DNA of 64,000 bases from Clostridia bacterium. Its GTDB lineage: Bacteria > Bacillota > Clostridia > Christensenellales > Borkfalkiaceae. Below are positions 1 through 64,000 of this stretch, piece by piece (positions within the stretch are counted from its first letter, which is position 1; the number at the start of each line of letters is the position of its first letter). The notes beneath the pieces are model-generated. The model was not told the DNA's origin and did no database searches. It saw nothing but the letters and a program-made list of their open reading frames with translations. A program made the translations under genes and the position numbers. The DNA is taken from positions 1-64,000 of the forward strand of contig JAFWBT010000007.1 in assembly GCA_017507005.1 (NCBI GenBank), in the 5' to 3' direction.

Positions 1-1731
1 GCAAAGGAAGGGGTAGAGGTACGCAGTGAAAACAAGACGTACGCAACCGTTACCTTCCAAAACTACTTCCGTTTGTATTCCAAGCTTTCGGGCATGACGG
101 GTACGGCAAAGACGGAAGAAGCGGAATTTAGAACGATTTACTCCCTCGACGTTGTGGAAATCCCCACCAACCGTCCCGTACAGCGTGTCGATTTGCCCGA
201 TATGGTATATTCGACGATTGACGGCAAAAAGCGCGCGATTATCAACGCGATTATCGAACGTCACGAGGGCGGTCAGCCTATCCTTGTGGGTACGTCGTCG
301 GTAGATAAATCGGAAGAAATTTCCCGTTTGTTGAAGAGAAACGGTATCAAACACAATATTTTGAACGCAAAGAACCACGAACGCGAAGCAGAAATCGTTG
401 CGCAGGCAGGTCGCTACGGCGCGGTGACGATTTCCACGAACATGGCAGGGCGTGGTACGGACATCTTGCTCGGCGGTAACCCTGAATACCTTGCAAAGAA
501 ACGTTTGAGAGAAGAGGGCGCAAAGCACGAGGATATCGATTTGGCAATGAGCACATACATCACCGAGGTAAGCGACGAAATCCTTGCCCTGCGTGAGAGA
601 TATAAAGAAGTGTATGCGTACTACAAAAAGGAAACGGACGCAGAAAAGGAAAAGGTTATCGCGGCGGGCGGTCTTTGCATTATCGGTACGGAACGTCACG
701 AATCCAGACGTATCGACAACCAGCTCCGCGGTCGTTCGGGCCGTCAAGGGGATATCGGTATGTCGGTGTTCTATCTGTCCTTGGAGGACGATTTGGTGCT
801 CCGTTTCGGCGGCGAGAGAATGAAGTCGCTGTATAATATGTTCAAGATTGACGAGGATACCTGCTTGCAGTCGAAAATGCTCTCGAGCGGTATTGAAAAC
901 GCGCAGAAGAACATTGAAGGCAGAAACTTCGGTATCCGTAAAAACGTATTGCAGTACGACGACGTTATGAACAAGCAGCGTGAAGTAATGTACGCAGAGC
1001 GTATGAACGTATTGCGCGGCGAGAACGTACACGAACAAGTGCTGAAATATATCCCCGATTACGTAGCGGAAACGCTGTCGGCGGCAGTGAACGTGGACGA
1101 TATGCCCGAGCTTTGGAACGAGGCGGAACTCAATGCGGCGTTGGAAGCAAAGGTGTTGCCCGAGGGCATCAACTACGTCACCCGTGAGAGATTGATGAAG
1201 TGGGATTACGAGCTTGCTTTGAAGAAGATTTCTAACAAGGTCGTTAAAGAATACGAAAAGAAGATTGAAGAGCTGAAAGAAATGGGCGTGGATTTCTACG
1301 CGGTGGAACGCAGAGTGCTGCTGATGACCGTAGATAGAAACTGGATTGACCATATCGATGCAATGGATCAGCTGAGAAAGGGTATCAGTCTTCGCGCGTA
1401 CGGTCAGGTAGATCCGATTATTTCGTACAAGCAAGAAGGCTTTGATATGTTCGACGAAATGGTAGAACGTATCCAGCGCACGACGATTAGCGTATTGCTG
1501 AAAGTAAAGGTGGAGGCTCGTCCTGCGCCCATGCAGATGCAGGCTCGTCCCGTAGCGGCAGGTCAGAACGCGCAAGCTCCGCAAGCACCTACGGCAAACG
1601 CACAGCCTACGCCTGCTTCTACGCAGGGTAGAGTGTTCCGTCGTCAAATGCCTTCGCCGCTCTCTAGTATGTCTTCTTACGCAAACGCGAATAAGGCTGC
1701 GGAAAACGCTGACAAGAAAGACGAACAGTAA
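1..1731 (+). CDS. secA: SecA preprotein translocase ATPase, 3' part (5' end outside window)
   Basis: The frame is open from base 1, so this is the last 576 residues of SecA, the cytoplasmic ATPase that pushes preproteins through SecYEG. The second nucleotide-binding fold is visible: GTSSVDKSEE, NMAGRGTDILLGGN (near fragment residues 147-160) and the arginine-finger motif QLRGRSGRQGD (about 241-251). The helical scaffold and wing follow (NVLQYDDVMN). The C-terminus is a Pro/Ala/Gln-rich linker ending in ADKKDEQ. The Cys-rich zinc tail that binds SecB in many SecA proteins is absent. prfB follows after 50 bp, the usual secA-prfB order of Bacillota. Identification is certain; the true start is not visible. 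Confidence 0.97.
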   Translation, partial: AKEGVEVRSENKTYATVTFQNYFRLYSKLSGMTGTAKTEEAEFRTIYSLDVVEIPTNRPVQRVDLPDMVYSTIDGKKRAIINAIIERHEGGQPILVGTSSVDKSEEISRLLKRNGIKHNILNAKNHEREAEIVAQAGRYGAVTISTNMAGRGTDILLGGNPEYLAKKRLREEGAKHEDIDLAMSTYITEVSDEILALRERYKEVYAYYKKETDAEKEKVIAAGGLCIIGTERHESRRIDNQLRGRSGRQGDIGMSVFYLSLEDDLVLRFGGERMKSLYNMFKIDEDTCLQSKMLSSGIENAQKNIEGRNFGIRKNVLQYDDVMNKQREVMYAERMNVLRGENVHEQVLKYIPDYVAETLSAAVNVDDMPELWNEAELNAALEAKVLPEGINYVTRERLMKWDYELALKKISNKVVKEYEKKIEELKEMGVDFYAVERRVLLMTVDRNWIDHIDAMDQLRKGISLRAYGQVDPIISYKQEGFDMFDEMVERIQRTTISVLLKVKVEARPAPMQMQARPVAAGQNAQAPQAPTANAQPTPASTQGRVFRRQMPSPLSSMSSYANANKAAENADKKDEQ

Positions 1732-1781
1732 TAGAGTAACCATAGGCTTTTGAAAGAATAGAAAAACGAAAAGGAAAATAT

Positions 1782-2879
1782 ATGTTCAAAGCAGACGATT
1801 ACAGATTGAAAATACAAGGCATGCGTGAAACGCTGAAAGAGGCGGAATACGCCTTGGATATCGAGCATTTGCGTCCTCGCCTTGCCGAGCTGGAAAAGGA
1901 ACAGGAAAATCCTGAAATTTGGCAAGACCTTGAAAAATCCACGAAAATCGGGAAAGAAGTGTCGGCAATCCGCAACAAGATTGCGGCGTATGAAAAGGGC
2001 GCAACGGCGCTCACCGACGCGGAAGACGTGGTGGATTTGATTGAGGAAACGGAGGACGAGAGCCTGATTGCCGAGCTGGACGAAATGCTGGCGGCGGCAG
2101 AAAAGGATATTGAAGATATGCGTATCCGCGCGATTTTGAAAGGCCCTTACGACAACCACAACGCTATGCTCGCATTGCACGCAGGCGCAGGCGGCACGGA
2201 AGCGTGCGATTGGTGTCAAATGCTCTATCGTATGTATTGCCGCTATTGTGAAAAGATGGGCTTTAAGGTGTACGAAATCGACCGTGAAGCAGGGGACGGC
2301 GCAGGGTTTAAGAGCGTCGATTTCCGCGTGGAAGGCGAAAACGCGTACGGATATTTGAAAGCGGAAATGGGCGTGCATCGTTTGGTACGTATTTCCCCGT
2401 TCGACGCGAATAAACGCCGTCAAACGTCGTTCTGTTCCCTCGAAGTAATGCCCGAGGTTGAGGACGACAACGAAGTGGAAATCAACGACGACGATATTCG
2501 TATCGATATTTACCATTCGGGCGGTGCAGGCGGTCAAAACGTCAACAAAGTGGCATCCGCCGTACGTATCACGCACTTCCCGACGGGTATTGTGGTGCAG
2601 TGTCAAAACGAGCGTTCGCAGTTGCAGAACAAAGCTATGTGTTTTGCGATGTTGCGTTCAAGGCTGTTAGAGATTAAAATTCAGCAGCGCCAAGCGGAAG
2701 CGCAAGAGATGAAAGGCGACGTGAAAAAGATTGAATGGGGTTCGCAAATCCGTTCGTACGTCTTCTGTCCGTACACGATGGCAAAGGATCATCGTACGGG
2801 CTATGAAAAGGGCGATATTCAGTCTGTTATGGACGGAGAAATTCACGGCTTCGTAATCGATTATTTGAAGAAATCTTGA
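1782..2879 (+). CDS. prfB: Peptide chain release factor 2
   Basis: Release factor 2 ends translation at UGA and UAA. The 365-residue protein has the SPF codon-recognition tripeptide at 205-207 and the peptidyl-hydrolase GGQ at 250-252, and ends in the usual RSYVF..D.RTGYE region. Many bacterial prfB genes need a programmed +1 frameshift near codon 25 at an in-frame UGA. This gene reads straight through that position (codons 20-35, EAEYALDIEHLRPRLA) with no stop, so it is the unshifted form. The start follows an AAGGAAAA ribosome site. It lies 50 bp after secA and is probably co-transcribed with it. Confidence 0.97.
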   Translation: MFKADDYRLKIQGMRETLKEAEYALDIEHLRPRLAELEKEQENPEIWQDLEKSTKIGKEVSAIRNKIAAYEKGATALTDAEDVVDLIEETEDESLIAELDEMLAAAEKDIEDMRIRAILKGPYDNHNAMLALHAGAGGTEACDWCQMLYRMYCRYCEKMGFKVYEIDREAGDGAGFKSVDFRVEGENAYGYLKAEMGVHRLVRISPFDANKRRQTSFCSLEVMPEVEDDNEVEINDDDIRIDIYHSGGAGGQNVNKVASAVRITHFPTGIVVQCQNERSQLQNKAMCFAMLRSRLLEIKIQQRQAEAQEMKGDVKKIEWGSQIRSYVFCPYTMAKDHRTGYEKGDIQSVMDGEIHGFVIDYLKKS

Positions 2880-2888
2880 TGAAAGGAA

Positions 2889-2908
2889 GGGGGCAGGTAC
2901 GAGTTTAC
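2889..2908 (+). repeat. Dispersed repeat copy 1 (CAGGTA class), in a hairpin
   Basis: This copy reads GGGGGCAGGTACGAGTTTAC. With flanks it folds as AAGGGGGC(A)GGTA / TACCGCTCCCTT, a 12 bp stem around loop CGAGTT (about 2886-2917), lying between prfB and tsaD. Confidence 0.6.
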
Positions 2909-2936
2909 CGCTCCCTTTATGGTTTTAAGGAGAGTT

Positions 2937-4025
2937 ATGTACGAGCCTTTGAAAGGGATAGATTTGAATAAGGCAGAGCCGATTATTCTCGGCATAGAAA
3001 CGTCCTGCGACGAAACGGCAGCGGCGGTGATTCGCGGTAGAAAAATTTTATCGGACGAGATTGCCTCGTCGGCGGATATTCAGGCTTTGTACGGTGGCGT
3101 CGTGCCTGAAATCGCTTCGCGCGCGCATACCGACGCGGTGGCGGAAGTGGTGCAACGCGCTATCAAAAATGCAGGCATTACTCACGCCGATATCGACGCG
3201 GTGGCGGTGACGTACGGGGCAGGGCTGTTGGGCGCGCTGCTTGTGGGCGTGTCCTTTGCCAAGGCGTTCGCGTACGCGCTAAACAAACCGCTTATCGCCG
3301 TCAATCATATTCGCGGTCATCTCGCGGCGGCGTATCTGGATTGCCAAACGTTGCAGCCGCCTTTCGTGACATTGCTCGCTAGTGGTGGGCATACGGCGGT
3401 GCTGTATACGAAAACGCAATCGGAGTTTGAAATCCTCGGCGCGACGCTCGACGACGCGGCAGGGGAGGCTTTTGATAAAGTGGCGCGTGTTTTGGGTCTG
3501 AAATACCCTGGTGGGCCGAATATTGAACGGTGCGCGAAAGAGGGTACGGCGTGTGTGGAAATGCCCAAGATGCTCAAAGGCGGCGGTGGGTATAATTTCT
3601 CGTACAGCGGTCTTAAAACGGCGGTGATTAACTATTGCCACACCAAAGAACAAAAGGGTGAGGAATATTCCAAGGCGGACGTGGCGGCGTCTTTTCAGCA
3701 CGCGGCGGTGGACGTTTTGGTGGAAAAGACGGTGGCGGCGGCGCTGGAAAAGGGCGTTACGTTCGTCACGGCAGGCGGCGGCGTTGCGGCGAATACCTAT
3801 CTTCGCGAGAGCCTGAAAGCCGCTTGCGATAAAAACGGTTTGCAACTTGTATTGCCCGAAAAGCGTTATTGCACGGACAATGCGGCGATGATAGCGTCCG
3901 AGGGCTTGGTGCAGTATCGGCTGGGAAATTTCGCGGATATGACGTTGAACGCAAAGGCGTCTATCCCTTTGGCGGCGACGCTGGAAACGGTGCAAAGCCG
4001 TAGAGCAAACAGCGAGGGAGTGTAA
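2937..4025 (+). CDS. tsaD: tRNA N6-adenosine threonylcarbamoyltransferase
   Basis: TsaD (formerly Gcp/YgjD) transfers the threonylcarbamoyl group to A37 of ANN-decoding tRNAs, working with TsaB and TsaE. The signature IETSCDETAAA is at 20-30, and the metal ligands lie in VNHIRGH (His124 and His128), with a third ligand in TDNAAM near the end. An upstream in-frame ATG at 2919 exists, but AAGGAG (2927-2932) sits between the two ATGs, four bases before 2937, so 2937 is the better start (362 aa). The next gene begins 3 bp after the stop, suggesting one operon. Confidence 0.95.
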   Translation: MYEPLKGIDLNKAEPIILGIETSCDETAAAVIRGRKILSDEIASSADIQALYGGVVPEIASRAHTDAVAEVVQRAIKNAGITHADIDAVAVTYGAGLLGALLVGVSFAKAFAYALNKPLIAVNHIRGHLAAAYLDCQTLQPPFVTLLASGGHTAVLYTKTQSEFEILGATLDDAAGEAFDKVARVLGLKYPGGPNIERCAKEGTACVEMPKMLKGGGGYNFSYSGLKTAVINYCHTKEQKGEEYSKADVAASFQHAAVDVLVEKTVAAALEKGVTFVTAGGGVAANTYLRESLKAACDKNGLQLVLPEKRYCTDNAAMIASEGLVQYRLGNFADMTLNAKASIPLAATLETVQSRRANSEGV

Positions 4026-4028
4026 AGT

Positions 4029-5009
4029 ATGTGGGAACATCTTTGGCATAATTTTACGCACGCGCTCGAACATACGTGGCCGCTGTTGCCGTTTATTTTC
4101 GTGATTTACGCTGTTATGGAGCTGATAGAAAGCCGCGCGGATATGCAAAAAATCACACGGCTGAGTGGCGGATTAGGTCCGCTTGTCGGCGCGGCGACGG
4201 GGATTGTGCCGCAATGCGGTTTTTCCGTTATGGCGGCGAAATTATTCGAGCGGAAATATATCACAATTGGTACGCTGATTGCGATTTTTATGGCGACGAG
4301 CGACGAGGCGTTTATCATTATGCTCTCGTCCGTGGCGACGGACACGGGCGGCGTCAGTGGCGCGACGTGGGTGTTGCCGTTGCTATTTTCTAAAATTTTA
4401 ATCGGCGTGGGCGTGGGCTACGGGATAGACGGCGTGTTGCGGTTGTTGGGCTATAAACAGCTGCGTATGGCAATGCCGAAAACGGTGAACGGCGCGCCCG
4501 AAACCACGCACGAAATTTTCATACAGCGCTATTTGGATGAAAAAGACGTGGAAGTAAATTGTTCGTGCGGCAGACGTCACGACGGCGATAGCGCTTGGAA
4601 GAATTATCTTCTGTATCCGTTATTGCACGCGTTAAAAGTGGGCGTGTTTATCCTGCTCGTCAATTTTGCGTTAGAGCTTGTGATTCACGGCGTAGGCGGG
4701 GAGCAGGTATTCGTTGCGTTTATGCAAAAGAACCGCTTCGTGCAGCCGTTTATCACCTGCGCGGTGGGTATGATACCGAACTGCGCGTCCTCTGTCGTCA
4801 TTACGGAGACCTTTCTTAGCGGCGGCATTACGTTCGGTTCTTGCGTGGCAGGGCTGTGCGTAAACGCAGGTATGGGGTTCGTCGTGCTGTTTAGAAACGT
4901 GCGACAATGGAAACGCAATCTTTTGCTCGTGGGGGTTTGCTACGTTATCTCCGTTGTTATCGGGGTGCTGTGGAATCTCATATACCCGATTTCTACGCTC
5001 GTTGTTTAA
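4029..5009 (+). CDS. Putative heavy-metal exporter, ArsP_2-like multi-pass membrane permease
   Basis: This is a 326-residue integral membrane protein of the putative 10-TM heavy-metal exporter type (ArsP_2 family by recognition). Two similar halves each contain a proline/cysteine motif in a membrane segment: GIVPQCGFSV near 60 and GMIPNCASSV near 250. The central cytoplasmic loop has CSCGRRH, a plausible metal-binding patch. The order of two membrane blocks around a His/Cys loop fits the family; the substrate cannot be read from sequence. It starts 3 bp after tsaD, and its stop overlaps a possible SigB-type -35 element for the next operon. Confidence 0.75.
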   Translation: MWEHLWHNFTHALEHTWPLLPFIFVIYAVMELIESRADMQKITRLSGGLGPLVGAATGIVPQCGFSVMAAKLFERKYITIGTLIAIFMATSDEAFIIMLSSVATDTGGVSGATWVLPLLFSKILIGVGVGYGIDGVLRLLGYKQLRMAMPKTVNGAPETTHEIFIQRYLDEKDVEVNCSCGRRHDGDSAWKNYLLYPLLHALKVGVFILLVNFALELVIHGVGGEQVFVAFMQKNRFVQPFITCAVGMIPNCASSVVITETFLSGGITFGSCVAGLCVNAGMGFVVLFRNVRQWKRNLLLVGVCYVISVVIGVLWNLIYPISTLVV

Positions 5010-5030
5010 AAAGCAAGGGTTTGGTGGTAT
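5004..5030 (+). promoter_or_regulatory. Possible SigB/SigF-type promoter of the partner-switching operon
   Basis: GTTTAA (5004-5009), 15 bp, then TGGTAT (5025-5030) resembles the SigB consensus GTTTAA-N12-14-GGGTAT. No good sigma-A -35 is positioned for the overlapping TATAAT (5030-5035). Such a site would make the operon autoregulated by its own sigma factor. This is inference. Confidence 0.4.
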
Positions 5031-5074
5031 ATAATAAAAGAAAGAAGAAAACTCTTGGATAAGGAGAAAAAATC

Positions 5075-5383
5075 ATGCAAGAAGTAACGATAAAGGGAAT
5101 AGAAAACGAAGCGTTGGTAGTGGCGCTGTCGGGCGATATCGATTTGGGTAACGCCGAAGAATTTTATCAAGCGGTGATGGACGGGTATCAGGCGCAGCCT
5201 ATGAATATCCTGTTCGACTGCGCCGAGCTGGAATTTATCGACAGCACGACGCTGGGTACGTTCGTGAAAATTCTGAAAAAGGCAAAATCGGACGGGTACG
5301 GTATCAAGCTCGTTAATTTACAGCAGAAGATTAAGAAATTGTTTTTAATCTGCTCGCTCGATTCGATTATGGAGATTGCATAA
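5075..5383 (+). CDS. STAS-domain anti-sigma factor antagonist (RsbV/SpoIIAA type)
   Basis: This is a 102-residue single-domain STAS protein. The phosphorylatable serine lies in EFIDSTTLGTF (Ser57), the site an anti-sigma kinase phosphorylates in this family. In the unphosphorylated state such proteins bind the anti-sigma kinase and release sigma. AAGGAG precedes the ATG. Two ATPase-domain genes and a SigB-type sigma gene follow on the same strand with 1-18 bp gaps, so it is almost certainly the antagonist in a partner switch. Whether it senses general stress or something else cannot be told. Confidence 0.88.
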   Translation: MQEVTIKGIENEALVVALSGDIDLGNAEEFYQAVMDGYQAQPMNILFDCAELEFIDSTTLGTFVKILKKAKSDGYGIKLVNLQQKIKKLFLICSLDSIMEIA

Positions 5384-5384
5384 T

Positions 5385-5741
5385 ATGGAAAAATTTTCTG
5401 TATCGTTGCCCTTGACGGGTGAATATCTGACGACGGTGCGTTTGACGACGGGCGGGCTTTGCGCGCTCGCAGGGTTTGACGTGGACACGGCGGAAGATTA
5501 TAAAGTGTGCGTGACGGAGAGCCTGCTTATCGTAAAACGTAACGGCTTCCGCGAGGCGGATATCGAATTTACGGTGGGTGAAACGCTGCGTTGTGAGGTG
5601 CGCGGCAAACGCTGTGACGGGGCAAAGGAAGAAGAACTGGAAGAGGAAATTTCTCGCTCGTTGCTCGCGGCGCTTATCGGGGAAGTGGAGTTTGTAAAAA
5701 ATACGGAAGACAGAGTGGAAAAAATCGTATTTGAAGGGTAA
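5385..5741 (+). CDS. Probable anti-sigma factor, divergent GHKL-ATPase-like protein
   Basis: This 118-residue protein lies directly between the STAS antagonist (1 bp gap) and the sigma gene (3 bp gap), where RsbW/SpoIIAB sits in classical operons. The N-terminal layout (SVSLPLTGEYLTTVRLTTGGLC) matches the anti-sigma ATPase fold. The ATP-binding N-box is poorly kept (TESLLIVKRNG, where the family has an Asn in E..xN), and no clear G-rich box is visible. It may bind sigma without normal kinase activity. The ATG at 5385 has GGAGA ten bases upstream; a TTG nine bases earlier is less likely. Confidence 0.65.
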   Translation: MEKFSVSLPLTGEYLTTVRLTTGGLCALAGFDVDTAEDYKVCVTESLLIVKRNGFREADIEFTVGETLRCEVRGKRCDGAKEEELEEEISRSLLAALIGEVEFVKNTEDRVEKIVFEG

Positions 5742-5744
5742 GAA

Positions 5745-6479
5745 ATGGCAGACGAAAGGATAAACGAGCTGTTTAAGCGGTACAAAGAGACGGGCGACGT
5801 GGCGATTAGGAACCAAATAGCCGAAAAATATCTCTACATAGCCGATATTCTTGCCAAAAAATTCGTAGGCAGAGGCGTGGAATACGACGACCTAAAACAG
5901 GTCGCCTCGTTTGCGTTGCTTCGGGGTATCGATCGTTTTGATCCCGACCTTGGTATGCAGTTTACGACGTTCATCACGCCGACGATCACGGGCGAGATTA
6001 AGAATTATTTCCGTGATAAATCGCGTATGGTAAAGCTGCCAAGACGTTTGAGCGAGCTGAGCGCGCAGGCGCGGAATTTTTCCGCGGAATACGAGGCGAA
6101 ACGTGGCGTCAAGCCCAGCGTTAAGGCGATTGCCGAGGGGCTTGGGGTGACGGAAGAAGACGTTGTACGCGCTTTGGAAGTGGGCGGTACGGTATCACTG
6201 GACGGTATGGCGAGCGGTGAGGACGGGGAAACGACGTCGCTGTATTCGCTGATTGCCGACGACGAGGATAAGTACGAGGATTTTGAAACAAAAGAGATGT
6301 TAAAGACCGCGATGAAAGATTTTTCGGACACCGAAAAGGCGCTCGTCAAATGCCGCTACGTGGATGAATTGTCGCAGAGCGAAACGGCGAAACGCCTAGG
6401 TGTATCGCAGATGTTCGTATCGCGTATGGAGCGAAAAATACTCGTAAAATTAAGGGAAATATTAAAGGATTCGATGTAA
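5745..6479 (+). CDS. RNA polymerase sigma factor, SigB/SigF/SigG subfamily
   Basis: This is a 244-residue sigma-70 family protein with regions 2, 3 and 4. Region 2 contains EYDDLKQVASFALLRGIDRFD and FTTFITPTITGEIKNYFRD. Region 3 has LPRRLSELSAQ, and region 4 ends in LSQSETAKRLGVSQMFVSRME, the helix-turn-helix for the -35 box. Length and the MVKLPRR motif fit the alternative sigma factors controlled by partner switching rather than housekeeping sigma-A. It is embedded in its regulatory operon. The sporulation versus stress role is not decided by sequence alone. Confidence 0.92.
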   Translation: MADERINELFKRYKETGDVAIRNQIAEKYLYIADILAKKFVGRGVEYDDLKQVASFALLRGIDRFDPDLGMQFTTFITPTITGEIKNYFRDKSRMVKLPRRLSELSAQARNFSAEYEAKRGVKPSVKAIAEGLGVTEEDVVRALEVGGTVSLDGMASGEDGETTSLYSLIADDEDKYEDFETKEMLKTAMKDFSDTEKALVKCRYVDELSQSETAKRLGVSQMFVSRMERKILVKLREILKDSM

Positions 6480-6497
6480 ACGCATAAGGGGTAACGT

Positions 6498-6863
6498 ATG
6501 ATTTTCGAGGTGAAAAATTACGCTACGTTGCAGGCGGCGATTGACCGTCTGTGCGAGTTTTTAACGGCGAATGACGTGCCGAAAGACTGCGTGTTTGACA
6601 GCAGGCTGGTCGCGTGTGAGTTGCTGTCTAACGTACTGCGGCACGCAGACGGGCAGGCAGGGCTGCGCGGCGAGATTAAGGACGGCTACGTAGAGCTAAA
6701 AATATTGACGAAGCGTGTTTTTACGCCCGAAACGATTACCTGTGCGGAGTTGTATTCCGAGCACGGCAGAGGGTTGTTTTTGGTGAATACACTGTGCGAA
6801 GAACAAATATTTTCCGAAGAGGACGGCGTGCGTGTGTTGATACGTATCCGCGAGAGTGAATAG
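6498..6863 (+). CDS. RsbW-like serine-kinase/anti-sigma ATPase (HATPase_c_2)
   Basis: This 121-residue protein has a well-formed GHKL ATP site: N-box CELLSNVLRHADG (Glu41, Asn45) and G-box SEHGRGLFLVNTL (88-99). In RsbW-type proteins this site binds ATP, phosphorylates the STAS antagonist and holds sigma inactive. It follows the sigma gene by 18 bp and is closed by a strong terminator. The operon thus has two ATPase-like proteins around sigma, and this one looks catalytically better than the upstream one. It could be the real antagonist kinase or serve another STAS partner. Confidence 0.82.
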   Translation: MIFEVKNYATLQAAIDRLCEFLTANDVPKDCVFDSRLVACELLSNVLRHADGQAGLRGEIKDGYVELKILTKRVFTPETITCAELYSEHGRGLFLVNTLCEEQIFSEEDGVRVLIRIRESE

Positions 6864-6864
6864 A

Positions 6865-6900
6865 AAAAGCAGACCGATGCGGTGGTCTGCTTTTGTTTTT
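6865..6900 (+). terminator. Terminator of the sigma operon
   Basis: AAAAGCAGACC / GGTCTGCTTTT pairs around an 8-base loop and is followed by TGTTTTT. Confidence 0.9.
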
Positions 6901-6925
6901 TAATGGTGATATTTTGATAAAATAA

Positions 6926-6957
6926 GAGCCGACGGAGTGTTCCGTCGGCTCAATTTT
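6926..6957 (-). terminator. Terminator of the 7007-7513 gene (could act both ways)
   Basis: GAGCCGACGGA / TCCGTCGGCTC is a perfect 11 bp stem with a 4-base loop, flanked by A-rich and T-rich runs on both sides. It lies between two convergent genes. Confidence 0.8.
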
Positions 6958-7006
6958 TACATAGTTATACCGTATTATAAGCGTAAAGCGTTATAAAAAC
7001 GTCCTC

Positions 7007-7513
7007 TTAGCAGGTTTTCACCGAGAAAAGATACATCTTTTCGAGCAAGCCAGAGGGAATTCTTTCTCTATACTGTCCCATATAGATGAACAGCTTGCGG
7101 AAGAATTCTTTATTGTCGCCGCCCACCTGATAACCAGGGATTTCGGGCATAACGCCTTTGTATTTCAAGATAAACAATTCGGTGAACTGATTTCTTTCTT
7201 CTTCGTTCAACGTTGCGATGAACGGATCGAAGCTCTTAGAATTGTAAAAATCGTAGCCCGCCGTTTTTGCGTGACCAAACAACGAAAGAGGATCCACCGT
7301 GGGATTTACTTCTTCCGCCATTTCTACGCCTTCGATAGGGCCGCCTTCGTAAAGATACGCTTCTGCGTATTCTTCCACTTTGCAAGGCGTTTCGGGTTCT
7401 GCTTCCACCGTTGCAGGTGCAACTTCTACGGGAGCTGCTTCCGCCGTTTCTACCACTTCTTCAGCGACTACGGGTGCTTTTTCTTTCTTTTTGAACAATT
7501 TTTTGAAAATCAT
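7007..7513 (-). CDS. Hypothetical acidic protein, 168 aa
   Basis: I do not recognise this protein. A basic N-terminus (FKKLFKKKEKAP) is followed by a low-complexity Ala/Val/Glu/Pro region (about 14-50) and a folded-looking C-terminal half containing LNEEERNQFTELFILKYKG and EFFRKLFIYMGQYRERIPSG. There is no membrane segment or signal peptide. Translation is well supported: AGGAGGT lies 7 bases before the ATG, and a full sigma-A promoter lies upstream. The basic-then-acidic layout could suit binding to membrane or nucleic acid, but that is speculation. Confidence 0.75.
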   Translation of the reverse strand: MIFKKLFKKKEKAPVVAEEVVETAEAAPVEVAPATVEAEPETPCKVEEYAEAYLYEGGPIEGVEMAEEVNPTVDPLSLFGHAKTAGYDFYNSKSFDPFIATLNEEERNQFTELFILKYKGVMPEIPGYQVGGDNKEFFRKLFIYMGQYRERIPSGLLEKMYLFSVKTC

Positions 7514-7554
7514 TTTATACCTCCTATGTCAAGGCATACTTATTATCTTGAAAC

Positions 7555-7583
7555 ATTATAACACTTTTTCCGCGCTTTGTCAA
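7555..7583 (-). promoter_or_regulatory. Sigma-A promoter for the 7007-7513 gene
   Basis: On the minus strand TTGACA (7578-7583), a 17 bp spacer and TATAAT (7555-7560) match the consensus exactly. Confidence 0.88.
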
Positions 7584-7697
7584 TATATATATAAAGAAAT
7601 TTTTATTTTTTCTTTGAAAAAGTTTTACTTTTTTCAAGGGGAATTCCCTTTTTTTAATAAAGAAAGGATAGGATATGAAAAGTTTTTCAAAAAACCC

Positions 7698-7726
7698 TTG
7701 AAAAATTTTTCCATTTAGGGTATAAT
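7698..7726 (+). promoter_or_regulatory. Sigma-A promoter for the PucR-type regulator
   Basis: TTGAAA (7698-7703), 17 bp, TATAAT (7721-7726). A small hairpin AAGGGGAATTCCCTT with a T run (7636-7655) lies upstream in the divergent gap. Confidence 0.85.
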
Positions 7727-7788
7727 AGAGGGAAGAAAATGAATATGGCTCGTCACAGCGAAAAAAAACCGTGGCGATAGGAGAAAAT

Positions 7789-8808
7789 ATGTTCGAGTTG
7801 GAAAAAATAGCGAAAGAGATTGCGGCGACGCTGCACCTGCCCTTTTCGTATTACGTTGAAAATACCCGTCCCGTGGGCGTGCCCGTATGCGATCGTCCCT
7901 TTGAGGGGGTGACGGACGACGGGAAATATACGTTTTTCCGTTTTTTACATCGCAGCGTGGGATACGTGGGTGTGATTGAGGGTGTTGGCGAAACGCAAAA
8001 AAATTACGCGACGTTGTTGCCGTCGTATATCGAGAGCTTTGCGGAAAAGGAAGCGGAATTGTCCAAAACGGCGTATTTGAAACGTATTCTTTTAGGCGAG
8101 TGCTCTTCCATGGGCGTGTATAAGTACACGACCAAGTATTCGGTGAAAAACGCGGCTTGTTTCGTGATTGTTTTGCGCGTGCCAAAGCTGATGTCGGAGG
8201 CGATTGCCGTGCTGGAACAATACGGCGGAAACAGCCTCGATACCGTCGTGCAGATGGACGAAACGCAATGTGTGTTGGTGCGTTTTTTGGATAACGAGGA
8301 GGACGACGAATACCGTTCCACCGTTGATTATGCAGAATTTTTGGTGCAATCGCTGAAAGAGGAGCTGGGTATAGACGTGCGTGCGGGGGTTGGCTCGACG
8401 GTGCGCGAGCTGAAAGAAGCGGCGATTTCGTATACGCGTGCAGAGAACGCGTTACGGTATGCTGACGTCTTTGAAATAAAAGGGAACGTGCATTCTTATC
8501 GGGAGTTTGTTCTTGTAAAAATGTTGGAGGATATTCCCGAGAGCAAGCTGGCGGAATACCTTGCGGAGCTGACGGACGAGCGTTGCAAAGAGGTGTTTGA
8601 GGACGAGGATATGTTAAATACGGCGGAGGCGTTTTTGCAAAGTAGCTTGAACGTCAGCGAAACGTCGAGAAATTTGTATATGCACAGAAATACCTTGTTA
8701 TACCGCTTGGATAAGATAGAAAAGGCGACGGGGCTGAACATCCGTCTGTTTTCCGACGCGGTGTCTTTCCGCGTGCTAACCGTGTTGTATCGGTTGCTCG
8801 GGAAATAA
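7789..8808 (+). CDS. PucR/CdaR-type transcriptional regulator (C-terminal HTH_30)
   Basis: This 339-residue protein ends in the PucR C-terminal helix-turn-helix: SLNVSETSRNLYMHRNTLLYRLDKIE followed by TGLNIRLFSDAVSFRVL. The middle (about 150-230) looks like the GGDEF-like domain typical of CdaR/PucR regulators (RAGVGSTVRELKEAAISY). The N-terminal 130 residues should be the sensing part. ATAGGAG lies six bases before the ATG at 7789; a GTG at 7771 would overlap that ribosome site and is rejected. It precedes the S41 protease gene by 76 bp, but a regulatory link is not shown. Confidence 0.82.
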   Translation: MFELEKIAKEIAATLHLPFSYYVENTRPVGVPVCDRPFEGVTDDGKYTFFRFLHRSVGYVGVIEGVGETQKNYATLLPSYIESFAEKEAELSKTAYLKRILLGECSSMGVYKYTTKYSVKNAACFVIVLRVPKLMSEAIAVLEQYGGNSLDTVVQMDETQCVLVRFLDNEEDDEYRSTVDYAEFLVQSLKEELGIDVRAGVGSTVRELKEAAISYTRAENALRYADVFEIKGNVHSYREFVLVKMLEDIPESKLAEYLAELTDERCKEVFEDEDMLNTAEAFLQSSLNVSETSRNLYMHRNTLLYRLDKIEKATGLNIRLFSDAVSFRVLTVLYRLLGK

Positions 8809-8884
8809 AAAACGACTACCCGTGCTGCGGCGACGTATTTGGGGTATGAAACGCCGACGGAACGGGTATATTTTTTAGGAGAAA

Positions 8885-10348
8885 ATGAAAAGAGAGTTCT
8901 TGCGAAAAAAAGTGTTTGCAGGGGGTATGTACGAGATGAACGAAGAAAAAACAACAAAAAATGCAGAATTAACAACGGAAGAAACGGAAAATAAAGAGGT
9001 CGTTTCCGTCGAAGAAAACACAGAGAAAAAAGCGGAGAAAAACAAGAAAAAGCGAACTCCGACGCAAAAAAAAACGGCAAAACGAATACGTTGCGGCGTA
9101 GCGGTAGCGTTGGCTGTGGGTACGTTTGCCGTCGGATTCTTCACAGGACGGATGGCGTTGGATCCCGAACTTCGCACCTTGATGAAGATTAAGACGACTA
9201 TTCAAGGCGCGTATTATGAAAAGGTGACGGACGAGGAATTTTACGGCGTGTTATTCGACGCGGTGAATAGGGATTTGCTAGACGCGTATTCCTATTATAT
9301 AACGGCGGAGGAATACGAGGCTGTGAACGCGGACGCAAAGGGGGAACGCAGCGGTATCGGCGTAGACGTACTGACGCAGGACGAACAGGGCAACGCGCAA
9401 ATTTTCGTGGCGGGCGTGCGTGGGAATTCCCCTGCGGAGACGGCAGGCTTGACGGCGGGCGATTATATCGTCGGCTGGGGCGTGATGGAAGACAGCCTTG
9501 TGGAAAGTACAATTTTTGACGAGTTTTCGGCGTTTTTAGCGGAACGCAAAACGAACGAAAATTTTTATATTCGCGTTAAAAAAGGGGATAACGAGCGGGT
9601 ATTGACGATTGCGAAAAGGTATTACGTGGAGAGCTACGTATTTTATCGAGCCAAAGACGTGGCGTACCGTTTCACGGGGAATAACGCGACGGAGCTTTCT
9701 AAGGGCGGCGAGCCGCTTGCGTGTTTGGATGAAAAGACGGCGTATATTCGTTTGACACAGTTTAACGGCGTGGCGGCGAAAGAATTTTCCAAGACAATGA
9801 AGCGTTTCCGCGAGGACGGTATGAAGAATTTGGTGCTGGATTTGCGTGGAAACGGCGGCGGATATTTGGATATTATGCAGGAGATTGCGGCGTATTTTTG
9901 TAAGACGAGCGACGCGAAAAAGCCCGTGGTAGCGATTGCGGATTACGGCGAACGAAAAGAAAAATACAAGGCGACGGGCAATTATTACGACGACTATTTT
10001 GATAAAGCCAGCCGTATTTGCGTATTAGCGGATAACCAAACGGCATCCGCGTCAGAGTGCTTGATAGGCTGTATGATTGATTACGGCGCGACGGCGTATT
10101 CGGATATCTGCATTTCCGAACGCTTAGGTGAAGTGAAAACGTTTGGCAAAGGGATTATGCAAACGACCTATCCTTTCTTATTCACGGGCGACGCGATGAA
10201 ATTGACGACGGCAGTAATCGTATGGCCAAAAAGCAATCATTGCATACATGGTAGGGGGATTTTGCCAGAGGACGGTGTTTTGAGTGTGGCGGAAAGCTAC
10301 GAGGACGACGTGGAAATCACCCAAGCGATAGAAAAATTATTCTCGTGA
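8885..10348 (+). CDS. Membrane-anchored S41 family C-terminal processing protease (CtpA-like)
   Basis: This 487-residue protein has a charged cytoplasmic N-terminus, one membrane anchor (about 70-88) and an extracytoplasmic protease. A PDZ domain spans about 155-245 (GIGVDVL, AGLTAGDYIVGWG). The S41 core contains LVLDLRGNGGGYLD, the catalytic serine in TASASE (386-391), and the Lys/Gln pair in GKGIMQ (Lys422, Gln426). Such proteases trim extracellular or membrane proteins; some act in sigma-factor signalling. AGGAG lies three bases before the ATG. A dispersed repeat copy forms codons 13-19, so an alternative start at 8927 or 8936 cannot be excluded. Confidence 0.88.
   Translation: MKREFLRKKVFAGGMYEMNEEKTTKNAELTTEETENKEVVSVEENTEKKAEKNKKKRTPTQKKTAKRIRCGVAVALAVGTFAVGFFTGRMALDPELRTLMKIKTTIQGAYYEKVTDEEFYGVLFDAVNRDLLDAYSYYITAEEYEAVNADAKGERSGIGVDVLTQDEQGNAQIFVAGVRGNSPAETAGLTAGDYIVGWGVMEDSLVESTIFDEFSAFLAERKTNENFYIRVKKGDNERVLTIAKRYYVESYVFYRAKDVAYRFTGNNATELSKGGEPLACLDEKTAYIRLTQFNGVAAKEFSKTMKRFREDGMKNLVLDLRGNGGGYLDIMQEIAAYFCKTSDAKKPVVAIADYGERKEKYKATGNYYDDYFDKASRICVLADNQTASASECLIGCMIDYGATAYSDICISERLGEVKTFGKGIMQTTYPFLFTGDAMKLTTAVIVWPKSNHCIHGRGILPEDGVLSVAESYEDDVEITQAIEKLFS
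8921..8941 (+). repeat. Dispersed repeat copy 2 (ATGTA class), inside the S41 gene
   Basis: GGGGGTATGTACGAGATGAAC fits the family core and is translated in frame as GGMYEMN near the protease N-terminus. Confidence 0.5.
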
Positions 10349-10360
10349 TTTTTAAAACGA

Positions 10361-10382
10361 CGGTACCGTGTACGCGTTGAAA
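10361..10382 (+). repeat. Dispersed repeat copy 3 (CCGTGTA class)
   Basis: The sequence reads CGGTACCGTGTACGCGTTGA and continues AA. Its first part is the palindrome ACGGTACCGT. Confidence 0.65.
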
Positions 10383-10394
10383 TTATAAAGATAA

Positions 10395-10426
10395 GGGGCA
10401 GGTATGCGATGAATACCTGCCCTTTT
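10395..10426 (+). terminator. Terminator of the S41 gene, built from repeat copy 4 (CAGGTA class)
   Basis: GGGCAGGTAT (10396-10405), loop GCGATGA, ATACCTGCCC (10413-10422), then TTTT. The left arm and loop are the repeat; the right arm is its exact complement. Confidence 0.8.
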
Positions 10427-10615
10427 AACGGCTATTAACAATAATAAAAATAAAGTGAAAGCGCGCGTCTTGGGGAGGACGAGCGCTTTACTTTTGTTTA
10501 TGGAGGTCTTCCTTAATAAGGAAATCTATGATTGAAGTTGCTTTACGATAGATACTATACCACGCGTTTGCGTAAATTTTGTTGTAAAAATGTGAAAGAT
10601 TGTTGAAAAATAAAC

Positions 10616-10650
10616 GCTCCTTGGCATTTTTGCCAAAGAGCGCAATTTTT
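10616..10650 (-). terminator. Terminator of tkt
   Basis: On the minus strand GCGCTCTTTGGCA pairs with TGCCAAGGAGCGT (one mismatch) and is followed by TTATTTTT. Confidence 0.75.
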
Positions 10651-10687
10651 ATAAAAATCGTAATTTTTCTAAACGAGCATATACCGC

Positions 10688-12688
10688 TTATTTAGATTTT
10701 CTAATCGAAAGCAACGCCTTCATTACGACGTTTTCGGGGGTGAACCCGAAATGAGGGAAGAGTACGCCAGCGGGTGCGGATGCGCCGAAGCCTTCCATAC
10801 CGATGATTTCGCCGTTTTCGCCTGCATATTTATACCAGCTGTAAGGCGAGCCTGCTTCTACGCATACTCTTGCCTTGACGTAGGAGGGAAGAACGGACTG
10901 CTTGTAATCGTCCGACTGCTTTTCAAATTCTTCCATACAAGGCATAGAAACGACTCGCGCCTTGATGTTCTTTTCCGCGAGCGCAGCCTTTGCCTTAACG
11001 CAAAGCTCTACTTCCGAGCCGGTCGCAATCAGCAATACGTCGGGTGCGCCTTCGCAATCTTCAAGGATATAGCCGCCTTTGAGCGCGTCCTTGCCGCTGT
11101 TTGCATACTGGGGCAAGTTCTGACGGGAAAGCACGAGAACGGTGGGTTCGTTGCCGCTCATTGCGGATACCCAAGCCGCCGACGTTTCCTTGCCGTCTGC
11201 GGGACGATATACTTTAAGACCAGGGATAGAACGGAGCATAATCAGCTGTTCAACGGGCTGATGGGTAGGGCCGTCCTCGCCAACGCCGATAGAATCGTGC
11301 GTCATAATATACGTTACGGGCAATTTCATCAATGCGGAAAGACGCATAGCAGGCTTGCAATAATCGGAGAACACGAAGAAGGTAGCGCAATACGCCTGAA
11401 TACCGCCGTGAAGCTGCATACCGTTGGCAATCGCCGCCATTGCGTGTTCACGAATACCGTAGTGCATATTTCTGCCTGCAAAGTTTTCTGCCGAGAACGT
11501 GCCGTAGGTGATTTTGTCCGTGTCTTTCATTTCCGAAAGGTTGGAAGGGCCAAGGTCAGCCGAGCCGCCCATGAGCGCGGGCATTTGCGCTGCGAGCAGG
11601 TTGAGTACCTTTGCGGAGGTCTGACGGGTAGCCATAGGCTTTTCATAATCGTACAAGCCTTCAATCGTGTCGAAGTTGGGCTTTTTGCCTTCCATTACAG
11701 CCTTGTATTCAGCCGCAAGCTCGGGATATACGCTAGCGTAATCGGCAAAACGCTTGTTCCAAGCCGCTTCTGCTTCCGCGCCTGCGTTCGCTGCGATAGC
11801 GCAATGGTCGAACACTTCCTGCGGACATTCAAAGGGCGCGTATTCCCAGCCGAGTTTTTCTTTGGATTTTTGCAGATTGTCTGCGCCAAGGGGCGCGCCG
11901 TGGCATTTTGCCGAGCCTTCGAGGGGAGAGCCGTAGCCGATATGGGTATGGCAAATAATAATCGAGGGTTTGTCCGTTTTAGCTTTCGCCTTTTCAATAG
12001 CGGCGTTCAGCTCGGTGATGTCGTCGGGATTTTCCACGAGGTCAACGTGCTGTACGTGCCAGTTTTGTGCGGCGAAACGCGCGCCTACGTTTTCTTTGAA
12101 CGTAACGTCCGTGTCCCCTTCAATCGTGATATCGTTATCGTCGTAGAGGAGAATCAGCTTGCCAAGCGCGTGCGTGCCTGCAAAGGACGCCGCTTCGTAG
12201 GAAATACCTTCTTCCAAACAACCATCGCCGCAGATTGCGTAGGTGTAATGGTCTACGATATTATAGCCGGGGCGATTGTATTTAGCGGCAAGGTGCGCTT
12301 CTGCGAGCGCCATACCTACGGCGTTTGCAATACCTTGTCCCAAGGGGCCTGTCGTCGTTTCTACACCGACGGTGTGGCCGTATTCGGGATGGCCGGGCGT
12401 CTTAGAGCCGAGCTGACGGAAATTCATAAGGTCTTCCTTCGTCAAGCCCATACCATAGAGATAGAACATGCAATAATCGAGCATAGAACCGTGACCAGCC
12501 GAAAGAATAAATCTGTCGCGGTTGTCCCATTTCATATTCTTGGGGTTGATTTTGAGGAAGTTCTGGAACAGGGAGTACGCCAAAGGCGCGCAACCCATAG
12601 GCAGACCGGGGTGACCGGATTTTGCTTTCTCAATCGCTTCTGCGGATAAGATACGGATAGCGTTGATAGTAGTTTTCTGTACGTCCAT
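10688..12688 (-). CDS. tkt: Transketolase
   Basis: Transketolase moves two-carbon units between sugar phosphates in the pentose phosphate pathway using thiamine diphosphate. The 666 residues cover the full enzyme: SGHPGLPMG near the start, the cofactor/Mg motif GDGCLEEG (about 152-159), the catalytic-glutamate segment GIREHAMAAIANG, the FSDY..PA.RL segment, and the phosphate-site motif HDSIGVGEDGPTHQPVEQL. AGGAG precedes the ATG. It lies 87 bp downstream of the phosphomannomutase-family gene and is probably in the same transcript, linking pentose and hexose phosphate handling. Confidence 0.97.
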   Translation of the reverse strand: MDVQKTTINAIRILSAEAIEKAKSGHPGLPMGCAPLAYSLFQNFLKINPKNMKWDNRDRFILSAGHGSMLDYCMFYLYGMGLTKEDLMNFRQLGSKTPGHPEYGHTVGVETTTGPLGQGIANAVGMALAEAHLAAKYNRPGYNIVDHYTYAICGDGCLEEGISYEAASFAGTHALGKLILLYDDNDITIEGDTDVTFKENVGARFAAQNWHVQHVDLVENPDDITELNAAIEKAKAKTDKPSIIICHTHIGYGSPLEGSAKCHGAPLGADNLQKSKEKLGWEYAPFECPQEVFDHCAIAANAGAEAEAAWNKRFADYASVYPELAAEYKAVMEGKKPNFDTIEGLYDYEKPMATRQTSAKVLNLLAAQMPALMGGSADLGPSNLSEMKDTDKITYGTFSAENFAGRNMHYGIREHAMAAIANGMQLHGGIQAYCATFFVFSDYCKPAMRLSALMKLPVTYIMTHDSIGVGEDGPTHQPVEQLIMLRSIPGLKVYRPADGKETSAAWVSAMSGNEPTVLVLSRQNLPQYANSGKDALKGGYILEDCEGAPDVLLIATGSEVELCVKAKAALAEKNIKARVVSMPCMEEFEKQSDDYKQSVLPSYVKARVCVEAGSPYSWYKYAGENGEIIGMEGFGASAPAGVLFPHFGFTPENVVMKALLSIRKSK

Positions 12689-12775
12689 ATTTGCAATTCT
12701 CCTAAAATTTTTTCTTATTCTAATTTTTTAATAAAGATGCCTAACGTTCGATTGCTTGCTGTTTTATTCGTGCAA

Positions 12776-14365
12776 TCAATGGAACAGGAAGGGATCTTTT
12801 TTAACGTTTTCTTTCATTTTCGCCGTCAGCGCAGCGCGGTGGGAAAGGATAGCTGTTTCCAAAGGCGATACGTCTAAGAAATCGTACTGCTTTAAGAACG
12901 CGTAGAGGTCTTTCACCATTTTAATACAGCCGTATTCGCTGTCGCTCTCGATATTGATAGGCAGGATGGGATCGTGCAGGCTCAGCCGAACGAGAGCCCA
13001 GCCGTCGCCGTGCTTTGTATCGTAATTGATACGGCAACCCTCGTGATTGTCTTTCGCTGCCTGCGTGTACGCGCATCTTTCTACGCGCTTTTTCAAATCG
13101 CACAGCAGGCTTCTTCCCAGCTCTTTAAAATCACAGCCCTCTTTAAAACGGGGACGAAGCTCCATTTCCTCTGCGGGCATTTTCAGCGTCGAAATCAGGT
13201 CGGTGAGGTTTTTGCCTGCCTTTGCCGCTTTGGCGAGCGCGATTAAAAGCCTAGTAATGAGATATGCGCCGTCGTCGAGGAAGTAATTTTCCATAAGCGC
13301 CGCGTGGCCGCTCGTTTCAATGGCGAGGGGGGTATATTCACCGCTTTCGTTGAGGCGGATTGCCTCGTTGATGACGTTTTTATAGCCGCGCTTAAAGCGG
13401 TGATGTCTGCCGCCGCGCGCCGTGATAAATTCCGCAAGACCGTCCGACGTTACCGAGTCGGTGACGATCGTGCCTTGTTTTTCTTCCAACAAAATCGCGG
13501 AAATGAGCGCAATCAAACGGTTGCGATTGATTTCTGCGCCGTCTTTATCCACAGCGCCTGCTCTGTCCACGTCGGTGTCGAAGATGATACCCATGTCTGC
13601 GTTCGCCGCCTTCACCGCCTCGCAAACGGAACGCATCGCGCCCTTGTTCTCGGGGTTGGGGATATGGTTGGGGAAAGTGCCGTCAGGTTCGAGGAATTGC
13701 GAACCGAACGTGTCTGCACCGAGCGGCTGTAACACTTTGTCTACAAAGAACCCGCCTGCGCCGTTGCCTGCGTCCACGAGGATACGCTTGCCTGCAAGGG
13801 GGCGTTCTTCGCCGCACGCCGTACGCACTTTTTCAACGAGCGACGCTGCGTAGTCGTCTAAATAAGACGCCTCTACCACCGTGCCGTGGATATTTTCCGT
13901 AAAGCGATAGGAATAGGCGAGCTGTAATATTTCCTTAACGTCCGCGCCTTCCAAACCGCCGTTTTTGAAAAAGAATTTCATACCGTTGCGGTTAAAGGGC
14001 AAATGACTAGCTGTTAGCATAATCGAGCCGTGGCAGGGATATTGCGCGTTGCGTTTTTCGTCCTTTAAGAGCATAAACATAGAGGGCGTCGTGGACAAGC
14101 CCGTTACCACCGCGTTATGCCCCGTGGAAGTGACGCCTTTCACCGCCGCCGCGCAAAGGGCAGGGGCAGAGATACGGGAATCGTGCCCAATAGCCACCGT
14201 CACTGTCGTTTTACCCGTGTGGGATACCAGCCATACGCAAAAGGCTTTTGCGATATTTTCTACGGCTTCTTCCGTCAGGGTGACGGGTTCGCCTGCAACG
14301 CCGTCCACGGCAACGCCGCGCACGTCCGTGCCGTTTCTAAGACGCAGATATTCTTGCAATTCCAT
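12776..14365 (-). CDS. Phosphomannomutase/phosphoglucomutase family enzyme
   Basis: This is an alpha-D-phosphohexomutase. The active phosphoserine loop is TASHLPFNRNG, the Mg site is DTDVDRAG, the sugar-binding motif is ETSGHAALMENYFLDDGAY, and a C-terminal phosphate-binding segment IESDSEYGCI takes the place of the usual RPSGTEP-type loop. The reading frame extends 45 codons upstream of 14365, but GGAGG sits ten bases before this ATG and a sigma-A promoter lies inside that extension, so 14365 is chosen (529 aa). Substrate (mannose-, glucose- or glucosamine-phosphate) is not determined; the altered C-terminal loop makes it a divergent subgroup. Confidence 0.85.
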   Translation of the reverse strand: MELQEYLRLRNGTDVRGVAVDGVAGEPVTLTEEAVENIAKAFCVWLVSHTGKTTVTVAIGHDSRISAPALCAAAVKGVTSTGHNAVVTGLSTTPSMFMLLKDEKRNAQYPCHGSIMLTASHLPFNRNGMKFFFKNGGLEGADVKEILQLAYSYRFTENIHGTVVEASYLDDYAASLVEKVRTACGEERPLAGKRILVDAGNGAGGFFVDKVLQPLGADTFGSQFLEPDGTFPNHIPNPENKGAMRSVCEAVKAANADMGIIFDTDVDRAGAVDKDGAEINRNRLIALISAILLEEKQGTIVTDSVTSDGLAEFITARGGRHHRFKRGYKNVINEAIRLNESGEYTPLAIETSGHAALMENYFLDDGAYLITRLLIALAKAAKAGKNLTDLISTLKMPAEEMELRPRFKEGCDFKELGRSLLCDLKKRVERCAYTQAAKDNHEGCRINYDTKHGDGWALVRLSLHDPILPINIESDSEYGCIKMVKDLYAFLKQYDFLDVSPLETAILSHRAALTAKMKENVKKDPFLFH

Positions 14366-14447
14366 ATCTTTCGTTCCTCCGCGTGCTTTTTCGTGTGTTG
14401 GAGTTTGTTTGTAATATGCCTTTTCGCACATATTACCACACGTTATT

Positions 14448-14476
14448 ATTATAGCGTTTTTGCGCGCTTTTTTCAA
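14448..14476 (-). promoter_or_regulatory. Sigma-A promoter of the phosphohexomutase-tkt unit
   Basis: On the minus strand TTGAAA (14471-14476), a 17 bp spacer and TATAAT (14448-14453). The transcript would start near 14441, about 75 bases before the chosen ATG. Confidence 0.85.
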
Positions 14477-14598
14477 GCCTTTTAAACAAAAAACTTTCAC
14501 TTTTTTTCGCCTTTTATCAAATATTCCTGCGGAAAATCGAGGAAAGAGATATTGTCATAAAAAAATATGACATTTTTATAAAAAGGAGAGGTTTTTCG

Positions 14599-14628
14599 TT
14601 GACAGAATTTTTTATCGTGTGATATAAT
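14599..14628 (+). promoter_or_regulatory. Sigma-A promoter of the DegV-family gene
   Basis: TTGACA (14599-14604), 18 bp, TATAAT (14623-14628). Confidence 0.85.
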
Positions 14629-14665
14629 AAAAGAGTAAAAAAAGTTTTGTAAGAGGAGAAAGACG

Positions 14666-15574
14666 ATGGCGTTGTTTGACGTATCCACCGATTCCACTAG
14701 CGATTTGAAAAAATCGTACGTGGAGGAGAGAAATATTTGGTTTGTGCCCCTGACGTTTACGATGGAAAAGGACGGGCAGATTGACGAATATTTCGATAAT
14801 TTCACCAAAGAGGACGAATACGTAGAATTTTACGAAAAGGTAGCCGACGGGTATTTACCGCGTACGGCAAAGCTTAATTACGACGCGCATATCGAGCATT
14901 TTACAAAGATGGCGGAGGCGGGCGTAAAGGACGTGCTGCATTTTATGATTTCGTCGGGGCTTGCGAACACTATTACGATTACGCAGCAGGCGGCGGAGGA
15001 TATGAAGAAAAAATATCCCGATTTCAACGTGTACGCCGTAGACCCTTTGACGGCGACGATAGGGCAGGGGATTCTCGTAGCTCTGGCAGCGGATTGTCGG
15101 GATAAAGGTATGACGGCAAAGGAAACGTACGAATATCTTATGGACTTGCGCCACCGTATCCAGCATTGCATTATCCCCAACGATTTGTTCTATTTGAAAA
15201 AAGGCGGCAGAGTGTCGGCGACGTCGGCTGTGTTCGGGACTATGCTGAATATCAAGCCTATGCTCACCTTCGATACGGAGGGCAAGCTCAAAGTCGTGGA
15301 AAAATGCAAGGGTATGAAAAAGGCGTTCTCGCGCGTGATAGACCATATGGCAAAAGCACCTTGTGACGAGAACAAGCTGGCGATCGTCGTGCATACCAAC
15401 AATTATAAAGGCGCGGAAGAGCTGGCGGCACTCGTAGAGGAAAAGACGGGTGTTAAACCTATGATTACGATTATGGGGCCGGTGATTGGCTCGCACGTAG
15501 GGCCTGGCTCGGTGTCCTGCGGCTGGATTTCAGACTGCACGCGCGAGGAATTGCAAGCAAGACTGCAAAATTAA
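14666..15574 (+). CDS. DegV family fatty-acid-binding protein
   Basis: This is a 302-residue DegV protein. Family hallmarks are the N-terminal VSTDSTSDL, the lipid-headgroup segment MISSGLANTITI, DPLTATIGQGILV, LKKGGRVSATSAVFGTMLNIKPML, and the C-terminal GPVIGSHVGPGSVSCGW. DegV proteins bind a fatty acid; FakB members hand it to the FakA kinase to make acyl phosphate, the substrate that PlsY (encoded here at 29.5 kb) uses. No fakA is in this window, so the FakB role is inference. AGAGGAG precedes the ATG, and the gene is a single transcription unit with its own promoter and terminator. Confidence 0.9.
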   Translation: MALFDVSTDSTSDLKKSYVEERNIWFVPLTFTMEKDGQIDEYFDNFTKEDEYVEFYEKVADGYLPRTAKLNYDAHIEHFTKMAEAGVKDVLHFMISSGLANTITITQQAAEDMKKKYPDFNVYAVDPLTATIGQGILVALAADCRDKGMTAKETYEYLMDLRHRIQHCIIPNDLFYLKKGGRVSATSAVFGTMLNIKPMLTFDTEGKLKVVEKCKGMKKAFSRVIDHMAKAPCDENKLAIVVHTNNYKGAEELAALVEEKTGVKPMITIMGPVIGSHVGPGSVSCGWISDCTREELQARLQN

Positions 15575-15638
15575 ACGAAAGCAAACGAAAGAAAATACCA
15601 ACGTCAAAAACGGAGTAAAATAGACGAAAGACTAAGGG

Positions 15639-15670
15639 AAAACGGCAAGAAAAAGCCGTTTTTTCTTTTT
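15639..15670 (+). terminator. Terminator of the DegV-family gene
   Basis: AAAACGGC / GCCGTTTT around an 8-base loop, followed by a T-rich run. Confidence 0.8.
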
Positions 15671-15730
15671 TGTCGGCGGTTTTGTGTTTTTGCTATCGTA
15701 AAGAGGCGTTTTGTGGTTTTACGCAAACGC

Positions 15731-15759
15731 TTGACAACGGGACGGCGAGGTGGTATAAT
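15731..15759 (+). promoter_or_regulatory. Sigma-A promoter of the cobalamin riboswitch unit
   Basis: TTGACA (15731-15736), 17 bp, TATAAT (15754-15759) match the consensus. Confidence 0.9.
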
Positions 15760-15779
15760 AATGCCAACAACCGAATACG

Positions 15780-16045
15780 AACGCACGGTATCCCTTTTGC
15801 GGAAGGGATTTAATAGGGAAGAGAGAGTGTTTTAAAGGGCGTGTTTTGAAAGAAATTTTTAAGACCGCATAGCCTTAAAAAAGCGTTGCTCCGCTGCCGC
15901 CGCAACCGTAAGAACGTCTTGCCGTCTTTCACTGCGAAAAAGTGGGAAGGAAGGGGCATGTACGCGACGAACGACGATATTTGTCGAAAAATGTATCGCG
16001 TATAGGGCGTTGTAAGCCGGGAGACCTGCCGCGTGTTTTAGAGGA
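15780..16045 (+). promoter_or_regulatory. Cobalamin riboswitch
   Basis: The B12-box GTAAGCCGGGAGACCTGCC is at 16012-16030. Upstream are other conserved pieces in the right order: TAATAGGGAA (15812-15821), CCGCCGCAACCGTAAG (about 15898-15913), and CACTG...GTGGGAAGG (15930-15950). Cobalamin binding should lower expression of the lipoprotein and ECF genes downstream. A dispersed repeat copy is inserted in the variable peripheral segment between GGGAAGG and the B12 box. Confidence 0.93.
15953..15971 (+). repeat. Dispersed repeat copy 5 (CATGTA class), inside the riboswitch
   Basis: GGGGCATGTACGCGACGAA lies between conserved elements of the cobalamin riboswitch. Confidence 0.6.
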
Positions 16046-16081
16046 TAGGAATTTTGCGGACGGGCGAAAGGAATAGTTGTA

Positions 16082-16139
16082 CTGCTTTTTTAAGGAAAGC
16101 GGCTTTTTTCCGTACGCAAAGTTGCGTTCGGGATTTTTT
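16082..16139 (+). terminator. Expression-platform terminators of the cobalamin riboswitch
   Basis: Two hairpins follow each other. CTGCTTT / AAAGCGG is followed by CTTTTTT (16082-16109). CCGTACGCAA / TTGCGTTCGG is followed by ATTTTTT (16110-16139). The second ends 5 bases before the ribosome site TAAGGAGG of the next gene. Confidence 0.7.
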
Positions 16140-16158
16140 ATTTTAAGGAGGCGTTCGT

Positions 16159-16590
16159 ATGCAACGCAAAATCATTTCTTTTTTCACGTTTTTACTTGTT
16201 TTGGCTTTGTCGATAGGTTTCGTTGGTTGTAAAGAGACTCGGGAATCTACTTCGATTGTGCGGACGGAAAAGCAGGAAAATCTGTTCGCTATCTATTTTG
16301 AGGAGGCGGGCGAGGGTGAAAAACTAATCGACGTGATGAAAAGCCTGAAGAAAAAGGGCGAGCTGACGTACGTTTTAGAAAACGGTATGCTGATGGAGAT
16401 GAACGGCAAGGCGAACGCGGCGGATTTTAGCGCGTGCTGGATGCTGTATACGACGGACGAGGAATTGTCGAATAGCGCGTGGGGTACGGTGGAATACGAC
16501 GGAAAAACGTTGGGTAGCGCTATGTTCGGCGCAAACGATATGCCCGTGGCAACGGGTGAAACCTACGTTTGGGTATATCAAATTTATTAA
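16159..16590 (+). CDS. Small lipoprotein under cobalamin control (possible DUF4430-like)
   Basis: This 143-residue lipoprotein has a signal peptide (residues 1-23) ending in the lipobox FVGC, so Lgt and LspA (both in this window) should process it. The C-terminal part (WGTVEYDGKTLGSAMFGANDMPVATGETYVWVYQIY) resembles the DUF4430/transcobalamin-like C-terminal domain only weakly. Placement behind a cobalamin riboswitch and before an ECF S-component suggests extracellular capture of a corrinoid or its precursor. TAAGGAGG precedes the start. Function is inferred from context. Confidence 0.75.
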   Translation: MQRKIISFFTFLLVLALSIGFVGCKETRESTSIVRTEKQENLFAIYFEEAGEGEKLIDVMKSLKKKGELTYVLENGMLMEMNGKANAADFSACWMLYTTDEELSNSAWGTVEYDGKTLGSAMFGANDMPVATGETYVWVYQIY

Positions 16591-16598
16591 AACGAATA

Positions 16599-16617
16599 GG
16601 GCAGGTATGCGATGAAC
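16599..16617 (+). repeat. Dispersed repeat copy 6 (CAGGTA class), covering a start codon
   Basis: GGGCAGGTATGCGATGAAC overlaps the ATG (16612) of the ECF gene and supplies the weak AGG just upstream. Confidence 0.65.
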
Positions 16618-17178
16618 GCTAAAAAAGAGCAAAATCCGACAAAAATAAATTACGCGAAACGGGCGAGTAAGGAATGCGCTTACCTCGCCGTTTTCGTCGC
16701 GCTACTAATAGCCGTGCAGCTGTGTTTATCCCTCGTGCCGGGGGTGGAGCTGGTGACGGTGCTTTTCGTGGCGTACGCGTTTGTGTTCGGGGTAAAAAGA
16801 AGCGTGATTGCCGCCATAGCGTTTTCGTTGTTGCGTCAGCTCGTTTTCGGTTTTTTTCCGACGGTGCTCGTTTTGTATTTAGTGTATTTTCCTTTGCTTG
16901 CTATCACGTTCGGCGCGTTGGGCAAAAAATTGCGGTTGTCGTTACGCGCGTTGATTGTATTGACGGTGATAGCGTGCGGTTGTAGCGCGTGTTTCACTTT
17001 GCTCGATAACGTAATCACGCCGCTTTGGTACGGGTATTCTGCGCGCGCGGCGGAGATTTATTTTTACGCTTCTTTTTCCGTTATGTTGCCGCAGGTGATA
17101 TGCGCCGCCGTCAGCGTATTTTTTCTATTTTTACCCTTGCAAAAGGCGTTTTCTTTGGTGAAAAGGGGTTTGCAATAA
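16612..17178 (+). CDS. ECF transporter S-component-like membrane protein, probably cobalamin-related
   Basis: This is a 188-residue very hydrophobic protein with about five to six membrane segments after a short basic N-terminus, the size and layout of an ECF S-component. SLVPGVELVTVLFVAYAFVFGVKRSV matches the usual small-loop pattern near TM2-TM3. It is 21 bp downstream of the riboswitch-controlled lipoprotein, so cobalamin or a precursor is the likely substrate. The ECF energising module is not nearby and is probably shared. The ribosome site is poor and lies inside a dispersed repeat. Confidence 0.75.
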   Translation: MNAKKEQNPTKINYAKRASKECAYLAVFVALLIAVQLCLSLVPGVELVTVLFVAYAFVFGVKRSVIAAIAFSLLRQLVFGFFPTVLVLYLVYFPLLAITFGALGKKLRLSLRALIVLTVIACGCSACFTLLDNVITPLWYGYSARAAEIYFYASFSVMLPQVICAAVSVFFLFLPLQKAFSLVKRGLQ

Positions 17179-17228
17179 AAAAAGGAAAATATTTTTTTAG
17201 CATATTCGCGTAATTTTGAAGAAAAGTA

Positions 17229-17257
17229 TTGACATTTTTATAATTTTGCGATAGAAT
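17229..17257 (+). promoter_or_regulatory. Sigma-A promoter of the PH-domain gene
   Basis: TTGACA (17229-17234), 17 bp, TAGAAT (17252-17257). A leader hairpin AAATCGGA / TCCGATTT (17278-17301) lies between promoter and gene. Confidence 0.82.
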
Positions 17258-17323
17258 ATATAGTACAAAATGAAAAAAATCGGATAGTATCGTCCGATTT
17301 ACGGATAACGGAGTTGTTTATTT

Positions 17324-17887
17324 ATGGGAAGATATGCCGAACGGAATTTATACGAAAACGAGTGGATCGTTGAAAAAGCTCCGCGAGACGTGTGGGGGCT
17401 TATCGGCTGGTGGATACTGGGTGTCCTCGGCTGTTGGCTGTTGCTGATCCCCACCATTTACGCGATTAAGAAAACGGTCATTTTCACACATACCGAATAC
17501 GTATTGACGAACAAGCGTCTGATTTGTAAGACGGGTGTATTCCACACCCACTCGAAAGATATCCCGCTCCTCGAAATCCAAAGCGTTTACGTAGAAGTTG
17601 GGTTCTGGGGCAGAATTTTCAACGTCGGTACGATGATTATTAAGAGTTCGAGAAGTAAGCCTATCCGCCTTCGTATTCAGGACGCGGACGACTTCAAGAC
17701 AACGATTCTTTCCGCAATCGACCAATTCGAGCTTGACCGTTTGGCGAGCCAGTCTGTTTGGACGGCGCAAGCAATGCTTCGCGGCAGCAAGGGCCGTAAT
17801 CCTTACGGCGCGTACATGGGCGACACAACGCCTACCACCGCTGCTCCCACCGACCCGTATGCTGGGTACGACCGTCACTATTATTGA
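17324..17887 (+). CDS. Bacterial PH-domain (DUF304/bPH_2) membrane protein
   Basis: This 187-residue protein has two closely spaced membrane segments (about 22-50) followed by a bacterial pleckstrin-homology-like domain: YVLTNKRLICKTGVFHTHSKDIPLLEIQSVYVEVGFWGRIFNVGTM, split over about 60-105. The last 40 residues are a Pro/Thr/Tyr-rich tail. The role of the family is poorly known; it is often linked to the membrane or cell envelope. It is a single-gene unit with its own promoter and terminator. The ribosome site (ACGGAG) is about 12 bases from the ATG, a bit far. Confidence 0.85.
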   Translation: MGRYAERNLYENEWIVEKAPRDVWGLIGWWILGVLGCWLLLIPTIYAIKKTVIFTHTEYVLTNKRLICKTGVFHTHSKDIPLLEIQSVYVEVGFWGRIFNVGTMIIKSSRSKPIRLRIQDADDFKTTILSAIDQFELDRLASQSVWTAQAMLRGSKGRNPYGAYMGDTTPTTAAPTDPYAGYDRHYY

Positions 17888-17906
17888 TATAACAACAACG
17901 AAAGAA

Positions 17907-17936
17907 AAAACGGAGAGGTTTCGCTCTCCGTTTTAT
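17907..17936 (+). terminator. Bidirectional terminator between convergent genes
   Basis: AAAACGGAGAG / CTCTCCGTTTT with a 6-base loop is symmetrical, so it can serve the PH-domain gene and the minus-strand gene ending at 18028. Confidence 0.85.
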
Positions 17937-18027
17937 ATTTTCCGTTTTTTTTATATTCGTATCGTTAGCGTTTTGTTTCGCTCCGTGGCGTTAATCGCCT
18001 TGCAATTATCTGGTAATCATCTCGCAA

Positions 18028-18444
18028 TCATCGCGCGCCGTATAGATGGGACAGGTCGGCACAGTCTTTCATAAAACACATACTTTCCAAAATTTGTATA
18101 TTGCAGCCGAAATATTCGTAAGGCGCACCGCCTGTGATATTTTCCACGAGTGCGTCCCTGCAAAAACCTTTCCCGAACAAATAAACGAGCTTTTCGGACA
18201 ACGTTTCGTCAAGATACCCTATCACGCGATTGAGCGGTACGCTGTAAACGTACGTGTTAAAAGGATAGCCGTCCACGGGTACGTGCACGATTTGCAGTAA
18301 ATCGCCTGCGTGGCTCTGTGCGATTGCGCCTTGACGGTCGGGCGGGGTAACGCCGTGGGCTTTGCAATACAGCGGAAAGGACACGCCACACTTTTTCAGT
18401 CGGCGTTGATAGAATAGGCGTTGGAAAAATGCGCGTAGTTTCAT
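18028..18444 (-). CDS. HIRAN-like domain protein, likely leaderless
   Basis: The protein (138 aa from the ATG at 18444; an ATG two codons upstream also exists) has a region resembling the HIRAN domain: AGDLLQIVHVPVDGYPFNTYVYSV followed by RVIGYLDETLSEKLVYLF. In HIRAN proteins this domain recognises DNA ends or gaps; a standalone version is unassigned. No ribosome site is present. The -10 TATACT ends 7 bases before the A of this ATG, so transcription should begin at the start codon. The domain call is from pattern only. Confidence 0.65.
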   Translation of the reverse strand: MKLRAFFQRLFYQRRLKKCGVSFPLYCKAHGVTPPDRQGAIAQSHAGDLLQIVHVPVDGYPFNTYVYSVPLNRVIGYLDETLSEKLVYLFGKGFCRDALVENITGGAPYEYFGCNIQILESMCFMKDCADLSHLYGAR

Positions 18445-18450
18445 ACTCAT

Positions 18451-18479
18451 AGTATAGCATAATATTTCGCGATTGTAAA
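18451..18479 (-). promoter_or_regulatory. Sigma-A promoter giving a leaderless mRNA
   Basis: On the minus strand TTTACA (18474-18479), 17 bp, TATACT (18451-18456). The predicted +1 is at 18444, the A of ATG. Confidence 0.75.
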
Positions 18480-18538
18480 GCGTGTAAGAATATCACAAAA
18501 CAAGGAAAGAATTTTATAGCAGAAATTGCGTAAAAATC

Positions 18539-18567
18539 TTGATTTCTTTCTAAAAATTTGGTACAAT
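18539..18567 (+). promoter_or_regulatory. Sigma-A promoter of the UDP-sugar pyrophosphorylase gene
   Basis: TTGATT (18539-18544), 17 bp, TACAAT (18562-18567). Confidence 0.8.
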
Positions 18568-18596
18568 AAAGAAAAAGGGAAAAAGGAGAGTAGAAT

Positions 18597-19826
18597 ATGA
18601 CTTATCAACAGGCGAAAGAACTGCTCGAAAAGAAAGGGCAGAGCCAACTCTTGAAATATTACGACGAACTCGACGACAACGGCAAGGCGGGCTTGTTGGC
18701 GGCGATTGAAAAAATCAGCTGGGATTTTGAAGACGCACTGAAAAATCCCGTCGACCTTAGCGGTAAAAACCGTGAAATTCGTCCTATCGCAGGGCTTCGT
18801 CAATCGGAAATCCAGCGTCGTCACGACGAATTTGAGGCGATTGGCGTAGAGGCAATCAAATCGGGCAAGGTAGCGGCGGTGCTCTTGGCAGGCGGTATGG
18901 GTACGCGTCTTGGCGTAGACGGGCCTAAGGGTGCGTACGATATTGGCATCACCAAGCCGTTGTATATTTTTGAACAGCAGATGAAAAACCTTTTGGACGT
19001 CGTTAATCAATGCGGTGTAAAGGTACCCTTGTATATTATGACGAGCGATAAAAATCACGAGCAGACGACTTCGTTCTGGAAAGAACACGGCTATTTCGGT
19101 TATGAAGAAAGCGACGTAAAATTCTTCAAGCAGGAAATGGCGCCTGCGGTGGATTTCGACGGGAAGATTATTTTGGAACGTAAGGATTTGCCTGCGCTTT
19201 CGCCCAACGGCAACGGTGGTTGGTTTGCGTCCTTGCAAAAGGCAGGGCTTTGCGAAGATTTGCACGCGCGCGGTGTGGAATGGCTGAACATTTATGCGGT
19301 GGACAACGTGTTACAGCGTATTGCCGATCCCGTATTCCTCGGCGCGACGATTGAGAGCGGCGCAAACTGCGGCGCAAAGGCTATCTTTAAGACGGAGCCT
19401 TATGAAAAGGTGGGCGTGTTGTGTATGGACGGCGATCAGCCCGACATTATCGAATATTACGAGCTGACGGACGAAATGGCGAATCAGCGCGACGAAAACG
19501 GTGATTTGGAATACAGCTACGGCGTTATTATGAACTATTTGTTCCGCTTATCCAAGCTGGAAGAAATCGTGGATAAAAAGATTCCCGTGCATATCGTTGA
19601 AAAGAAGATAGAGTGTCTTTGCGAGGACGGTGAAACGAGAAAGCCTGAAAAGGAAAACGGCAAAAAATTTGAGGCGCTTGCAGTGGACTTGATTAAATTG
19701 ATGGGCAGCGTGTTGCCTTACGAAGTCGTAAGAGAAAAGGAATTCGCGCCGATTAAAAATAAGACGGGTATTGACAGCGTGGAATCTGCCAGAGAATTAT
19801 TAAAAATGAACGGGGTGGAATTATAA
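18597..19826 (+). CDS. UDPGP-family UDP-sugar pyrophosphorylase
   Basis: This 409-residue enzyme makes a UDP-sugar from UTP and a sugar 1-phosphate. It belongs to the eukaryote-like UDPGP/UAP1 family, not the bacterial GalU or GlmU families: LLAGGMGTRLGVDGPKGAYDIG (split; nucleotide loop about 97-118), then PLYIMTSDKNHEQT, ALSPNGNGGWFASL, and INIYAVDNVL-type DN motif (YAVDNVL). UDP-N-acetylglucosamine or UDP-glucose are the likely products. AAAAGGAGAG precedes the ATG. The stop overlaps the next ATG by one base (TAATG), so the two genes are translationally coupled. Confidence 0.87.
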   Translation: MTYQQAKELLEKKGQSQLLKYYDELDDNGKAGLLAAIEKISWDFEDALKNPVDLSGKNREIRPIAGLRQSEIQRRHDEFEAIGVEAIKSGKVAAVLLAGGMGTRLGVDGPKGAYDIGITKPLYIFEQQMKNLLDVVNQCGVKVPLYIMTSDKNHEQTTSFWKEHGYFGYEESDVKFFKQEMAPAVDFDGKIILERKDLPALSPNGNGGWFASLQKAGLCEDLHARGVEWLNIYAVDNVLQRIADPVFLGATIESGANCGAKAIFKTEPYEKVGVLCMDGDQPDIIEYYELTDEMANQRDENGDLEYSYGVIMNYLFRLSKLEEIVDKKIPVHIVEKKIECLCEDGETRKPEKENGKKFEALAVDLIKLMGSVLPYEVVREKEFAPIKNKTGIDSVESARELLKMNGVEL

Positions 19827-20182
19827 TGGAAGAAATACAGCTGGAAGGCAATGAAAAATTACAAAGATTTATACAGCTGTTGTGTGATTTGAATAATCAA
19901 ACGGTGGAGATTTTGAAAACGGGCAATATTGAGATATTGTACGCAATGAACGACACCGTAGAGGAAATGTTTTCCATACAGGCGAACAGCAAGGAAGAGG
20001 TATACACCGAAATCGACGAGGACGCGCAGTGTATTTATAAAAACTTCAACGCGATCATCACGATGCTCAATAGCAACGACGAGGACGAAATCGACGAGGC
20101 TACCTCTATCGCCGTGAAAAAATTCCTGCACAACATTTTCGACGCGAACGTGCGTATCGTTCGCGCATACGGCTTGGCGTAA
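19826..20182 (+). CDS. Hypothetical small helical acidic protein
   Basis: I do not recognise this 118-residue protein. It is rich in Glu, Asp, Asn and Ile, predicted all-helical (KLQRFIQLLCDLNNQTVEILKTG and IAVKKFLHNIFDANVRIVRAYGLA, described in pieces), with no membrane segment. It is coupled to the UDP-sugar pyrophosphorylase through a TAATG overlap, so expression is tied to that enzyme. Confidence 0.75.
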   Translation: MEEIQLEGNEKLQRFIQLLCDLNNQTVEILKTGNIEILYAMNDTVEEMFSIQANSKEEVYTEIDEDAQCIYKNFNAIITMLNSNDEDEIDEATSIAVKKFLHNIFDANVRIVRAYGLA

Positions 20183-20196
20183 TCTACGCCGCAAAA

Positions 20197-20218
20197 TATC
20201 CTTATCAAAAGGATAAAA
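20197..20218 (+). terminator. Short hairpin after the 19826-20182 gene
   Basis: TATCCTT / AAGGATA with a small loop, followed by AAAATAAC. It is weak as a terminator; the stronger one follows at 20231. Confidence 0.4.
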
Positions 20219-20230
20219 ATAACAAAACGA

Positions 20231-20262
20231 GGCACCCATGTACGAGATGAGTGTCTTTTTTT
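20231..20262 (+). terminator. Terminator built from repeat copy 7 (CCCATGTA class)
   Basis: GGCACCCAT (20231-20239), loop GTACGAG, ATGAGTGTC (20247-20255), then TTTTTTT. Left arm plus loop are the repeat; the right arm is the pairing partner with one mismatch and one G-T pair. Confidence 0.75.
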
Positions 20263-20314
20263 GTTGTATTGAGAAGTTTTTTCGGCTTTTAGGCTGGAGT
20301 TGTCTTTTTCTGCC

Positions 20315-20336
20315 TACCGTGTACGCGTTGAACGCG
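20315..20336 (+). repeat. Dispersed repeat copy 8 (CCGTGTA class)
   Basis: TACCGTGTACGCGTTGAACG, then CG. It lies 14 bp beyond the 3' end of the minus-strand DUF4363 gene. Confidence 0.65.
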
Positions 20337-20349
20337 TGTTTATAGCCCA

Positions 20350-20727
20350 TTAAAATACGTTTTCCAAGCTAAAACGATAGGATTGTGGAATATTTTTACA
20401 CATACCGCGCAGGATTTCTATCTTTGGGAGCGCGCTCTTATAATCACGCACGTATAAATATCCTACTGCCTCGTACAGCTGATAATCGATTTCAAGAATA
20501 GAGGTGTGCGGCAGCCAAACATGCAAGGTGTTTTTCTTGTTCTCCCAAAACGCCTCGGTTGCCGTGCCGTCCTCATACGTCACTTCGCCGTTCTCCGTCT
20601 TTTCATACAGCGAAGCGAGCACTTTGTCAAATTCGTCAAAAGTGCTCTGTACGCGTTGGCTTTCGTAGGTTGAAACGCCGAGAATAAGCGCAAGGGTAAT
20701 AAAAATGCTGACAATCGTTCGTATCAT
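20350..20727 (-). CDS. DUF4363-like protein
   Basis: This 125-residue protein has one N-terminal membrane segment (about 3-19) and an extracytoplasmic helical part with LYEAVGYLYVRDYKSALPKIEILR, matching DUF4363 proteins that are usually encoded beside DUF421 (YetF) proteins, as here (13 bp downstream of that gene). Function is unknown. An AGGAG site (GGAGAAAAATTATG) precedes the start. Confidence 0.78.
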   Translation of the reverse strand: MIRTIVSIFITLALILGVSTYESQRVQSTFDEFDKVLASLYEKTENGEVTYEDGTATEAFWENKKNTLHVWLPHTSILEIDYQLYEAVGYLYVRDYKSALPKIEILRGMCKNIPQSYRFSLENVF

Positions 20728-20740
20728 AATTTTTCTCCTG

Positions 20741-21427
20741 TTACCATAGCTGTTTTTCCCAGTTCAAAGAAAAAGTTTCGTATTTTTTGCCCTTTTGTTG
20801 TAGGTAGACTTTTCCGTTTCCGTCCACCGTCATAACGAGCACTTTTTTCAGTTCAACGCAACCATGGTGCTTTAAAACGTCTAAAAAATACTCTTTATCG
20901 TGCCCCGTATACACTACGTTTTTCTCGTCGAATTTGCCCTCGTCTACGAGGATAATGGGCAGGGATTGTTGCAGTTCCATATAGTTACGTTTTGGCAATG
21001 CGGAAAAAGTGCCTTCCGCCTCGTACAAAGCGTAGTCTACGGAGTCGAGGGCGAAATATCCTTCTACGCGCAGGCTTTCGATAAGGTCGGAAACGTCGAG
21101 ATTATTCTTTTTAAGCTGTGTGTCGTCAATGCCGTTTTTATTGAGCACGATACTGGGAATCCCGCTGACAATGGATTTTGCCCAAGGAAAATTTAGGTCG
21201 ATAAGGCATATAATTTGGTGTAGAAAATATACGCTCAAAATCGCGATAACGCCGTATAATAAAGGTATGGAATTGTCCGCCATGGGGATGCAGGCGAGGT
21301 CGGCAATGATGAGAGTGATGACAAGCTCGTATGGCTGCATTTCCCCGATTTGCCGTTTTCCCATCAGCCGCATGACGACGAGGGTGGCGATAAAAATAAT
21401 CGCCGTGCGAATAAAAATAAGTGCCAT
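20741..21427 (-). CDS. DUF421 (YetF/YcaP-like) membrane protein
   Basis: Three N-terminal membrane segments (about 3-20, 36-52 and 60-78 from this start) are followed by the cytoplasmic DUF421 domain. Hallmarks are VVMRLMGKRQIGEMQPYELV (about 15-34) and the C-terminal LPIILVDEGKFDEKNV. The frame runs 45 codons further upstream, but that extension overlaps the folT promoter region and the family pattern begins at MALIFIRTAII, so 21427 is chosen (228 aa). The ribosome site is weak. DUF421 genes are often spore- or stress-related in Bacillota; the function here is unknown. Confidence 0.85.
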   Translation of the reverse strand: MALIFIRTAIIFIATLVVMRLMGKRQIGEMQPYELVITLIIADLACIPMADNSIPLLYGVIAILSVYFLHQIICLIDLNFPWAKSIVSGIPSIVLNKNGIDDTQLKKNNLDVSDLIESLRVEGYFALDSVDYALYEAEGTFSALPKRNYMELQQSLPIILVDEGKFDEKNVVYTGHDKEYFLDVLKHHGCVELKKVLVMTVDGNGKVYLQQKGKKYETFSLNWEKQLW

Positions 21428-21491
21428 ATCCGCAGTTTGTAAAAAAATCGGAAAAATATGTATATTTGTGGGCGTAAGGGTGTAAAAATAG

Positions 21492-21520
21492 TTGTCAACG
21501 CGCGAAAAATGGAGTATAAT
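21492..21520 (+). promoter_or_regulatory. Sigma-A promoter of the folT unit
   Basis: TTGTCA (21492-21497), 17 bp, TATAAT (21515-21520). Confidence 0.82.
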
Positions 21521-21530
21521 GTTAGAAAAA

Positions 21531-21642
21531 GTAAGAGTAGCCTTCGGCGCGTAAAGTGTCACCGAACGGGACGTTGTCGGTGAACGAAAGAAAACGGAAA
21601 TTTAGATGTTCGTTTTCTGCGGTGTCGGGGCGCGTCCGCTAC
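21531..21642 (+). promoter_or_regulatory. Tetrahydrofolate (THF) riboswitch
   Basis: Conserved THF-I pieces appear in order: AGAGTAG (21534-21540), GCGTAAAGTGT (21549-21559), GGGACGTTGT (21568-21577), AACGAA (21583-21588), a variable hairpin (GAAAACG...CGTTTTC), GCGGTG (21619-21624) and CGCGTCCGCTAC (21631-21642). It controls the folate transporter gene downstream. Confidence 0.9.
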
Positions 21643-21648
21643 AAAACG

Positions 21649-21675
21649 AGGCACCCATGTACGCGACTAATGTGC
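21649..21675 (+). repeat. Dispersed repeat copy 9 (CCCATGTA class)
   Basis: It begins AGGCACCCATGTACGCGACT and sits just after the THF riboswitch. It shares 23 identical bases (from ACAAAACG) with copy 7 at 20223-20245. Confidence 0.7.
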
Positions 21676-21716
21676 ATTTGCACAATCGAGCAAGGGCGCA
21701 ACGAAACACTTTGCGG

Positions 21717-21738
21717 ACCTCTTTAAAAGAGGTTTTTA
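21717..21738 (+). terminator. Leader hairpin in front of folT (attenuator or RBS mask)
   Basis: ACCTCTT / AAGAGGT with a 3-base loop is followed by TTTTATT and the folT ATG. The right arm contains the only ribosome-site-like sequence (AGAGG), so the hairpin may block initiation, end transcription, or both. Confidence 0.6.
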
Positions 21739-21740
21739 TT

Positions 21741-22355
21741 ATGTCGAAAAAGAACGAAATGCAAGAAAAAGCACCTACGAAATGGCAGAGGATTTGGTTT
21801 TCCCAGCTGATTGGGCAAAAAAACAAGAGCCATAAGATTGCGTACGTTGCCGTATTGACGGCGCTCACCGTAGCGGTGAATATGTTTGAAATCAAATTCG
21901 CTCAAACGCAATTTTCGCTGACGATTTTGGCGTGCGCGTTGACGGGGATTATCATAGGTCCTGCGCTGGGATTCGTCGTCGGGTTTTTAGGCGACCTCGT
22001 CGGCTTTTTATATCAATCGGGCGGCTATATGTACGCGCCGTGGATAGGGATTGCCATGGGTATGGCGGCGTTTATTGCAGGCTTTATTATGGGTGCGATA
22101 GACACGCGCGGTATTGTTGGGATGTATTGCAAGCTGGGTATCGTATGCGCGCTCATCTTTTTGGTGTGTACGGTGGGGATAAACACGACGGGGTTTTGGC
22201 TGATGTATGCCAAGGGTACGCCGTATAACACCTATCTTTTCACCCGCTTGATTGCACAAGGACAAATTGTGAACAGCTTTGTAAATTACGTGTTGCTGTT
22301 TATCCTCGTGCCCGTCGTGAACAAGATAAAACCTTTTAAAATCCGCATTAGTTAA
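21741..22355 (+). CDS. folT: Folate ECF transporter S-component
   Basis: This 204-residue hydrophobic protein has about six membrane segments after a 40-residue basic N-terminus. The internal pattern (LTALTVAVNMFEIKFAQTQF, then GIIIGPALGFVVGFLGDLVGF) fits FolT-type S-components. The THF riboswitch upstream gives independent support for folate as substrate. An earlier in-frame ATG at 21606 lies inside the riboswitch and is rejected; MSKKNEMQ at 21741 is taken. It needs the shared ECF module, not found in this window. A strong terminator follows at 22408. Confidence 0.88.
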   Translation: MSKKNEMQEKAPTKWQRIWFSQLIGQKNKSHKIAYVAVLTALTVAVNMFEIKFAQTQFSLTILACALTGIIIGPALGFVVGFLGDLVGFLYQSGGYMYAPWIGIAMGMAAFIAGFIMGAIDTRGIVGMYCKLGIVCALIFLVCTVGINTTGFWLMYAKGTPYNTYLFTRLIAQGQIVNSFVNYVLLFILVPVVNKIKPFKIRIS

Positions 22356-22407
22356 GAAAAATGTAGAAAAAAGCCTCTTAAAAGTGAGGGGTTTGTAAAA
22401 AACAAGT

Positions 22408-22440
22408 AAAATCGTCAAGCTATGCCTTGACGATTTTTTA
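22408..22440 (+). terminator. Terminator of folT, overlapping the lgt promoter
   Basis: AAATCGTCAAG / CTTGACGATTT with a 6-base loop and a T run. The right arm contains the TTGACG of the next promoter. A weaker hairpin precedes it at 22368-22394. Confidence 0.85.
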
Positions 22441-22455
22441 TTATTATGTTATAAT
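22427..22455 (+). promoter_or_regulatory. Sigma-A promoter of the lgt operon
   Basis: TTGACG (22427-22432), 17 bp, TATAAT (22450-22455). The -35 is shared with the terminator stem. Confidence 0.8.
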
Positions 22456-22511
22456 AATAAAAGCGGTATTGGGCGAAAAAGGACCTAATTGGCCGCAAAA
22501 GGAGAGAAACT

Positions 22512-23450
22512 ATGTTACCTGGAAAAATATTCGGCTTGTTTTATATGTACGGCCTAATGATTGCCATAGGTATTCTTGCGTGCTTTTGCGTGCTCTATTT
22601 ATACGGCAAAAAACGTAAAATAGAAGAACGCTTCGTCGATTTCTTGTTCTATAACGCAATCGCGTCGATTGCCGTTGGCTTTTTTTCGGCGGCGCTCTTT
22701 CAAGCGGTGTACGATTATATCGAAGACCCCTCGCAAGGGTTTAGCTTGGCAGGCAAATTCACCTTTATCGGTGGCTTGATTGGCGGCGTTGGCTGCTTTT
22801 TGATTATCTATTTCCTGTTTAGAAAAAAATACAAGGCGCGCCTTGTGGACGTGCTGTCTATCGCGCCTTGCTGTATTCTCGTGGCGCACGCCTTTGGCAG
22901 AGTCGGTTGCTTTTTTGCAGGCTGCTGCTATGGCAAGCCGACGGATAGCTTTTGGGGCGTACAATTCCCGCACTTGCCCTATAAAGTGCATCCCACGCAG
23001 CTGTACGAAGCGACGTTTCTGTTTGTCTTGTTTGCCATTTGCTTTATTCTTATCTGGAAAAAGAATTTCAAACACAATATGAGCTTGTACCTCATTGCGT
23101 ACGGCATTTTCCGTTTCTTAATCGAGTATTTGCGCGGCGACCATAGAGGGGAACTCTTCGGGGGTATTTCTCCCTCGCAGTTTTGGTCGATATTGATGGT
23201 CGCACTGGGCATTGCGCTGATTTTCCTGATGGAATGGGCGCTCAAACGCCGAGCAAAAGAACTGCTCGCCCTCGCCGACGCCACCGTATTGGTGGAGCCG
23301 ACGGAAACGGAAAACGTTACCGCAACGGAAAATACAGCTGAAAACACAACGGAAAATATAACTGAAAATATAGCGGAAACGACAACGCCCGAGGCGGATG
23401 AAAAGGAAGTTTCGGCTGACGATACGAAAACGCAGGAGGCGGAACAATGA
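22512..23450 (+). CDS. lgt: Prolipoprotein diacylglyceryl transferase
   Basis: Lgt attaches diacylglycerol from phosphatidylglycerol to the lipobox cysteine of prelipoproteins. The Lgt signature HAFGRVGCFFAGCCYG (about 116-131) and the essential downstream IEYLRGDHRG are present among about seven membrane segments. The last 55 residues are a low-complexity acidic tail with repeats such as ENTAENTTENITENIAE, unusual for Lgt. GGAGAG precedes the ATG. The stop overlaps the pncB start by 4 bp (ATGA). It is first gene of an operon that also carries lspA. Confidence 0.95.
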   Translation: MLPGKIFGLFYMYGLMIAIGILACFCVLYLYGKKRKIEERFVDFLFYNAIASIAVGFFSAALFQAVYDYIEDPSQGFSLAGKFTFIGGLIGGVGCFLIIYFLFRKKYKARLVDVLSIAPCCILVAHAFGRVGCFFAGCCYGKPTDSFWGVQFPHLPYKVHPTQLYEATFLFVLFAICFILIWKKNFKHNMSLYLIAYGIFRFLIEYLRGDHRGELFGGISPSQFWSILMVALGIALIFLMEWALKRRAKELLALADATVLVEPTETENVTATENTAENTTENITENIAETTTPEADEKEVSADDTKTQEAEQ

Positions 23451-24916
23451 GAAATCTTACGCTGCTCACCGATTTATATCAACTGACGATGGGGTACGGT
23501 TTTTACCGTCATAACAAGCACGAAGAAGAGGTCGTATTCGATTTATTCTTCCGCAAAAACGCGCTCATCACCTATTCGATAGCGGCTGGTTTAGAGCAGG
23601 CGATGGACTATTTATTGCATTGGCATTTCGACGACGAGGATATCGAGTATTTACGTTCGTTGCATTTATTCGACGAGGATTTCTTGGAATATCTCCGCAA
23701 AATGCGTTTCACAGGGAACGTTTATGCCGTGAAAGAGGGTACGCCCGTATTCCCTGGCGAGCCTATTCTCACGGTGAAAGCGCCTTTAATTCAGGCGCAG
23801 TTCGCGGAAACGGCGCTCTTAAATATCATCAATCACCAAACGTTGATAGCCACGAAATCGTCCAAAATTTGTCGCGCGACGGGCGGCAAGGGCGTCGTGA
23901 TGGAGTTTGGTCTGCGTCGAGCGCAAGGCCCTGACGCGGGTATTAACGGCGCAAGAGCGGCGATTATCGGCGGCTGTTCGTCCACGTCTAACGTGATAGC
24001 GGGGCAAAAATTTAACGTGCCCGTGGCAGGTACGATGGCGCATAGCTGGGTAATGGACTACCCGACGGAATACGAGGCGTTCCGCGCGTACGCGAACGCA
24101 TATCCCGACAACTGTCTGCTACTCGTAGACACGTACGATACGTTGCGTAGCGGCGTGCCCAACGCGATTAAGGTGTTTAAGGAATTGCGCGCGGAGGGGC
24201 ATACGCCCAAAGGGATTCGTTTGGACAGCGGCGACCTTGCGTATCTTTCCAAAAAAGCGCGTAAAATGATGGACGAGGCAGGTTTCCCTGAGGCGATTAT
24301 TTGCGTATCGGGGGACTTGGACGAACGTTCTATCAATTCGCTGTTGCAGCAGGGCGCGAAGATTGATTCGTGGGGGGTTGGTACGAAACTGATTACTTCC
24401 GAGGATTTGCCTGCGCTTGGCGGTGTTTATAAATTGGCGGCGGTGATTGAAAAGGACGGCACGATGACGCCGAAAATTAAGCTGTCGGATAACACGGCGA
24501 AGATTACGAACCCTACGTTTAAGAACGTCTATCGTTTGTATGACAAGGATAACGGTATGGCGATTGCCGACCTTATCACGCTGCACGACGAGAAAGTGCA
24601 AGAGGATGAGCCGTTGACGCTGTTCCATCCCGTAGAGACGTGGAAAGAACACGAAGTGGAAAATTTCCACGCCGAGCCGTTGTTGCATAAGATTGTGGAA
24701 AAGGGCGAGCTTGTCTATGAATTCCCTAAGCTGTTGGACGTGCAGGCGTATTCCAAAGAACAGCTGTCGAAATTCTGGGAAGAATATTTGCGTTTGGACG
24801 TGCCGCAGCTGTATAAGGTGGATTTGTCTACCAAATTGCACAAATTAAAGATTGATATGATCGGCGCGATCCGTAAAGACGCGCACGATAAATCGAAAGG
24901 AAAGAAACATGACTGA
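23447..24916 (+). CDS. pncB: Nicotinate phosphoribosyltransferase
   Basis: PncB makes nicotinate mononucleotide from nicotinate and PRPP, the salvage entry to NAD. The 489-residue protein has LTDLYQLTMGYGFY at the N-terminus, the active-site EFGLRRAQGPDAG (about 145-157), and the phosphate-site GIRLDSGDLAYLSKKAR (about 244-260), typical of the longer Bacillota type. It overlaps lgt by 4 bp and lspA by 8 bp. Together with nadE and pnuC in this window it supplies NAD from niacin or nicotinamide riboside. Its place between two lipoprotein-maturation genes is unusual. Confidence 0.95.
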   Translation: MRNLTLLTDLYQLTMGYGFYRHNKHEEEVVFDLFFRKNALITYSIAAGLEQAMDYLLHWHFDDEDIEYLRSLHLFDEDFLEYLRKMRFTGNVYAVKEGTPVFPGEPILTVKAPLIQAQFAETALLNIINHQTLIATKSSKICRATGGKGVVMEFGLRRAQGPDAGINGARAAIIGGCSSTSNVIAGQKFNVPVAGTMAHSWVMDYPTEYEAFRAYANAYPDNCLLLVDTYDTLRSGVPNAIKVFKELRAEGHTPKGIRLDSGDLAYLSKKARKMMDEAGFPEAIICVSGDLDERSINSLLQQGAKIDSWGVGTKLITSEDLPALGGVYKLAAVIEKDGTMTPKIKLSDNTAKITNPTFKNVYRLYDKDNGMAIADLITLHDEKVQEDEPLTLFHPVETWKEHEVENFHAEPLLHKIVEKGELVYEFPKLLDVQAYSKEQLSKFWEEYLRLDVPQLYKVDLSTKLHKLKIDMIGAIRKDAHDKSKGKKHD

Positions 24917-25607
24917 AAAAACGTTAAAAACTAAAAACGACGGGGGCAGGTATTCGCTGAAAGGCTCTTGGCTGTGGGGGGTATTGCTGTTCGTCGTGCT
25001 CGTTTTAATCGACCAGCTGACGAAAGTGGCGGCGGACGTATATTTCAACCGCCCGTCTGCGCCGAAAATGATAGCGATTATCCCCGGCTGGATAAATCTT
25101 TGTATCAGCTACAATCCCGGCATAGCGTACGGGATAGGCTCGGACGCGTCGGCAGGGGTAAAGATTGCCGTGATTATCGGTACGGCGTTGATGATGGCGG
25201 CGTTTGCGGTGCTGTATTTCAAGTTGGATAAGCGTCGCACGCTTATTCGTATCGCCATCGTGTTTGTCGTGGCAGGCGGCGTGGGCAATCTCATCGACAG
25301 AGTGTATTATCAGGTGTGGGATCCCAACGTAACGCAAGGCGTACGCGATATGGTGGATTTGAGCCGTTTTGGCTTTGCCGTATGTAATTTTGCCGATTTC
25401 TTTATCACGGGCGGCGCGGTGACGCTGGTGTTGGCACTGTTGTTTTTTGACACGGACGCTATATTCCCGCTGACGGAAAAATATAAGGCACTCGCAAAAG
25501 AAGCTAAGGAAAAGGAAGAAGTGAAAGAGCAGGAAAAGGCGAAGAATAAAGAGGCGGCAAAGGCCGCGGCGAGCGCGGAAAATAACGCCGATAACGACAA
25601 TGGATAA
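24909..25607 (+). CDS. lspA: Lipoprotein signal peptidase II with repeat-derived N-terminus
   Basis: LspA removes the signal peptide from lipid-modified prolipoproteins. The four membrane segments and catalytic aspartates are present: GNLIDRV (Asp130) and CNFADFF (Asp163); DQLTK is at 35-39. Two features are odd. Residues 9-18 (KNDGGRYSLK) are encoded by a dispersed repeat and match an insert in the DUF512 protein. The C-terminus has a 50-residue charged tail of Lys/Glu/Ala repeats. It overlaps pncB by 8 bp and the next gene by 8 bp. Confidence 0.93.
   Translation: MTEKTLKTKNDGGRYSLKGSWLWGVLLFVVLVLIDQLTKVAADVYFNRPSAPKMIAIIPGWINLCISYNPGIAYGIGSDASAGVKIAVIIGTALMMAAFAVLYFKLDKRRTLIRIAIVFVVAGGVGNLIDRVYYQVWDPNVTQGVRDMVDLSRFGFAVCNFADFFITGGAVTLVLALLFFDTDAIFPLTEKYKALAKEAKEKEEVKEQEKAKNKEAAKAAASAENNADNDNG
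24935..24963 (+). repeat. Dispersed repeat copy 10 (CAGGTA class), in frame in lspA
   Basis: The copy is ACGACGGGGGCAGGTATTCG and then CTGAAA, and is read as NDGGRYSLK. Confidence 0.65.
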
Positions 25608-26559
25608 ACGGCTGTGGATTGCGGAGGAAAACAGCAAACGGCTGGACGTTTTTTTGAGTGAACAGCTGGAAGATTTTACCCGTTCGCGCTTGAAAAAGCT
25701 GATTGAAGAGGGGAACGTTTGTATCAATGGCAAGCCGACGGCGAAAGCAGGCGCGGAAATACGCGTGGGCGACGAAGTGACGATTGTTATTCCCGATGCG
25801 GTGGAATACGCCGCAAAGCCCGAAAATATCCCCATTGATATCGTGTATCAGGACGCGGATTTTGCCGTGGTGAACAAACCGCAAGGTATGACGGTGCATA
25901 TCGGCAGCGGCGTGTGCGAGGGTACGCTTGTCAACGCTTTACTGTACGCGTTGGATTCGCTCAGCGGTATTGGCGGCGTGTTGCGGCCGGGGATTGTGCA
26001 CCGTATCGACAAGGACACGACGGGGCTGCTCGTCGTGGCGAAAAACGACAAAGCGCACGTTTCTTTGGCGAGTCAAATCGCGCAAAAAACGTGTAAACGT
26101 ACCTATTACGCTTTGCTCGAAGGCAGCGTAAAAACGGATAGCGGCCGTATCGTAACGGATATCGGCAGACACCCGACGGAGCGGCTGAAAATGGCGGTGT
26201 TGCCCGACGGTCGTGGCAAAATCGCCGTCACCGATTATGAAGTGGTGGCACGCTTTGGACAAGAATTTACCCTTTGCAAGTTCGATTTGCAAACGGGCAG
26301 AACGCACCAAATTCGCGTGCACGCAAAGCATTTAGGACACCCCGTTGTGGGCGATCCCGTGTACGGCTATAAAAAGCAAAAATTCCGTTTGAACGGTCAG
26401 CTACTGCACGCGTGGCAGCTGCGTTTAACGCACCCGACGACAGGGGAGGAAATGACGTTCAACGCGCCCCTGCCTACTGCGTTTTGTGAAATATTAGAAA
26501 AATTATGCAAACAATACGGCGTGGATAGAGCGTCGTTTTCGACACTTTTTAACGAATAA
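25600..26559 (+). CDS. RluD-family 23S rRNA/tRNA pseudouridine synthase
   Basis: This 319-residue enzyme has an N-terminal S4 RNA-binding domain (about 13-60, RLDVFLSEQLEDFTRSRLKK) and an RluA/RluD catalytic domain with HRIDKDTTGLLVVAK (catalytic Asp137). QTGRTHQIRVHAKHLGHPVVGDPVYG gives the second family motif. It isomerises uridines in large-subunit rRNA or a similar RNA; the exact site is not deducible. It overlaps lspA by 8 bp, the lspA-rlu order common in Bacillota. Confidence 0.93.
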   Translation: MDKRLWIAEENSKRLDVFLSEQLEDFTRSRLKKLIEEGNVCINGKPTAKAGAEIRVGDEVTIVIPDAVEYAAKPENIPIDIVYQDADFAVVNKPQGMTVHIGSGVCEGTLVNALLYALDSLSGIGGVLRPGIVHRIDKDTTGLLVVAKNDKAHVSLASQIAQKTCKRTYYALLEGSVKTDSGRIVTDIGRHPTERLKMAVLPDGRGKIAVTDYEVVARFGQEFTLCKFDLQTGRTHQIRVHAKHLGHPVVGDPVYGYKKQKFRLNGQLLHAWQLRLTHPTTGEEMTFNAPLPTAFCEILEKLCKQYGVDRASFSTLFNE

Positions 26560-26582
26560 AAAGGACTTTAAAAAAGAGTGGT

Positions 26583-27911
26583 ATGTTAAAGATTACGAAG
26601 GTAAAACGGAATAGCATCGCCAAGGAACTGGGCTTGGAGGTCGGGGACGAGATTATCGCCTTTGACGGCTATCCTTGCGAGGACGAGCTGGATTATCTGT
26701 ACTACGTGGAAACGGACGGTTTTTCCATGACGGTGCGGGATAAGCGCGGCGCAGGCGAGATGACGGTGGAGGTGGAAAAGGACGAGGGAGAAGACCTCGG
26801 CGTGGAGTTTGAAAAAAACACCGCGATTCGCACCTGCCATAATCGTTGCGTGTTTTGCTTTGTCGATCAAATGCCCAAGGGTATGCGCGAGAGTTTGTAC
26901 GTTAAGGACGACGACTACGGTATGAGCTTTTCCTGCGGCAATTTCGTAACGCTCACCAACCTTTCCGACGAGGGCTTGGAACGGATTATCCGTTTAAAAC
27001 TCTCGCCGCTGTACGTATCCGTGCATACTATGAACGAAGAACTGCGCTGTAAGCTGTTGCGAAACCGTTTTGCGGGAAAAATCGTAAGACAGATTGCGAG
27101 GCTGGTGGAAGGCGGCGTACAATTACATTGCCAAGCGGTAATCGTGCCGGGCGAAAACGACGGCAAAGAGCTGGAATATACCGCAAGGGAGTTGTTTAAA
27201 TATTATCCTAGCGTAAAAGAGTTGGCGTTCGTGCCGACGGGGCTTACCAAATATCGCGAGGGATTGACGCCCATACCCGACGTGGATAAGGCGTACAGCG
27301 AGGAAATACTCGACCTTGCCGCGCGGCTGAATAAGGAATTTGGCGTGCCGTTTTTACAGCCTGCCGACGAATATTACATCAAGGCAGACCGTGCCTTGCC
27401 GCCCGAAGATTTCTACGGCGATTACGAGCAGATTGAAAACGGCGTGGGCATGACGACGCGGTTTTTGGCGGAGGCAAACGCGGCACTTTCGACGCTTATT
27501 TCAGAAAACGACGGGGGCAGGTACGCGTTGAAAAGCAAAAAACGCTCTGTTATCGTGTGCGGCGTCAGCGCAAAAAAGGTGATGCAATCCCTGATAAATA
27601 GCTGTAACGAGGCGATAGAGGGCTTGGAGGCGATAACGCTTGCCGTAGAGAACGAGTTTTTTGGGCATACCGTTACGTGTACGGGCTTGTTGACGGGGCA
27701 GGATATCCTTGCCGCGCTCGAAAAATACCGCCGCGAAGAGGGCGGATTTGACGAAGTGGTGCTTGCAGGCAACGTTTTAAAAGAATTTGAGGACGTGTTC
27801 TTGTGCGGTATGACGCTGAACGAGCTGAAAACGAAGCTGGGTTTTGAGAACGTGCGCGTCAATCGCGACGGTGGCTATGGGTTCGTGGAGATACTTTCGA
27901 CGAACGAATAA
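26583..27911 (+). CDS. DUF512 radical-SAM-like protein with PDZ domain
   Basis: This 442-residue protein has an N-terminal PDZ-like domain (about 1-60), a CX3CX2C iron-sulfur motif CHNRCVFCF (Cys85, Cys89, Cys92) of the radical SAM fold, and a C-terminal DUF512 domain with a GxLTGQDI motif. The function of the family is not established. It is commonly found directly before der, as here. Residues about 308-317 (ENDGGRYALK) come from a dispersed repeat, in the same frame as the one in lspA, and probably form a tolerated loop between domains. Confidence 0.88.
   Translation: MLKITKVKRNSIAKELGLEVGDEIIAFDGYPCEDELDYLYYVETDGFSMTVRDKRGAGEMTVEVEKDEGEDLGVEFEKNTAIRTCHNRCVFCFVDQMPKGMRESLYVKDDDYGMSFSCGNFVTLTNLSDEGLERIIRLKLSPLYVSVHTMNEELRCKLLRNRFAGKIVRQIARLVEGGVQLHCQAVIVPGENDGKELEYTARELFKYYPSVKELAFVPTGLTKYREGLTPIPDVDKAYSEEILDLAARLNKEFGVPFLQPADEYYIKADRALPPEDFYGDYEQIENGVGMTTRFLAEANAALSTLISENDGGRYALKSKKRSVIVCGVSAKKVMQSLINSCNEAIEGLEAITLAVENEFFGHTVTCTGLLTGQDILAALEKYRREEGGFDEVVLAGNVLKEFEDVFLCGMTLNELKTKLGFENVRVNRDGGYGFVEILSTNE
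27505..27533 (+). repeat. Dispersed repeat copy 11 (CAGGTA class), in frame in the DUF512 gene
   Basis: ACGACGGGGGCAGGTACGCG then TTGAAAA is translated as NDGGRYALK. It is nearly identical to copy 10 at 24935. Confidence 0.75.
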
Positions 27912-28008
27912 GCGTGCATAGCCGTATAAGAATAGGCGAAAGCTTGATGAATTGAGAAAAAATTAACGATAAATAAAGGAGAAAGGAAAAAAGAGGAGGC
28001 GATAAACT

Positions 28009-29322
28009 ATGGCGAATCCCCTTATTGCGTTGGTGGGCAGACCCAACGTGGGAAAAAGTACGTTTTTTAATAAAGTAGCGGGTAGAAAAATTTCTATCAC
28101 AGAGGACAGACCGGGCGTCACGCGTGACCGTTTGTATACGGACGCGACTTGGCGCGGCAAGCATTTCACGATGGTCGATACGGGCGGTATCGAGCTGAAA
28201 TCGGAAGACGTGATGTGGAAAGAGATAGCAAAACAAGCCGACGTCGCGATTGAGACGGCGGACGTCATTTTATTCTTCACGGACGGTAAAGAGGGTTTGC
28301 ACCCCTCCGATTACGACGTGGCGGATATCCTGCGCCGCAGTAAAAAACCCGTTATTCTCGTCGTGAATAAGATTGATAATTATTCCCCCGAGCAGATTTT
28401 TGAATTCTATTCGTTGGGCTTGGGTGAGCCGTACGCGATTTCCGCGGAGCACTCGCAGGGTATCGGCGACGTTTTGGACGAGGCGATTTCCTATTTCCCC
28501 GACGTGACGATAGAGCCTGTACCCTCGCTTAAAATTGCGGTGGTGGGTAAGCCCAACGCAGGCAAATCTAGCCTTGTGAACAAGATTTTGGGTAGCGAAA
28601 GAAGTATCGTTACGCCCATGGCAGGTACGACGCGCGACGCGATTGATACCTTGTTTTATCGTAGGGATAAGGCATACACCATTATCGATACGGCAGGGAT
28701 TAGAAAGAAGAAAAACGTAGACGACGACGTGGAATATTACAGCAATATGCGCGCGTTTGACGCGGTGCGCCGCAGTGACGTGTGCTTGCTCGTCGTTGAT
28801 AGCGCAGAGGGGCTTACCGAACAGGACGTAAAGATTATCGGCTACGTGCACGAGCAGGGCAAACCCTCCGTTATCGTTATGAATAAATGGGACCTTATCG
28901 AAAAGGATACGCACACTGTAAACCGTTTTGAAGAACAGCTGAAAGAGGACCTCAAATTTATGGATTATTACAAATCCATTTATATTTCGGCAAAGACGGG
29001 ACAGCGCGTAGAAAAGCTGATTGCGGCGGCGGAAGAAGTGTACGCGCACGCGTCGTTTAGAGTGCCCACGGGCGAGCTGAATGATTTGATTGGCGACGCA
29101 ATTCGCTTGCAGGAACCGCCCTCCTATCAAGGCAGAAGAATGCGTGTGTTCTTCTCGTCGCAGGTGTCCACTTGTCCGCCCGTGTTCTTATTGCACGTCA
29201 ACGACGAGGGACTGCTCCATTTCTCCTATCAGCGGTATTTGGAAAACACGATTCGTAAAGCCTACGATTTTTCGGGTACGCCTATCCGCGTCAACGTGCG
29301 CGAGAAAAAGGATGACGAATAA
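28009..29322 (+). CDS. der: Ribosome biogenesis GTPase Der (EngA)
   Basis: Der carries two tandem GTPase domains and a C-terminal KH-like domain and helps assemble the 50S subunit. Domain 1 has GRPNVGKST (about 10-18), DTGG and NKID; domain 2 has GKPNAGKSS (about 183-191), DTAG and NKWD. The 437-residue length is normal. GAGGAGG is ten bases before the ATG. It follows the DUF512 gene and precedes plsY, a widespread Bacillota order. Confidence 0.97.
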   Translation: MANPLIALVGRPNVGKSTFFNKVAGRKISITEDRPGVTRDRLYTDATWRGKHFTMVDTGGIELKSEDVMWKEIAKQADVAIETADVILFFTDGKEGLHPSDYDVADILRRSKKPVILVVNKIDNYSPEQIFEFYSLGLGEPYAISAEHSQGIGDVLDEAISYFPDVTIEPVPSLKIAVVGKPNAGKSSLVNKILGSERSIVTPMAGTTRDAIDTLFYRRDKAYTIIDTAGIRKKKNVDDDVEYYSNMRAFDAVRRSDVCLLVVDSAEGLTEQDVKIIGYVHEQGKPSVIVMNKWDLIEKDTHTVNRFEEQLKEDLKFMDYYKSIYISAKTGQRVEKLIAAAEEVYAHASFRVPTGELNDLIGDAIRLQEPPSYQGRRMRVFFSSQVSTCPPVFLLHVNDEGLLHFSYQRYLENTIRKAYDFSGTPIRVNVREKKDDE

Positions 29323-29351
29323 CGTTGCGGTTTAATTGGCGTTCGTGAAAT

Positions 29352-29406
29352 GCGTTCGCTGTGGCGTTCGCTGTGGCGTTCGCTGTGGCGTTCGCTGTGG
29401 CGTTCG
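29352..29406 (+). repeat. Tandem 12 bp repeat, 4.6 copies
   Basis: The unit GCGTTCGCTGTG is repeated exactly at 29352, 29364, 29376 and 29388, followed by GCGTTCG. It lies in the 141 bp gap between der and plsY. Inside each unit no hairpin is evident. It may vary in copy number. Confidence 0.9.
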
Positions 29407-29463
29407 TTTCTAAAATAACGTAACGAAAACGCGCTTTTTAGCGCCGTAAGAGTGTAAAAAGGT

Positions 29464-30186
29464 ATGGAAACGTTTTATATTTCACAAGATTGGTGGCAAT
29501 TTTTACTGCTGGCTATCGTATGCTATTTTATCGGCTGTTTTAATTTTGCGCGGCTCATTTCCCGCAAGAAAAACCGCGATATCACGCAGGTGGGCAGTGG
29601 TAATCCCGGCACGATGAATATGACGCGTGAATTTGGGCTGAAAATCGGCTTTATCACGTTTTTGTGCGACGCGCTCAAAGGCGGCTTGCCAGCGGTTGTC
29701 AGCTATTTTCTCTATCGGAACAGCGTGTTCGCAGGCACGAGCTTGCTTGTTTCCGATTTCACGAGATATTTCGTGGGGCTGTGCGTCGTAATCGGGCATA
29801 TTTTTCCCGTCACGATGAAATTCAAAGGCGGCAAGGGGATTGCCTCGACACTGGGTTTGTTTTGGATGTGCTTGGCGTGTGAAAATCCTTGGTGGCTGCT
29901 GTTTGGGTTTGGCTGTCTTTGTATCGTCGTTTTGTATATCTACACAGCGGAATGGGGCTCGATAGGCTCTCTTTTAGGGGTGTCGGGATTTAGCATTATT
30001 CAGCTGACGATATTTATATTGCGTTACGGGAAATACCCCGTGGACGCGTACATGGTAGCCCTGTATCTGATTATTTTTACCATCAACGTACTCACGTGGG
30101 TGGCGCATCATAAAAATCTCGCGCGCGTGTTTGCAGGCGAAGAACACCGTACGTCTATTAAAAAATTAGCAAAAAAAAGTAAATAA
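29464..30186 (+). CDS. plsY: Acyl-phosphate:glycerol-3-phosphate acyltransferase
   Basis: PlsY makes lysophosphatidate from acyl phosphate and glycerol 3-phosphate at the membrane, the first step of phospholipid synthesis. The 240-residue protein has the three family motifs: GSGNPGTMNMTREFG (about 42-56), the FPVTMKFKGGKGIAST segment (about 117-132), and a conserved C-terminal membrane part ending in VAHHKNLARV. About five to seven membrane segments are predicted. It starts 141 bp after der, beyond the tandem repeat. Confidence 0.93.
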   Translation: METFYISQDWWQFLLLAIVCYFIGCFNFARLISRKKNRDITQVGSGNPGTMNMTREFGLKIGFITFLCDALKGGLPAVVSYFLYRNSVFAGTSLLVSDFTRYFVGLCVVIGHIFPVTMKFKGGKGIASTLGLFWMCLACENPWWLLFGFGCLCIVVLYIYTAEWGSIGSLLGVSGFSIIQLTIFILRYGKYPVDAYMVALYLIIFTINVLTWVAHHKNLARVFAGEEHRTSIKKLAKKSK

Positions 30187-30208
30187 CCTAAAAAATTAGG
30201 AAGTAAAA

Positions 30209-31564
30209 ATGAACGTAATTATTATTGGATGCGGCAGAGTGGGACAAACGCTCGCTGAAAAATTGAACGCAGACGGCAACGACGTTACGGTTATTGACGT
30301 TTCGGCGGAAAAAGTGAACGAAGTGGCAGGGCGTTACGACGTCATGGGCGTCGTGGGCAACGGCGCGACGTATACGATACAGCGTGAGGCTGGTATCGAT
30401 ACGGCGGATTTGCTTATTGCCGTCACGAATTCGGACGAACTGAACTTGCTGTGCTGTATGATTGCGAAAAAGGAAGGCGACTGTCAAACGATTGCGCGTG
30501 TTAAAAATCCGCAGTACAGTAAGGAAGCAATGTATTTAAAGGAAGAGCTGGGTTTGGCTATGGTCATCAACCCCGAGTACGCGGCGGCGGAAGAAATCGC
30601 GCGCGTGCTTCGTTTTCCGTCGGCGATGAAGATAGAGCCGTTTGCAAAAGGTAGAGTCGAGCTTATCAAATTCAAGCTTCCTAAAGAAAGCTGTCTTATC
30701 GGCACGTCGATTAAGGACGCGGTGATGAAATATCATCTGGACGTGCTTGTTTGCGCTATCGAGCGCGGTGACGAGGCGTATATTGCCAACGGTAATTTCG
30801 TCTTTGAAGAAAAAGACGTTGTATCTATCGTCGCAACGCCGAAGAATGCGAACGAATTTTTTAGCAAGATTAATTATAAAGGCAACTCTATTAAGAACGC
30901 TCTTGTTGTTGGCGGTGGCGTGATTACGCATTATTTGTGTGAGATTCTCGAACGCTCGAATATAGCGTTGAAGGTCATTGATAAAGATTTAGCAAGATGC
31001 GAGGCTTTGTGTTCCCGTTGGCCGAAGGTAGACGTAATCCACGGCAACCCGACCGAGCAGGAATTGTTGTTGGAAGAAGGGATTGAAAAAGCGGGTGCGT
31101 TCGTTGCGCTGTCGGGCTTGGACGAAGAAAATATCCTGCTTTCCTTGTTTGCAAAGGAAGTGGGCAGTGGAAAACAGGTGACGCGTATCAATCGTATCGA
31201 TTACGATAACGTGTTAAATCGTTTGGAATTGGATACGACGATTTGTCCCAAGAACATCACTTCGGACACGATTTTAAGCTACGTGCGCGCGATGAAAAAC
31301 GCTATGGGTAGCAATGTAGAAACGCTGTATAATATCATACAGGGCAAGGTAGAGGCGTCGGAATTTATCGTCAAGGAAAATTCGCCTATTTCGGGGATTC
31401 CTTTGAGTGAAATGCGCTTGAAGAAAGATATTCTTATTGCTTCCATTTCCCGAGGCGGCGAAGTAATTCTTCCTCGCGGTAGCGACGTGATTCAGGCAGG
31501 CGATACGGTGGTGGTCGTCACCAAACAAATCGGTTTGCAGGATATCACCGAGATTTTGAAATAA
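30209..31564 (+). CDS. trkA: Trk potassium uptake regulatory protein TrkA
   Basis: TrkA is the peripheral nucleotide-binding subunit gating the TrkH K+ channel. It has two halves, each an RCK_N Rossmann domain plus RCK_C: GCGRVGQTLAEKL (7-19) and ALVVGGGVITHYLCEIL (about 230-246) are the NAD-binding loops. The 451-residue length fits the two-repeat form. The stop is followed after a few bases by trkH, so both are made together. Confidence 0.94.
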   Translation: MNVIIIGCGRVGQTLAEKLNADGNDVTVIDVSAEKVNEVAGRYDVMGVVGNGATYTIQREAGIDTADLLIAVTNSDELNLLCCMIAKKEGDCQTIARVKNPQYSKEAMYLKEELGLAMVINPEYAAAEEIARVLRFPSAMKIEPFAKGRVELIKFKLPKESCLIGTSIKDAVMKYHLDVLVCAIERGDEAYIANGNFVFEEKDVVSIVATPKNANEFFSKINYKGNSIKNALVVGGGVITHYLCEILERSNIALKVIDKDLARCEALCSRWPKVDVIHGNPTEQELLLEEGIEKAGAFVALSGLDEENILLSLFAKEVGSGKQVTRINRIDYDNVLNRLELDTTICPKNITSDTILSYVRAMKNAMGSNVETLYNIIQGKVEASEFIVKENSPISGIPLSEMRLKKDILIASISRGGEVILPRGSDVIQAGDTVVVVTKQIGLQDITEILK

Positions 31565-31576
31565 CGGGTGAACGTA

Positions 31577-33073
31577 ATGAATTTTCGCGTAATAAAACGT
31601 ACGATAGGCTGGATATTGCTCTTCGAAGCGCTGTTTTTTATCGTTCCTGCGATTACGGCGCTCGTTTATAACGAAGAGGAAATATTCGATTTTCTTGCCG
31701 CAATGCTCTTGTGTGTTATGGTGGGTGCGCTGTGCTTAATCGGCAGACCGAAAAACACCTCCATTTACGCCAAAGAGGGCTTTGTTATCGTGGCGCTTAG
31801 CTGGATTGTTATGAGTATTTTCGGCGCGTTGCCGTTTTGGTTTTCAAGGTCGATACCCTCGTATATCGACGCGCTGTTTGAAACGGTGTCGGGCTTTACG
31901 ACGACGGGTGCGACCATCGTGCCTACGGGAGAACAAGTGGCGGCGTTGCCTCGTTCTATTCTTATCTGGCGTAGCTTCACCCATTGGATTGGTGGCATGG
32001 GTGTATTGGTGTTCATTATGGCGTTCTTGCCTCTTAGCGGTGCGCGTAATATGCATATCATGAAAGCGGAAAGCCCTGGCCCGACAGTGAGTAAACTTGT
32101 GCCAAAAGTGCGGACGACAGCAATGATTTTATACGTCATTTACGCCGTATTGACTTTGTTGCAGGTTATTTTCTTGATTTGCGGCGGTATGCCGTTGTTC
32201 GATTCTATCAATACGGCGTTTGCAACGGCGGGGACGGGCGGTTTTTCAATTAAAGCGGACGGCTTTAACGGCTATTCGACCTATTTGCAAATCGTCGTCA
32301 CCGTGTTTATGCTCGTTTTCTCTATCAATTTCAACTCCTATTATATGCTGACGAAAGGGCGTTGGAAAGAAGCGCTGACGGCGGAAGTAAAGGCATTTTT
32401 GATTATGGTCGCTACGGCGATAGCGATTATTACGCTGAATTTGGTGGTGGCGGGTACGGTAAACGCGCTCGGCAACGCAATGTCCTTTGGCGAAGCGTTA
32501 AAACACGCGGCGTTCTCCGTTGCGTCTATCGTTTCGACGACGGGTTTTGTTACCGAAAACTTCGATTTTTGGCCGGTGACGGCGCAGATAATATTGGTAC
32601 TGTTGATGTTCGTCGGCGCGTGCGCGGGCAGTACGGGCGGCGGTGTTAAAGTATCGCGTGTGTTAGTTTTGGGCAAGAGTGCGTCGAACGAAATCGGTAA
32701 AATGTTGCATCCCAAGCAGGTGAAACACGTCACTATGGATGGGCGTGTGGTCGAGCCGGAAGTGGTGCGCTCCATTTGTGGCTATATGGTCGCATATGCG
32801 GTGATATTTATTTTATCGCTGTTGATTATTTCTATCGATTTAGGCAATCTGGATTACACGATTACGCACAACGGACAATTCACCACGGGCTTTACGTCCG
32901 TCGCGGCGACGTTGAATAACGTTGGCCCGGGGCTTGGTGTGGTCGGTCCGGCAGGCTCGTTTGCAGGGTATGCTTGGTGGTCGAAAATCGTGTTCGTTTT
33001 TGATATGTTGGTGGGAAGATTGGAAGTGTTCCCTATGCTTCTTTTGTTCGCGCCGACGACGTGGAAAAAATAA
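31577..33073 (+). CDS. trkH: Trk/Ktr-type potassium transporter membrane subunit
   Basis: TrkH forms the K+ path. The protein (498 aa from the ATG at 31577) has four pore repeats with selectivity-filter glycines: TVSGFTTTGATI, TAFATAGTGGFS, SIVSTTGFVTEN and NGQFTTGFTSVAATLNNVGPG. HWIGGMGVLVF and CAGSTGGGVKVSR are typical. GGTGA (31567-31571) is a ribosome site six bases before the ATG at 31577; the GTG at 31568 overlaps it and is rejected. It directly follows trkA. Confidence 0.94.
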   Translation: MNFRVIKRTIGWILLFEALFFIVPAITALVYNEEEIFDFLAAMLLCVMVGALCLIGRPKNTSIYAKEGFVIVALSWIVMSIFGALPFWFSRSIPSYIDALFETVSGFTTTGATIVPTGEQVAALPRSILIWRSFTHWIGGMGVLVFIMAFLPLSGARNMHIMKAESPGPTVSKLVPKVRTTAMILYVIYAVLTLLQVIFLICGGMPLFDSINTAFATAGTGGFSIKADGFNGYSTYLQIVVTVFMLVFSINFNSYYMLTKGRWKEALTAEVKAFLIMVATAIAIITLNLVVAGTVNALGNAMSFGEALKHAAFSVASIVSTTGFVTENFDFWPVTAQIILVLLMFVGACAGSTGGGVKVSRVLVLGKSASNEIGKMLHPKQVKHVTMDGRVVEPEVVRSICGYMVAYAVIFILSLLIISIDLGNLDYTITHNGQFTTGFTSVAATLNNVGPGLGVVGPAGSFAGYAWWSKIVFVFDMLVGRLEVFPMLLLFAPTTWKK

Positions 33074-33081
33074 GCAAAATT

Positions 33082-33113
33082 GCGTTCAACGCGTACACGG
33101 TATGCCCGTTTTT
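33082..33113 (-). repeat. Dispersed repeat copy 12 (CCGTGTA class)
   Basis: On the minus strand it reads GGGCATACCGTGTACGCGTT then GAACGCA. Its 24 bases CGCGTACAC...CCGTTTTT (plus strand, 33091-33114) are identical to those at copy 16 (53372-53395). Confidence 0.75.
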
Positions 33114-33158
33114 AAGAAAATATAGTAACAATTAGCATAAAATGAGGTGCTAAACGAT

Positions 33159-35750
33159 ATGGAAACTATGCAAAAGAGATACGTATTGAAATATTTCACA
33201 CCTACGGAGAATAGCGACGAGGGCTGGGAGAAATATTCCCTGCCGCTTGGCAACGGCTATTTCGGCGCGAGCGTGTTCGGTAGAACGGACGTAGAGCGTA
33301 TACAGTTCGCTACGAATACGTTTGCGAACGTTAAATTGAATGGCGGCGTTTCTAATTTTGCGGAAATCCATATTGGGCTTTCGCACGAGAACGTGCAAGG
33401 CTATGAAAGGGGCTTAGAGCTTAGCGGCGGTTACGCCTACACCCGTTACAAGACGAGCGATAACGCGTGGGAAAGCCGCGCCTTTTTATCCTATCCCGAC
33501 AGAGTGTTTGCGTATCGTATTAAGTCTTTGAACAAGGCGGATTTCGACGTGCGGCTCGTGATACCGTTTTTGGGCAGTCGCCCGATAGAAGAAGGCGGAC
33601 GCACGGGCGAAGTTACCGTTTTTGAGAACAGCCTAGTAATGCGCGGAACGTTGCCTGCGAGAGAGCTGATATACGAGGGCAAGCTTGTCGTGGTATCGAA
33701 CGGCGAAACGCTGCAAAAGGGCGAGGGCTTGCGTGTAAACGGCGCAACGGAAACAACGCTGTATTTCGTGGCGGGCACTTCGTACGAATTGACGGAAGAG
33801 GTCTTTTTGGACGGCTATCATAAGGCGCTGGGCAAAGATCCGCACGAAACGATTGAAAAAGATATGCAAAAAGCTTTGGCTTTGGGCTACGAGCGTTTGT
33901 TTGCAAGGCATCAAGAGGATTATTTAAGGCTGATGTCGCGCGTGGAATTCGACCTTGGCGGCGCAGAGGACGAGCGGAGTACGGAGGCGCTGTTAAAGAG
34001 CAATCAAGAGGGGAATTTCGAGCCGTATTTGGAAGAATTGTATTATCAATACGGCAGGTATTTGTTGGTGTCGTCCTCGCGAAAGGGTACGACGCCTGCG
34101 TCCTTGCAGGGCGTTTGGAACGTGCACGATAAATCCCCTTGGGGCAGCGGTTTTTGGCACAATATCAACGTGCAAATGAACTATTGGCCGGCGTTTAATA
34201 CGAACCTCGCGGAAACGTTTAGCGCGTACGCAGAGTATAACGCGGCGTTCCGTAAACAGGCAGAGCGGCTCGCGTCCCAGTGGATACAAGAAAACGTACC
34301 CGAAAACTACGTAGAGGGGCAGGGCGAGTGCGGTTGGACGATAGGCACGATAGCCTATTGTTATGAAATCAGCAGTCCCAGCCTCCACTCAGGTCCAGGC
34401 ACGGGCGGCTTGACGAGCAAGCTGTTTTGGGATTATTACGATTATACGAGGGATAGAGAAATCTTGGAAAAAGTGACCTATCCTGCCATCCACGGTATGG
34501 CGAAATTTTTAACCAAGTGCGTGCGGGAGTACGACGGGGAGTATTTATCGGTATTTTCCGCTTCGCCCGAACAGATTATCGGTGGCGCTGGGGTGACGGG
34601 CAGACCGCAACCCTATTATCACACGATAGGTTGCGCGTTCGATCAGCAAATGCTGTACGAGAACGCCAAGGACGATTTGCAATGCGCGAAACTTCTCGGT
34701 GTAAACGACGACGTGACGGCGTTGGAAGAAAAACAGATTTCTGCGTATAGCCCCGTTTTGATGGGGTATAGCGGACAGATAAAGGAATTTCGCGAGGAGC
34801 ATTTTTACGGTGAGATAGGGGAGGCGAAACACCGCCATATTTCGCAGCTCGTTGCGCTCTCGCCCGGGACGCAAATCGGTGTTAGAACACCCGCTTGGCT
34901 GGATTCGGCGAAGAAAACGCTGGAAATGCGAGGGGACGAATCGACGGGCTGGGCTTTGGCGCACCGCTTGTGCGCGTGGGCGCGCGTGGGCGATGGCGAT
35001 CACGCGTATTTGTTGTTGCAAAATCTTTTAAAAATGCGTACGCATCCAAACCTTTGGGACGTGCATCCGCCGTTCCAAATCGACGGCAACTTCGGCGCGT
35101 TGAACGGTATGACGGAAATGCTTCTGCAAAGCCACGAAAATTGTATTCATCTCATACCTGCCCTGCCCGTTTCGTGGAAAAACGTCCGTTTTAAGGGCTT
35201 GAAAGCGCGTGGGAATTTCACGATTGCAGGCGAGGTGAAAGAGGGCGGTTTGACGCGCGTTCAGGTGTTTTCAGCCGTGGGCGGCGAGGCGCGTATTTGC
35301 TATAAAGGCGTGAAAAACGTCGTCGTGACGGACGAAAACGGTAAAAAAATAGCGGCGATTATAGAGGGCGATTTCTGCACGTTCGATACGGTGGCAGGGC
35401 AAACGTATACGCTCGTCGGCTTTGGCTGTAAAGCGAGTACGAAAAAGCCCGACGATTTTACGGCGAAGTATGAAGAAAACAGCATTGCGCTTGTTTGGAA
35501 AGGCTGTGGCGAGCGTTACGCCGTGTATCGCGCGGTGGACGACGACAGTGGGTATACGCTGCTTGGCTATACGAAAGAAAGCCGCTTTGAGGATACGGCG
35601 TTTAGCGCGCAAAAGAAAGGTCGTTTGACGTATAAAGTGACGGCTTTGAAAGGCGACGAGGAGAGCGAGGGTGCGCTCGCGTGGTTGCATCCTGCGGGGA
35701 AATGGGAAACGGAGCGCTATCCCTATCTTTTGCGACAGAACAATTTATGA
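33159..35750 (+). CDS. GH95-family alpha-L-fucosidase-like glycoside hydrolase
   Basis: This is an 863-residue GH95-type enzyme. It has the N-terminal LPLGNGYFGASVFG, the central catalytic-barrel motifs GFWHNINVQMNYWPAFNTNL (about 333-352) and RHISQLVALSPG, and DESTGWALAHRLCAWAR and WDVHPPFQIDGNFG (about 643-656). Family members cleave alpha-1,2-L-fucose or L-galactose from glycans. There is no signal peptide, so it should work inside the cell on imported oligosaccharides. The last 100 residues look like an added beta-sandwich (fibronectin-like) domain. GAGGTG is nine bases before the ATG at 33159. fucI lies 8 kb downstream. Confidence 0.88.
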   Translation: METMQKRYVLKYFTPTENSDEGWEKYSLPLGNGYFGASVFGRTDVERIQFATNTFANVKLNGGVSNFAEIHIGLSHENVQGYERGLELSGGYAYTRYKTSDNAWESRAFLSYPDRVFAYRIKSLNKADFDVRLVIPFLGSRPIEEGGRTGEVTVFENSLVMRGTLPARELIYEGKLVVVSNGETLQKGEGLRVNGATETTLYFVAGTSYELTEEVFLDGYHKALGKDPHETIEKDMQKALALGYERLFARHQEDYLRLMSRVEFDLGGAEDERSTEALLKSNQEGNFEPYLEELYYQYGRYLLVSSSRKGTTPASLQGVWNVHDKSPWGSGFWHNINVQMNYWPAFNTNLAETFSAYAEYNAAFRKQAERLASQWIQENVPENYVEGQGECGWTIGTIAYCYEISSPSLHSGPGTGGLTSKLFWDYYDYTRDREILEKVTYPAIHGMAKFLTKCVREYDGEYLSVFSASPEQIIGGAGVTGRPQPYYHTIGCAFDQQMLYENAKDDLQCAKLLGVNDDVTALEEKQISAYSPVLMGYSGQIKEFREEHFYGEIGEAKHRHISQLVALSPGTQIGVRTPAWLDSAKKTLEMRGDESTGWALAHRLCAWARVGDGDHAYLLLQNLLKMRTHPNLWDVHPPFQIDGNFGALNGMTEMLLQSHENCIHLIPALPVSWKNVRFKGLKARGNFTIAGEVKEGGLTRVQVFSAVGGEARICYKGVKNVVVTDENGKKIAAIIEGDFCTFDTVAGQTYTLVGFGCKASTKKPDDFTAKYEENSIALVWKGCGERYAVYRAVDDDSGYTLLGYTKESRFEDTAFSAQKKGRLTYKVTALKGDEESEGALAWLHPAGKWETERYPYLLRQNNL

Positions 35751-35773
35751 GATAAATAACGAACGTAAAGACA

Positions 35774-35803
35774 AAAAGGCGGTGCTGTAAAACCGCCTTT
35801 TAT
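35774..35803 (+). terminator. Terminator of the GH95 gene
   Basis: AAAAGGCGGT / ACCGCCTTTT around an 8-base loop. Confidence 0.85.
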
Positions 35804-35857
35804 AGTGCGATTTTGCAAAAATTGCGAAAAATTTTTAAAAAAGATGAAGAAAAAGCG

Positions 35858-35886
35858 TTTACATTTTAGTGTAAGGCGTGTATAAT
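35858..35886 (+). promoter_or_regulatory. Sigma-A promoter of ssrA
   Basis: TTTACA (35858-35863), 17 bp, TATAAT (35881-35886), 24 bp before the tmRNA 5' end. Confidence 0.88.
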
Positions 35887-35910
35887 GATATAGCAAAACA
35901 CCTAAAAAAT

Positions 35911-36277
35911 GGGGGTGCACCGGATTCGATTGCCGGTGAGCGAAAGGATAAGCATACCGTAGACGGAGCGGCTACGATAAAACGTTCCACCTAAATTTAA
36001 ATGCAGATAGAAATGCAAATTACGCTCTTGCAGCGTAACTTCGTTTTATAACGAAACGTCGCGCCCGGTTTATCCGTCGGCTGGGGTCGTGGCGTCAATA
36101 AGACGGAACACTCTTGAAAAAATCGGAAGGTGTTTTTTTAAGAGTATTCAGCCTTCTGCGTTTTACACAGCGTGTTTACCCGCGGTGTAAGAGTAAGAAA
36201 TAATAGATAAACTAAGTATGTAGAAAGTTTTTTGGCAGCCGCGTAAGACGTGAGTTCGACTCTCACCACCTCCACCA
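35911..36277 (+). ncRNA. ssrA: Transfer-messenger RNA (tmRNA)
   Basis: tmRNA frees stalled ribosomes and adds a degradation tag. The 5' end GGGGGTG pairs with CACCTCC near the 3' end, which closes with the T-arm GAGTTCGACTCTC and CCA (36275-36277). The tag frame starts at the resume codon GCA (36003) and reads A-DRNANYALAA before TAA (36036-36038); the YALAA ending is the usual protease signal. The total is 367 bases. The 3' end is the target of the island that follows. Confidence 0.95.
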
Positions 36278-36279
36278 AT
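36266..36279 (+). other. Left attachment site (att) at the ssrA 3' end
   Basis: CCACCTCCACCAAT is the tmRNA 3' end plus two bases. The same 14 bp occur at 38850-38863. Confidence 0.85.
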
Positions 36280-36353
36280 CCAGCACACGTCACTAACCTT
36301 GATTTTTAAGGCATAGCGGCGTGTGTTTTGCTTTTGGAAAAACAAGAAAACAC

Positions 36354-36382
36354 TTGAATTTTTACGGGAATTGTAGTATAAT
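36354..36382 (+). promoter_or_regulatory. Sigma-A promoter of the island gene
   Basis: TTGAAT (36354-36359), 17 bp, TATAAT (36377-36382). Confidence 0.8.
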
Positions 36383-36412
36383 AATTAAAACAAATTGTGA
36401 AAGGAGAGCATT

Positions 36413-38125
36413 ATGGCGGAAAAGAAAGAAAAGCAATATGTGAGCGATAATGCTCGCCTTATGGCGGAATGGGATTTTACCAAAAATAACGCATCAATAG
36501 ACCTATGTAAATTAAGTGTTAATAGCAATATTTCAGCATGGTGGGTTTGTAATAAATGTGGGTATGAATTTTTTAGTAGCATTCGTTCACGAAAAAACGC
36601 AAAAGAATGTAAGAAATGTAGTCTAGTTTCTCGATCAAAGATATGGTTGAAAAAAAGAGGCTCTTTTGCTGATAAGCACCCTGAATTAGTAAAAGAATGG
36701 CATCCGTTAAAGAATGGAGATTTAAAACCGAATCAAATTCTTGTTGATTCACCGCAAAAGTTTTGGTGGATTTGTAGTAAGGGGCATGAATGGGAGGCAA
36801 CTCCCAACAATCGCAACTACGGGAAAGGTTGCCCGATTTGTGCTAATCAATCGGTTTGGGTTGGATATAACGATTTGGCAAGTCAAAACCCTAGTTTAGC
36901 GAAGCAATGGCACCCCTATCGAAATGGCAATATCCATCCATCAAATGTTATTGTAACATCAAACAAGAAAGCTTGGTGGATATGTAAAAATGCTCATGAA
37001 TGGGAAGCGGCGATTAGTGATCGTAGTCGGATGGGATTAGGTTGTCCATATTGTTCAAACCAAAAACTTCTCGAAGGTCACAACGATTTAGCATCAGTAA
37101 ATCCAAATCTTGCAAAAGAATGGCATCCTATTAAAAATGGCGATTTAACCCCCGATATGGTACAAGCTGGTTCAAATAGTAAGGCTTGGTGGATTTGTGA
37201 GAAAGGTCACGAATGGTATGCTCAAATATCTCATAGAAATAAGGGTGTTGGTTGTCCACACTGTGCTAAAGAGCTAAATACTAGTTTTCCAGAGCAAGCA
37301 ATATTTTACTATTTCAGCAAAATCACAAACGCTGAAAATCGATATCTTTTTGATGGAAATTATGAGATTGATATCTATCTACCTGAATATAAAATAGGCA
37401 TAGAATACGATGGTGTATATTTTCACAGCAAAGAGAGCGCGAAAGCAATAGAACATAAGAAAGAAAAAGCATTGCAAGATGTTGGAATAACCTTAATACG
37501 AGTCAAAGAAACAGAAACCTTAAATAATTCCACGGACACGGAATATATTTTCTACTATTTGTATTCGTCTAATGCTAAACATCTTGAACCGGTTATTCAC
37601 CGTTTGCTTAACAAAGTTAGTGAAATTACAGGGCAGAAAATTCACATAGATGTTGATATTGAACGCGATAGATCGAATATATATGAACTGTATGTGGAAA
37701 GAGAAAAACAAAGGAGTTTGCTTGCGCTAAAGCCTACACTTGCAGTCGAATGGCATCCCACTAAAAATGGACGATTAAAGCCGGATATGGTATCATTATA
37801 TTCAAACAAAATTGTATGGTGGCAATGTAAACATGGCCATGAGTGGCAGGCTTCGGTGTGTAACCGTAGTAATGGTAATGGATGTGCGATTTGTTCCAAT
37901 AAGAAGGTGTTAAGAGGCTTCAATGATCTTCAAACAAGATATCCAGAGATTGCTGTACAATGGCATCCAACTAAAAATGAAGGTAAAATGCCAACAGATG
38001 TCTTTCCATTTTCCAATAAAAAAGCTTGGTGGATTTGCGAAAAAGGTCACGAATGGCAAGCAGCAATTAATAGTCGTTGCAATGGAAATGGATGTCCTTA
38101 TTGCTCAGGTCGCAAAAAATCTTAA
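36413..38125 (+). CDS. Six-repeat zinc-ribbon (DUF4379-like) protein with Vsr-type nuclease domain
   Basis: This 570-residue protein has six treble-clef zinc units of about 60 residues, each with an EWHP.KNG start, a WWICxxGHEW core and a CPxC end: near 13-69, 90-143, 160-214, 230-284, 440-494 and 510-564. Between units four and five lies a Vsr/PD-(D/E)XK-like nuclease domain (about 291-395), with FPEQ (Glu294), YEIDIYLP (Asp320) and IGIEYDGVYFH (Glu331, Asp333) as likely catalytic residues. The repeats probably bind nucleic acid. AAAGGAGAG precedes the ATG. Low GC and island setting show transfer. A defence or DNA-processing role is inference. Confidence 0.85.
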   Translation: MAEKKEKQYVSDNARLMAEWDFTKNNASIDLCKLSVNSNISAWWVCNKCGYEFFSSIRSRKNAKECKKCSLVSRSKIWLKKRGSFADKHPELVKEWHPLKNGDLKPNQILVDSPQKFWWICSKGHEWEATPNNRNYGKGCPICANQSVWVGYNDLASQNPSLAKQWHPYRNGNIHPSNVIVTSNKKAWWICKNAHEWEAAISDRSRMGLGCPYCSNQKLLEGHNDLASVNPNLAKEWHPIKNGDLTPDMVQAGSNSKAWWICEKGHEWYAQISHRNKGVGCPHCAKELNTSFPEQAIFYYFSKITNAENRYLFDGNYEIDIYLPEYKIGIEYDGVYFHSKESAKAIEHKKEKALQDVGITLIRVKETETLNNSTDTEYIFYYLYSSNAKHLEPVIHRLLNKVSEITGQKIHIDVDIERDRSNIYELYVEREKQRSLLALKPTLAVEWHPTKNGRLKPDMVSLYSNKIVWWQCKHGHEWQASVCNRSNGNGCAICSNKKVLRGFNDLQTRYPEIAVQWHPTKNEGKMPTDVFPFSNKKAWWICEKGHEWQAAINSRCNGNGCPYCSGRKKS

Positions 38126-38194
38126 ACGCATTAAAAATTATTGCAAAATATATAAATAGAAACAATGGCTTGATGAAATTTAAAGGTGAACTAT

Positions 38195-38671
38195 ATGTGT
38201 AATTGTATTAAAAGTGTAGCGACGTCAGATGTTTTTTGCTCGGTTATTAGCGGAGTACTCGTATTTTGTATTTCTCAAATTATTTTAGAAATTATTATAA
38301 AGCCAAAGATAGCTTATAGAAACTTAAAAAATAGAATATCAACCGCTTGTATTTATTATGCTGATGTTATAACGAATCCATTTTTGGTTGAACAAGAAAA
38401 GACTAAAGAGCAATTTGACTGGTTTCAAAATTCAAAATATAATGAAGCATCTAATGAATTGCGACAATTAGCAAGCGAGATAGGTGCTTACTCCCTTAAG
38501 AAAAAAGAAGCCAAAGAGATTGGTGATTTGCTTATGTTGCTTTCAAATACTATGTGGTATTACAGCAATAGTTCGCATGATGGTAGTGATAATTGGGAGA
38601 ATTTAGAGCGATTAAAGCAATTTTTACAGAGAAAACATCGGAAACAGCAAGACAAAAACAAGACACGCTAA
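38195..38671 (+). CDS. Hypothetical membrane-anchored helical protein of the island
   Basis: I do not recognise this 158-residue protein. It has one N-terminal membrane segment (about 12-34, FCSVISGVLVFCISQIILEIII) and a helical cytoplasmic part rich in Lys, Glu and Asn, ending in a very basic tail (RKHRKQQDKNKTR). AAAGGTGA lies five bases before the ATG; a GTG nine bases earlier is inside that ribosome site. It follows the zinc-ribbon gene by 69 bp and shares its AT-rich base use. It could be the partner of that protein, for example a membrane effector or immunity protein; no direct evidence. Confidence 0.7.
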   Translation: MCNCIKSVATSDVFCSVISGVLVFCISQIILEIIIKPKIAYRNLKNRISTACIYYADVITNPFLVEQEKTKEQFDWFQNSKYNEASNELRQLASEIGAYSLKKKEAKEIGDLLMLLSNTMWYYSNSSHDGSDNWENLERLKQFLQRKHRKQQDKNKTR

Positions 38672-38849
38672 ATCTATTTTTACTCCTATGAATTTTACTT
38701 GTGACTTTCGGTGACGTGGGTACGAAATTAAACACCCATAAGTCGTTCAAGAAAGGATAAAAAACCACGCAAAAACCCCGAAAATAGGCAAAAATCGGGT
38801 AAAATCATGGGTTTTGATAGTGGGTGAACTGTGCTGATTACGCGACCTT

Positions 38850-38863
38850 CCACCTCCACCAAT
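38850..38863 (+). other. Right attachment site (att)
   Basis: CCACCTCCACCAAT repeats the ssrA 3' end exactly. Confidence 0.85.
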
Positions 38864-38870
38864 AAAAATA

Positions 38871-38897
38871 AAACCGTCCCTTTGGACGGTTTTTTTA
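38871..38897 (+). terminator. Original ssrA terminator, now displaced
   Basis: AAACCGTCC / GGACGGTTT with loop CTTT and a T run; A-rich on the left, so it may also stop minus-strand transcription. Confidence 0.85.
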
Positions 38898-39045
38898 TAG
38901 ATATTACAAACTCGCAGAGTAAGGATAGCGTTACATTTTTTAGTGAGATGAATTGATACGTCTTCCCTTTTTCTTTTCATAAAATCCTACGTCTTTATTA
39001 AAGAATATTGATGGTTATTCGTGATATATTACTTTTTTCTGTGTT

Positions 39046-40362
39046 TTAGTCTTTGTCAATGCCGAGTTCTAAACCCTCGTACATATAATCGTTCCATTTG
39101 AAATTCTTATAGAAATTCACGTGATAACGGTGCATTTCTTCCACCAACAAACAGAATTTACCCACCGTTTGATGTTTCGGGAAAATATCAAAATATTCGC
39201 CCTTGTAATAGAAATTGAAATAGCTGGAATCTACCTCGGTAATAAACGTATACAGCTGTTTATAGCCCATCGTAAATTCAAACGGTTCGCCGTGGCGCGT
39301 GCCTTTATAATGCAAGCCCTGATGGTCAAGACGAATTTTCCCTTCGCCTACGATAAAGCTCGTTTTGTTCTTCCCGACCAGTTTATATTCGTCCAAATTC
39401 CCGATTTGGCAATCGTCCTCGAAATAATAATCGGGGTTTTCACGGATTTCTTTAATGATATCCATACGCTGCTGTTCCACCCACTCAAACGGTGACGCAG
39501 GAATCACCGCGCCCTCGTAGGGGTGGAATTGATAATAATCGTCCATCGTCGCGCCGTTGCCGCAATGTAAGCAGGTGATTTTATCGCCCTCGCCTTTCAT
39601 TGTGAATTCTTTGCCGCACTTCGGGCATTTATAACAAAAATCTTCCAAGCGGTGGCAAATTCTGCCGTGCGTTTTCCATTTGATTTTCTTTTCAGCGTTC
39701 CACGCATATTCGTTGCGTCTAAATTTCTCGTTGATGATGTCGTCCATTTCTTCCACGGACAGTCTTTCGATATCTTCCTTGGAAAAGAGCAGGGACATCG
39801 TTGCGTACGTTTCCCCAAACCGTTCGTCTAAACAAACCTTCGTGTTTTGCAAATATTGTCCTTCCAAATAACACAAATACACAGGCGCTTTGAAATGCTT
39901 GAACATCTTGCTCGTCCCGGGCACGATAGGTTTGTTTCCGCCGTAGTCGCTCGCCAGCCCCTCGGGCGCGAACGTAACGCAGCCGCCTTTTTTGATTACT
40001 TCGCCAACGGCGCGAATTGACAACTTGTCAGGGGCGTAGTTCTTTTTAGGAATAACCTTATTCAGTCCGAAAATGAACGAGAATTTTTTACGGTAAAACT
40101 CGCTGCAACCAGCCATCATATTGGTGACTCTGGGATAGCAAGCGCCGCTAACGTACATATGGTCGATACGGGACAAATGATTAAAAATAACAAAACAAGG
40201 TCCGTCGCAATCGTTCACGTCGTCGATAATGTTAAACTTCGGTTTATATTTACGGCCGACAATGTCAAGCATAATCGTCTTATAAATAAACGCGATAAAT
40301 TTAGGTGCGGGGCGATACTTTCTCTTGGAAAGTTTTCTTGCAATCGTCAATTTTTCTTTCAT
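39046..40362 (-). CDS. PlsC-like acyltransferase with zinc ribbon and C-terminal extension
   Basis: This 438-residue protein has an N-terminal acyltransferase domain with the HX4D motif NHLSRIDHMY (about 61-70) and the FAPEG glycerol-phosphate motif (about 131-135). Unlike simple 240-residue PlsC enzymes it continues with a zinc-ribbon CPKCGKEF...CLHCG (about 245-268) and a C-terminal domain of unknown role. It probably acylates a lysophospholipid or another glycerolipid at the membrane. A good ribosome site (AAAGGAAAC) precedes the ATG. It lies just outside the island and has normal base use. Confidence 0.82.
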   Translation of the reverse strand: MKEKLTIARKLSKRKYRPAPKFIAFIYKTIMLDIVGRKYKPKFNIIDDVNDCDGPCFVIFNHLSRIDHMYVSGACYPRVTNMMAGCSEFYRKKFSFIFGLNKVIPKKNYAPDKLSIRAVGEVIKKGGCVTFAPEGLASDYGGNKPIVPGTSKMFKHFKAPVYLCYLEGQYLQNTKVCLDERFGETYATMSLLFSKEDIERLSVEEMDDIINEKFRRNEYAWNAEKKIKWKTHGRICHRLEDFCYKCPKCGKEFTMKGEGDKITCLHCGNGATMDDYYQFHPYEGAVIPASPFEWVEQQRMDIIKEIRENPDYYFEDDCQIGNLDEYKLVGKNKTSFIVGEGKIRLDHQGLHYKGTRHGEPFEFTMGYKQLYTFITEVDSSYFNFYYKGEYFDIFPKHQTVGKFCLLVEEMHRYHVNFYKNFKWNDYMYEGLELGIDKD

Positions 40363-40395
40363 AAGGTGTTTCCTTTGTGAGTGGATTGTATGTAT

Positions 40396-40424
40396 AGTTT
40401 ACCATATTCAGTAAAGAAAATCAA
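40396..40424 (-). promoter_or_regulatory. Sigma-A promoter of the acyltransferase gene
   Basis: On the minus strand TTGATT (40419-40424), 17 bp, TAAACT (40396-40401). Confidence 0.75.
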
Positions 40425-40546
40425 CACTATCAGTGTAAAATGAGTAAAAATAAACATAAAAACCTTTTTTAGACAATCTACGCGTTTTTTGATAGGGAGT
40501 TTTAAGAGAAATAGGTTTGCAAGGGGAGTATTTTGCAAAACGGGGG

Positions 40547-40575
40547 TTGACATTTTCATGAAAAACGAATATAAT
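40547..40575 (+). promoter_or_regulatory. Sigma-A promoter of the ZIP transporter gene
   Basis: TTGACA (40547-40552), 17 bp, TATAAT (40570-40575). GAAAATGATTAGCAAC just downstream (40585-40600) resembles half of a Fur/Zur-type operator, but the match is weak. Confidence 0.82.
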
Positions 40576-40620
40576 TAAAAAAAACGAAAATGATTAGCAA
40601 CAAAAAAGGAACGTGTTTTT

Positions 40621-41373
40621 ATGGAAATGGTATTATTGACGGCGCTCGGCGTGGGCGGCGCAACGGTTATCGGCGCGGTAATCGGTTTTCTTTTTAAAAA
40701 TATTTCGCATAAATTTTCTGATATCGTGTTATCGTTTGCGGCAGGCGTTATGTTGGCGGCGGCGGTGCTGGGGCTTATCTTGCCCTCGCTCGATTACGGC
40801 GGAAAATGGGGCTTGCTGATTGCGATAGTGGGCATCTTCGTCGGCGCAATCTGCCTGAATTTCGTGGATAAATTAGTGCCGCATTTGCATAAGCTGATGG
40901 GCGCGGATACGGAAGAACATCACAATGCGAATTTGAGCAAAGTGCTGTTGTTCGTAATGGCGATTGCTATTCATAATCTGCCCGAGGGGATTGCGGCAGG
41001 CGTCGGGTTTGGCTCGGGCGATACGTCGCAAGCGTTGATGATAGCAGGGGGTATCGCCCTGCAAAACGTGCCTGAGGGTATGGTGATTATCGGACCGATG
41101 CTCGCGGCAGGGATTTCCAAGAAAAAGACCTTTATCAGCGCGCTCATTACAGGGCTTGTCGAGGTGGTGGGGACGTTGATAGGCTATTTCGCGGTCAGCC
41201 TTGCCTCGGCGGTGTTGCCGTTCGCGCTGGCGTTTGCAGGCGGCACAATGCTGTACGTTATCAGCGACGAAATGATACCCGAAACGCACGCGCACGGCGG
41301 AGAACGCGGCGCGACGTATGCCTTGCTCGTAGGCTTTTGCTTTATGCTCGCAATGGACGTGTTTTTAGGCTAA
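40621..41373 (+). CDS. ZIP family divalent metal transporter
   Basis: ZIP proteins import zinc, iron or manganese. This 250-residue protein has about eight membrane segments, the metal-binding pair HNLPEG (about 119-124) in TM4 and QNVPEG (about 144-149) in TM5, and a His-rich loop EEHHNAN (98-104). A bacterial ZupT/GufA-type member is likely. AAGGA is about ten bases before the ATG. It is a single-gene unit with a consensus promoter and terminator. Confidence 0.92.
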   Translation: MEMVLLTALGVGGATVIGAVIGFLFKNISHKFSDIVLSFAAGVMLAAAVLGLILPSLDYGGKWGLLIAIVGIFVGAICLNFVDKLVPHLHKLMGADTEEHHNANLSKVLLFVMAIAIHNLPEGIAAGVGFGSGDTSQALMIAGGIALQNVPEGMVIIGPMLAAGISKKKTFISALITGLVEVVGTLIGYFAVSLASAVLPFALAFAGGTMLYVISDEMIPETHAHGGERGATYALLVGFCFMLAMDVFLG

Positions 41374-41394
41374 AAATTGTAAAACAATGCAAAA

Positions 41395-41420
41395 AAAGAC
41401 GCTCGAAAGAGCGTCTTTTG
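41395..41420 (+). terminator. Terminator of the ZIP gene
   Basis: AAAGACGCTC / GAGCGTCTTT with tetraloop GAAA, followed by TGTGTTTT. Confidence 0.9.
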
Positions 41421-41438
41421 TGTTTTATCTAAAAATCG

Positions 41439-41455
41439 TTCAACTCGTACCTGCC
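41439..41455 (-). repeat. Dispersed repeat copy 13 (CAGGTA class)
   Basis: On the minus strand GGCAGGTACGAGTTGAA. It is 27 bp from copy 14 in the same orientation. Confidence 0.65.
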
Positions 41456-41481
41456 TCTATCCAATGAATACGTCGTTATAA

Positions 41482-41503
41482 TTCAACGCGTACATGGGTG
41501 TGG
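41482..41503 (-). repeat. Dispersed repeat copy 14 (CCCATGTA class)
   Basis: On the minus strand ACACCCATGTACGCGTTGAA, 18 bp from the end of the next gene. Confidence 0.7.
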
Positions 41504-41520
41504 GGTTTGCGAATTGTGAT

Positions 41521-43149
41521 TTACTGTAAAAAACCTTGTACGTAGGCTTTCAACTCGCAAAGCTTTGCTTTCGCCGTTGTTTCATTTTCCGCGCGTACTT
41601 GGAGATAGATTTTCAGCTTAGGTTCGGTGCCGCTAGGGCGAATAAGCACGCGATAGTTTTCGTTCTTAAAACGCAAAACATCGCTCTTGGGTAAGCCGTC
41701 CACACCGCAAGCAAAATCGGTGAATACGAGTTCTTGTCCGTCGAACGTCATCTTGGGATTGCTACGGATAGAGCGTATGATTGCCTGCATATTTTCCATA
41801 CCGTCTTTGCCGGGCATAGAGATAGAGAACAGGTCGGTGCCGTAATAGCCGTAGCGCGCGTAAATTTCGCACAGCACGTTCCAAAGGCTCTTGCCTTGCG
41901 ATTTGTAATAGGCAGACGCTTCGGCAATCATCATAACGGCGGAAACGGCATCCTTATCCCGTGCGTGCGTACCCACGAGATAGCCGTAGCTCTCTTCCAA
42001 ACCAAACACGTAATTATCCGTTTGGTCGAGTGCCTCACCGATATATTTAAAGCCCGTCAGCACTTCTTTCACGTTCGCGCCGTACTCGTCCGCCATATTA
42101 AAGACGAGGTCGGTGGTGACGATGGTCTTTACGACGGTGGGGTTTGCGCCCAGCGTGCCGTTTTCCTTCTTTTTAGAAAGGATATAATAGAGCAGAATAC
42201 AGCCCGTTTCGTTGCCGTTGAGCAGGCGATATTCGCCTTGGTCGTCCTTGACGGCAATACCGATACGGTCAGCGTCGTGGTCGGTCGCCATAACGAGGTC
42301 GGCATTATGCGCTTTCGCGTCGCGCAGGGCAAGGTCGAGCGCCGCCTTTTCCTCGGGGTTGGGATAGGGGCAGGTGGTAAACGTCGGGTCGGGTAATTCC
42401 TGCTCCTTTACGATATGCAAATCGCGAACGCCCAGCTCGGTGAGGATTGCCTGCACGTATTTCATACCCGTGCCGTGCAAGGGTGTGTATACCACCGAGG
42501 GAGTATTTTCAGCGGAAATTTTCGTGAGCGAGAATTTTTTAATCTCTTTCAAGAACTCCGTTTTCACTTCGTCGTTTAAGATACGGATGTTGTTCTCGTT
42601 TGCCGTGTACGGCGTGAAATATCCGTACGCGTTGATGTTTTCCGTAATCTTCGCTGCCGCGCCGTCAGTGATTTGGCAGCCGTGCTCGTTATACACCTTA
42701 TACCCGTTATATTCCTTGGGATTGTGGCTCGCCGTGATGACGATACCCGCCTGCGCTTTCAAATAGCGCACGGCAAAGGAAAGCACGGGGGTGGGGGTGA
42801 GCTCGGAGAATACGTACGCCGTAATCCCTTTGGCGGACAATACTTCCGCCGCCACGCGCGCAAAATATTCCGATTTGTTACGGCTGTCGTAGGCGATAGC
42901 CACGCTGATAGCCCTGCCTTTGTACGTTTCCAAAAGATAATCGGCAAGCCCGAAGGTCGCTCTGCCAACGGTGTAGCGGTTCATACGGTTCGTGCCCGCG
43001 CCGATAACACCGCGCAAACCGCCTGTACCGAACGCGAGCGCGCGGTAAAATCTGTCCTCAATCGCCGCGTCGTCCTTTTCAATTGCGAGCAGTTCTTCTC
43101 TTATATCCGCCTCTAAGGGCTGCGCCAACCATTGCTTGTATTCCGTCAT
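41521..43149 (-). CDS. Phosphoglucomutase/phosphomannomutase (PgcA-like alpha-phosphohexomutase)
   Basis: This 542-residue phosphohexomutase is a canonical version: FGTGGLRG near the start (40-47), phosphoserine loop TASHNPKEYNGYK (about 139-151), Mg site DHDADRIG (about 291-298), sugar loop GLEESYGY (about 385-392), and phosphate loop RPSGTEPKLKIY (about 509-520). Length and motifs fit the Bacillus PgcA group, which makes glucose 1-phosphate. It differs from the divergent homologue at 12.8 kb. The ribosome site ACGGAGAG is well placed and a sigma-A promoter is upstream. Its product could feed the UDP-sugar pyrophosphorylase at 18.6 kb. Confidence 0.93.
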   Translation of the reverse strand: MTEYKQWLAQPLEADIREELLAIEKDDAAIEDRFYRALAFGTGGLRGVIGAGTNRMNRYTVGRATFGLADYLLETYKGRAISVAIAYDSRNKSEYFARVAAEVLSAKGITAYVFSELTPTPVLSFAVRYLKAQAGIVITASHNPKEYNGYKVYNEHGCQITDGAAAKITENINAYGYFTPYTANENNIRILNDEVKTEFLKEIKKFSLTKISAENTPSVVYTPLHGTGMKYVQAILTELGVRDLHIVKEQELPDPTFTTCPYPNPEEKAALDLALRDAKAHNADLVMATDHDADRIGIAVKDDQGEYRLLNGNETGCILLYYILSKKKENGTLGANPTVVKTIVTTDLVFNMADEYGANVKEVLTGFKYIGEALDQTDNYVFGLEESYGYLVGTHARDKDAVSAVMMIAEASAYYKSQGKSLWNVLCEIYARYGYYGTDLFSISMPGKDGMENMQAIIRSIRSNPKMTFDGQELVFTDFACGVDGLPKSDVLRFKNENYRVLIRPSGTEPKLKIYLQVRAENETTAKAKLCELKAYVQGFLQ

Positions 43150-43181
43150 AATAACTCTCCGTTTGTTTTTTATTTTTTTCT

Positions 43182-43210
43182 ATTATAGCATAAAGTTTTT
43201 TCTTTTTCAA
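43182..43210 (-). promoter_or_regulatory. Sigma-A promoter of the PgcA-like gene
   Basis: On the minus strand TTGAAA (43205-43210), 17 bp, TATAAT (43182-43187). Confidence 0.85.
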
Positions 43211-43316
43211 GCGTTGGGCGAAAAAGGATAAAAAAATATACGAAAAAAGTCTAAACAGAAATGCTATATAAAAATAAAAACAAATACTAAAAAAACGTGC
43301 TTTTTTATAAAAAGCA

Positions 43317-43347
43317 GGGAGCATGTACGCGTTGAACGCTTTTTTTG
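43317..43347 (+). repeat. Dispersed repeat copy 15 (CATGTA class)
   Basis: GGGAGCATGTACGCGTTGAA then CGCTTTTTTT. The short GCG/CGC pair plus T run could act as a weak terminator. Confidence 0.7.
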
Positions 43348-43466
43348 AGGATCATAACAGAGCGAAAAACGTTAAAAAAAGAAAACGAAAAAACAGGTTT
43401 TTCATTTCCAAAAACCACGCAAAGAAAAAAGTGGAAAAAATGCAACGTTTTTTTTCGATAAGGTAC

Positions 43467-43495
43467 TTGATTTCTCGGGAATTATATTGTATAAT
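43467..43495 (+). promoter_or_regulatory. Sigma-A promoter of fucI
   Basis: TTGATT (43467-43472), 17 bp, TATAAT (43490-43495). Confidence 0.83.
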
Positions 43496-43538
43496 GAGGG
43501 TATCTAAATTGATAAAAATATCGGAGGAAAATATACTT

Positions 43539-45377
43539 ATGGCAAAATCCAGATATATCGGGGATTATCCCGTAATCGGTATTCGTCCTATCGTGGACGG
43601 CAGACGTGGCCCTATGCAGCTTCGTGAGAGCTTGGAAGGGCAGGTAATGGCAATGGCGAACGCCGCGAAAAAGCTGTTTGAGGAAAACCTTTTCTATTCC
43701 AACGGCGAACCTGTAAAGGTCGTAATGGCGGATACGTCTATTGGTAGAGTGCCCGAAGCGGCGGCTTGCGCGAGCAAGTTCCAAAAAGAAGGCGTTAGCA
43801 TTACGTTGTCCGTTACCCCTTGCTGGTGCTACGGCTCGGAAACGATGGATATGGATCCCACGACGATTAAGGCGGTGTGGGGCTTTAACGGTACGGAACG
43901 TCCCGGTGCAGTATATCTTGCGGCTGTTTTGGCAGGTCACGCACAGAAAGGTTTGCCCGCGTTCGGTATTTACGGCCACGAAGTACAAGACCGTGATATG
44001 GTGACGACGATTCCCGACGACGTAAAAGAAAAATTGTTGCGTTTCGGTCGCGCGGCGGTAGCGGTTGCGACGATGCGCGGTAAGTCGTATTTGCAAATCG
44101 GTTCGCAATGTATGGGTATTGCAGGCTCGATTATCGATCAGGATTTTATGGAATCCTACCTTGGTATGCGCGTAGAATCGGTGGACGAAGTAGAAATTCT
44201 CCGTCGTATGGAAGAAGGTATTTATAACGAAGAAGAATATCAAAAGGCGCTCGCTTGGACGAAAGAACATTGCAAGATGGGCAGAGACGACAACCCCGAG
44301 AGCGTAGAATTCCTCGGCAAAGAACGCCGTATCAAATTCACGGACGAAGAAAAGGAAAAGCAGTGGGAATTCACCGTTAAGATGTATTGCATCATCAAAG
44401 ACCTTATGGCAGGCAATAAAAATCTTCCCGACGGCTTTGAAGAAGAAAAGGTTGGTCATAACGCGATTGCAGGCGGTTTCCAAGGTCAAAGACAGTGGAC
44501 GGACCACTGGCCCAACTGCGACTATCCCGAGGCATTGCTCAGCTCCACGTTCGATTACGAGGGCGCAAGAGAACCGTATACGCTCGCTACGGAAAACGAC
44601 GTTTTGAACGGTTTGGGTATGTTGTTTATGCGTTTGCTTACGCACAGAGCGCAGATTTTCGCCGACGTTCGTACCTATTGGAGCGGCGAAGCTACCGAAC
44701 GTGTTACGGGCTATAAGTTGGAAGGCAAAGCGAAAGAATCCAACGGTATTATCCACCTGTTGAATTCGGGTGCGGCTTGCTTGGACGCTTGCGGCGAATG
44801 TAAAGACGAAAACGGCAACGCTACTATGAAGAGATGGTGGGAAGTTACCGATGAAGATATCAAGAAGATGACGGACGCTACCGTTTGGTGCGAAGCGGGC
44901 TTTGACAACTTCCGTGGCGGCGGTTTCTCCAGCCATTACACGACGAAGGCGGAAATGCCTTGCACTATGATTCGTTTGAACCTTGTAAAAGGTCTTGGTC
45001 CCGTTCTCCAAATCGCAGAAGGCTGGACGGTAAATCTGCCTGACGAAGTATCCGATACGTTGATGGAAAGAACGAACCCGACGTGGCCTTGCACTTGGTT
45101 TGCACCTCGTTGCGACGGCAAGGAAGGCAGCCCGTTCAAGACGGCGTATGAAGTAATGCAGAACTGGGGCGCTAACCACGGCGCAATTTCCTATGGCCAT
45201 ATCGGTGCAGACCTTATCACGATGTGCTCGATGCTCCGTATCCCCGTATGTATGCACAATGTTCCCGAAGACGAAATTTATCGTCCTGCGGCTTGGAACG
45301 CATTTGGTATGGATAAGGAAGGTCAGGACTATCGCGCTTGCCAGACGTACGGACCTCTGTATAAAAACTACAAATAA
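43539..45377 (+). CDS. fucI: L-fucose isomerase
   Basis: FucI converts L-fucose to L-fuculose, the first step of fucose breakdown. The 612-residue protein matches the family along its length: [20 protein letters not shown] near the start, the central [23 protein letters not shown], and the C-terminal [21 protein letters not shown]. Metal ligands should lie in the GFQGQR and HIGAD regions. GGAGG is ten bases before the ATG at 43539. Fuculokinase, aldolase and a transporter are not in this window. With the GH95 enzyme it points to use of host glycans. Confidence 0.95.
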
Positions 45378-45404
45378 TATCCTATAAAAAAGTGTCGCAT
45401 AAAG

Positions 45405-45444
45405 ATTTACCCTCTGAATTGCAATTCGGAGGGTAAATTTTTTA
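45405..45444 (+). terminator. Terminator of fucI
   Basis: ATTTACCCTCTGAATT / AATTCGGAGGGTAAAT is a nearly perfect 16 bp stem followed by TTTTTT. Confidence 0.9.
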
Positions 45445-45455
45445 AAGACAGAATA

Positions 45456-45484
45456 TTGACATTTCTAGGCAGTTATGATATAAT
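45456..45484 (+). promoter_or_regulatory. Sigma-A promoter of the GH78-like gene
   Basis: TTGACA (45456-45461), 17 bp, TATAAT (45479-45484). Confidence 0.88.
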
Positions 45485-45514
45485 AACGCTACTATCAGTC
45501 ATGAGGTGGACGTG

Positions 45515-47380
45515 ATGTTGAAAGAAAAATGGATTTGGCCGAAAAACGATACGTTTGAAAAGGATAGCTATGCGGAATTTATCGGGAAATTTACCGCAAA
45601 TCCGCAGGAGAAAGTGGAAATACATATCGCTTGCGACAGCGTGTATAACGTAGAAATCAACGGCGAACTGGCAGCGTTTGGCGCGTGCGCCGATTATCCA
45701 CACCGCAAAGTGTACGACAGCGTGGATATCACGGCGTACTGCAAGACGGATAACGACGTAAAAATCACCGTTTGGTATATCGGTGAGGGTAGCTCCACTT
45801 ATAAAATAGGGGATAGGGGCTTGGCGTTCAAAATTTGCCAAGGCGAAAACGTCCTGATTCGCAGTAGTGAGGAGATTCTTTCCCGTAAAAATATCAACTA
45901 TAAAAACGGCTATGCAAAGATGATTACGTCGCAGCTAGGGATTTCTTATCTTTACGACAACACCGTGGAAAACAACCTTGCCTATGAAAAGAGCGAGGTG
46001 AGAAAAGAGGAGTTTGTTGCCTATCCGCGCGGCAGAAAGAACTGCGTTTTAAAAGGCAGAGTGCCCGTGAAAATCCGCAAGATAGAGGATGGATACCAAA
46101 TCGAGTGGGAGAAAGAAGCAGTTGGTTTTTTAGAACTCGATGTTGTCAGCCCCAAGGCACAAAAACTCACGATAGCCTACGGCGAGCATATTGAAATGGG
46201 CGGAAGAGTTATTCATCAGCTTGACAGTCGCGATTTCAGCGTGGAATTTATCGCCAAAGCGGGGGAGAATACTTTCCGCAACGCGTTCCGCCGTTTGGCT
46301 GGGCGGTATCTTGAAATAAAGTGCGAAACGGAGCTGGAAATCCGCTACGTGGGTTTGAACGAGGTTATTTATCCGCAAAAAATAAAAGACCGCAAATTCA
46401 GCGATCCTTTGTTGCAAAAAATATACGATACTTGCGTACATACGCTCGTGTGCTGTATGCACGATCATTACGAGGATTGTCCTTGGCGCGAGCAGGCTTT
46501 TTATACGATGGACAGCCGAAACCGAATGCTGTGCGGTTATTATGCCTTTGAGGGCACGGAATATCAAGAGAGCAACCTTGCGCTGATTGCCGACGGCTTG
46601 CGCGCGGAAAATCTTTTGGATATTTGCTATCCCTCGGAAAAGAAATACGCGATACCCTTCTTTTCGCTGATTTTCCCTATTCAGCTGTACGAATACAGTG
46701 TGTATGGGAACAATCGCGCGCTCGTGGAGAGCTTGATTCCCACCGCGCGCCGTATCTTGGACGGTTTTAGAGAAAGAATCGACCAAACGGGGCTGATTCC
46801 TGCGCTCAAAGGGCATTGGAATTTTTACGAATGGACGGACGGCAGCTCCGCTCTTAACGAGTGTGGCGGCGTAGAACAGCCGTTGCATTACGATTTGATT
46901 TTGAACTGCGCGTACGTGTACGCTTGTGATATTTTTGAAAAACTCACGGGCGAAAAGACGGATACTTCCGCGATAAAACGTGCCATTTATGAGAATTTCT
47001 ACGACGCGGAAAGGGGCTTGTATAAGCTGTGCCTTTCGGGCGAAGCGAAATTCAGCAAGCTGGGCAACGCGTACGCCGCGCTTATCGGGCTTGACACCGA
47101 GGGCTTTGTAGAACGAATGATGAGCGACGACGTAATCGACGTTTCGCTGTCTATGCGCGCGTTCTATTACGACGCGTTGTTAAAAGCCGACGAGAATTAT
47201 AAAACGTATATCCTTGAAGACATCAAGACGCGCTATAAAAGGATGCTCGACGCAGGCGCGACGACGTTCTGGGAAACGGAAGACGGCTGGGATGATTTCG
47301 CGCATTCGGGCAGTCTTTGCCACGGTTGGAGCGCTTTGCCCGTCTACTATTTGTTATTGTTTGGAATAAACGAAGACTAA
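45515..47380 (+). CDS. GH78-like alpha-L-rhamnosidase family protein
   Basis: This 621-residue protein follows the GH78 plan: an N-terminal beta-sandwich starting WIWP, then the (alpha/alpha)6 barrel with HDHYEDCPWREQAFYTMDSR (about 314-333) matching the DCPxRDE..GD acid/base region, and ATTFWE...GSLCHGWSALPVYYL near the end. There is no signal peptide, so it should act in the cytoplasm. Terminal rhamnose or a related deoxysugar is the likely target. GAGGTG lies five bases before the ATG at 45515; the GTG at 45506 is inside the ribosome site. Its end is 5 bp from the convergent nadE end. Confidence 0.8.
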   Translation: MLKEKWIWPKNDTFEKDSYAEFIGKFTANPQEKVEIHIACDSVYNVEINGELAAFGACADYPHRKVYDSVDITAYCKTDNDVKITVWYIGEGSSTYKIGDRGLAFKICQGENVLIRSSEEILSRKNINYKNGYAKMITSQLGISYLYDNTVENNLAYEKSEVRKEEFVAYPRGRKNCVLKGRVPVKIRKIEDGYQIEWEKEAVGFLELDVVSPKAQKLTIAYGEHIEMGGRVIHQLDSRDFSVEFIAKAGENTFRNAFRRLAGRYLEIKCETELEIRYVGLNEVIYPQKIKDRKFSDPLLQKIYDTCVHTLVCCMHDHYEDCPWREQAFYTMDSRNRMLCGYYAFEGTEYQESNLALIADGLRAENLLDICYPSEKKYAIPFFSLIFPIQLYEYSVYGNNRALVESLIPTARRILDGFRERIDQTGLIPALKGHWNFYEWTDGSSALNECGGVEQPLHYDLILNCAYVYACDIFEKLTGEKTDTSAIKRAIYENFYDAERGLYKLCLSGEAKFSKLGNAYAALIGLDTEGFVERMMSDDVIDVSLSMRAFYYDALLKADENYKTYILEDIKTRYKRMLDAGATTFWETEDGWDDFAHSGSLCHGWSALPVYYLLLFGINED

Positions 47381-47385
47381 ACGTC

Positions 47386-48126
47386 TTACTTTTCAGGAAC
47401 GTAAGGGAAAGCAGGAATAGGCTTTAATTTAAACTCGTTCAGCGTATGCAAACGGTCGATTTTGGCTTTCTTTTCCGCGTCTTCACAAACGCCCGTGCGG
47501 ATATATTCGTCCAGCATAGCGTAGGTAAAACCAAGATTATCTTCATCCGTCCGATCGGTCAATCCGTCGGACGGTACTTTTTCTACGAGGTCGATAGGCA
47601 GTTGGAGATGCTTGCCGATTTCTTTCACTTCGCGTACGGTCAACTGTCCAAGTGGCGCAAAATCGCCTGCCGCGTCGCCGTAACGGGTGGAATAGCCCAC
47701 CCAGTCCTCGGAAAGATTGCAGGTGTTTGCCACGCGTCCGTTCATCGATTGCGAAAGGGCATAAAGCGTGGACATACGGATACGCGGAGGGAGATTTACC
47801 CGCGTTTGACGGCTGATATCCAGCCCCGCTTTTTCGAGGGAATCGAGTACGCCGTCCACCGCTTTTTTGATGTTGCAAACGTAATTCGGGATACCCAGGT
47901 ACGCGACGAGCCGTTTTGCACAGTCGATATCGGGCTGTTCGCCGTTTGGCATTAAAACGCCGATAACGCGGTCTTTCCCCAACGCTTTTACACACAGCGC
48001 GGCGACGATACTCGAATCCTTGCCGCCTGAAATCCCAACGACGGCGTTGCAGCCTTTGCCGTTGGCGTCAAACCAATCCCGTATCCATTGTACGACGTTT
48101 TCCGTCGTTTTTTCTACGTTGAACAT
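47386..48126 (-). CDS. nadE: NAD+ synthase, ammonia-dependent
   Basis: NadE amidates nicotinate adenine dinucleotide to NAD. The protein has the ATP-pyrophosphatase P-loop GISGGKDSS (about 31-39) and the substrate motifs VANTCNLSEDWVGYSTRYGD and DGLTDRTDEDNLGF. The length of 246 aa without an N-terminal amidase domain means ammonia is the nitrogen donor. The frame runs 39 codons further, but AAGGAGG lies six bases before the ATG at 48126. glnN lies directly upstream on the same strand, a sensible pairing of nitrogen genes. Confidence 0.94.
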   Translation of the reverse strand: MFNVEKTTENVVQWIRDWFDANGKGCNAVVGISGGKDSSIVAALCVKALGKDRVIGVLMPNGEQPDIDCAKRLVAYLGIPNYVCNIKKAVDGVLDSLEKAGLDISRQTRVNLPPRIRMSTLYALSQSMNGRVANTCNLSEDWVGYSTRYGDAAGDFAPLGQLTVREVKEIGKHLQLPIDLVEKVPSDGLTDRTDEDNLGFTYAMLDEYIRTGVCEDAEKKAKIDRLHTLNEFKLKPIPAFPYVPEK

Positions 48127-48160
48127 ATATTGCCTCCTTACGTTTTCGTCGTAGATATAG

Positions 48161-48188
48161 CAAGCCTTCGGTATCGTCCGAAGGCTTG
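48161..48188 (-). terminator. Hairpin between glnN and nadE
   Basis: CAAGCCTTCGG / CCGAAGGCTTG is a perfect 11 bp stem with a 6-base loop. No T run follows on the minus strand, so it may be an mRNA processing or stability element rather than a terminator. Confidence 0.55.
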
Positions 48189-48200
48189 TTCGTTGTTGCG

Positions 48201-50291
48201 TTATACGCCAAAGAGCAGATCGCCGTACGTCGGGATCGGCCAATATTCAGCGGAAACGAGGTTTTCCAGCTCGTCTGCGCTCGCGCGTAATTTTTCCATA
48301 ACGGGCAGAATTTTGTCCTTGTAATACACGGACAGCTTTGCCGCGCCCTTTACCTTTTTCGTGCCGTCGAGGGCTTTTTCCAAAGCCTGCACGCTCGCGT
48401 AGGCATTTGCCGTTAGCGTAGAAATCGCCGTCAGCGTTTCTTTTTCATACGAACAATCGAGCGAATCGCACACCGCTTTTTTCGCCAAAATCGTTTCGCT
48501 CAGCGCACGCGCGTATTTGCTCACCGCTGGTAAGATTTCCTTTTTCGCCATATCTGCCATAGCTTTCGCCTCGATATTGACGAGATTGCAATAGCTCTCT
48601 AAGAGTATTTCCAAACGGGAATACATTTCACGCTCGGTGTATACCTTGTGCGAGGTAAACAGAGCGATATTCTTTTCCTTGACGAAATAGGGCAGAGCGT
48701 CGGGGGTTGTTTTCAGATTGAGCAGACCTCGTTTTGCCGCCTCTTTCAGCCATGCGTCGTCGTAGCCGTTGCCGTTGAAAATAATGCGTTTGTGTTCGGT
48801 GATGACGCGCTTGATAAGGTCGTGCAACGCCGTTTCAAAATTGTCGGCGGTTTCCAATTCGTCCGCGAACTGTTTAAGAATTTCCGCAACGGCGGTGTTG
48901 ATAATCGTGTTGGGACCGGAAACGGACGCCGAAGAGCCGAGCATACGGAATTCAAATTTATTACCCGTGAACGCGAAGGGGGAAGTACGGTTTCTGTCCG
49001 TCGTATCCTTCGGAAATTTGGGCAAAGTATGCACGCCGACACGCATCAGTTCTTTTTCCTTTGCGCCGTACGGCTCGTCTTTTTCAATGGATTCCAGCAC
49101 TTCCGTCAGCTCCGTGCCCAAGAAAATGGACACGACGGCAGGGGGTGCTTCGTGCGCGCCAAGACGGTGGTCGTTGCCAGCCGTGGCTACGGATACGCGC
49201 AAAAGGTCTTGATAGTCGTCCACCGCTTTCAAAATCGCGCAGAGGAATAATAAGAACTGCGCGTTCTCGCTCGGCGTGTCGCCCGGTTCTAACAGGTTTA
49301 CGCCCGTGTTGGTGGAAATGGACCAGTTGTTATGCTTACCGCTGCCGTTCACGCCCGCGAAGGGTTTTTCGTGGAGCAGACACACCATATCGTGCTTTTT
49401 GGCGATTTTTTGCATAATTTCCATCGTCAGCTGATTGTGGTCGGCTGCGATATTCGTCGTGGTGAATACGGGTGCGAGTTCGTGCTGTGCAGGCGCCGCT
49501 TCGTTGTGTTCGGTCTTTGCCAAAACGCCCAGCTTCCACAGCTCCTCGTTGAGGTCGTTCATAAACGCCTGCACGCGGGGCTTGATAACGCCGTAATAAT
49601 GTCCCTCAAGCTCTTGTCCCTTGGGAGGCGGAGCGCCGAAAAGGGTACGCCCTGTATATACGAGGTCTTTTCTCTTTTTAAATATTTCCTTATCCACGAG
49701 GAAATATTCCTGCTCGGGACCAACCGTCGTTTTAACGGAAGTAACGTCCTCGTTGCCAAACAGCTTTAATACGCGCATAGCTTGGCGGTTGATGGCTTCC
49801 ATAGAACGAAGAAGGGGAGTTTTTTGGTCGAGCGCGTCGCCGCCGTACGAACAAAAAGCGGTAGGGATACACAGTACGCCGTCTTTAATAAACGCGTACG
49901 AGGTAGCGTCCCACGCCGTATAGCCGCGCGCTTCAAACGTCGCGCGAAGCCCGCCCGAGGGGAAAGAGGACGCGTCCGTTTCACCGCGGACGAGTTCTTT
50001 ACCCGAAAATTCCATAATGACTCTGCCGCCCTCGTCGGGGGAGATAAAGCTGTCGTGCTTTTCGGCGGTGATGCCCGTCATGGGTTGGAACCAATGCGTA
50101 TAATGGGTAGCACCCAAAGAGATTGCCCAGTCTTTCATGGCGGCGGCAACAGCGTTCGCAACGGATAAATTCAGGCTTCTGCCGTCTTTAATCGTGCGTT
50201 TTAACGTGTTGTAAATCTCTTCGGAGAGCATCGATTTCATCACTTTGTCGTCAAAAACCATACAGCCAAAATAATCGGACACGAGTTTCAT
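48201..50291 (-). CDS. glnN: Glutamine synthetase type III
   Basis: GSIII makes glutamine from glutamate, ammonia and ATP. The 696-residue length and motifs are typical of type III, which differs from GlnA: FPSGGLRATFEARGYTAWD, VGPEQEYFLVD (about 205-215), TEHNEAAPAQHELAP (about 274-288), HEKPFAGVNGSGKHNNWS (about 324-341), and the arginine-rich RNRTSPFAFTGNKFEFR (about 440-456). GAAGGAG precedes the ATG. It has a consensus promoter and a 190-base structured leader, so control by nitrogen state is likely. Confidence 0.96.
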   Translation of the reverse strand: MKLVSDYFGCMVFDDKVMKSMLSEEIYNTLKRTIKDGRSLNLSVANAVAAAMKDWAISLGATHYTHWFQPMTGITAEKHDSFISPDEGGRVIMEFSGKELVRGETDASSFPSGGLRATFEARGYTAWDATSYAFIKDGVLCIPTAFCSYGGDALDQKTPLLRSMEAINRQAMRVLKLFGNEDVTSVKTTVGPEQEYFLVDKEIFKKRKDLVYTGRTLFGAPPPKGQELEGHYYGVIKPRVQAFMNDLNEELWKLGVLAKTEHNEAAPAQHELAPVFTTTNIAADHNQLTMEIMQKIAKKHDMVCLLHEKPFAGVNGSGKHNNWSISTNTGVNLLEPGDTPSENAQFLLFLCAILKAVDDYQDLLRVSVATAGNDHRLGAHEAPPAVVSIFLGTELTEVLESIEKDEPYGAKEKELMRVGVHTLPKFPKDTTDRNRTSPFAFTGNKFEFRMLGSSASVSGPNTIINTAVAEILKQFADELETADNFETALHDLIKRVITEHKRIIFNGNGYDDAWLKEAAKRGLLNLKTTPDALPYFVKEKNIALFTSHKVYTEREMYSRLEILLESYCNLVNIEAKAMADMAKKEILPAVSKYARALSETILAKKAVCDSLDCSYEKETLTAISTLTANAYASVQALEKALDGTKKVKGAAKLSVYYKDKILPVMEKLRASADELENLVSAEYWPIPTYGDLLFGV

Positions 50292-50483
50292 ATGCGGTTC
50301 TCCTTCGTAGATAATTAGCGTAATAATAACGTGCTTTTTTAGCGCGTTTTTTGCATAGCGACACGGCGCAAGCGTCCTTTGTGGATTTTATAAAAGAGTG
50401 GACGAATCTGTGCAAACGTCAATGCAAATAAGGAAAGGCAAAGGCAACAGGGTAGTATCACCTCGTGGCGCCTCTGCCATTAT
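50292..50483 (-). promoter_or_regulatory. Structured leader of glnN
   Basis: The leader is about 192 bases. Near its 5' end GGCAGAGGC pairs with GCCTTTGCC (one mismatch), enclosing GCCACGAGGTGATACTACCC. A Gly/Leu-type T-box, lysine or glutamine riboswitch could not be recognised. The region may bind a regulator or be an uncharacterised element. Confidence 0.45.
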
Positions 50484-50489
50484 GCGTAT

Positions 50490-50518
50490 ATTATACATTC
50501 TTTGGCGGAATTTGTCAA
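50490..50518 (-). promoter_or_regulatory. Sigma-A promoter of glnN
   Basis: On the minus strand TTGACA (50513-50518), 17 bp, TATAAT (50490-50495), a full consensus match. Confidence 0.9.
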
Positions 50519-50652
50519 CGATTTGAAAGGGTTTTCAGGGAAACGAACGCGCAGGAAAAAGAAAAAACGAATTTTTCTTGCATTTTTTTATAATATTTAT
50601 TTATTTTTACACAGTTTTTTATTTTTTATTAGTTTTACTATGAGAAAATTTA

Positions 50653-50680
50653 TTGACAAATATTGAAAAAGTAGTATAAT
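50653..50680 (+). promoter_or_regulatory. Sigma-A promoter of the repeat-built lipoprotein gene
   Basis: TTGACA (50653-50658), 16 bp, TATAAT (50675-50680). The 90-base leader has an inverted pair TATACGG / CCGTATA (50687-50737). Confidence 0.82.
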
Positions 50681-50779
50681 TATATGTATACGGTGAGTGT
50701 TTTTTTTTGTTTACCTCATTAAGTATGCGCCGTATAAAAAATAGTTCAAAAAAATCTTTTTAAAAAAGGAGAAAGAAAG

Positions 50780-52519
50780 ATGAAAAAATTACTTATGTTT
50801 CTTGCATCGGTAATGCTCGTCGGTACGATGGCAGTTGCAACGGGTTGTGCAGACTTGTTTGCTCCCATCTCTAGCGGCGACGTTTCGAGCGAAGAAAGTG
50901 TGTCCAGTGAAGGTGCTGCTTCTAGCGAAGAAGAAGCTTCCAGCGAAGGTGCTGCTTCCAGCGAAGAAGCTGCTTCTAGTGAAGGTGCTGTTTCCAGTGA
51001 AGAAGCTACGTCTAGCGAAGAAGCTACGTCTAGCGAAGAAGAAGCGGCTATGCCTACGTTTGTTGTAGGTATGCCTACGACGGTGGAAATTCCCGCAGAC
51101 GGTAGCGTAACGATTGAGAGCGCTCCCAATATGATGGGATTCCATTTGGAAGGCAAGTATCAGGTAACGTGGGATGAATCGATTACTAACCTTCAGGTAT
51201 ATTGTGGTGTGCAGCCTGTAGCAAACGGTGACGTTATCGAAGCGACCAATCCCTATGCGGCTACGCAGCTTAACATTTCCACGACGGATGGCGCGGCTCT
51301 TACCGTGAGAATTATGGTAGCTGAATACGTTGCGCCTGCTACGGTTGTAACGCTTGGCGAAAATGAAATCGACGTTGCTGCATGGGAAACCGTAAAATGC
51401 TGCTTCACGGCAACGACGGCTGGTTCGTATTCGTTCACGACGGAAAGCGACAATGCTGACCTTGGTGTTGGTGACGAATTTACCTTTGAATGGGTAGGTT
51501 TCCCTTACACCGTTGAATTAGCGGAAGGCGAAGCGTTCAATTTTGAACTTTCCACGCTTGATTTCTCGGCTGCAACTATCACGTTCACGATTGCTGAGGC
51601 TGTTGCGGTTCCTGCAAACGTACCTTTCACGGTTGGTATGCCTACGTTGGTGGAAATCCCCGCTGACGGTAGCGTAACGCTTGAAAGCACCGCAAATATG
51701 GTGGGGCAGCATTTGGTAGGCGACTATCAGGTAACGTGGGACGAATCGGTTACCAACCTTCAGGTATATTACGGTATGCAGCCTGTAACCAACGGCACTG
51801 TTATTACCGTAGCTAACCCTATGATGCCTACGCAGCTCACCGTTTCCACGACGGACGGCGCGGCTCTTACCACGAGAATTATGATTGCTGAATATATTGT
51901 TCCTCCCACGACGGTTGCTCTGGGTGCAAACTCTATTGAAGTAACGGACGGTTTCAAGGGCGTAAAAATTAGCTATACGGCAGCAACGGCTGGCGCGTAT
52001 ACGTTTACGGCAGCAGCAGACGAAGAAAACGCTCAGTTGATTATGGAAGACGAATATGGCGCTGAAATGCTTGATTTCCCGTACACGGTATCGTTGGGCG
52101 AAGGCGAAGAAATCGTTCTTATCATCACGACGGCTGATTTCAGTGCTGATACTGTTGATTTCGTGATTGCCGAAGCACAGAAAGTATCCGTTTGGTTTAT
52201 GTATTTGCTTGGTGATACAATGGATTTCTTGCCCGAAGGAGTTAGCGTTGTGTTGGAAGACGGCACCACGGTAACCACGACGCAGGAAATCGAAGAAGGC
52301 GTTGCTGTTCTCTCTGCTGAAGTTTATGCAGGTGTAGAATTCACCTTCAAATTTGCAGGCGTTGAAAACTATACGGTTACGTGCGAAAGCTTTGGTACGG
52401 CTGAACCTTGCGAGAATGTTAGCTGCTCTGAAGACGGCTGGTGGACGATTGTAGCTGAACCGATGAATGAAGAAGACAACACTTTCTTGTGTCTTTGCGT
52501 TGTTACGGTTAGCGAATAA
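50780..52519 (+). CDS. Surface lipoprotein with Ser/Glu stalk and duplicated domain
   Basis: The 579-residue protein has a signal peptide with lipobox VATGC (Cys23). Residues 31-90 are a low-complexity stalk of SSEE/SSEGA units. Two copies of a domain of about 180 residues follow (about 93-273 and 282-463), each beginning F.VGMPT.VEIPADGSVT and sharing QVTWDESITNLQVY-type and TTDGAALT segments. The final 110 residues form a different domain. The copies look like beta-sandwich, probably ligand- or wall-facing. Function is not known. AAAAAGGAG precedes the ATG; the gene is a single unit. Confidence 0.85.
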   Translation: MKKLLMFLASVMLVGTMAVATGCADLFAPISSGDVSSEESVSSEGAASSEEEASSEGAASSEEAASSEGAVSSEEATSSEEATSSEEEAAMPTFVVGMPTTVEIPADGSVTIESAPNMMGFHLEGKYQVTWDESITNLQVYCGVQPVANGDVIEATNPYAATQLNISTTDGAALTVRIMVAEYVAPATVVTLGENEIDVAAWETVKCCFTATTAGSYSFTTESDNADLGVGDEFTFEWVGFPYTVELAEGEAFNFELSTLDFSAATITFTIAEAVAVPANVPFTVGMPTLVEIPADGSVTLESTANMVGQHLVGDYQVTWDESVTNLQVYYGMQPVTNGTVITVANPMMPTQLTVSTTDGAALTTRIMIAEYIVPPTTVALGANSIEVTDGFKGVKISYTAATAGAYTFTAAADEENAQLIMEDEYGAEMLDFPYTVSLGEGEEIVLIITTADFSADTVDFVIAEAQKVSVWFMYLLGDTMDFLPEGVSVVLEDGTTVTTTQEIEEGVAVLSAEVYAGVEFTFKFAGVENYTVTCESFGTAEPCENVSCSEDGWWTIVAEPMNEEDNTFLCLCVVTVSE

Positions 52520-52540
52520 TTAAAATAACGAAAAAAGGAA

Positions 52541-52574
52541 CGGTAAGCGCAAACGCGCTTGCCGCTCTTTTTTT
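52541..52574 (+). terminator. Bidirectional terminator between convergent genes
   Basis: CGGTAAGCGC / GCGCTTGCCG with loop AAAC, flanked by A and T runs. Confidence 0.85.
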
Positions 52575-52611
52575 ATGGCCTGTTTTCCGATTAGTATTCT
52601 ATCGTTTGTTT

Positions 52612-53349
52612 TTATTCGTCGGTTGGCGGGTCTTGCTTTTCGGGCAGGAATTTCCAATACCGCGCGGGCATATAGCCACGCATTTGTCGCAGTCGTTCCC
52701 GAGAGGGGATATTGACGGCGGCGTAATACCTTTTCCACAACGCCTGCCACGCGTTCTCGTCGGCAGAGAGCATAATTTCCGCGTCGCAAAGCGGCGCGAG
52801 AAAAACGTTCTTTCCGTCGTACACGGCGGCTTTTTTTCGTTTGGTGTCGTGCAGTACGAAAGGAAACTGTGGCAGTCTTGCCCGAAAATGCGGTGCGAGT
52901 AGGTCGCAAATGTCATTGTCGGGCGCAAAGGGCGCGTACAAAGCGCCGCTCGCCGTTTCCATAAACCGTATAAAGCCGTGGAATCGATGCACTTCAAAGC
53001 CGACCTTACGCATACATTCCACAGCGGCGAATACGTCGGGATTAGACAGCATTTTGCCAATCGGGCGTTTTTCTTTTGTCAACGTGTGGAAATAACGAAA
53101 AGCGATTTGTTCGTTGTTATCCATACCGCTACGAAGTAGGGTGTCAAAATCGCGCATACAATCACGATCGAAACAAAGCAAACGATTTTTTGCCTTTTCA
53201 GCGCGTAAAGGCTCGGTGTCTATAAAAAGAGTCCGTTCTCCCAAAGGCAACTGCGTTTGCTTGGACGTAAGCAACGCATTTTCGTCCTTGTATGCCGCTA
53301 AAAACGCCGTTAAAAAACCGTTTTTCGTTCCGTCAAAGACATAGACCAT
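52612..53349 (-). CDS. TIGR03915-type DNA metabolism protein (radical-SAM partner, DUF4130-like)
   Basis: This 245-residue protein matches the family encoded beside a radical SAM DNA-modification/repair protein: YVFDGTKNGFLTAFLAAY at the N-terminus, KMLSNPDVFAAVECMRKVGFEVHRFHGFIRF in the middle, and an uracil-DNA-glycosylase-like C-terminus in longer relatives (here only RGYMPARYWKFLPE). Its partner gene is directly upstream (63 bp), with a dispersed repeat in the gap. AAGGAGG precedes the ATG. A role in DNA repair is the family annotation, not proved. Confidence 0.82.
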   Translation of the reverse strand: MVYVFDGTKNGFLTAFLAAYKDENALLTSKQTQLPLGERTLFIDTEPLRAEKAKNRLLCFDRDCMRDFDTLLRSGMDNNEQIAFRYFHTLTKEKRPIGKMLSNPDVFAAVECMRKVGFEVHRFHGFIRFMETASGALYAPFAPDNDICDLLAPHFRARLPQFPFVLHDTKRKKAAVYDGKNVFLAPLCDAEIMLSADENAWQALWKRYYAAVNIPSRERLRQMRGYMPARYWKFLPEKQDPPTDE

Positions 53350-53366
53350 GGTAGCCTCCTTTTTTA

Positions 53367-53395
53367 TTCGTCGCGTACACGGTATGCCCGTTTTT
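53367..53395 (-). repeat. Dispersed repeat copy 16 (CCGTGTA class), inside an operon
   Basis: On the minus strand GGGCATACCGTGTACGCGAC then GAA. It lies in the 63 bp gap between the two cotranscribed DNA repair genes. Confidence 0.75.
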
Positions 53396-53412
53396 GCTTT
53401 TGTTTTTTGTGT

Positions 53413-54684
53413 TTATAATTGTCCCGTTAAGGAGATGAGCGCATTTTGCGGCGAGGAAATTTGCGCGAATAAATCGAGCTGTTGCGCGTTGTCGCTTTGC
53501 TCGGCGGCGGCTAAAAAACCTCGTATCTGTGTTTCGTTTTTCGCGCCGAAAAACTTTCCGTTGCAGGTGATAAAATGTTTCGCGCGTTTTAAAGCGACGC
53601 GCATTTTCGTCAAATCCTCAAAAGAAAGCGTCGCATATTTTCGCGCCTCTAAGATTTTATAAGCATTTTTTGCGCCAATCCCTGGTACGCGCAGTAGCGT
53701 TTCCAAGGGCGCGCGGTTGATTTCCACGGGAAAAAGATGCATATTTTTCAACGCCCAAGCGCATTTAGGGTCGTATTCCATAGACAAATTTTCGCCCTCG
53801 GCTACCAATTCTTCCACGGAAAAACCGTAAAATCGCAACAGCCAATCCGCTTGATACAAGCGGTGTTCGCGCAGTTGTCCCGTCGGTTTGTCGGGCAACA
53901 ACGAATCTTGCACGACGGGTACGTACGAGGAATAATAGACGCGTTTCATATCCATAGAACGGTATAACGCCTGCGTCAGCCGCAATATCTGCCCGTCTGC
54001 CTCAGGGGACGCCCCAACAATCATCTGCGTCGTCTGCCCCGCAGGCAAAAAATATCCCTTGTATTGTCCCTTTTTCCGCTCTTCCGCGTATTGCTGCTTT
54101 TTCACGGTAAGCTCTTTCATAGGCAATAAAAGGCTTTCTTTCGTCTTTTGCGGCGCGAGCAGTTTTAGGCTCTTTTCAGAGGGTAACTCGATATTATAGC
54201 TCATCCTATCGACGTATTTCGCCGCCTCCTCCATCAGTCGCTCGTCTGCGTAGGGGATACCTTTTAAGTGAATATAGCCGTGAAAATGGTACTCCGTGCG
54301 CAGTTTTTTCACGGTAAGCACTAGCCGCTCCATAGTATATTCAGGATTTTTACAAACGGCAGAGGACAAAAACAGCCCCTCTATGTAATTCCGCTTGTAA
54401 AAATCAATGACGAGCTGACAAATCTCGTCAGGCGTCGCGCTCGCCCGCGGTACGTCCGCGTCGGCGCGGTTTGGACAATACTTGCAATGATAAATACAAT
54501 CGTTGCTGAGCAGTATTTTCAATAGCGAAATACACCGCCCGTCGGGCGTAAAGGAGTGACAGCACCCCGCCACGTAACCGTTGCCCATGCCGCCTGCATT
54601 TTTTCGTCCGCTCCCCGAAGAAGAACACGATACGTCGTATTTCGCACTCTCCGTTAAAATTTTCAACCGTTCTTCCGTAATCAT
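53413..54684 (-). CDS. Putative DNA repair radical SAM protein (TIGR03916-type), leaderless
   Basis: This 423-residue protein has a radical SAM core with CIYHCKYCPNR (CX3CX2C motif). The N-terminus has SSSGSGRKNAGG, seen in this family, and the C-terminal helix-hairpin-helix (TLLRVPGIGAKNAYKILEAR) suits DNA binding. The family is named for its link to the TIGR03915 partner, encoded just downstream. The frame runs 13 codons upstream, but those codons lie over a promoter. The ATG at 54684 has no ribosome site, and the predicted transcription start falls on its A, so it is probably leaderless. Confidence 0.85.
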   Translation of the reverse strand: MITEERLKILTESAKYDVSCSSSGSGRKNAGGMGNGYVAGCCHSFTPDGRCISLLKILLSNDCIYHCKYCPNRADADVPRASATPDEICQLVIDFYKRNYIEGLFLSSAVCKNPEYTMERLVLTVKKLRTEYHFHGYIHLKGIPYADERLMEEAAKYVDRMSYNIELPSEKSLKLLAPQKTKESLLLPMKELTVKKQQYAEERKKGQYKGYFLPAGQTTQMIVGASPEADGQILRLTQALYRSMDMKRVYYSSYVPVVQDSLLPDKPTGQLREHRLYQADWLLRFYGFSVEELVAEGENLSMEYDPKCAWALKNMHLFPVEINRAPLETLLRVPGIGAKNAYKILEARKYATLSFEDLTKMRVALKRAKHFITCNGKFFGAKNETQIRGFLAAAEQSDNAQQLDLFAQISSPQNALISLTGQL

Positions 54685-54690
54685 ACGTAT

Positions 54691-54719
54691 AGTATAGCGC
54701 ATACGCAAACAAAAGTCAA
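54691..54719 (-). promoter_or_regulatory. Sigma-A promoter giving a leaderless mRNA
   Basis: On the minus strand TTGACT (54714-54719), 17 bp, TATACT (54691-54696). Predicted +1 is 54684. Confidence 0.78.
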
Positions 54720-54740
54720 ACATTTGTTCGCATATTTTTC

Positions 54741-54774
54741 AAAAAAGAAACGCCGTACGATGGACGTCGGCGTT
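54741..54774 (-). terminator. Terminator of pnuC
   Basis: On the minus strand AACGCCG / CGGCGTT is followed by TCTTTTTTG. Confidence 0.75.
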
Positions 54775-54784
54775 GATAACGATA

Positions 54785-54804
54785 GGGGCAGGTATGCGTT
54801 GAAT
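54785..54804 (+). repeat. Dispersed repeat copy 17 (CAGGTA class)
   Basis: GGGGCAGGTATGCGTTGAAT, 6 bp before copy 18. Confidence 0.7.
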
Positions 54805-54810
54805 AAAAAA

Positions 54811-54836
54811 CGGGCGTACCAGGTACGCGTTGAAAA
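54811..54836 (+). repeat. Dispersed repeat copy 18 (CAGGTA class)
   Basis: GGGCGTACCAGGTACGCGTT then GAAAA, containing the inverted pair GCGTACC / GGTACGC. It abuts the pnuC stop codon (54837-54839). Confidence 0.7.
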
Positions 54837-55550
54837 TTATTCTTCTTGCTGCCGTTTTTTCATACGCATCCAGTTGTAAAAGCCGTACAAATCGTTACAC
54901 AAAAAGGCAACGAAACACACGACCATAGGAAGATAGGACAAGGAAAGCAGGCTTGCCGCCACCCACAGCCCTATTAAAACGACGTCGTTTGCGGCGTAGG
55001 CAAGGGCGTAGGCAGGATGACGGAAAAATACCAATCCCGCCGCGAAAAAGCTAGTGGAAACGGAAACGGTGCTCAAAAGGAGATTCGCGGTGTTAAAATA
55101 CGCCAAAATAAAATAGAAAAGGACGGTAACGAGCAGGGTGCAAACGGTAAGCCCTATGCATTTTTTCTTGGTCATTGCCGCGATTTTTACCTCGTTTTTG
55201 CCCTTTTTCGAGGGGTTTTTTAGCCACGAAACGCAGGCGGCGATAGCGGCAGGTGCGCTCATAAAAACGTAAGTAATCATTTCCCCGTAATAGCGCGAGC
55301 GTATGGAAATAACGCCGTAAATCAGGCTGAAAACAATCAAAATCGCCTGTCCGATCACGTTGCCTTTCGCGATAAACACGAGCGCCGTAACGCCAAGGAG
55401 CGAAGCAATCAGCGTCAGCGGATAAAAATCGCCGCTCAGCAGGAAAGATATGAGAATAGAGCTTATCGACGCCAGCCATAACACCCACTCGAATAGGGTG
55501 AAATAGCCGCAAAGTTTTTTCAGTTTTGCAATCGTTTTAGAACAATTCAT
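54837..55550 (-). CDS. pnuC: Nicotinamide riboside transporter PnuC
   Basis: This 237-residue membrane protein with about seven segments matches PnuC: AKGNVIGQAILIVFSLIYGVIS (about 61-82), RYYGEMITYVFMSAPAAIAACVSWLKNP, and the C-terminal AANDVVLIGLWVAA and CNDLYGFYNWMRM. It imports nicotinamide riboside (or another vitamin; PnuX and PnuT relatives carry riboflavin and thiamine). It has its own promoter and a 170-base structured leader, so regulation by its product is likely. pncB and nadE in this window complete NAD supply. Confidence 0.9.
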   Translation of the reverse strand: MNCSKTIAKLKKLCGYFTLFEWVLWLASISSILISFLLSGDFYPLTLIASLLGVTALVFIAKGNVIGQAILIVFSLIYGVISIRSRYYGEMITYVFMSAPAAIAACVSWLKNPSKKGKNEVKIAAMTKKKCIGLTVCTLLVTVLFYFILAYFNTANLLLSTVSVSTSFFAAGLVFFRHPAYALAYAANDVVLIGLWVAASLLSLSYLPMVVCFVAFLCNDLYGFYNWMRMKKRQQEE

Positions 55551-55723
55551 AAATCACTATTCCGTTTTTCATATGCCGCGCCTAACGAGTATGCCTATAC
55601 AATCGTAGTATTGCCGTAACGCAAAAAAATAAAACGCCCCATTGCGTATCTTCAAAGACCTAACGATACGCAACGCGAACGTCTACATTCGCGCCACCCG
55701 GTGGCGGCTGTTATCTATTTTGT
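55551..55723 (-). promoter_or_regulatory. Structured leader of pnuC, candidate riboswitch
   Basis: On the minus strand the leader has GTATCTACAAAATAGATAAC near the 5' end, hairpin CGCCAC/GTGGCG, hairpin GCGAA/TTCGC, and a terminator-like stem TTGCGTATC / GATACGCAA (55642-55673) extended by GGGGCG and followed by TTTTATTTTTTT (55625-55636). It does not match FMN or TPP riboswitch cores. The layout suggests a ligand-controlled terminator. Confidence 0.5.
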
Positions 55724-55729
55724 AGATAC

Positions 55730-55758
55730 AGTATACTACGCCGCGCGTGCATTGTCAA
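55730..55758 (-). promoter_or_regulatory. Sigma-A promoter of pnuC
   Basis: On the minus strand TTGACA (55753-55758), 17 bp, TATACT (55730-55735). Confidence 0.88.
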
Positions 55759-55802
55759 GCAGAAAAAAGCCAAAAGAATAAGAAAAAAGCGGCGAATAAC
55801 GG

Positions 55803-55831
55803 TTGACGGAAAAAAAAGAATAGTCTATAAT
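55803..55831 (+). promoter_or_regulatory. Sigma-A promoter of the Na/Pi transporter gene
   Basis: TTGACG (55803-55808), 17 bp, TATAAT (55826-55831). A second candidate is the extended -10 TGCTATAAT at 55928-55936. Confidence 0.78.
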
Positions 55832-55989
55832 ATATAGGAATATGAGAGCTGTGCAAAAATTGCGCGTGCTTTCGACGAAATTTTACAAAAACTTTACGTT
55901 GGCTTTACCGAGCGTTTACCCATACTATGCTATAATGGTTATAGTGGGAGAACGCGGACGAAAAGACGGCGAAAACGAACGTTGCGCAT

Positions 55990-56018
55990 CTCCTAAAAAC
56001 ACGAAAAACATTTAGGAG
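55990..56018 (+). promoter_or_regulatory. Hairpin masking the ribosome site of the Na/Pi gene
   Basis: CTCCTAAA (55990-55997) is the exact complement of TTTAGGAG (56011-56018), the ribosome site 7 bases before the ATG. A folded leader would block translation. Confidence 0.6.
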
Positions 56019-56025
56019 AACAAAT

Positions 56026-57690
56026 ATGTTAAACGCAATTTTGTTTTTGTTGGCAGGCGTCGGCGTGTTCATCGCAGGTATGAATATGCTCAGCGAAGGG
56101 CTGGAAAAGAGCGCGGGTAGCGGCTTGAAAAAGCTGCTCGGTAAAATCAGCAACAACCGTTTTGCAGGCGTCGGCGTCGGCGCAGGCGTCACGGCGATTA
56201 TCCAAAGCTCGTCAGCCACCAGCGTTATGGTAATCGGCTTTGTAAACGCAGGCATTATGACGCTTACGCAAGCGGCGTCGATTATTATGGGCGCGAATAT
56301 CGGTACGACGGTGACGGGTATTTTGGTCGCGTTGAAATCGTTGCCGATTGCAGAGTTCGTGGCGGCGCTCGCGTTCGTGGGCGTGATGATGACCTTTTTC
56401 AAGCCCGAAAGAATTAAGCAAATCGGCGGTATTTTGTGCGGCTTTGGGTTGATTTTCGTCGGTATGGAGTTGATGGGCGACGCGTTGGATACGGCGGTTG
56501 TAAAAGACTTCTTTATCGGCTTGTTCCAAAAAATCGATTTCCCGTTGTTGCTCGTTTTCTGCGGTGCGATATTCACAGCGGTTATTCAGAGTTCTTCTGC
56601 GGCGACGGGTATTTTTATCGCTATGGTCGGTACGGGCGCACTGACGATTGATAACGCGCTGTTCCTCGTGCTCGGCTCGAATATCGGTACGTGTATCACC
56701 GCCGTTATTGCGTGTATGGGCGCAGTCGTGAACGCAAAGCGTACGGCACTTATTCACTTGACGTTTAATATTATCGGTACGATTTTGTTCACGGCTGTTA
56801 TCTGGCTTTTGAACGACGAAGCGGTGTGGGTATTGCAAAAAATTATGCCGGGCAATACGCAGATGCAGCTTGCGTGGTTCCACGTTATCTTCAACGTTAC
56901 GACGACGATTATTCTGTTGCCGTTTATAAAACAGTTGGTGGCGTTCGCAACCAAAGTAATTCGCGACAAAGCCCCGAAAGCAGACGAGGAAGGTCAGCTG
57001 AAATACGTGGACGAACGTCTGTTGAAGACGCCGCCCGTAGCCGTAATGCAGACGAAAAAAGAGGTCGATTATATGGCAACGCTCGCCAAAGAAAACTTTG
57101 GCAAGGCGTTTGAGGCTATCTTTGGCGATACGGAAAAATATGCCGCCGACATTTATGCGAACGAGAAAATTATCGACTTTACGAATAATTCGGTAACCAA
57201 ATACCTTATCAAACTCTCACCGCTTGTGGACGGCGCAGACGAAAGAAAAATCGGTGCGTATTTCCACGTATTGAACGACCTCGAGCGTATCGGCGACCAC
57301 GCGGAAAACTTCCACGAAATCGGTACGCAGATGAAAAATGAGGGCTTGGCGTTCTCGGCAGGCGCGATAGAAGAATTGAAAGAAATGCAGGGCAAAGTGT
57401 GCCGTATGTTTGAAATCGCCGTCGAGGCGTTTGAATCGGGCGAAAGCGATGGCTTGGACGAACTCACCGCGCTCGAAAACGAAGTGGACGGACTCAAACG
57501 CACACTGTCGGCACGGCACTATGCGCGACTCGCAGAAGGTAGCTGTAAGATAGAGCTTAGTGCGTATTTCTCTTCGACGGTGGCAGGGCTGGAACGTGTA
57601 GCCGACCACCTCGTCAACGTAGGATATAGCGTACTCGATCCGACAGGCTCGCAAACGGCGGCTTGGCGCGCGTCGAAAGAGGCGCGTTAA
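56026..57690 (+). CDS. Na+/phosphate cotransporter family protein with PhoU-like C-terminus
   Basis: This 554-residue membrane protein has the two inverted Na/Pi-cotransporter repeats with IIQSSSATSVM (about 59-69) and VIQSSSAATGI (about 187-197), plus NIGTTVT and NIGTCITA motifs. Residues about 350-540 form a PhoU-like helical domain (DLERIGDHAENF, GLERVADHLVNVGY). Bacterial members probably take up phosphate with sodium, and the PhoU domain would regulate it. GGAG is seven bases before the ATG. The stop lies within the first of three short repeats. Confidence 0.9.
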   Translation: MLNAILFLLAGVGVFIAGMNMLSEGLEKSAGSGLKKLLGKISNNRFAGVGVGAGVTAIIQSSSATSVMVIGFVNAGIMTLTQAASIIMGANIGTTVTGILVALKSLPIAEFVAALAFVGVMMTFFKPERIKQIGGILCGFGLIFVGMELMGDALDTAVVKDFFIGLFQKIDFPLLLVFCGAIFTAVIQSSSAATGIFIAMVGTGALTIDNALFLVLGSNIGTCITAVIACMGAVVNAKRTALIHLTFNIIGTILFTAVIWLLNDEAVWVLQKIMPGNTQMQLAWFHVIFNVTTTIILLPFIKQLVAFATKVIRDKAPKADEEGQLKYVDERLLKTPPVAVMQTKKEVDYMATLAKENFGKAFEAIFGDTEKYAADIYANEKIIDFTNNSVTKYLIKLSPLVDGADERKIGAYFHVLNDLERIGDHAENFHEIGTQMKNEGLAFSAGAIEELKEMQGKVCRMFEIAVEAFESGESDGLDELTALENEVDGLKRTLSARHYARLAEGSCKIELSAYFSSTVAGLERVADHLVNVGYSVLDPTGSQTAAWRASKEAR

Positions 57691-57740
57691 ACCGTAAAAG
57701 GGGCGCGTTAAACGATAAGATAAAAGGCTGCGCGTTAAAC
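57682..57740 (+). repeat. Three short repeats GCGCGTTAAAC
   Basis: The 11-mer GCGCGTTAAAC occurs at 57682, 57703 and 57730, each followed by an A-rich AAAAGG-like stretch. The first includes the stop codon of the Na/Pi gene. Confidence 0.75.
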
Positions 57741-57774
57741 AATAAAGGGTATAAAATAGAAAAAATCTGCCAAT

Positions 57775-57799
57775 CGCCCGTTTTTTGACGGGCGAAAGG
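57775..57799 (+). terminator. Hairpin upstream of the decarboxylase beta gene
   Basis: CGCCCGT / ACGGGCG with loop TTTTTG, followed by AAAGGCGGTTTTTG. It probably terminates the Na/Pi transcript or acts as an attenuator for the next gene. Confidence 0.6.
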
Positions 57800-57840
57800 C
57801 GGTTTTTGATAAAAACAACATAAGGAGATAAAAACGAACA

Positions 57841-58977
57841 ATGGATTTTTTGATTCAATCGTTTTTGGAAACAAGCGCGACCACGTGGCTGAAATATCTC
57901 GTCATGTGGGTTATCGGCGGGGCGTTGATATACCTTGCCATTAAGAAGGAAATGGAGCCGGCATTGTTGCTGCCCATGGGCTTTGGCTGTATCCTCGTCA
58001 ACATACCGTTTACCAACGTTCTCAACGTCGTAAACGCAGACGGAACGACGACGCTGGGTATTATCGACTGGCTGTTCTCGATGTTTATCGAGGCGTCCGA
58101 GGCAATGCCTATCTTGCTGTTTATCGGCATCGGCGCTATGATTGACTTCGGCCCGTTGCTCACCAATCCCAAATTATTTATTTTGGGCGGCGCGGCGCAG
58201 TTTGGTATCTTTTTCACGATACTCTTGTCCGTACTTTGCGGATTCAGCATCAACGACGCGGCGTCTATCGGTATCATCGGCGCGGCAGACGGCCCGACGA
58301 GTATTCTCGTAGCGCAACAGCTCAAGAGTAACTTTTTAGGTCCTATTATGGTCGTGGCGTATTCGTATATGGCGCTCGTGCCTATTATTCAGCCCGTCGT
58401 TATCAAATGCACGACGACGAAAAAGGAACGCGCGATTAAAATGCATTATGCACCCCAGCAGGTATCCAAAGCAACGCGTATTTTGTTCCCCATTATCGTA
58501 ACGCTGATTGCTGGTATTATCGCACCCTCGTCGCTCGCCCTTATCGGGTTCTTGATGTTTGGTAACCTTATTCGCGAATGCGGCGTACTCGGCACAATGA
58601 CGGACACGGCGTCGAACAACCTCGCAAACCTCATTACGCTACTTCTCGGTATCACGATTGCCTCGCAAATGCGCGCAGAAAACTTCTTGAAATGGCAAAC
58701 GGCAATGATTATCGGGCTTGGTTTGTTGGCGTTCATTTTCGATACGTTCGCAGGCATTATGGTAGCGAAAGCAATGAATATTTTCTCCAAAGAAAAGATT
58801 AACCCCATGATCGGCGCGGCGGGTATTTCGGCGTTCCCCATGGCGGCGAGAACGGTGCAAAAAATGGCGATTAAGGAAAACCCGTCCAATCACCTTTTGA
58901 TGCACGCAATCGGTACGAACGTTTCGGGACAAATCGCCTCGGCTATTGTTGGCGGCTTGATTCTCGGTTTGTTATAA
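57841..58977 (+). CDS. oadB: Sodium-pump decarboxylase beta subunit
   Basis: OadB-type proteins couple decarboxylation of oxaloacetate, methylmalonyl-CoA or glutaconyl-CoA to Na+ export. The 378-residue protein has the conserved GIGAMIDFGPLL, GAADGPTSILVA (with the essential Asp in the membrane), NLIRECGV, and GAAGISAFPMAARTVQ motifs. The alpha (carboxyltransferase) and biotin-carrier subunits are not in this window, so the substrate acid cannot be named. An AAGGAG site precedes the ATG. A gamma-like gene follows by 19 bp. Confidence 0.9.
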   Translation: MDFLIQSFLETSATTWLKYLVMWVIGGALIYLAIKKEMEPALLLPMGFGCILVNIPFTNVLNVVNADGTTTLGIIDWLFSMFIEASEAMPILLFIGIGAMIDFGPLLTNPKLFILGGAAQFGIFFTILLSVLCGFSINDAASIGIIGAADGPTSILVAQQLKSNFLGPIMVVAYSYMALVPIIQPVVIKCTTTKKERAIKMHYAPQQVSKATRILFPIIVTLIAGIIAPSSLALIGFLMFGNLIRECGVLGTMTDTASNNLANLITLLLGITIASQMRAENFLKWQTAMIIGLGLLAFIFDTFAGIMVAKAMNIFSKEKINPMIGAAGISAFPMAARTVQKMAIKENPSNHLLMHAIGTNVSGQIASAIVGGLILGLL

Positions 58978-58996
58978 GGTAAGGAGGGATAAGAAT

Positions 58997-59209
58997 ATGT
59001 TGAATACGATATCGTTGCTTATCAGTAAAACGGACGTAAACAAAGCGTTGGAGATTATGTGGAAAGGCTTGGTGGCGATTTTCGTCGTTATCGCGCTGGT
59101 TATTATCGTAACGGTGCTGGTGAATAAACTTTGCCTGTATTTTGAAAAGAAAGCGAAAGAACGCGCGGAGGCAAAAGCCGCCGAAGAAGCAGAAAATTCA
59201 GAGCAATAA
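58997..59209 (+). CDS. Sodium-pump decarboxylase gamma-like small membrane protein
   Basis: This 70-residue protein has one membrane segment (about 26-46, LVAIFVVIALVIIVTVLVNKL) and a short charged cytoplasmic tail of Lys/Glu/Ala. That is the layout of OadG/MmdD gamma subunits, which anchor the alpha subunit to beta. Place right behind the beta gene (AAGGAGG ribosome site) supports it. Small size limits certainty. Confidence 0.72.
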   Translation: MLNTISLLISKTDVNKALEIMWKGLVAIFVVIALVIIVTVLVNKLCLYFEKKAKERAEAKAAEEAENSEQ

Positions 59210-59230
59210 AATAGCGTAAATACAATGAAA

Positions 59231-59266
59231 AACCGACAAGGCAAACGATGCGCCTCGTCGGTTTTT
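59231..59266 (+). terminator. Terminator of the decarboxylase operon
   Basis: CCGACAAGGC pairs with GCCTCGTCGG apart from one bulge, followed by TTTTTTT. Confidence 0.82.
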
Positions 59267-59291
59267 TTGTGTGAAATTTTCGTGATATGAG

Positions 59292-59320
59292 TTGACAGCG
59301 GTTTTTTATAATGCTATAAT
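59292..59320 (+). promoter_or_regulatory. Sigma-A promoter of the lipoprotein gene at 59344
   Basis: TTGACA (59292-59297), 17 bp, TATAAT (59315-59320). Confidence 0.88.
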
Positions 59321-59343
59321 AAAGACGAAGGGAGAGAAACCTT

Positions 59344-60303
59344 ATGAAAAAGTTAGCAAAAATAGCTACGACGCTCGCGGTTGCGTTAGGATTAAGCGCG
59401 TGCGGCGCCGCGCCTCAAAACGGCGAACAAAGCACGGAAAGCGCAGAACAGATTATGCAGATTACCACGGCGCAAGGGTTGGTGAATTATCTATTAGGGT
59501 ATTTTGAGTCGGGTAGAGAGCAGTATATCCTCGATAGAAACGTCGAGTTCACGCAAACTACGCATTTCGACCGTACCTATATGGATATTTACGGCGAACA
59601 AGTGCTGGTGGAGTTCGCGCCGACGACGGATACGTTTAAGAGCAAGGACGGCAGCTATTATTATGAATTTACCGGCTATCTGTTCGGCTCGCATAACGTG
59701 CCTGCGGAATATTATTTTATGGAGACGCAAAAAACAAAGCAGTACGGGCTGCAAGAGGAATTGAAGCGGTACGTTTCGTTTGTTTCCAACGAGGATAGAT
59801 TTCAGCAGTACGGCGTGATAGACGAGACGGTGGAAAAATCAAAACGGGATTATTATTGGGAGTATGAAAACGCCGAGGAGTATGCGGAGCTGCACAAACG
59901 GAATACGTTTGGGATTTTGCATATGTATTTCAATAATCAGATTTTCGCCTTTGCGCTCAATGGGGATTTTTCTGATTTGACGGATGAGAATTACGACTAT
60001 ACACGGATTAAGGAAATAGAGATATCGCAGGTCGGCACGAGGGTAGATTTTTCGTTTACCACGGAAGATTTGGACGGCGCGGCGTACGGTGGCGATTCTG
60101 ACAAGCAGGTGTTTACGGACGTAGTGGGATTCGTAGACGTGGCGAGCTACGAGCTGTATTTTAACACCCATTGGAAAGTGTATAAAGGGGATTTGCTGTG
60201 GAACGAGCGAAAATCCGAATTTTCCGTTACGCCTAACGATGAGGATATTTCTTTTGTTTTGGATAGGGAGTACGAACTGAGCATAGACGCAAAAGAGTGG
60301 TAA
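59344..60303 (+). CDS. Hypothetical lipoprotein
   Basis: This 319-residue lipoprotein has a signal peptide with lipobox LSAC (Cys20). The mature part is rich in Tyr, Phe, Asp and Glu (FTQTTHFDRTYMDIYGEQ, YWEYENAEEYAELHKRN) and looks like a beta-rich extracytoplasmic domain. I recognise no family. GAGAGAAACC precedes the ATG. Base composition is still like the main chromosome, unlike the AT-rich block that follows. Confidence 0.82.
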   Translation: MKKLAKIATTLAVALGLSACGAAPQNGEQSTESAEQIMQITTAQGLVNYLLGYFESGREQYILDRNVEFTQTTHFDRTYMDIYGEQVLVEFAPTTDTFKSKDGSYYYEFTGYLFGSHNVPAEYYFMETQKTKQYGLQEELKRYVSFVSNEDRFQQYGVIDETVEKSKRDYYWEYENAEEYAELHKRNTFGILHMYFNNQIFAFALNGDFSDLTDENYDYTRIKEIEISQVGTRVDFSFTTEDLDGAAYGGDSDKQVFTDVVGFVDVASYELYFNTHWKVYKGDLLWNERKSEFSVTPNDEDISFVLDREYELSIDAKEW

Positions 60304-60375
60304 GTGCATAATAAAAAATTGATTTATTTGATATATCAGAAAAAGTGCTATGAGAAATAAAAAGGAGGGAAGTGG

Positions 60376-60831
60376 ATGAAAAAATGTTCTAGAACATATT
60401 TACTAGTAATTGCTCTATTGTTGTTCGCTACATTTTTTTCTATGTCGCTAACTCCTGTGCATATGGACGACTGTCAACATACAGTTTGTGAACATTGCCA
60501 AGAAATCGTTGCGGTCGAAAATGAAGTAAACGCTATGTTGGAGGGACACGGCGAATGTGGAGAGACCGCTTGTGAAACGTGTGTTTTTATAAGAAAACAA
60601 ATAGAACAATTAGAGGAACTAAAAGTAACGGAACATTCCTGCCACGAGGCTATATGTGACACTTGTGCGCGCATAATATTGCGAATGCGTTTGCAATTAT
60701 TTGTTTGTGCTTTGGCGATATTTGCGTTGGTGTGTGCAACGAAACAAACAACCAGTCTTATTATTAAAGAAAAAACGCCTAGGGATAGAGCGTTTACTTT
60801 GTTTGCTTTAAAAGTAAGGCTAAACGATTGA
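60376..60831 (+). CDS. Cys-rich membrane protein with three CX4CX2C motifs
   Basis: I do not recognise this 151-residue protein. A signal or anchor segment (about 7-26) and a second membrane segment (about 103-121) enclose an 75-residue loop with three evenly spaced motifs: Cys33/38/41, Cys61/66/69 and Cys89/94/97, each CX4CX2C, preceded or followed by His and Glu. The loop probably lies outside and could bind metal or form disulfides. AAAGGAGG precedes the ATG. It is followed by an ABC transporter whose permease has a His-rich loop, suggesting a metal-linked system; this is inference. Confidence 0.75.
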   Translation: MKKCSRTYLLVIALLLFATFFSMSLTPVHMDDCQHTVCEHCQEIVAVENEVNAMLEGHGECGETACETCVFIRKQIEQLEELKVTEHSCHEAICDTCARIILRMRLQLFVCALAIFALVCATKQTTSLIIKEKTPRDRAFTLFALKVRLND

Positions 60832-60992
60832 TAAATTGAATATAGAGTAAAAACATGGTCTTTGAACACAGCCCTTATTCGGGGTATGTGCTTTTTGGCG
60901 TGTTTTTACACAATTGACGGGCATTCTAAGCGTAAAGGGCGAGAAGGCTCGTTTTGTTATTCTTTTTAGTATTAAAATAGGAGAAAAAATTT

Positions 60993-61652
60993 ATGATAGA
61001 AATAAAAAATCTTACAAAACAGTTTCAGAACGAAACAGAAATTGATTATAAGGACATTGTTTTTGAAACAGGGAAATCGTATATGTTGCTTGGGGCTTCG
61101 GGGTGTGGCAAATCCACGCTTTTGAATATGATAGCTGGAATATTGTCCCCAACGCAAGGCGAAATTATCATTGATGGTAAAAACATGTCGCAGAGTAATC
61201 AAAAAGACAGAGATAAATTCCGCATTCAAAATATAGGTTATATTTTCCAGGATTTTAAATTGATTAACGATATGACGGTGTTAGATAATATCAATATTTT
61301 ACGTTTGGAAGGAATAGATACTTCCAACGCAGTGATGTTGTTGAAGGATTTGGGAATAGAAGAAAAGAAAAATAGCAAAGTGAAACATCTTTCAGGTGGG
61401 CAAAAACAACGTGTAGCCATTGCGCGCGCATTAATCAAAAAACCGAAAATTATTCTTGCCGACGAGCCGACAGGCAATTTAAATTTTGCGATTGGGGAGC
61501 AGGTCATAAAGGAATTGGTGAAGATATCGCAAGGAAATACGCTGATAGCCGTTACGCATGATGAACGGTTGTCGAAATATTTTGATGAAGTCATTGATAT
61601 GAATGAAATGACGGGCGGTATGCATGACGTCGTAGAAAAGGAGGTGTTCTAA
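60993..61652 (+). CDS. ABC transporter ATPase, MacB/LolD type
   Basis: This 219-residue ATPase has Walker A GASGCGKST (34-42), signature LSGGQKQRVAIARA (133-146) and Walker B IILADEPTGN (153-162). The short length and LolD-like pattern (ILSPTQGEI, YIFQDFKLI) place it with MacB/LolD/FtsE ATPases that serve FtsX-fold permeases. AGGAG is eight bases before the ATG. Its stop touches the next gene's start (0 bp gap), so permease and ATPase are coupled. The block is AT-rich. Confidence 0.92.
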   Translation: MIEIKNLTKQFQNETEIDYKDIVFETGKSYMLLGASGCGKSTLLNMIAGILSPTQGEIIIDGKNMSQSNQKDRDKFRIQNIGYIFQDFKLINDMTVLDNINILRLEGIDTSNAVMLLKDLGIEEKKNSKVKHLSGGQKQRVAIARALIKKPKIILADEPTGNLNFAIGEQVIKELVKISQGNTLIAVTHDERLSKYFDEVIDMNEMTGGMHDVVEKEVF

Positions 61653-62861
61653 ATGTTACGGTTTGCTTTAAAGAATATGGCGATTAAGAAAATACAAAAT
61701 ATTTTAATCGTATTATCTATTGTTATTTCTGCGGGGATTGCGGTACTTGCCTATAACGTCGCAAATCAAGTTAGCGATGGAATTACCAAAGGTGCTAGCT
61801 ATTATTCTGTGATTATTGGTCCATCGGGAAGCCAAACACAACTCGCTATGAACACAATGTATTTCACGGATGAACCTTTAGGAACTATTCCTTATTCGGT
61901 GGTAACAGATTTAATGCAGGATGGAACGAAGGTAAAATCGGTGGTTCCGTTTGCGATGGCTGATAATTATAACGGCTATAACGTAGTAGGAACAACGACG
62001 GATTTTTTGAAGGAAAAAACGGTGAAAGAAGGTACCATGTACGAGGATAATGAGATTTTGCAGGCGGTTGTTGGACATAACGTAGCAAAATATAACCGTT
62101 TGAAAGTGGGGGATATTATCCATACTGGACATTCGATAAACAGCGCGGAATTACACGCGGAAGGGATTACGGTCGTGGGGATATTGGAAGAAAGCCATTC
62201 TGCATACGATAATATCGTTTTTACACAACTGCGAACGTTATGGCATATGCACGAACATACCGAAGACGACGCCCATGAAACTGAGGAGGGGCATGAACAC
62301 GGTAGCGGCACTGTTTGCGCGGTTTTGGTGAATGCAAAAAATCCTGCCTATGCGATGCAACTTGTCAGTGAATATGATGGAAAAATCATTACGGCGGAAG
62401 ATGGAGATGTGTTTACGTTGCAAGCAATCGAGCCAATGGATATCGTGCGTGACATTTTAAACGAAGCGGACGATACGCAATATATCGTATTTATTTTATG
62501 CGGTGTGATTTTGCTAATGAATATTATGATTATATCGATTATTACGCTGTTGAATATGTATCATTCCGCGAAGGAAATTTCCTTAATGCGTTTGATAGGT
62601 ATTAGTATGAAGAAGATAAATCTATTATATATTATTCAAAACGGGATAATCGGTTTTATTTCCACGTTGTTGGCGTTTGGATTATCAAAAATATGTTTAT
62701 TGCTTATGAATAATTACGTTGCGAGTATGGGCGTGGTGTTGAATATGGGTATGGTCTATCCTATGGAATTCGTCATTTTATTGGCGGTATTTCTAATTAG
62801 CGTTATTCCGACTGCCATTTGGACGTTCTGTATGTCGAGAAAAGACGGGGTTAGGGATTAA
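61653..62861 (+). CDS. FtsX/MacB-fold ABC permease with His-rich loop
   Basis: This 402-residue protein has one N-terminal membrane segment (about 15-37), a 230-residue extracytoplasmic domain, and three C-terminal segments, the FtsX/MacB layout (SLMRLIGISMKKINLLYIIQNG is the coupling helix region). The extracytoplasmic part contains the His-rich string HMHEHTEDDAHETEEGHEHG (198-217), with six histidines and many acids, like zinc-binding loops. MacB-type transporters move lipoproteins, peptides or metals across or from the membrane; here metal handling is plausible. AGGAGGTG precedes the ATG. Confidence 0.85.
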   Translation: MLRFALKNMAIKKIQNILIVLSIVISAGIAVLAYNVANQVSDGITKGASYYSVIIGPSGSQTQLAMNTMYFTDEPLGTIPYSVVTDLMQDGTKVKSVVPFAMADNYNGYNVVGTTTDFLKEKTVKEGTMYEDNEILQAVVGHNVAKYNRLKVGDIIHTGHSINSAELHAEGITVVGILEESHSAYDNIVFTQLRTLWHMHEHTEDDAHETEEGHEHGSGTVCAVLVNAKNPAYAMQLVSEYDGKIITAEDGDVFTLQAIEPMDIVRDILNEADDTQYIVFILCGVILLMNIMIISIITLLNMYHSAKEISLMRLIGISMKKINLLYIIQNGIIGFISTLLAFGLSKICLLLMNNYVASMGVVLNMGMVYPMEFVILLAVFLISVIPTAIWTFCMSRKDGVRD

Positions 62862-62876
62862 AGGAGCGTAGGAAAA

Positions 62877-63884
62877 ATGAAAACTTTATGGACAAAAATA
62901 AAAGAATTTTTTAATAAATGCACATATATGAAATGGCTTACACCCGTCCTCTTGATTGTTATAATTGCAACGGCTTTCGTGTTACCGTCAGCCTGCAAAG
63001 AAAAGACGATTGACGAGAGAAATGCCACTAAATTAAGCTTTAAAGCGGCTGCCGAATACGATTATTTAAAAACGTTGGATGGGGAATTAGTGACCATCAA
63101 CGGCTATATGGCGACAAGTTCACCCGTAGATGGTTCCTTTATGTTTTTGATGAATTTGCCTTATCAAAGTTGTCCGTTTTGCGTGCCGAATACTTCGCAG
63201 TTATCCAACACTATGGAAGTGTATCCTAAAAAAGGGGAAGCTTTCGATTATACAACGCAAGCAATTAAAGTTATTGGAACCTTGGACGTTGCCGATAATA
63301 AAGACGAACCATTTACAGATAAATACGGCTATGAATTTAATTACAAAATAATAGACGCTACGTATGTAATATTAAAATCGGAAGAAATGTCAGCCGACTT
63401 GGCTTTATGGCAGAAAATTGCCGAATCGGATATTATCAGTGAAATTTATCAAATGTATGATTTTGTTAATTTTACTTGTTCTTGGAATGAATATTTTGTA
63501 AATAGCTATATAGACGAAGAAGGGACGGTACATACAGGCTATTATTTGTATGCAAGTGATGCGGAATATTATCTGTTTACGGAAGACGCACAGTGGAATT
63601 TTGGAACAAAGGAAAATTATTTTACGGATATTATACATAAAATCCAAAAAATTGATGAAACGGCTTTTCAAGATCTAGTGGAAAATGTGCAACAGGCAGA
63701 AATGTTAGCGAATAAAGCGATGACGGAACTAAAAAATGGAAATTATACTTATGAAATAAGGTATGTTGAAAAATTCGGGAAGGAAGATCGTATTTATACG
63801 CTAGATATAGGAGAGGAATTATTAGAGGAAATGAATTTATTGTATAGAGGTTTTTCCAATTGGCTAGGGAGTTGGGAAATGTAA
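62877..63884 (+). CDS. Membrane-anchored extracytoplasmic protein with CPFC motif (DUF3299-like)
   Basis: This 335-residue protein has a membrane segment at about 20-38 followed by LPSAC, a poor lipobox. The region GELVTINGYMATSSPVDGSF (69-88) plus NLPYQSCPFCVPNTSQL (93-109) resembles DUF3299 proteins, which have an OB-like fold and a CxxC. In other bacteria DUF3299 genes often sit beside LolD/FtsX-type ABC transporters; here it is 15 bp downstream of the permease. It may work with it, possibly in metal binding. The C-terminal half is not recognised. Confidence 0.7.
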   Translation: MKTLWTKIKEFFNKCTYMKWLTPVLLIVIIATAFVLPSACKEKTIDERNATKLSFKAAAEYDYLKTLDGELVTINGYMATSSPVDGSFMFLMNLPYQSCPFCVPNTSQLSNTMEVYPKKGEAFDYTTQAIKVIGTLDVADNKDEPFTDKYGYEFNYKIIDATYVILKSEEMSADLALWQKIAESDIISEIYQMYDFVNFTCSWNEYFVNSYIDEEGTVHTGYYLYASDAEYYLFTEDAQWNFGTKENYFTDIIHKIQKIDETAFQDLVENVQQAEMLANKAMTELKNGNYTYEIRYVEKFGKEDRIYTLDIGEELLEEMNLLYRGFSNWLGSWEM

Positions 63885-63973
63885 AGAAGTGATAAAAATA
63901 TTTTCTTTCAGTTTTATTTTGGCTCTTTTGTTGGCGCAGAGAAGAGGATTCTCGCCTTTAGCGGCGCGCCCCG

Positions 63974-63999
63974 GTGGACGATTATTAATCGTCCAGTTT
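63974..63999 (+). terminator. Hairpin at the window end
   Basis: GGACGAT / ATCGTCC with loop TATTA is followed by AGTTTG, where the window stops. The sequence GCGGCGCGCCCCGGTGGACG before it is GC-rich and unlike the upstream genes. Confidence 0.4.
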
Positions 64000-64000
64000 G

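Follow-up and report, generated by a model that had tools for sequence, protein, structure and literature searches.

A 30-bp, non-palindromic word occurs hundreds of times in this genome and is flanked by DNA whose AT content, averaged over copies, oscillates with a period of 11.6 bp, phase-locked to the word out to about 100 bp in either direction. The word may serve as the nucleation and phasing site of a predicted DNA-wrapping coat, comparable in geometry to that formed by phi29 p6; this is the reading that we prefer, though we give it slightly less than an even chance.

The word was modeled with a 30-bp position weight matrix (PWM) of about 27 bits. It consists of AAAACG, a variable 10-nt middle, whose positions are linked to one another, and CAKGTAYGCGTTGAACG. 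Copies scoring at least 14 bits were called in the window, i.e. the whole 64-kb stretch of DNA that was analyzed. A sequence-only reading of this DNA had listed 18 copies. All 18 belonged to one family (21.0 to 38.9 bits each), but seven more of at least 14 bits brought the number to 25; the family is real and larger than first reported. As claimed, GTACGCGTTGAA occurred seven times in the window. The core said to be shared by the copies, GTAYGCGNNGAA, was exact at 12 of the 18 positions, but not at 2889, 8921, 20231, 21649, 24935, and 41439; three additional exact matches to it (10867, 24091, and 41598, all on the minus strand) lacked the remainder of the motif. The four flanks that had been distinguished are a sample of the variable middle. 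The copies in the window were the following.

2881..2910, plus strand: copy, intergenic (30.6 bits)
4691..4720, plus strand: weak copy within an ORF (16.6 bits)
8913..8942, plus strand: copy at the 5' end of an S41 peptidase ORF (21.0 bits)
10234..10263, minus strand: copy antisense within the same S41 peptidase ORF (21.6 bits)
10354..10383, plus strand: copy in a convergent gap, first of a 32-bp pair with 10386..10415 (35.1 bits)
10386..10415, plus strand: copy, second of the 32-bp pair with 10354..10383 (26.0 bits)
15944..15973, plus strand: copy within a cobalamin riboswitch match (24.1 bits)
16589..16618, plus strand: copy across a stop codon and the next start codon (34.3 bits)
20224..20253, plus strand: copy after the ORF ending at 20182, overlapping a doubtful minus-strand ORF (30.2 bits)
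20305..20334, plus strand: copy in the same region as 20224..20253 (21.3 bits)
21643..21672, plus strand: copy abutting a THF riboswitch match (29.9 bits)
24934..24963, plus strand: copy in the N-terminal tail of signal peptidase II (31.2 bits)
26456..26485, minus strand: copy antisense in a gene that we take to be pseudouridine-synthase-like, site common to many congeners (27.4 bits)
27505..27534, plus strand: copy in a radical SAM/DUF512 gene, site common to many congeners (38.9 bits)
30038..30067, minus strand: copy antisense in a presumably PlsY-like gene, site common to about 20 congeners (24.7 bits)
33083..33112, minus strand: copy in an intergenic gap (35.1 bits)
35144..35173, minus strand: copy antisense in a GH95 gene (30.1 bits)
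41437..41466, minus strand: copy in a convergent gap, first of a 43-bp pair with 41480..41509 (28.0 bits)
41480..41509, minus strand: copy, second of the 43-bp pair with 41437..41466 (27.0 bits)
43309..43338, plus strand: copy containing the start codon of an L-fucose isomerase ORF (36.6 bits)
47883..47912, plus strand: copy antisense within an ORF (20.3 bits)
53365..53394, minus strand: intergenic copy upstream of a ribosome-binding site (28.4 bits)
54776..54805, plus strand: copy in an intergenic gap, first of a 31-bp pair with 54807..54836 (30.4 bits)
54807..54836, plus strand: copy, second of the 31-bp pair with 54776..54805 (36.6 bits)
62023..62052, plus strand: weak copy within an ORF (14.8 bits)

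The count was far from random expectation genome-wide. In the 807 kb scanned of the source genome, which is 71% complete, the PWM found 294 copies, compared with a single one for the reversed model. The first 464 kb contributed 205 of them, vs 3 in order-1 Markov sequence and 1 with the reversed PWM, and the held-out 343 kb contributed 89, vs 0 in the control. The core pattern occurred 173 times in the whole genome and its reverse 7 times. The copies had been described as not tandem, which is roughly correct, except that 14 same-strand pairs were 31–32 bp apart and 7 pairs 41–43 bp apart. Pair spacing alone did not show a significant 10.5-bp helical rhythm.

The arms were measured outside the 30 columns of the PWM. 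With 426 copies from four species, the period was 11.60 bp in the left arm (amplitude 0.071, R2 0.80) and 11.75 bp in the right arm (amplitude 0.093, R2 0.78), while the amplitude in 60 size-matched random draws had a mean of 0.008 and a maximum of 0.016. AT content peaked near −98, −87, −75, −64, −53, −41, −30, −17, and −6 on the left and near +34, +46, +58, +70, +82, +93, +104, and +115 on the right, so that the word centers, on average over copies, about 230 bp of phased AT-rich tracts with 8–9 turns per side. The same peaks were found in intergenic copies (105), in copies deep in genes, both sense (79) and antisense (38), and in all three score classes, their positions agreeing mostly within 1–2 bp (up to 4 bp) between classes. 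They were found again with 103 copies that the unchanged PWM identified in 34 further congener loci. Arm amplitudes within genes were 0.073–0.118, compared with a mean of 0.021 and a maximum of 0.035 for an in-gene null (n about 60), and 4885 control A-tracts gave only a ripple of about 2%. The two arms mirrored each other best about word position 14.0 (correlation of 0.96, 354 isolated copies), with centers 8.5 (0.92) and 20.0 (0.88) nearly as good and 20.0 the best in the congener G035. The wave faded gradually, from an amplitude of 0.106 at −26 to 0.044 at −98 and 0.026 at −122.

A similar period was present in the genome at large. In four carriers, the genome-wide AT period was 11.4–11.9 bp, and it was kept when 150 bp around every match of at least 6 bits to the source-genome PWM was masked (11.8 bp in the source genome, 11.5 in G039, 11.8 in G027, and 11.9 in G035); because of the PWM used for the mask, G039 copies in other spellings were left unmasked. 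The wordless relative G046 had a period of 10.7 bp and a power of 3 at 11.4 bp, compared with 89–269 in carriers, and 39 loci of other Clostridia, in which no copy of the word was found, had a period of 10.5 bp. G007, which uses another spelling of the word, had a period of 10.9 bp, measured in only 99 kb. Many bacterial genomes are known to contain phased AT tracts with a period of 10–11 bp. What these tracts do is disputed; according to one view, they encode the packaging of the nucleoid (PMC4132750, PMC7537859). Since periods of 9.7–11.8 bp are reported for other prokaryotes in PMC7537859, a value of 11.6 bp is not diagnostic by itself.

Congeners carry the word, some in shifted spellings. 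Among the best approximately 129 scored candidates per genome, which makes these counts lower bounds, at least 10 matches at E ≤ 0.1 were present in 54 of the 57 congener genomes, the others being G002 (0), G001 (3), and G046 (5). The ACGGTACGCGATGA spelling was found in 4 of the 57 genomes and was absent from the source genome. G007 had 15 matches of at least 14 bits in 99 kb, vs 0 for the reversed model. Re-estimation of the PWM gave 101 matches in G039 (4 reversed), part of which may be spurious because the same procedure drifted in G046 (30 matches, 5 reversed). Pairs 31–32 bp apart were common only in the source genome.

The word was found in an uncultured gut lineage of Clostridia, in genes as well as between them. 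Copies occurred in both orientations, 109 of the 294 being intergenic, and 60 of the 170 located in ORFs were antisense. Their density was 1.49 per kb in convergent gaps, 1.34 in co-directional gaps, and 0.41 in divergent gaps (P = 0.0016 for convergent vs divergent). Coding constraint does not explain all copies, since the 170 in ORFs compare with 29–38 after synonymous resampling and 42–49 after codon permutation within genes, a 3.5- to 6-fold excess. The density in genes grouped by their match was 0.267 copies per kb (match of at least 60%), 0.378 (40–60%), 0.086 (below 40%), and 0.226 (no match); these values do not clearly distinguish genes that are shared from those that are not.

From the word, its arms, and their period, all of which are observed, we infer wrapping. 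A putative wrapping protein would nucleate at the word, which it would recognize by sequence, and fix the phase in which a coat covers the chromosome. The point-substitution pattern suggests that the word is favored as DNA. A period above 10.5 bp would mean that the DNA follows a right-handed superhelix, as it does in the phi29 p6 complex or in plectonemes, and the arms, together with the weaker periodicity elsewhere, could guide the coat as it spreads. With copies being few in divergent gaps, promoters would stay free of coats, and pairs at 31–32 or 41–43 bp would hold two words in one AT register. According to PMC10899789, phi29 p6 monomers make a minor-groove contact every 12 bp, the complex is a right-handed superhelix, and nucleation takes place at bendable sites. 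The AT (minor-groove) spacing of 11–12 bp over more than 100 bp is a sequence correlate of such a complex and resembles the contact spacing described for p6 (12 bp) and GA-1 p6 (11 bp), which spread from nucleation sites. However, p6 is described as reading bendability, with no fixed word, at the ends of phage DNA; here, a 27-bit word is present hundreds of times in a cellular genome. The cyanobacterial 'structural code', as described, similarly consists of AT tracts phased at about 11 bp throughout the genome, with which promoters are aligned in Synechocystis, but its anchor is the promoter, whereas the anchor here is a dedicated word, scarce in divergent gaps. The small basic proteins listed from the stretches of the source genome yielded no nameable coat candidate. 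Still more tentatively, the system may be a bacterial counterpart of nucleosome positioning, in which a species-specific 30-bp word would nucleate a right-handed coat, with the 11.6-bp register written about nine turns to either side in coding and noncoding DNA and the AT period of the whole genome shifted to suit. The partition signal suggested in the sequence-only reading, if taken broadly as a signal of chromosome structure, comes close to this coat.

Alternatively, the copies might be strong sites for DNA gyrase. The enzyme would cleave within the word, with both arms wrapped around the C-terminal pinwheels of GyrA, and relax positive supercoils behind genes. Both gyrB and gyrA are present in the source genome, the latter with six pinwheel repeats, a 38-bit copy lies about 200 bp after gyrA, and the preference for convergent over divergent gaps agrees with such a role. 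GyrA-box-like motifs, recognized by what we take to be the GyrA-box sequence, are also present. The word with its two arms, symmetric about position 14.0, resembles the design of the E. coli gyrase motif, in which a 36-bp center is described as flanked by two GC-periodic arms that mirror each other about the cut (PMC6379681). However, the E. coli arms described there are shorter (47 bp, vs about 100 bp here) and have a shorter period (10.75 vs 11.6 bp), and no fixed word is given for them. Furthermore, the Mu strong gyrase site served as a positive control: at its annotated cut, the AT phase was opposite to the one seen at the word's best mirror center (z = −1.65 at 20 bp) and agreed only with the phase for centers 8.5 or 20.0, both of them near-best. 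We consider this explanation unlikely.

It is also conceivable, but decidedly unlikely, that the arms are intrinsically curved DNA, by which the word would come to lie at the apex of a supercoiled plectoneme and be read there by another factor (an SMC complex, a polymerase, or a topoisomerase). Periods above 10.5 bp have been read as plectonemic, and phased AT tracts have been linked to plectonemes and their apices, in PMC4132750. The mirror symmetry of the arms is consistent with this, and the gradual fading of the wave is also expected of a curved tip, but a 27-bit word with species-specific spellings is left unexplained.

Equally improbable in our view is that the word labels self-DNA, in the manner of an uptake sequence or of Chi, and directs DNA exchange or repair. 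As described for the DUS of Neisseriaceae and the USS of Pasteurellaceae (PMC3630211, PMC7811141), there are many copies, on both strands, in genes and gaps, which arise by point substitution and form dialects; to this extent the earlier suggestion of DNA uptake fits. A ComEC-like protein was found in all 57 congeners and an AddB-like one in 56, but no AddB match passed the curated cut-off and AddB was also found in the word-poor G001 and G046. Nearly all carriers lack a pilus motor: T2SSE (PF00437) exceeded the cut-off in at most 4 of the 57 congeners (one borderline) and T2SSF (PF00482) in 3, and neither was found in the source genome (71% complete). Neither type of label predicts the approximately 20 phased turns that flank the word. 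Chi sequences are usually short, and we rejected Chi for a 30-bp, 27-bit word whose polarity is largely compositional. The leading-strand excess of copies (198:78; 42:17 for the C-rich class between genes) is largely explained by G content: it shrank to 38:26 in copies with G ≤ C, and regression on G content left a small strand intercept in the source genome (0.44 ± 0.18) but not in G039 (−0.06 ± 0.28), which also argues against KOPS. Cyanobacterial HIP1 is, as described, another over-represented word that is replaced by other words in some relatives, but it is an 8-bp palindrome tied to methyltransferases, whereas the present word is 30 bp long and not palindromic.

That copies are inserted by a mobile mini-element is highly improbable, despite the intergenic enrichment, the close pairs, and the linked middle positions. 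Orthologue alignments of conserved genes showed no 10-residue insertion at genic copies; of 103 copies in 14 aligned genes, 83 had a length change of −1 to +3 residues (0 in 54 of these), and 20 had a difference of 4 or more or of −4, some of these reflecting poor alignment of leader regions. A MITE or other inserted repeat is thus contradicted for genic copies by comparison with empty orthologs. Neighbors within close pairs differed in class in 22 of 25 cases, and 74 copies had no consensus base pair, i.e. no conserved fold. A search of 81 genomes for the Y1 transposase (PF01797) gave matches in 26, and the source genome has one, IS200-like on visual inspection; the presence of the word was not linked to it, and there was no match in the copy-rich G035, G011, G024, G004, and G020. 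With no conserved hairpin either, a REP/RAYT or IS200-type element was rejected. RNA-acting elements, also suggested previously, are not supported, given the antisense ORF copies and the lack of a conserved fold; at the gathering threshold, Rfam matched only tmRNA and the THF and cobalamin riboswitches in the window, and not the word itself. An origin as a peptide tag or tmRNA tag, considered as one frame reads GGRYALN, was dropped because ORF copies are also in other frames and antisense. What stands of the sequence-only reading is a family without a known name, neither CRISPR nor insertion sequence, that acts as a signal.

In these metagenomes, the word would mislead the annotation of repeats, CRISPR, or promoters. 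As a defined word anchors the AT phase, the phased-tract code gains an address, and related species with and without the word can be compared, with genome periods of 11.4–11.9 vs about 10.5 bp. A real coat would mean that a bacterium has sequence-positioned chromatin; if it is gyrase that reads the word, the copies would form a set of fixed strong gyrase sites across the genome. In both cases, the word constrains codon choice in hundreds of genes.

The 18 positions at which the sequence-only reading had placed a dispersed repeat all belonged to a single family, with a 30-bp position weight matrix giving them 21.0 to 38.9 bits, although the core proposed in that reading was matched exactly at only 12 of them. 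The consensus of this word was AAAACGAGGGGGGCATGTACGCGTTGAACG, with a variable middle and a total information of about 27 bits. The core occurred 173 times in the whole genome from which the window comes (a MAG of 1.56 Mb, 71 % complete), as compared with 7 times for the reversed pattern, a count well away from random expectation. The matrix found 205 copies of at least 14 bits in 464 kb of the first stretches of this genome versus 1 when reversed; held-out stretches totalling 343 kb gave 89 versus 0. The higher density in the first stretches (0.44 versus 0.26 per kb) was due to their having been picked on contigs rich in exact matches. Two 20-kb stretches of this genome, L136 and L148, had no copy of at least 14 bits; they carry a histidine operon along with an oligopeptide transporter, and large, mostly unassigned proteins.

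The relatives are MAGs named 'Clostridia bacterium' or 'Clostridiales bacterium', with many titles mentioning sheep, goat, roe deer or water deer gut. GTAYGCGTTGAA was present 117 times in the window's own genome, 0 to 104 times in each of 48 congeners and 0 to 4 times in each of 32 genomes of other families. In the loci surrounding one orthologous gene, 1 to 11 copies of at least 18 bits were present in 38 of the 40 from congeners (L151-L190) and in none of the 40 more distant ones (L191-L230). Low word counts in some congeners represent a changed spelling. ACGGTACGCGATGA occurred 9, 8, 2 and 1 times in genomes G039, G086, G084 and G026, respectively, and was absent from the remaining 53, the window's own among them; genome G007 used forms such as GGGGCAGGGATTTGACGAACG. 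No signal of the word family was found in the relative G046. Other over-represented 9-10-mers were AGCTAGCTGCA and GGTCGAGTTAA in G039 (L251-L270 with L122-L124), and CTCCCCTTA and CCTTATGGTAAG-like words in G007 (L321-L325).

With a simple ORF call, 109 of 294 copies were intergenic, intergenic DNA making up about 11 % of bases in the first sample. Copies per kb of gap (103 of these 109) amounted to 1.49 in convergent, 1.34 in co-directional and 0.41 in divergent gaps. Leading-strand copies outnumbered lagging-strand ones by 198 to 78, mostly because of G content. Spacings of same-strand pairs peaked at 31-32 bp (14 pairs) and 41-43 bp (7 pairs), with none at 44-52 bp, and the middle class differed in 22 of 25 close neighbours. 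Individual features of the window were as follows.

Features of the window
15769-16047: cobalamin riboswitch match, enclosing one copy
21531-21642: THF riboswitch match, adjoining another copy
29464-30186: gene, presumably PlsY-like, with an antisense copy
35911-36277: tmRNA (tag ADRNANYALAA)
36413-38125: gene with DUF4379 treble-clef repeats, next after the tmRNA
43309-43338: copy providing the purine-rich stretch and ATG of an ORF start, as do those at L099:18452-18481 and L102:4419-4448

Insertion of the word into genes was contradicted by the nearly unchanged local length at 83 of 103 intragenic copies (-1 to +3 residues from the ortholog median, 54 exactly 0), as determined from alignments of 14 genes in up to 42 species, the copies being non-independent since the same sites return in several species. 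The codons of the antisense copy within the gene at 29464-30186 are TTC AAC GCG TAC, followed by CTG, ATG or ACG, and lastly GTA. By hand count, GTA was the codon in 23 of the 25 genus sequences having valine at this site, and the other two scored below 4 bits. Further genic copies, in TatD and a release factor (by eye), sit in peptides conserved among homologs. Coding constraint did not explain all copies: 676 ORFs contained 110 sense and 60 antisense copies, versus 25-27 and 4-11 after synonymous resampling and 34-35 and 8-14 after within-gene codon permutation. At 20 bits, there were 131, versus 10-14 and 20-23, respectively.

Plots of AT content around the copies revealed tracts outside the matrix and a wave farther out. 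In 426 copies from four species, the fitted period was 11.60 bp in the left arm (amplitude 0.071) and 11.75 bp in the right arm (amplitude 0.093). Past 100-120 bp the amplitude fell to 0.018, close to the null (mean 0.008, maximum 0.016). Intergenic, sense and antisense copies each showed the wave by themselves, as did every score class and 103 copies in 34 congener loci outside matrix training; neither codon periodicity nor the matrix can thus account for it. Random A-tracts of the same genome were surrounded by a ripple of only about 2 %. The arms were mirror-symmetric, best about position 14.0 (0.96) and nearly as well about 8.5 (0.92) and 20.0 (0.88); in G035 the best centre was 20.0.

A similar period was present genome-wide in the carriers. 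AT autocorrelation peaked at 11.4-11.6 bp in the window's own genome and in the carriers G039, G027 and G035, versus 10.2 bp in wordless G046 and 10.4 bp in 39 loci of other Clostridia. After detrending and masking (150 bp around matches of at least 6 bits, own spelling used for all), the values were 11.5-11.9 bp in carriers, 10.7 in G046, 10.5 in other Clostridia and 10.9 in G007. Since prokaryotic genomic periods span 9.7-11.8 bp (PMC7537859, in part), the carriers lie at the long end of this range.

Phased arms are produced by two known complexes. In E. coli, the gyrase motif consists of 36 central bp flanked by two arms of 47 bp, whose period is 10.75 bp (excerpts of PMC6379681). The p6 protein of phage phi29 nucleates at bendable sites and follows a right-handed superhelix, with a minor-groove contact every 12 bp (excerpts of PMC10899789). 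We tentatively rank first, at somewhat less than an even chance, that the word is the nucleation site of a predicted wrapping coat, which would start there and then spread along the DNA; such a coat is a better match than gyrase for the period, the arm length, the gradual decay and the signal across the genome. That the word is a gyrase site comes second and appears rather unlikely, although arm symmetry and the convergent-gap excess are consistent with it too, gyrase looks complete in the window's own genome, and in L093:14877-19926 gyrB and gyrA are followed by a 38-bit copy about 200 bp downstream. Compared with the word, the AT phase of the Mu strong gyrase site was reversed when the best mirror centre was used, and agreed at both near-best centres. 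The DNA uptake signal suggested from the sequence alone is unlikely in the usual sense: all 57 congeners have ComEC-like genes, but nearly all of them lack the pilus motor. T2SSE exceeded the cut-off in 4 of the 57 (one borderline), 26 others having only weaker matches at E<=0.001, and T2SSF did so in 3. These MAGs are often incomplete; among the 12 with at least 90 % completeness and at most 5 % contamination, T2SSF was present in 1.

In the full-text literature, with subscription papers mostly outside the search, we found no description of a word of this kind flanked by phased arms. The nearest known elements are gyrase sites, p6, uptake words, HIP1 and the cyanobacterial 'structural code'; a word, its dialects and some 20 phased turns are combined in none of them. 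As an element, we rate the word with its phased arms as categorically new; if its reader is gyrase, it would be a further form of strong gyrase site.
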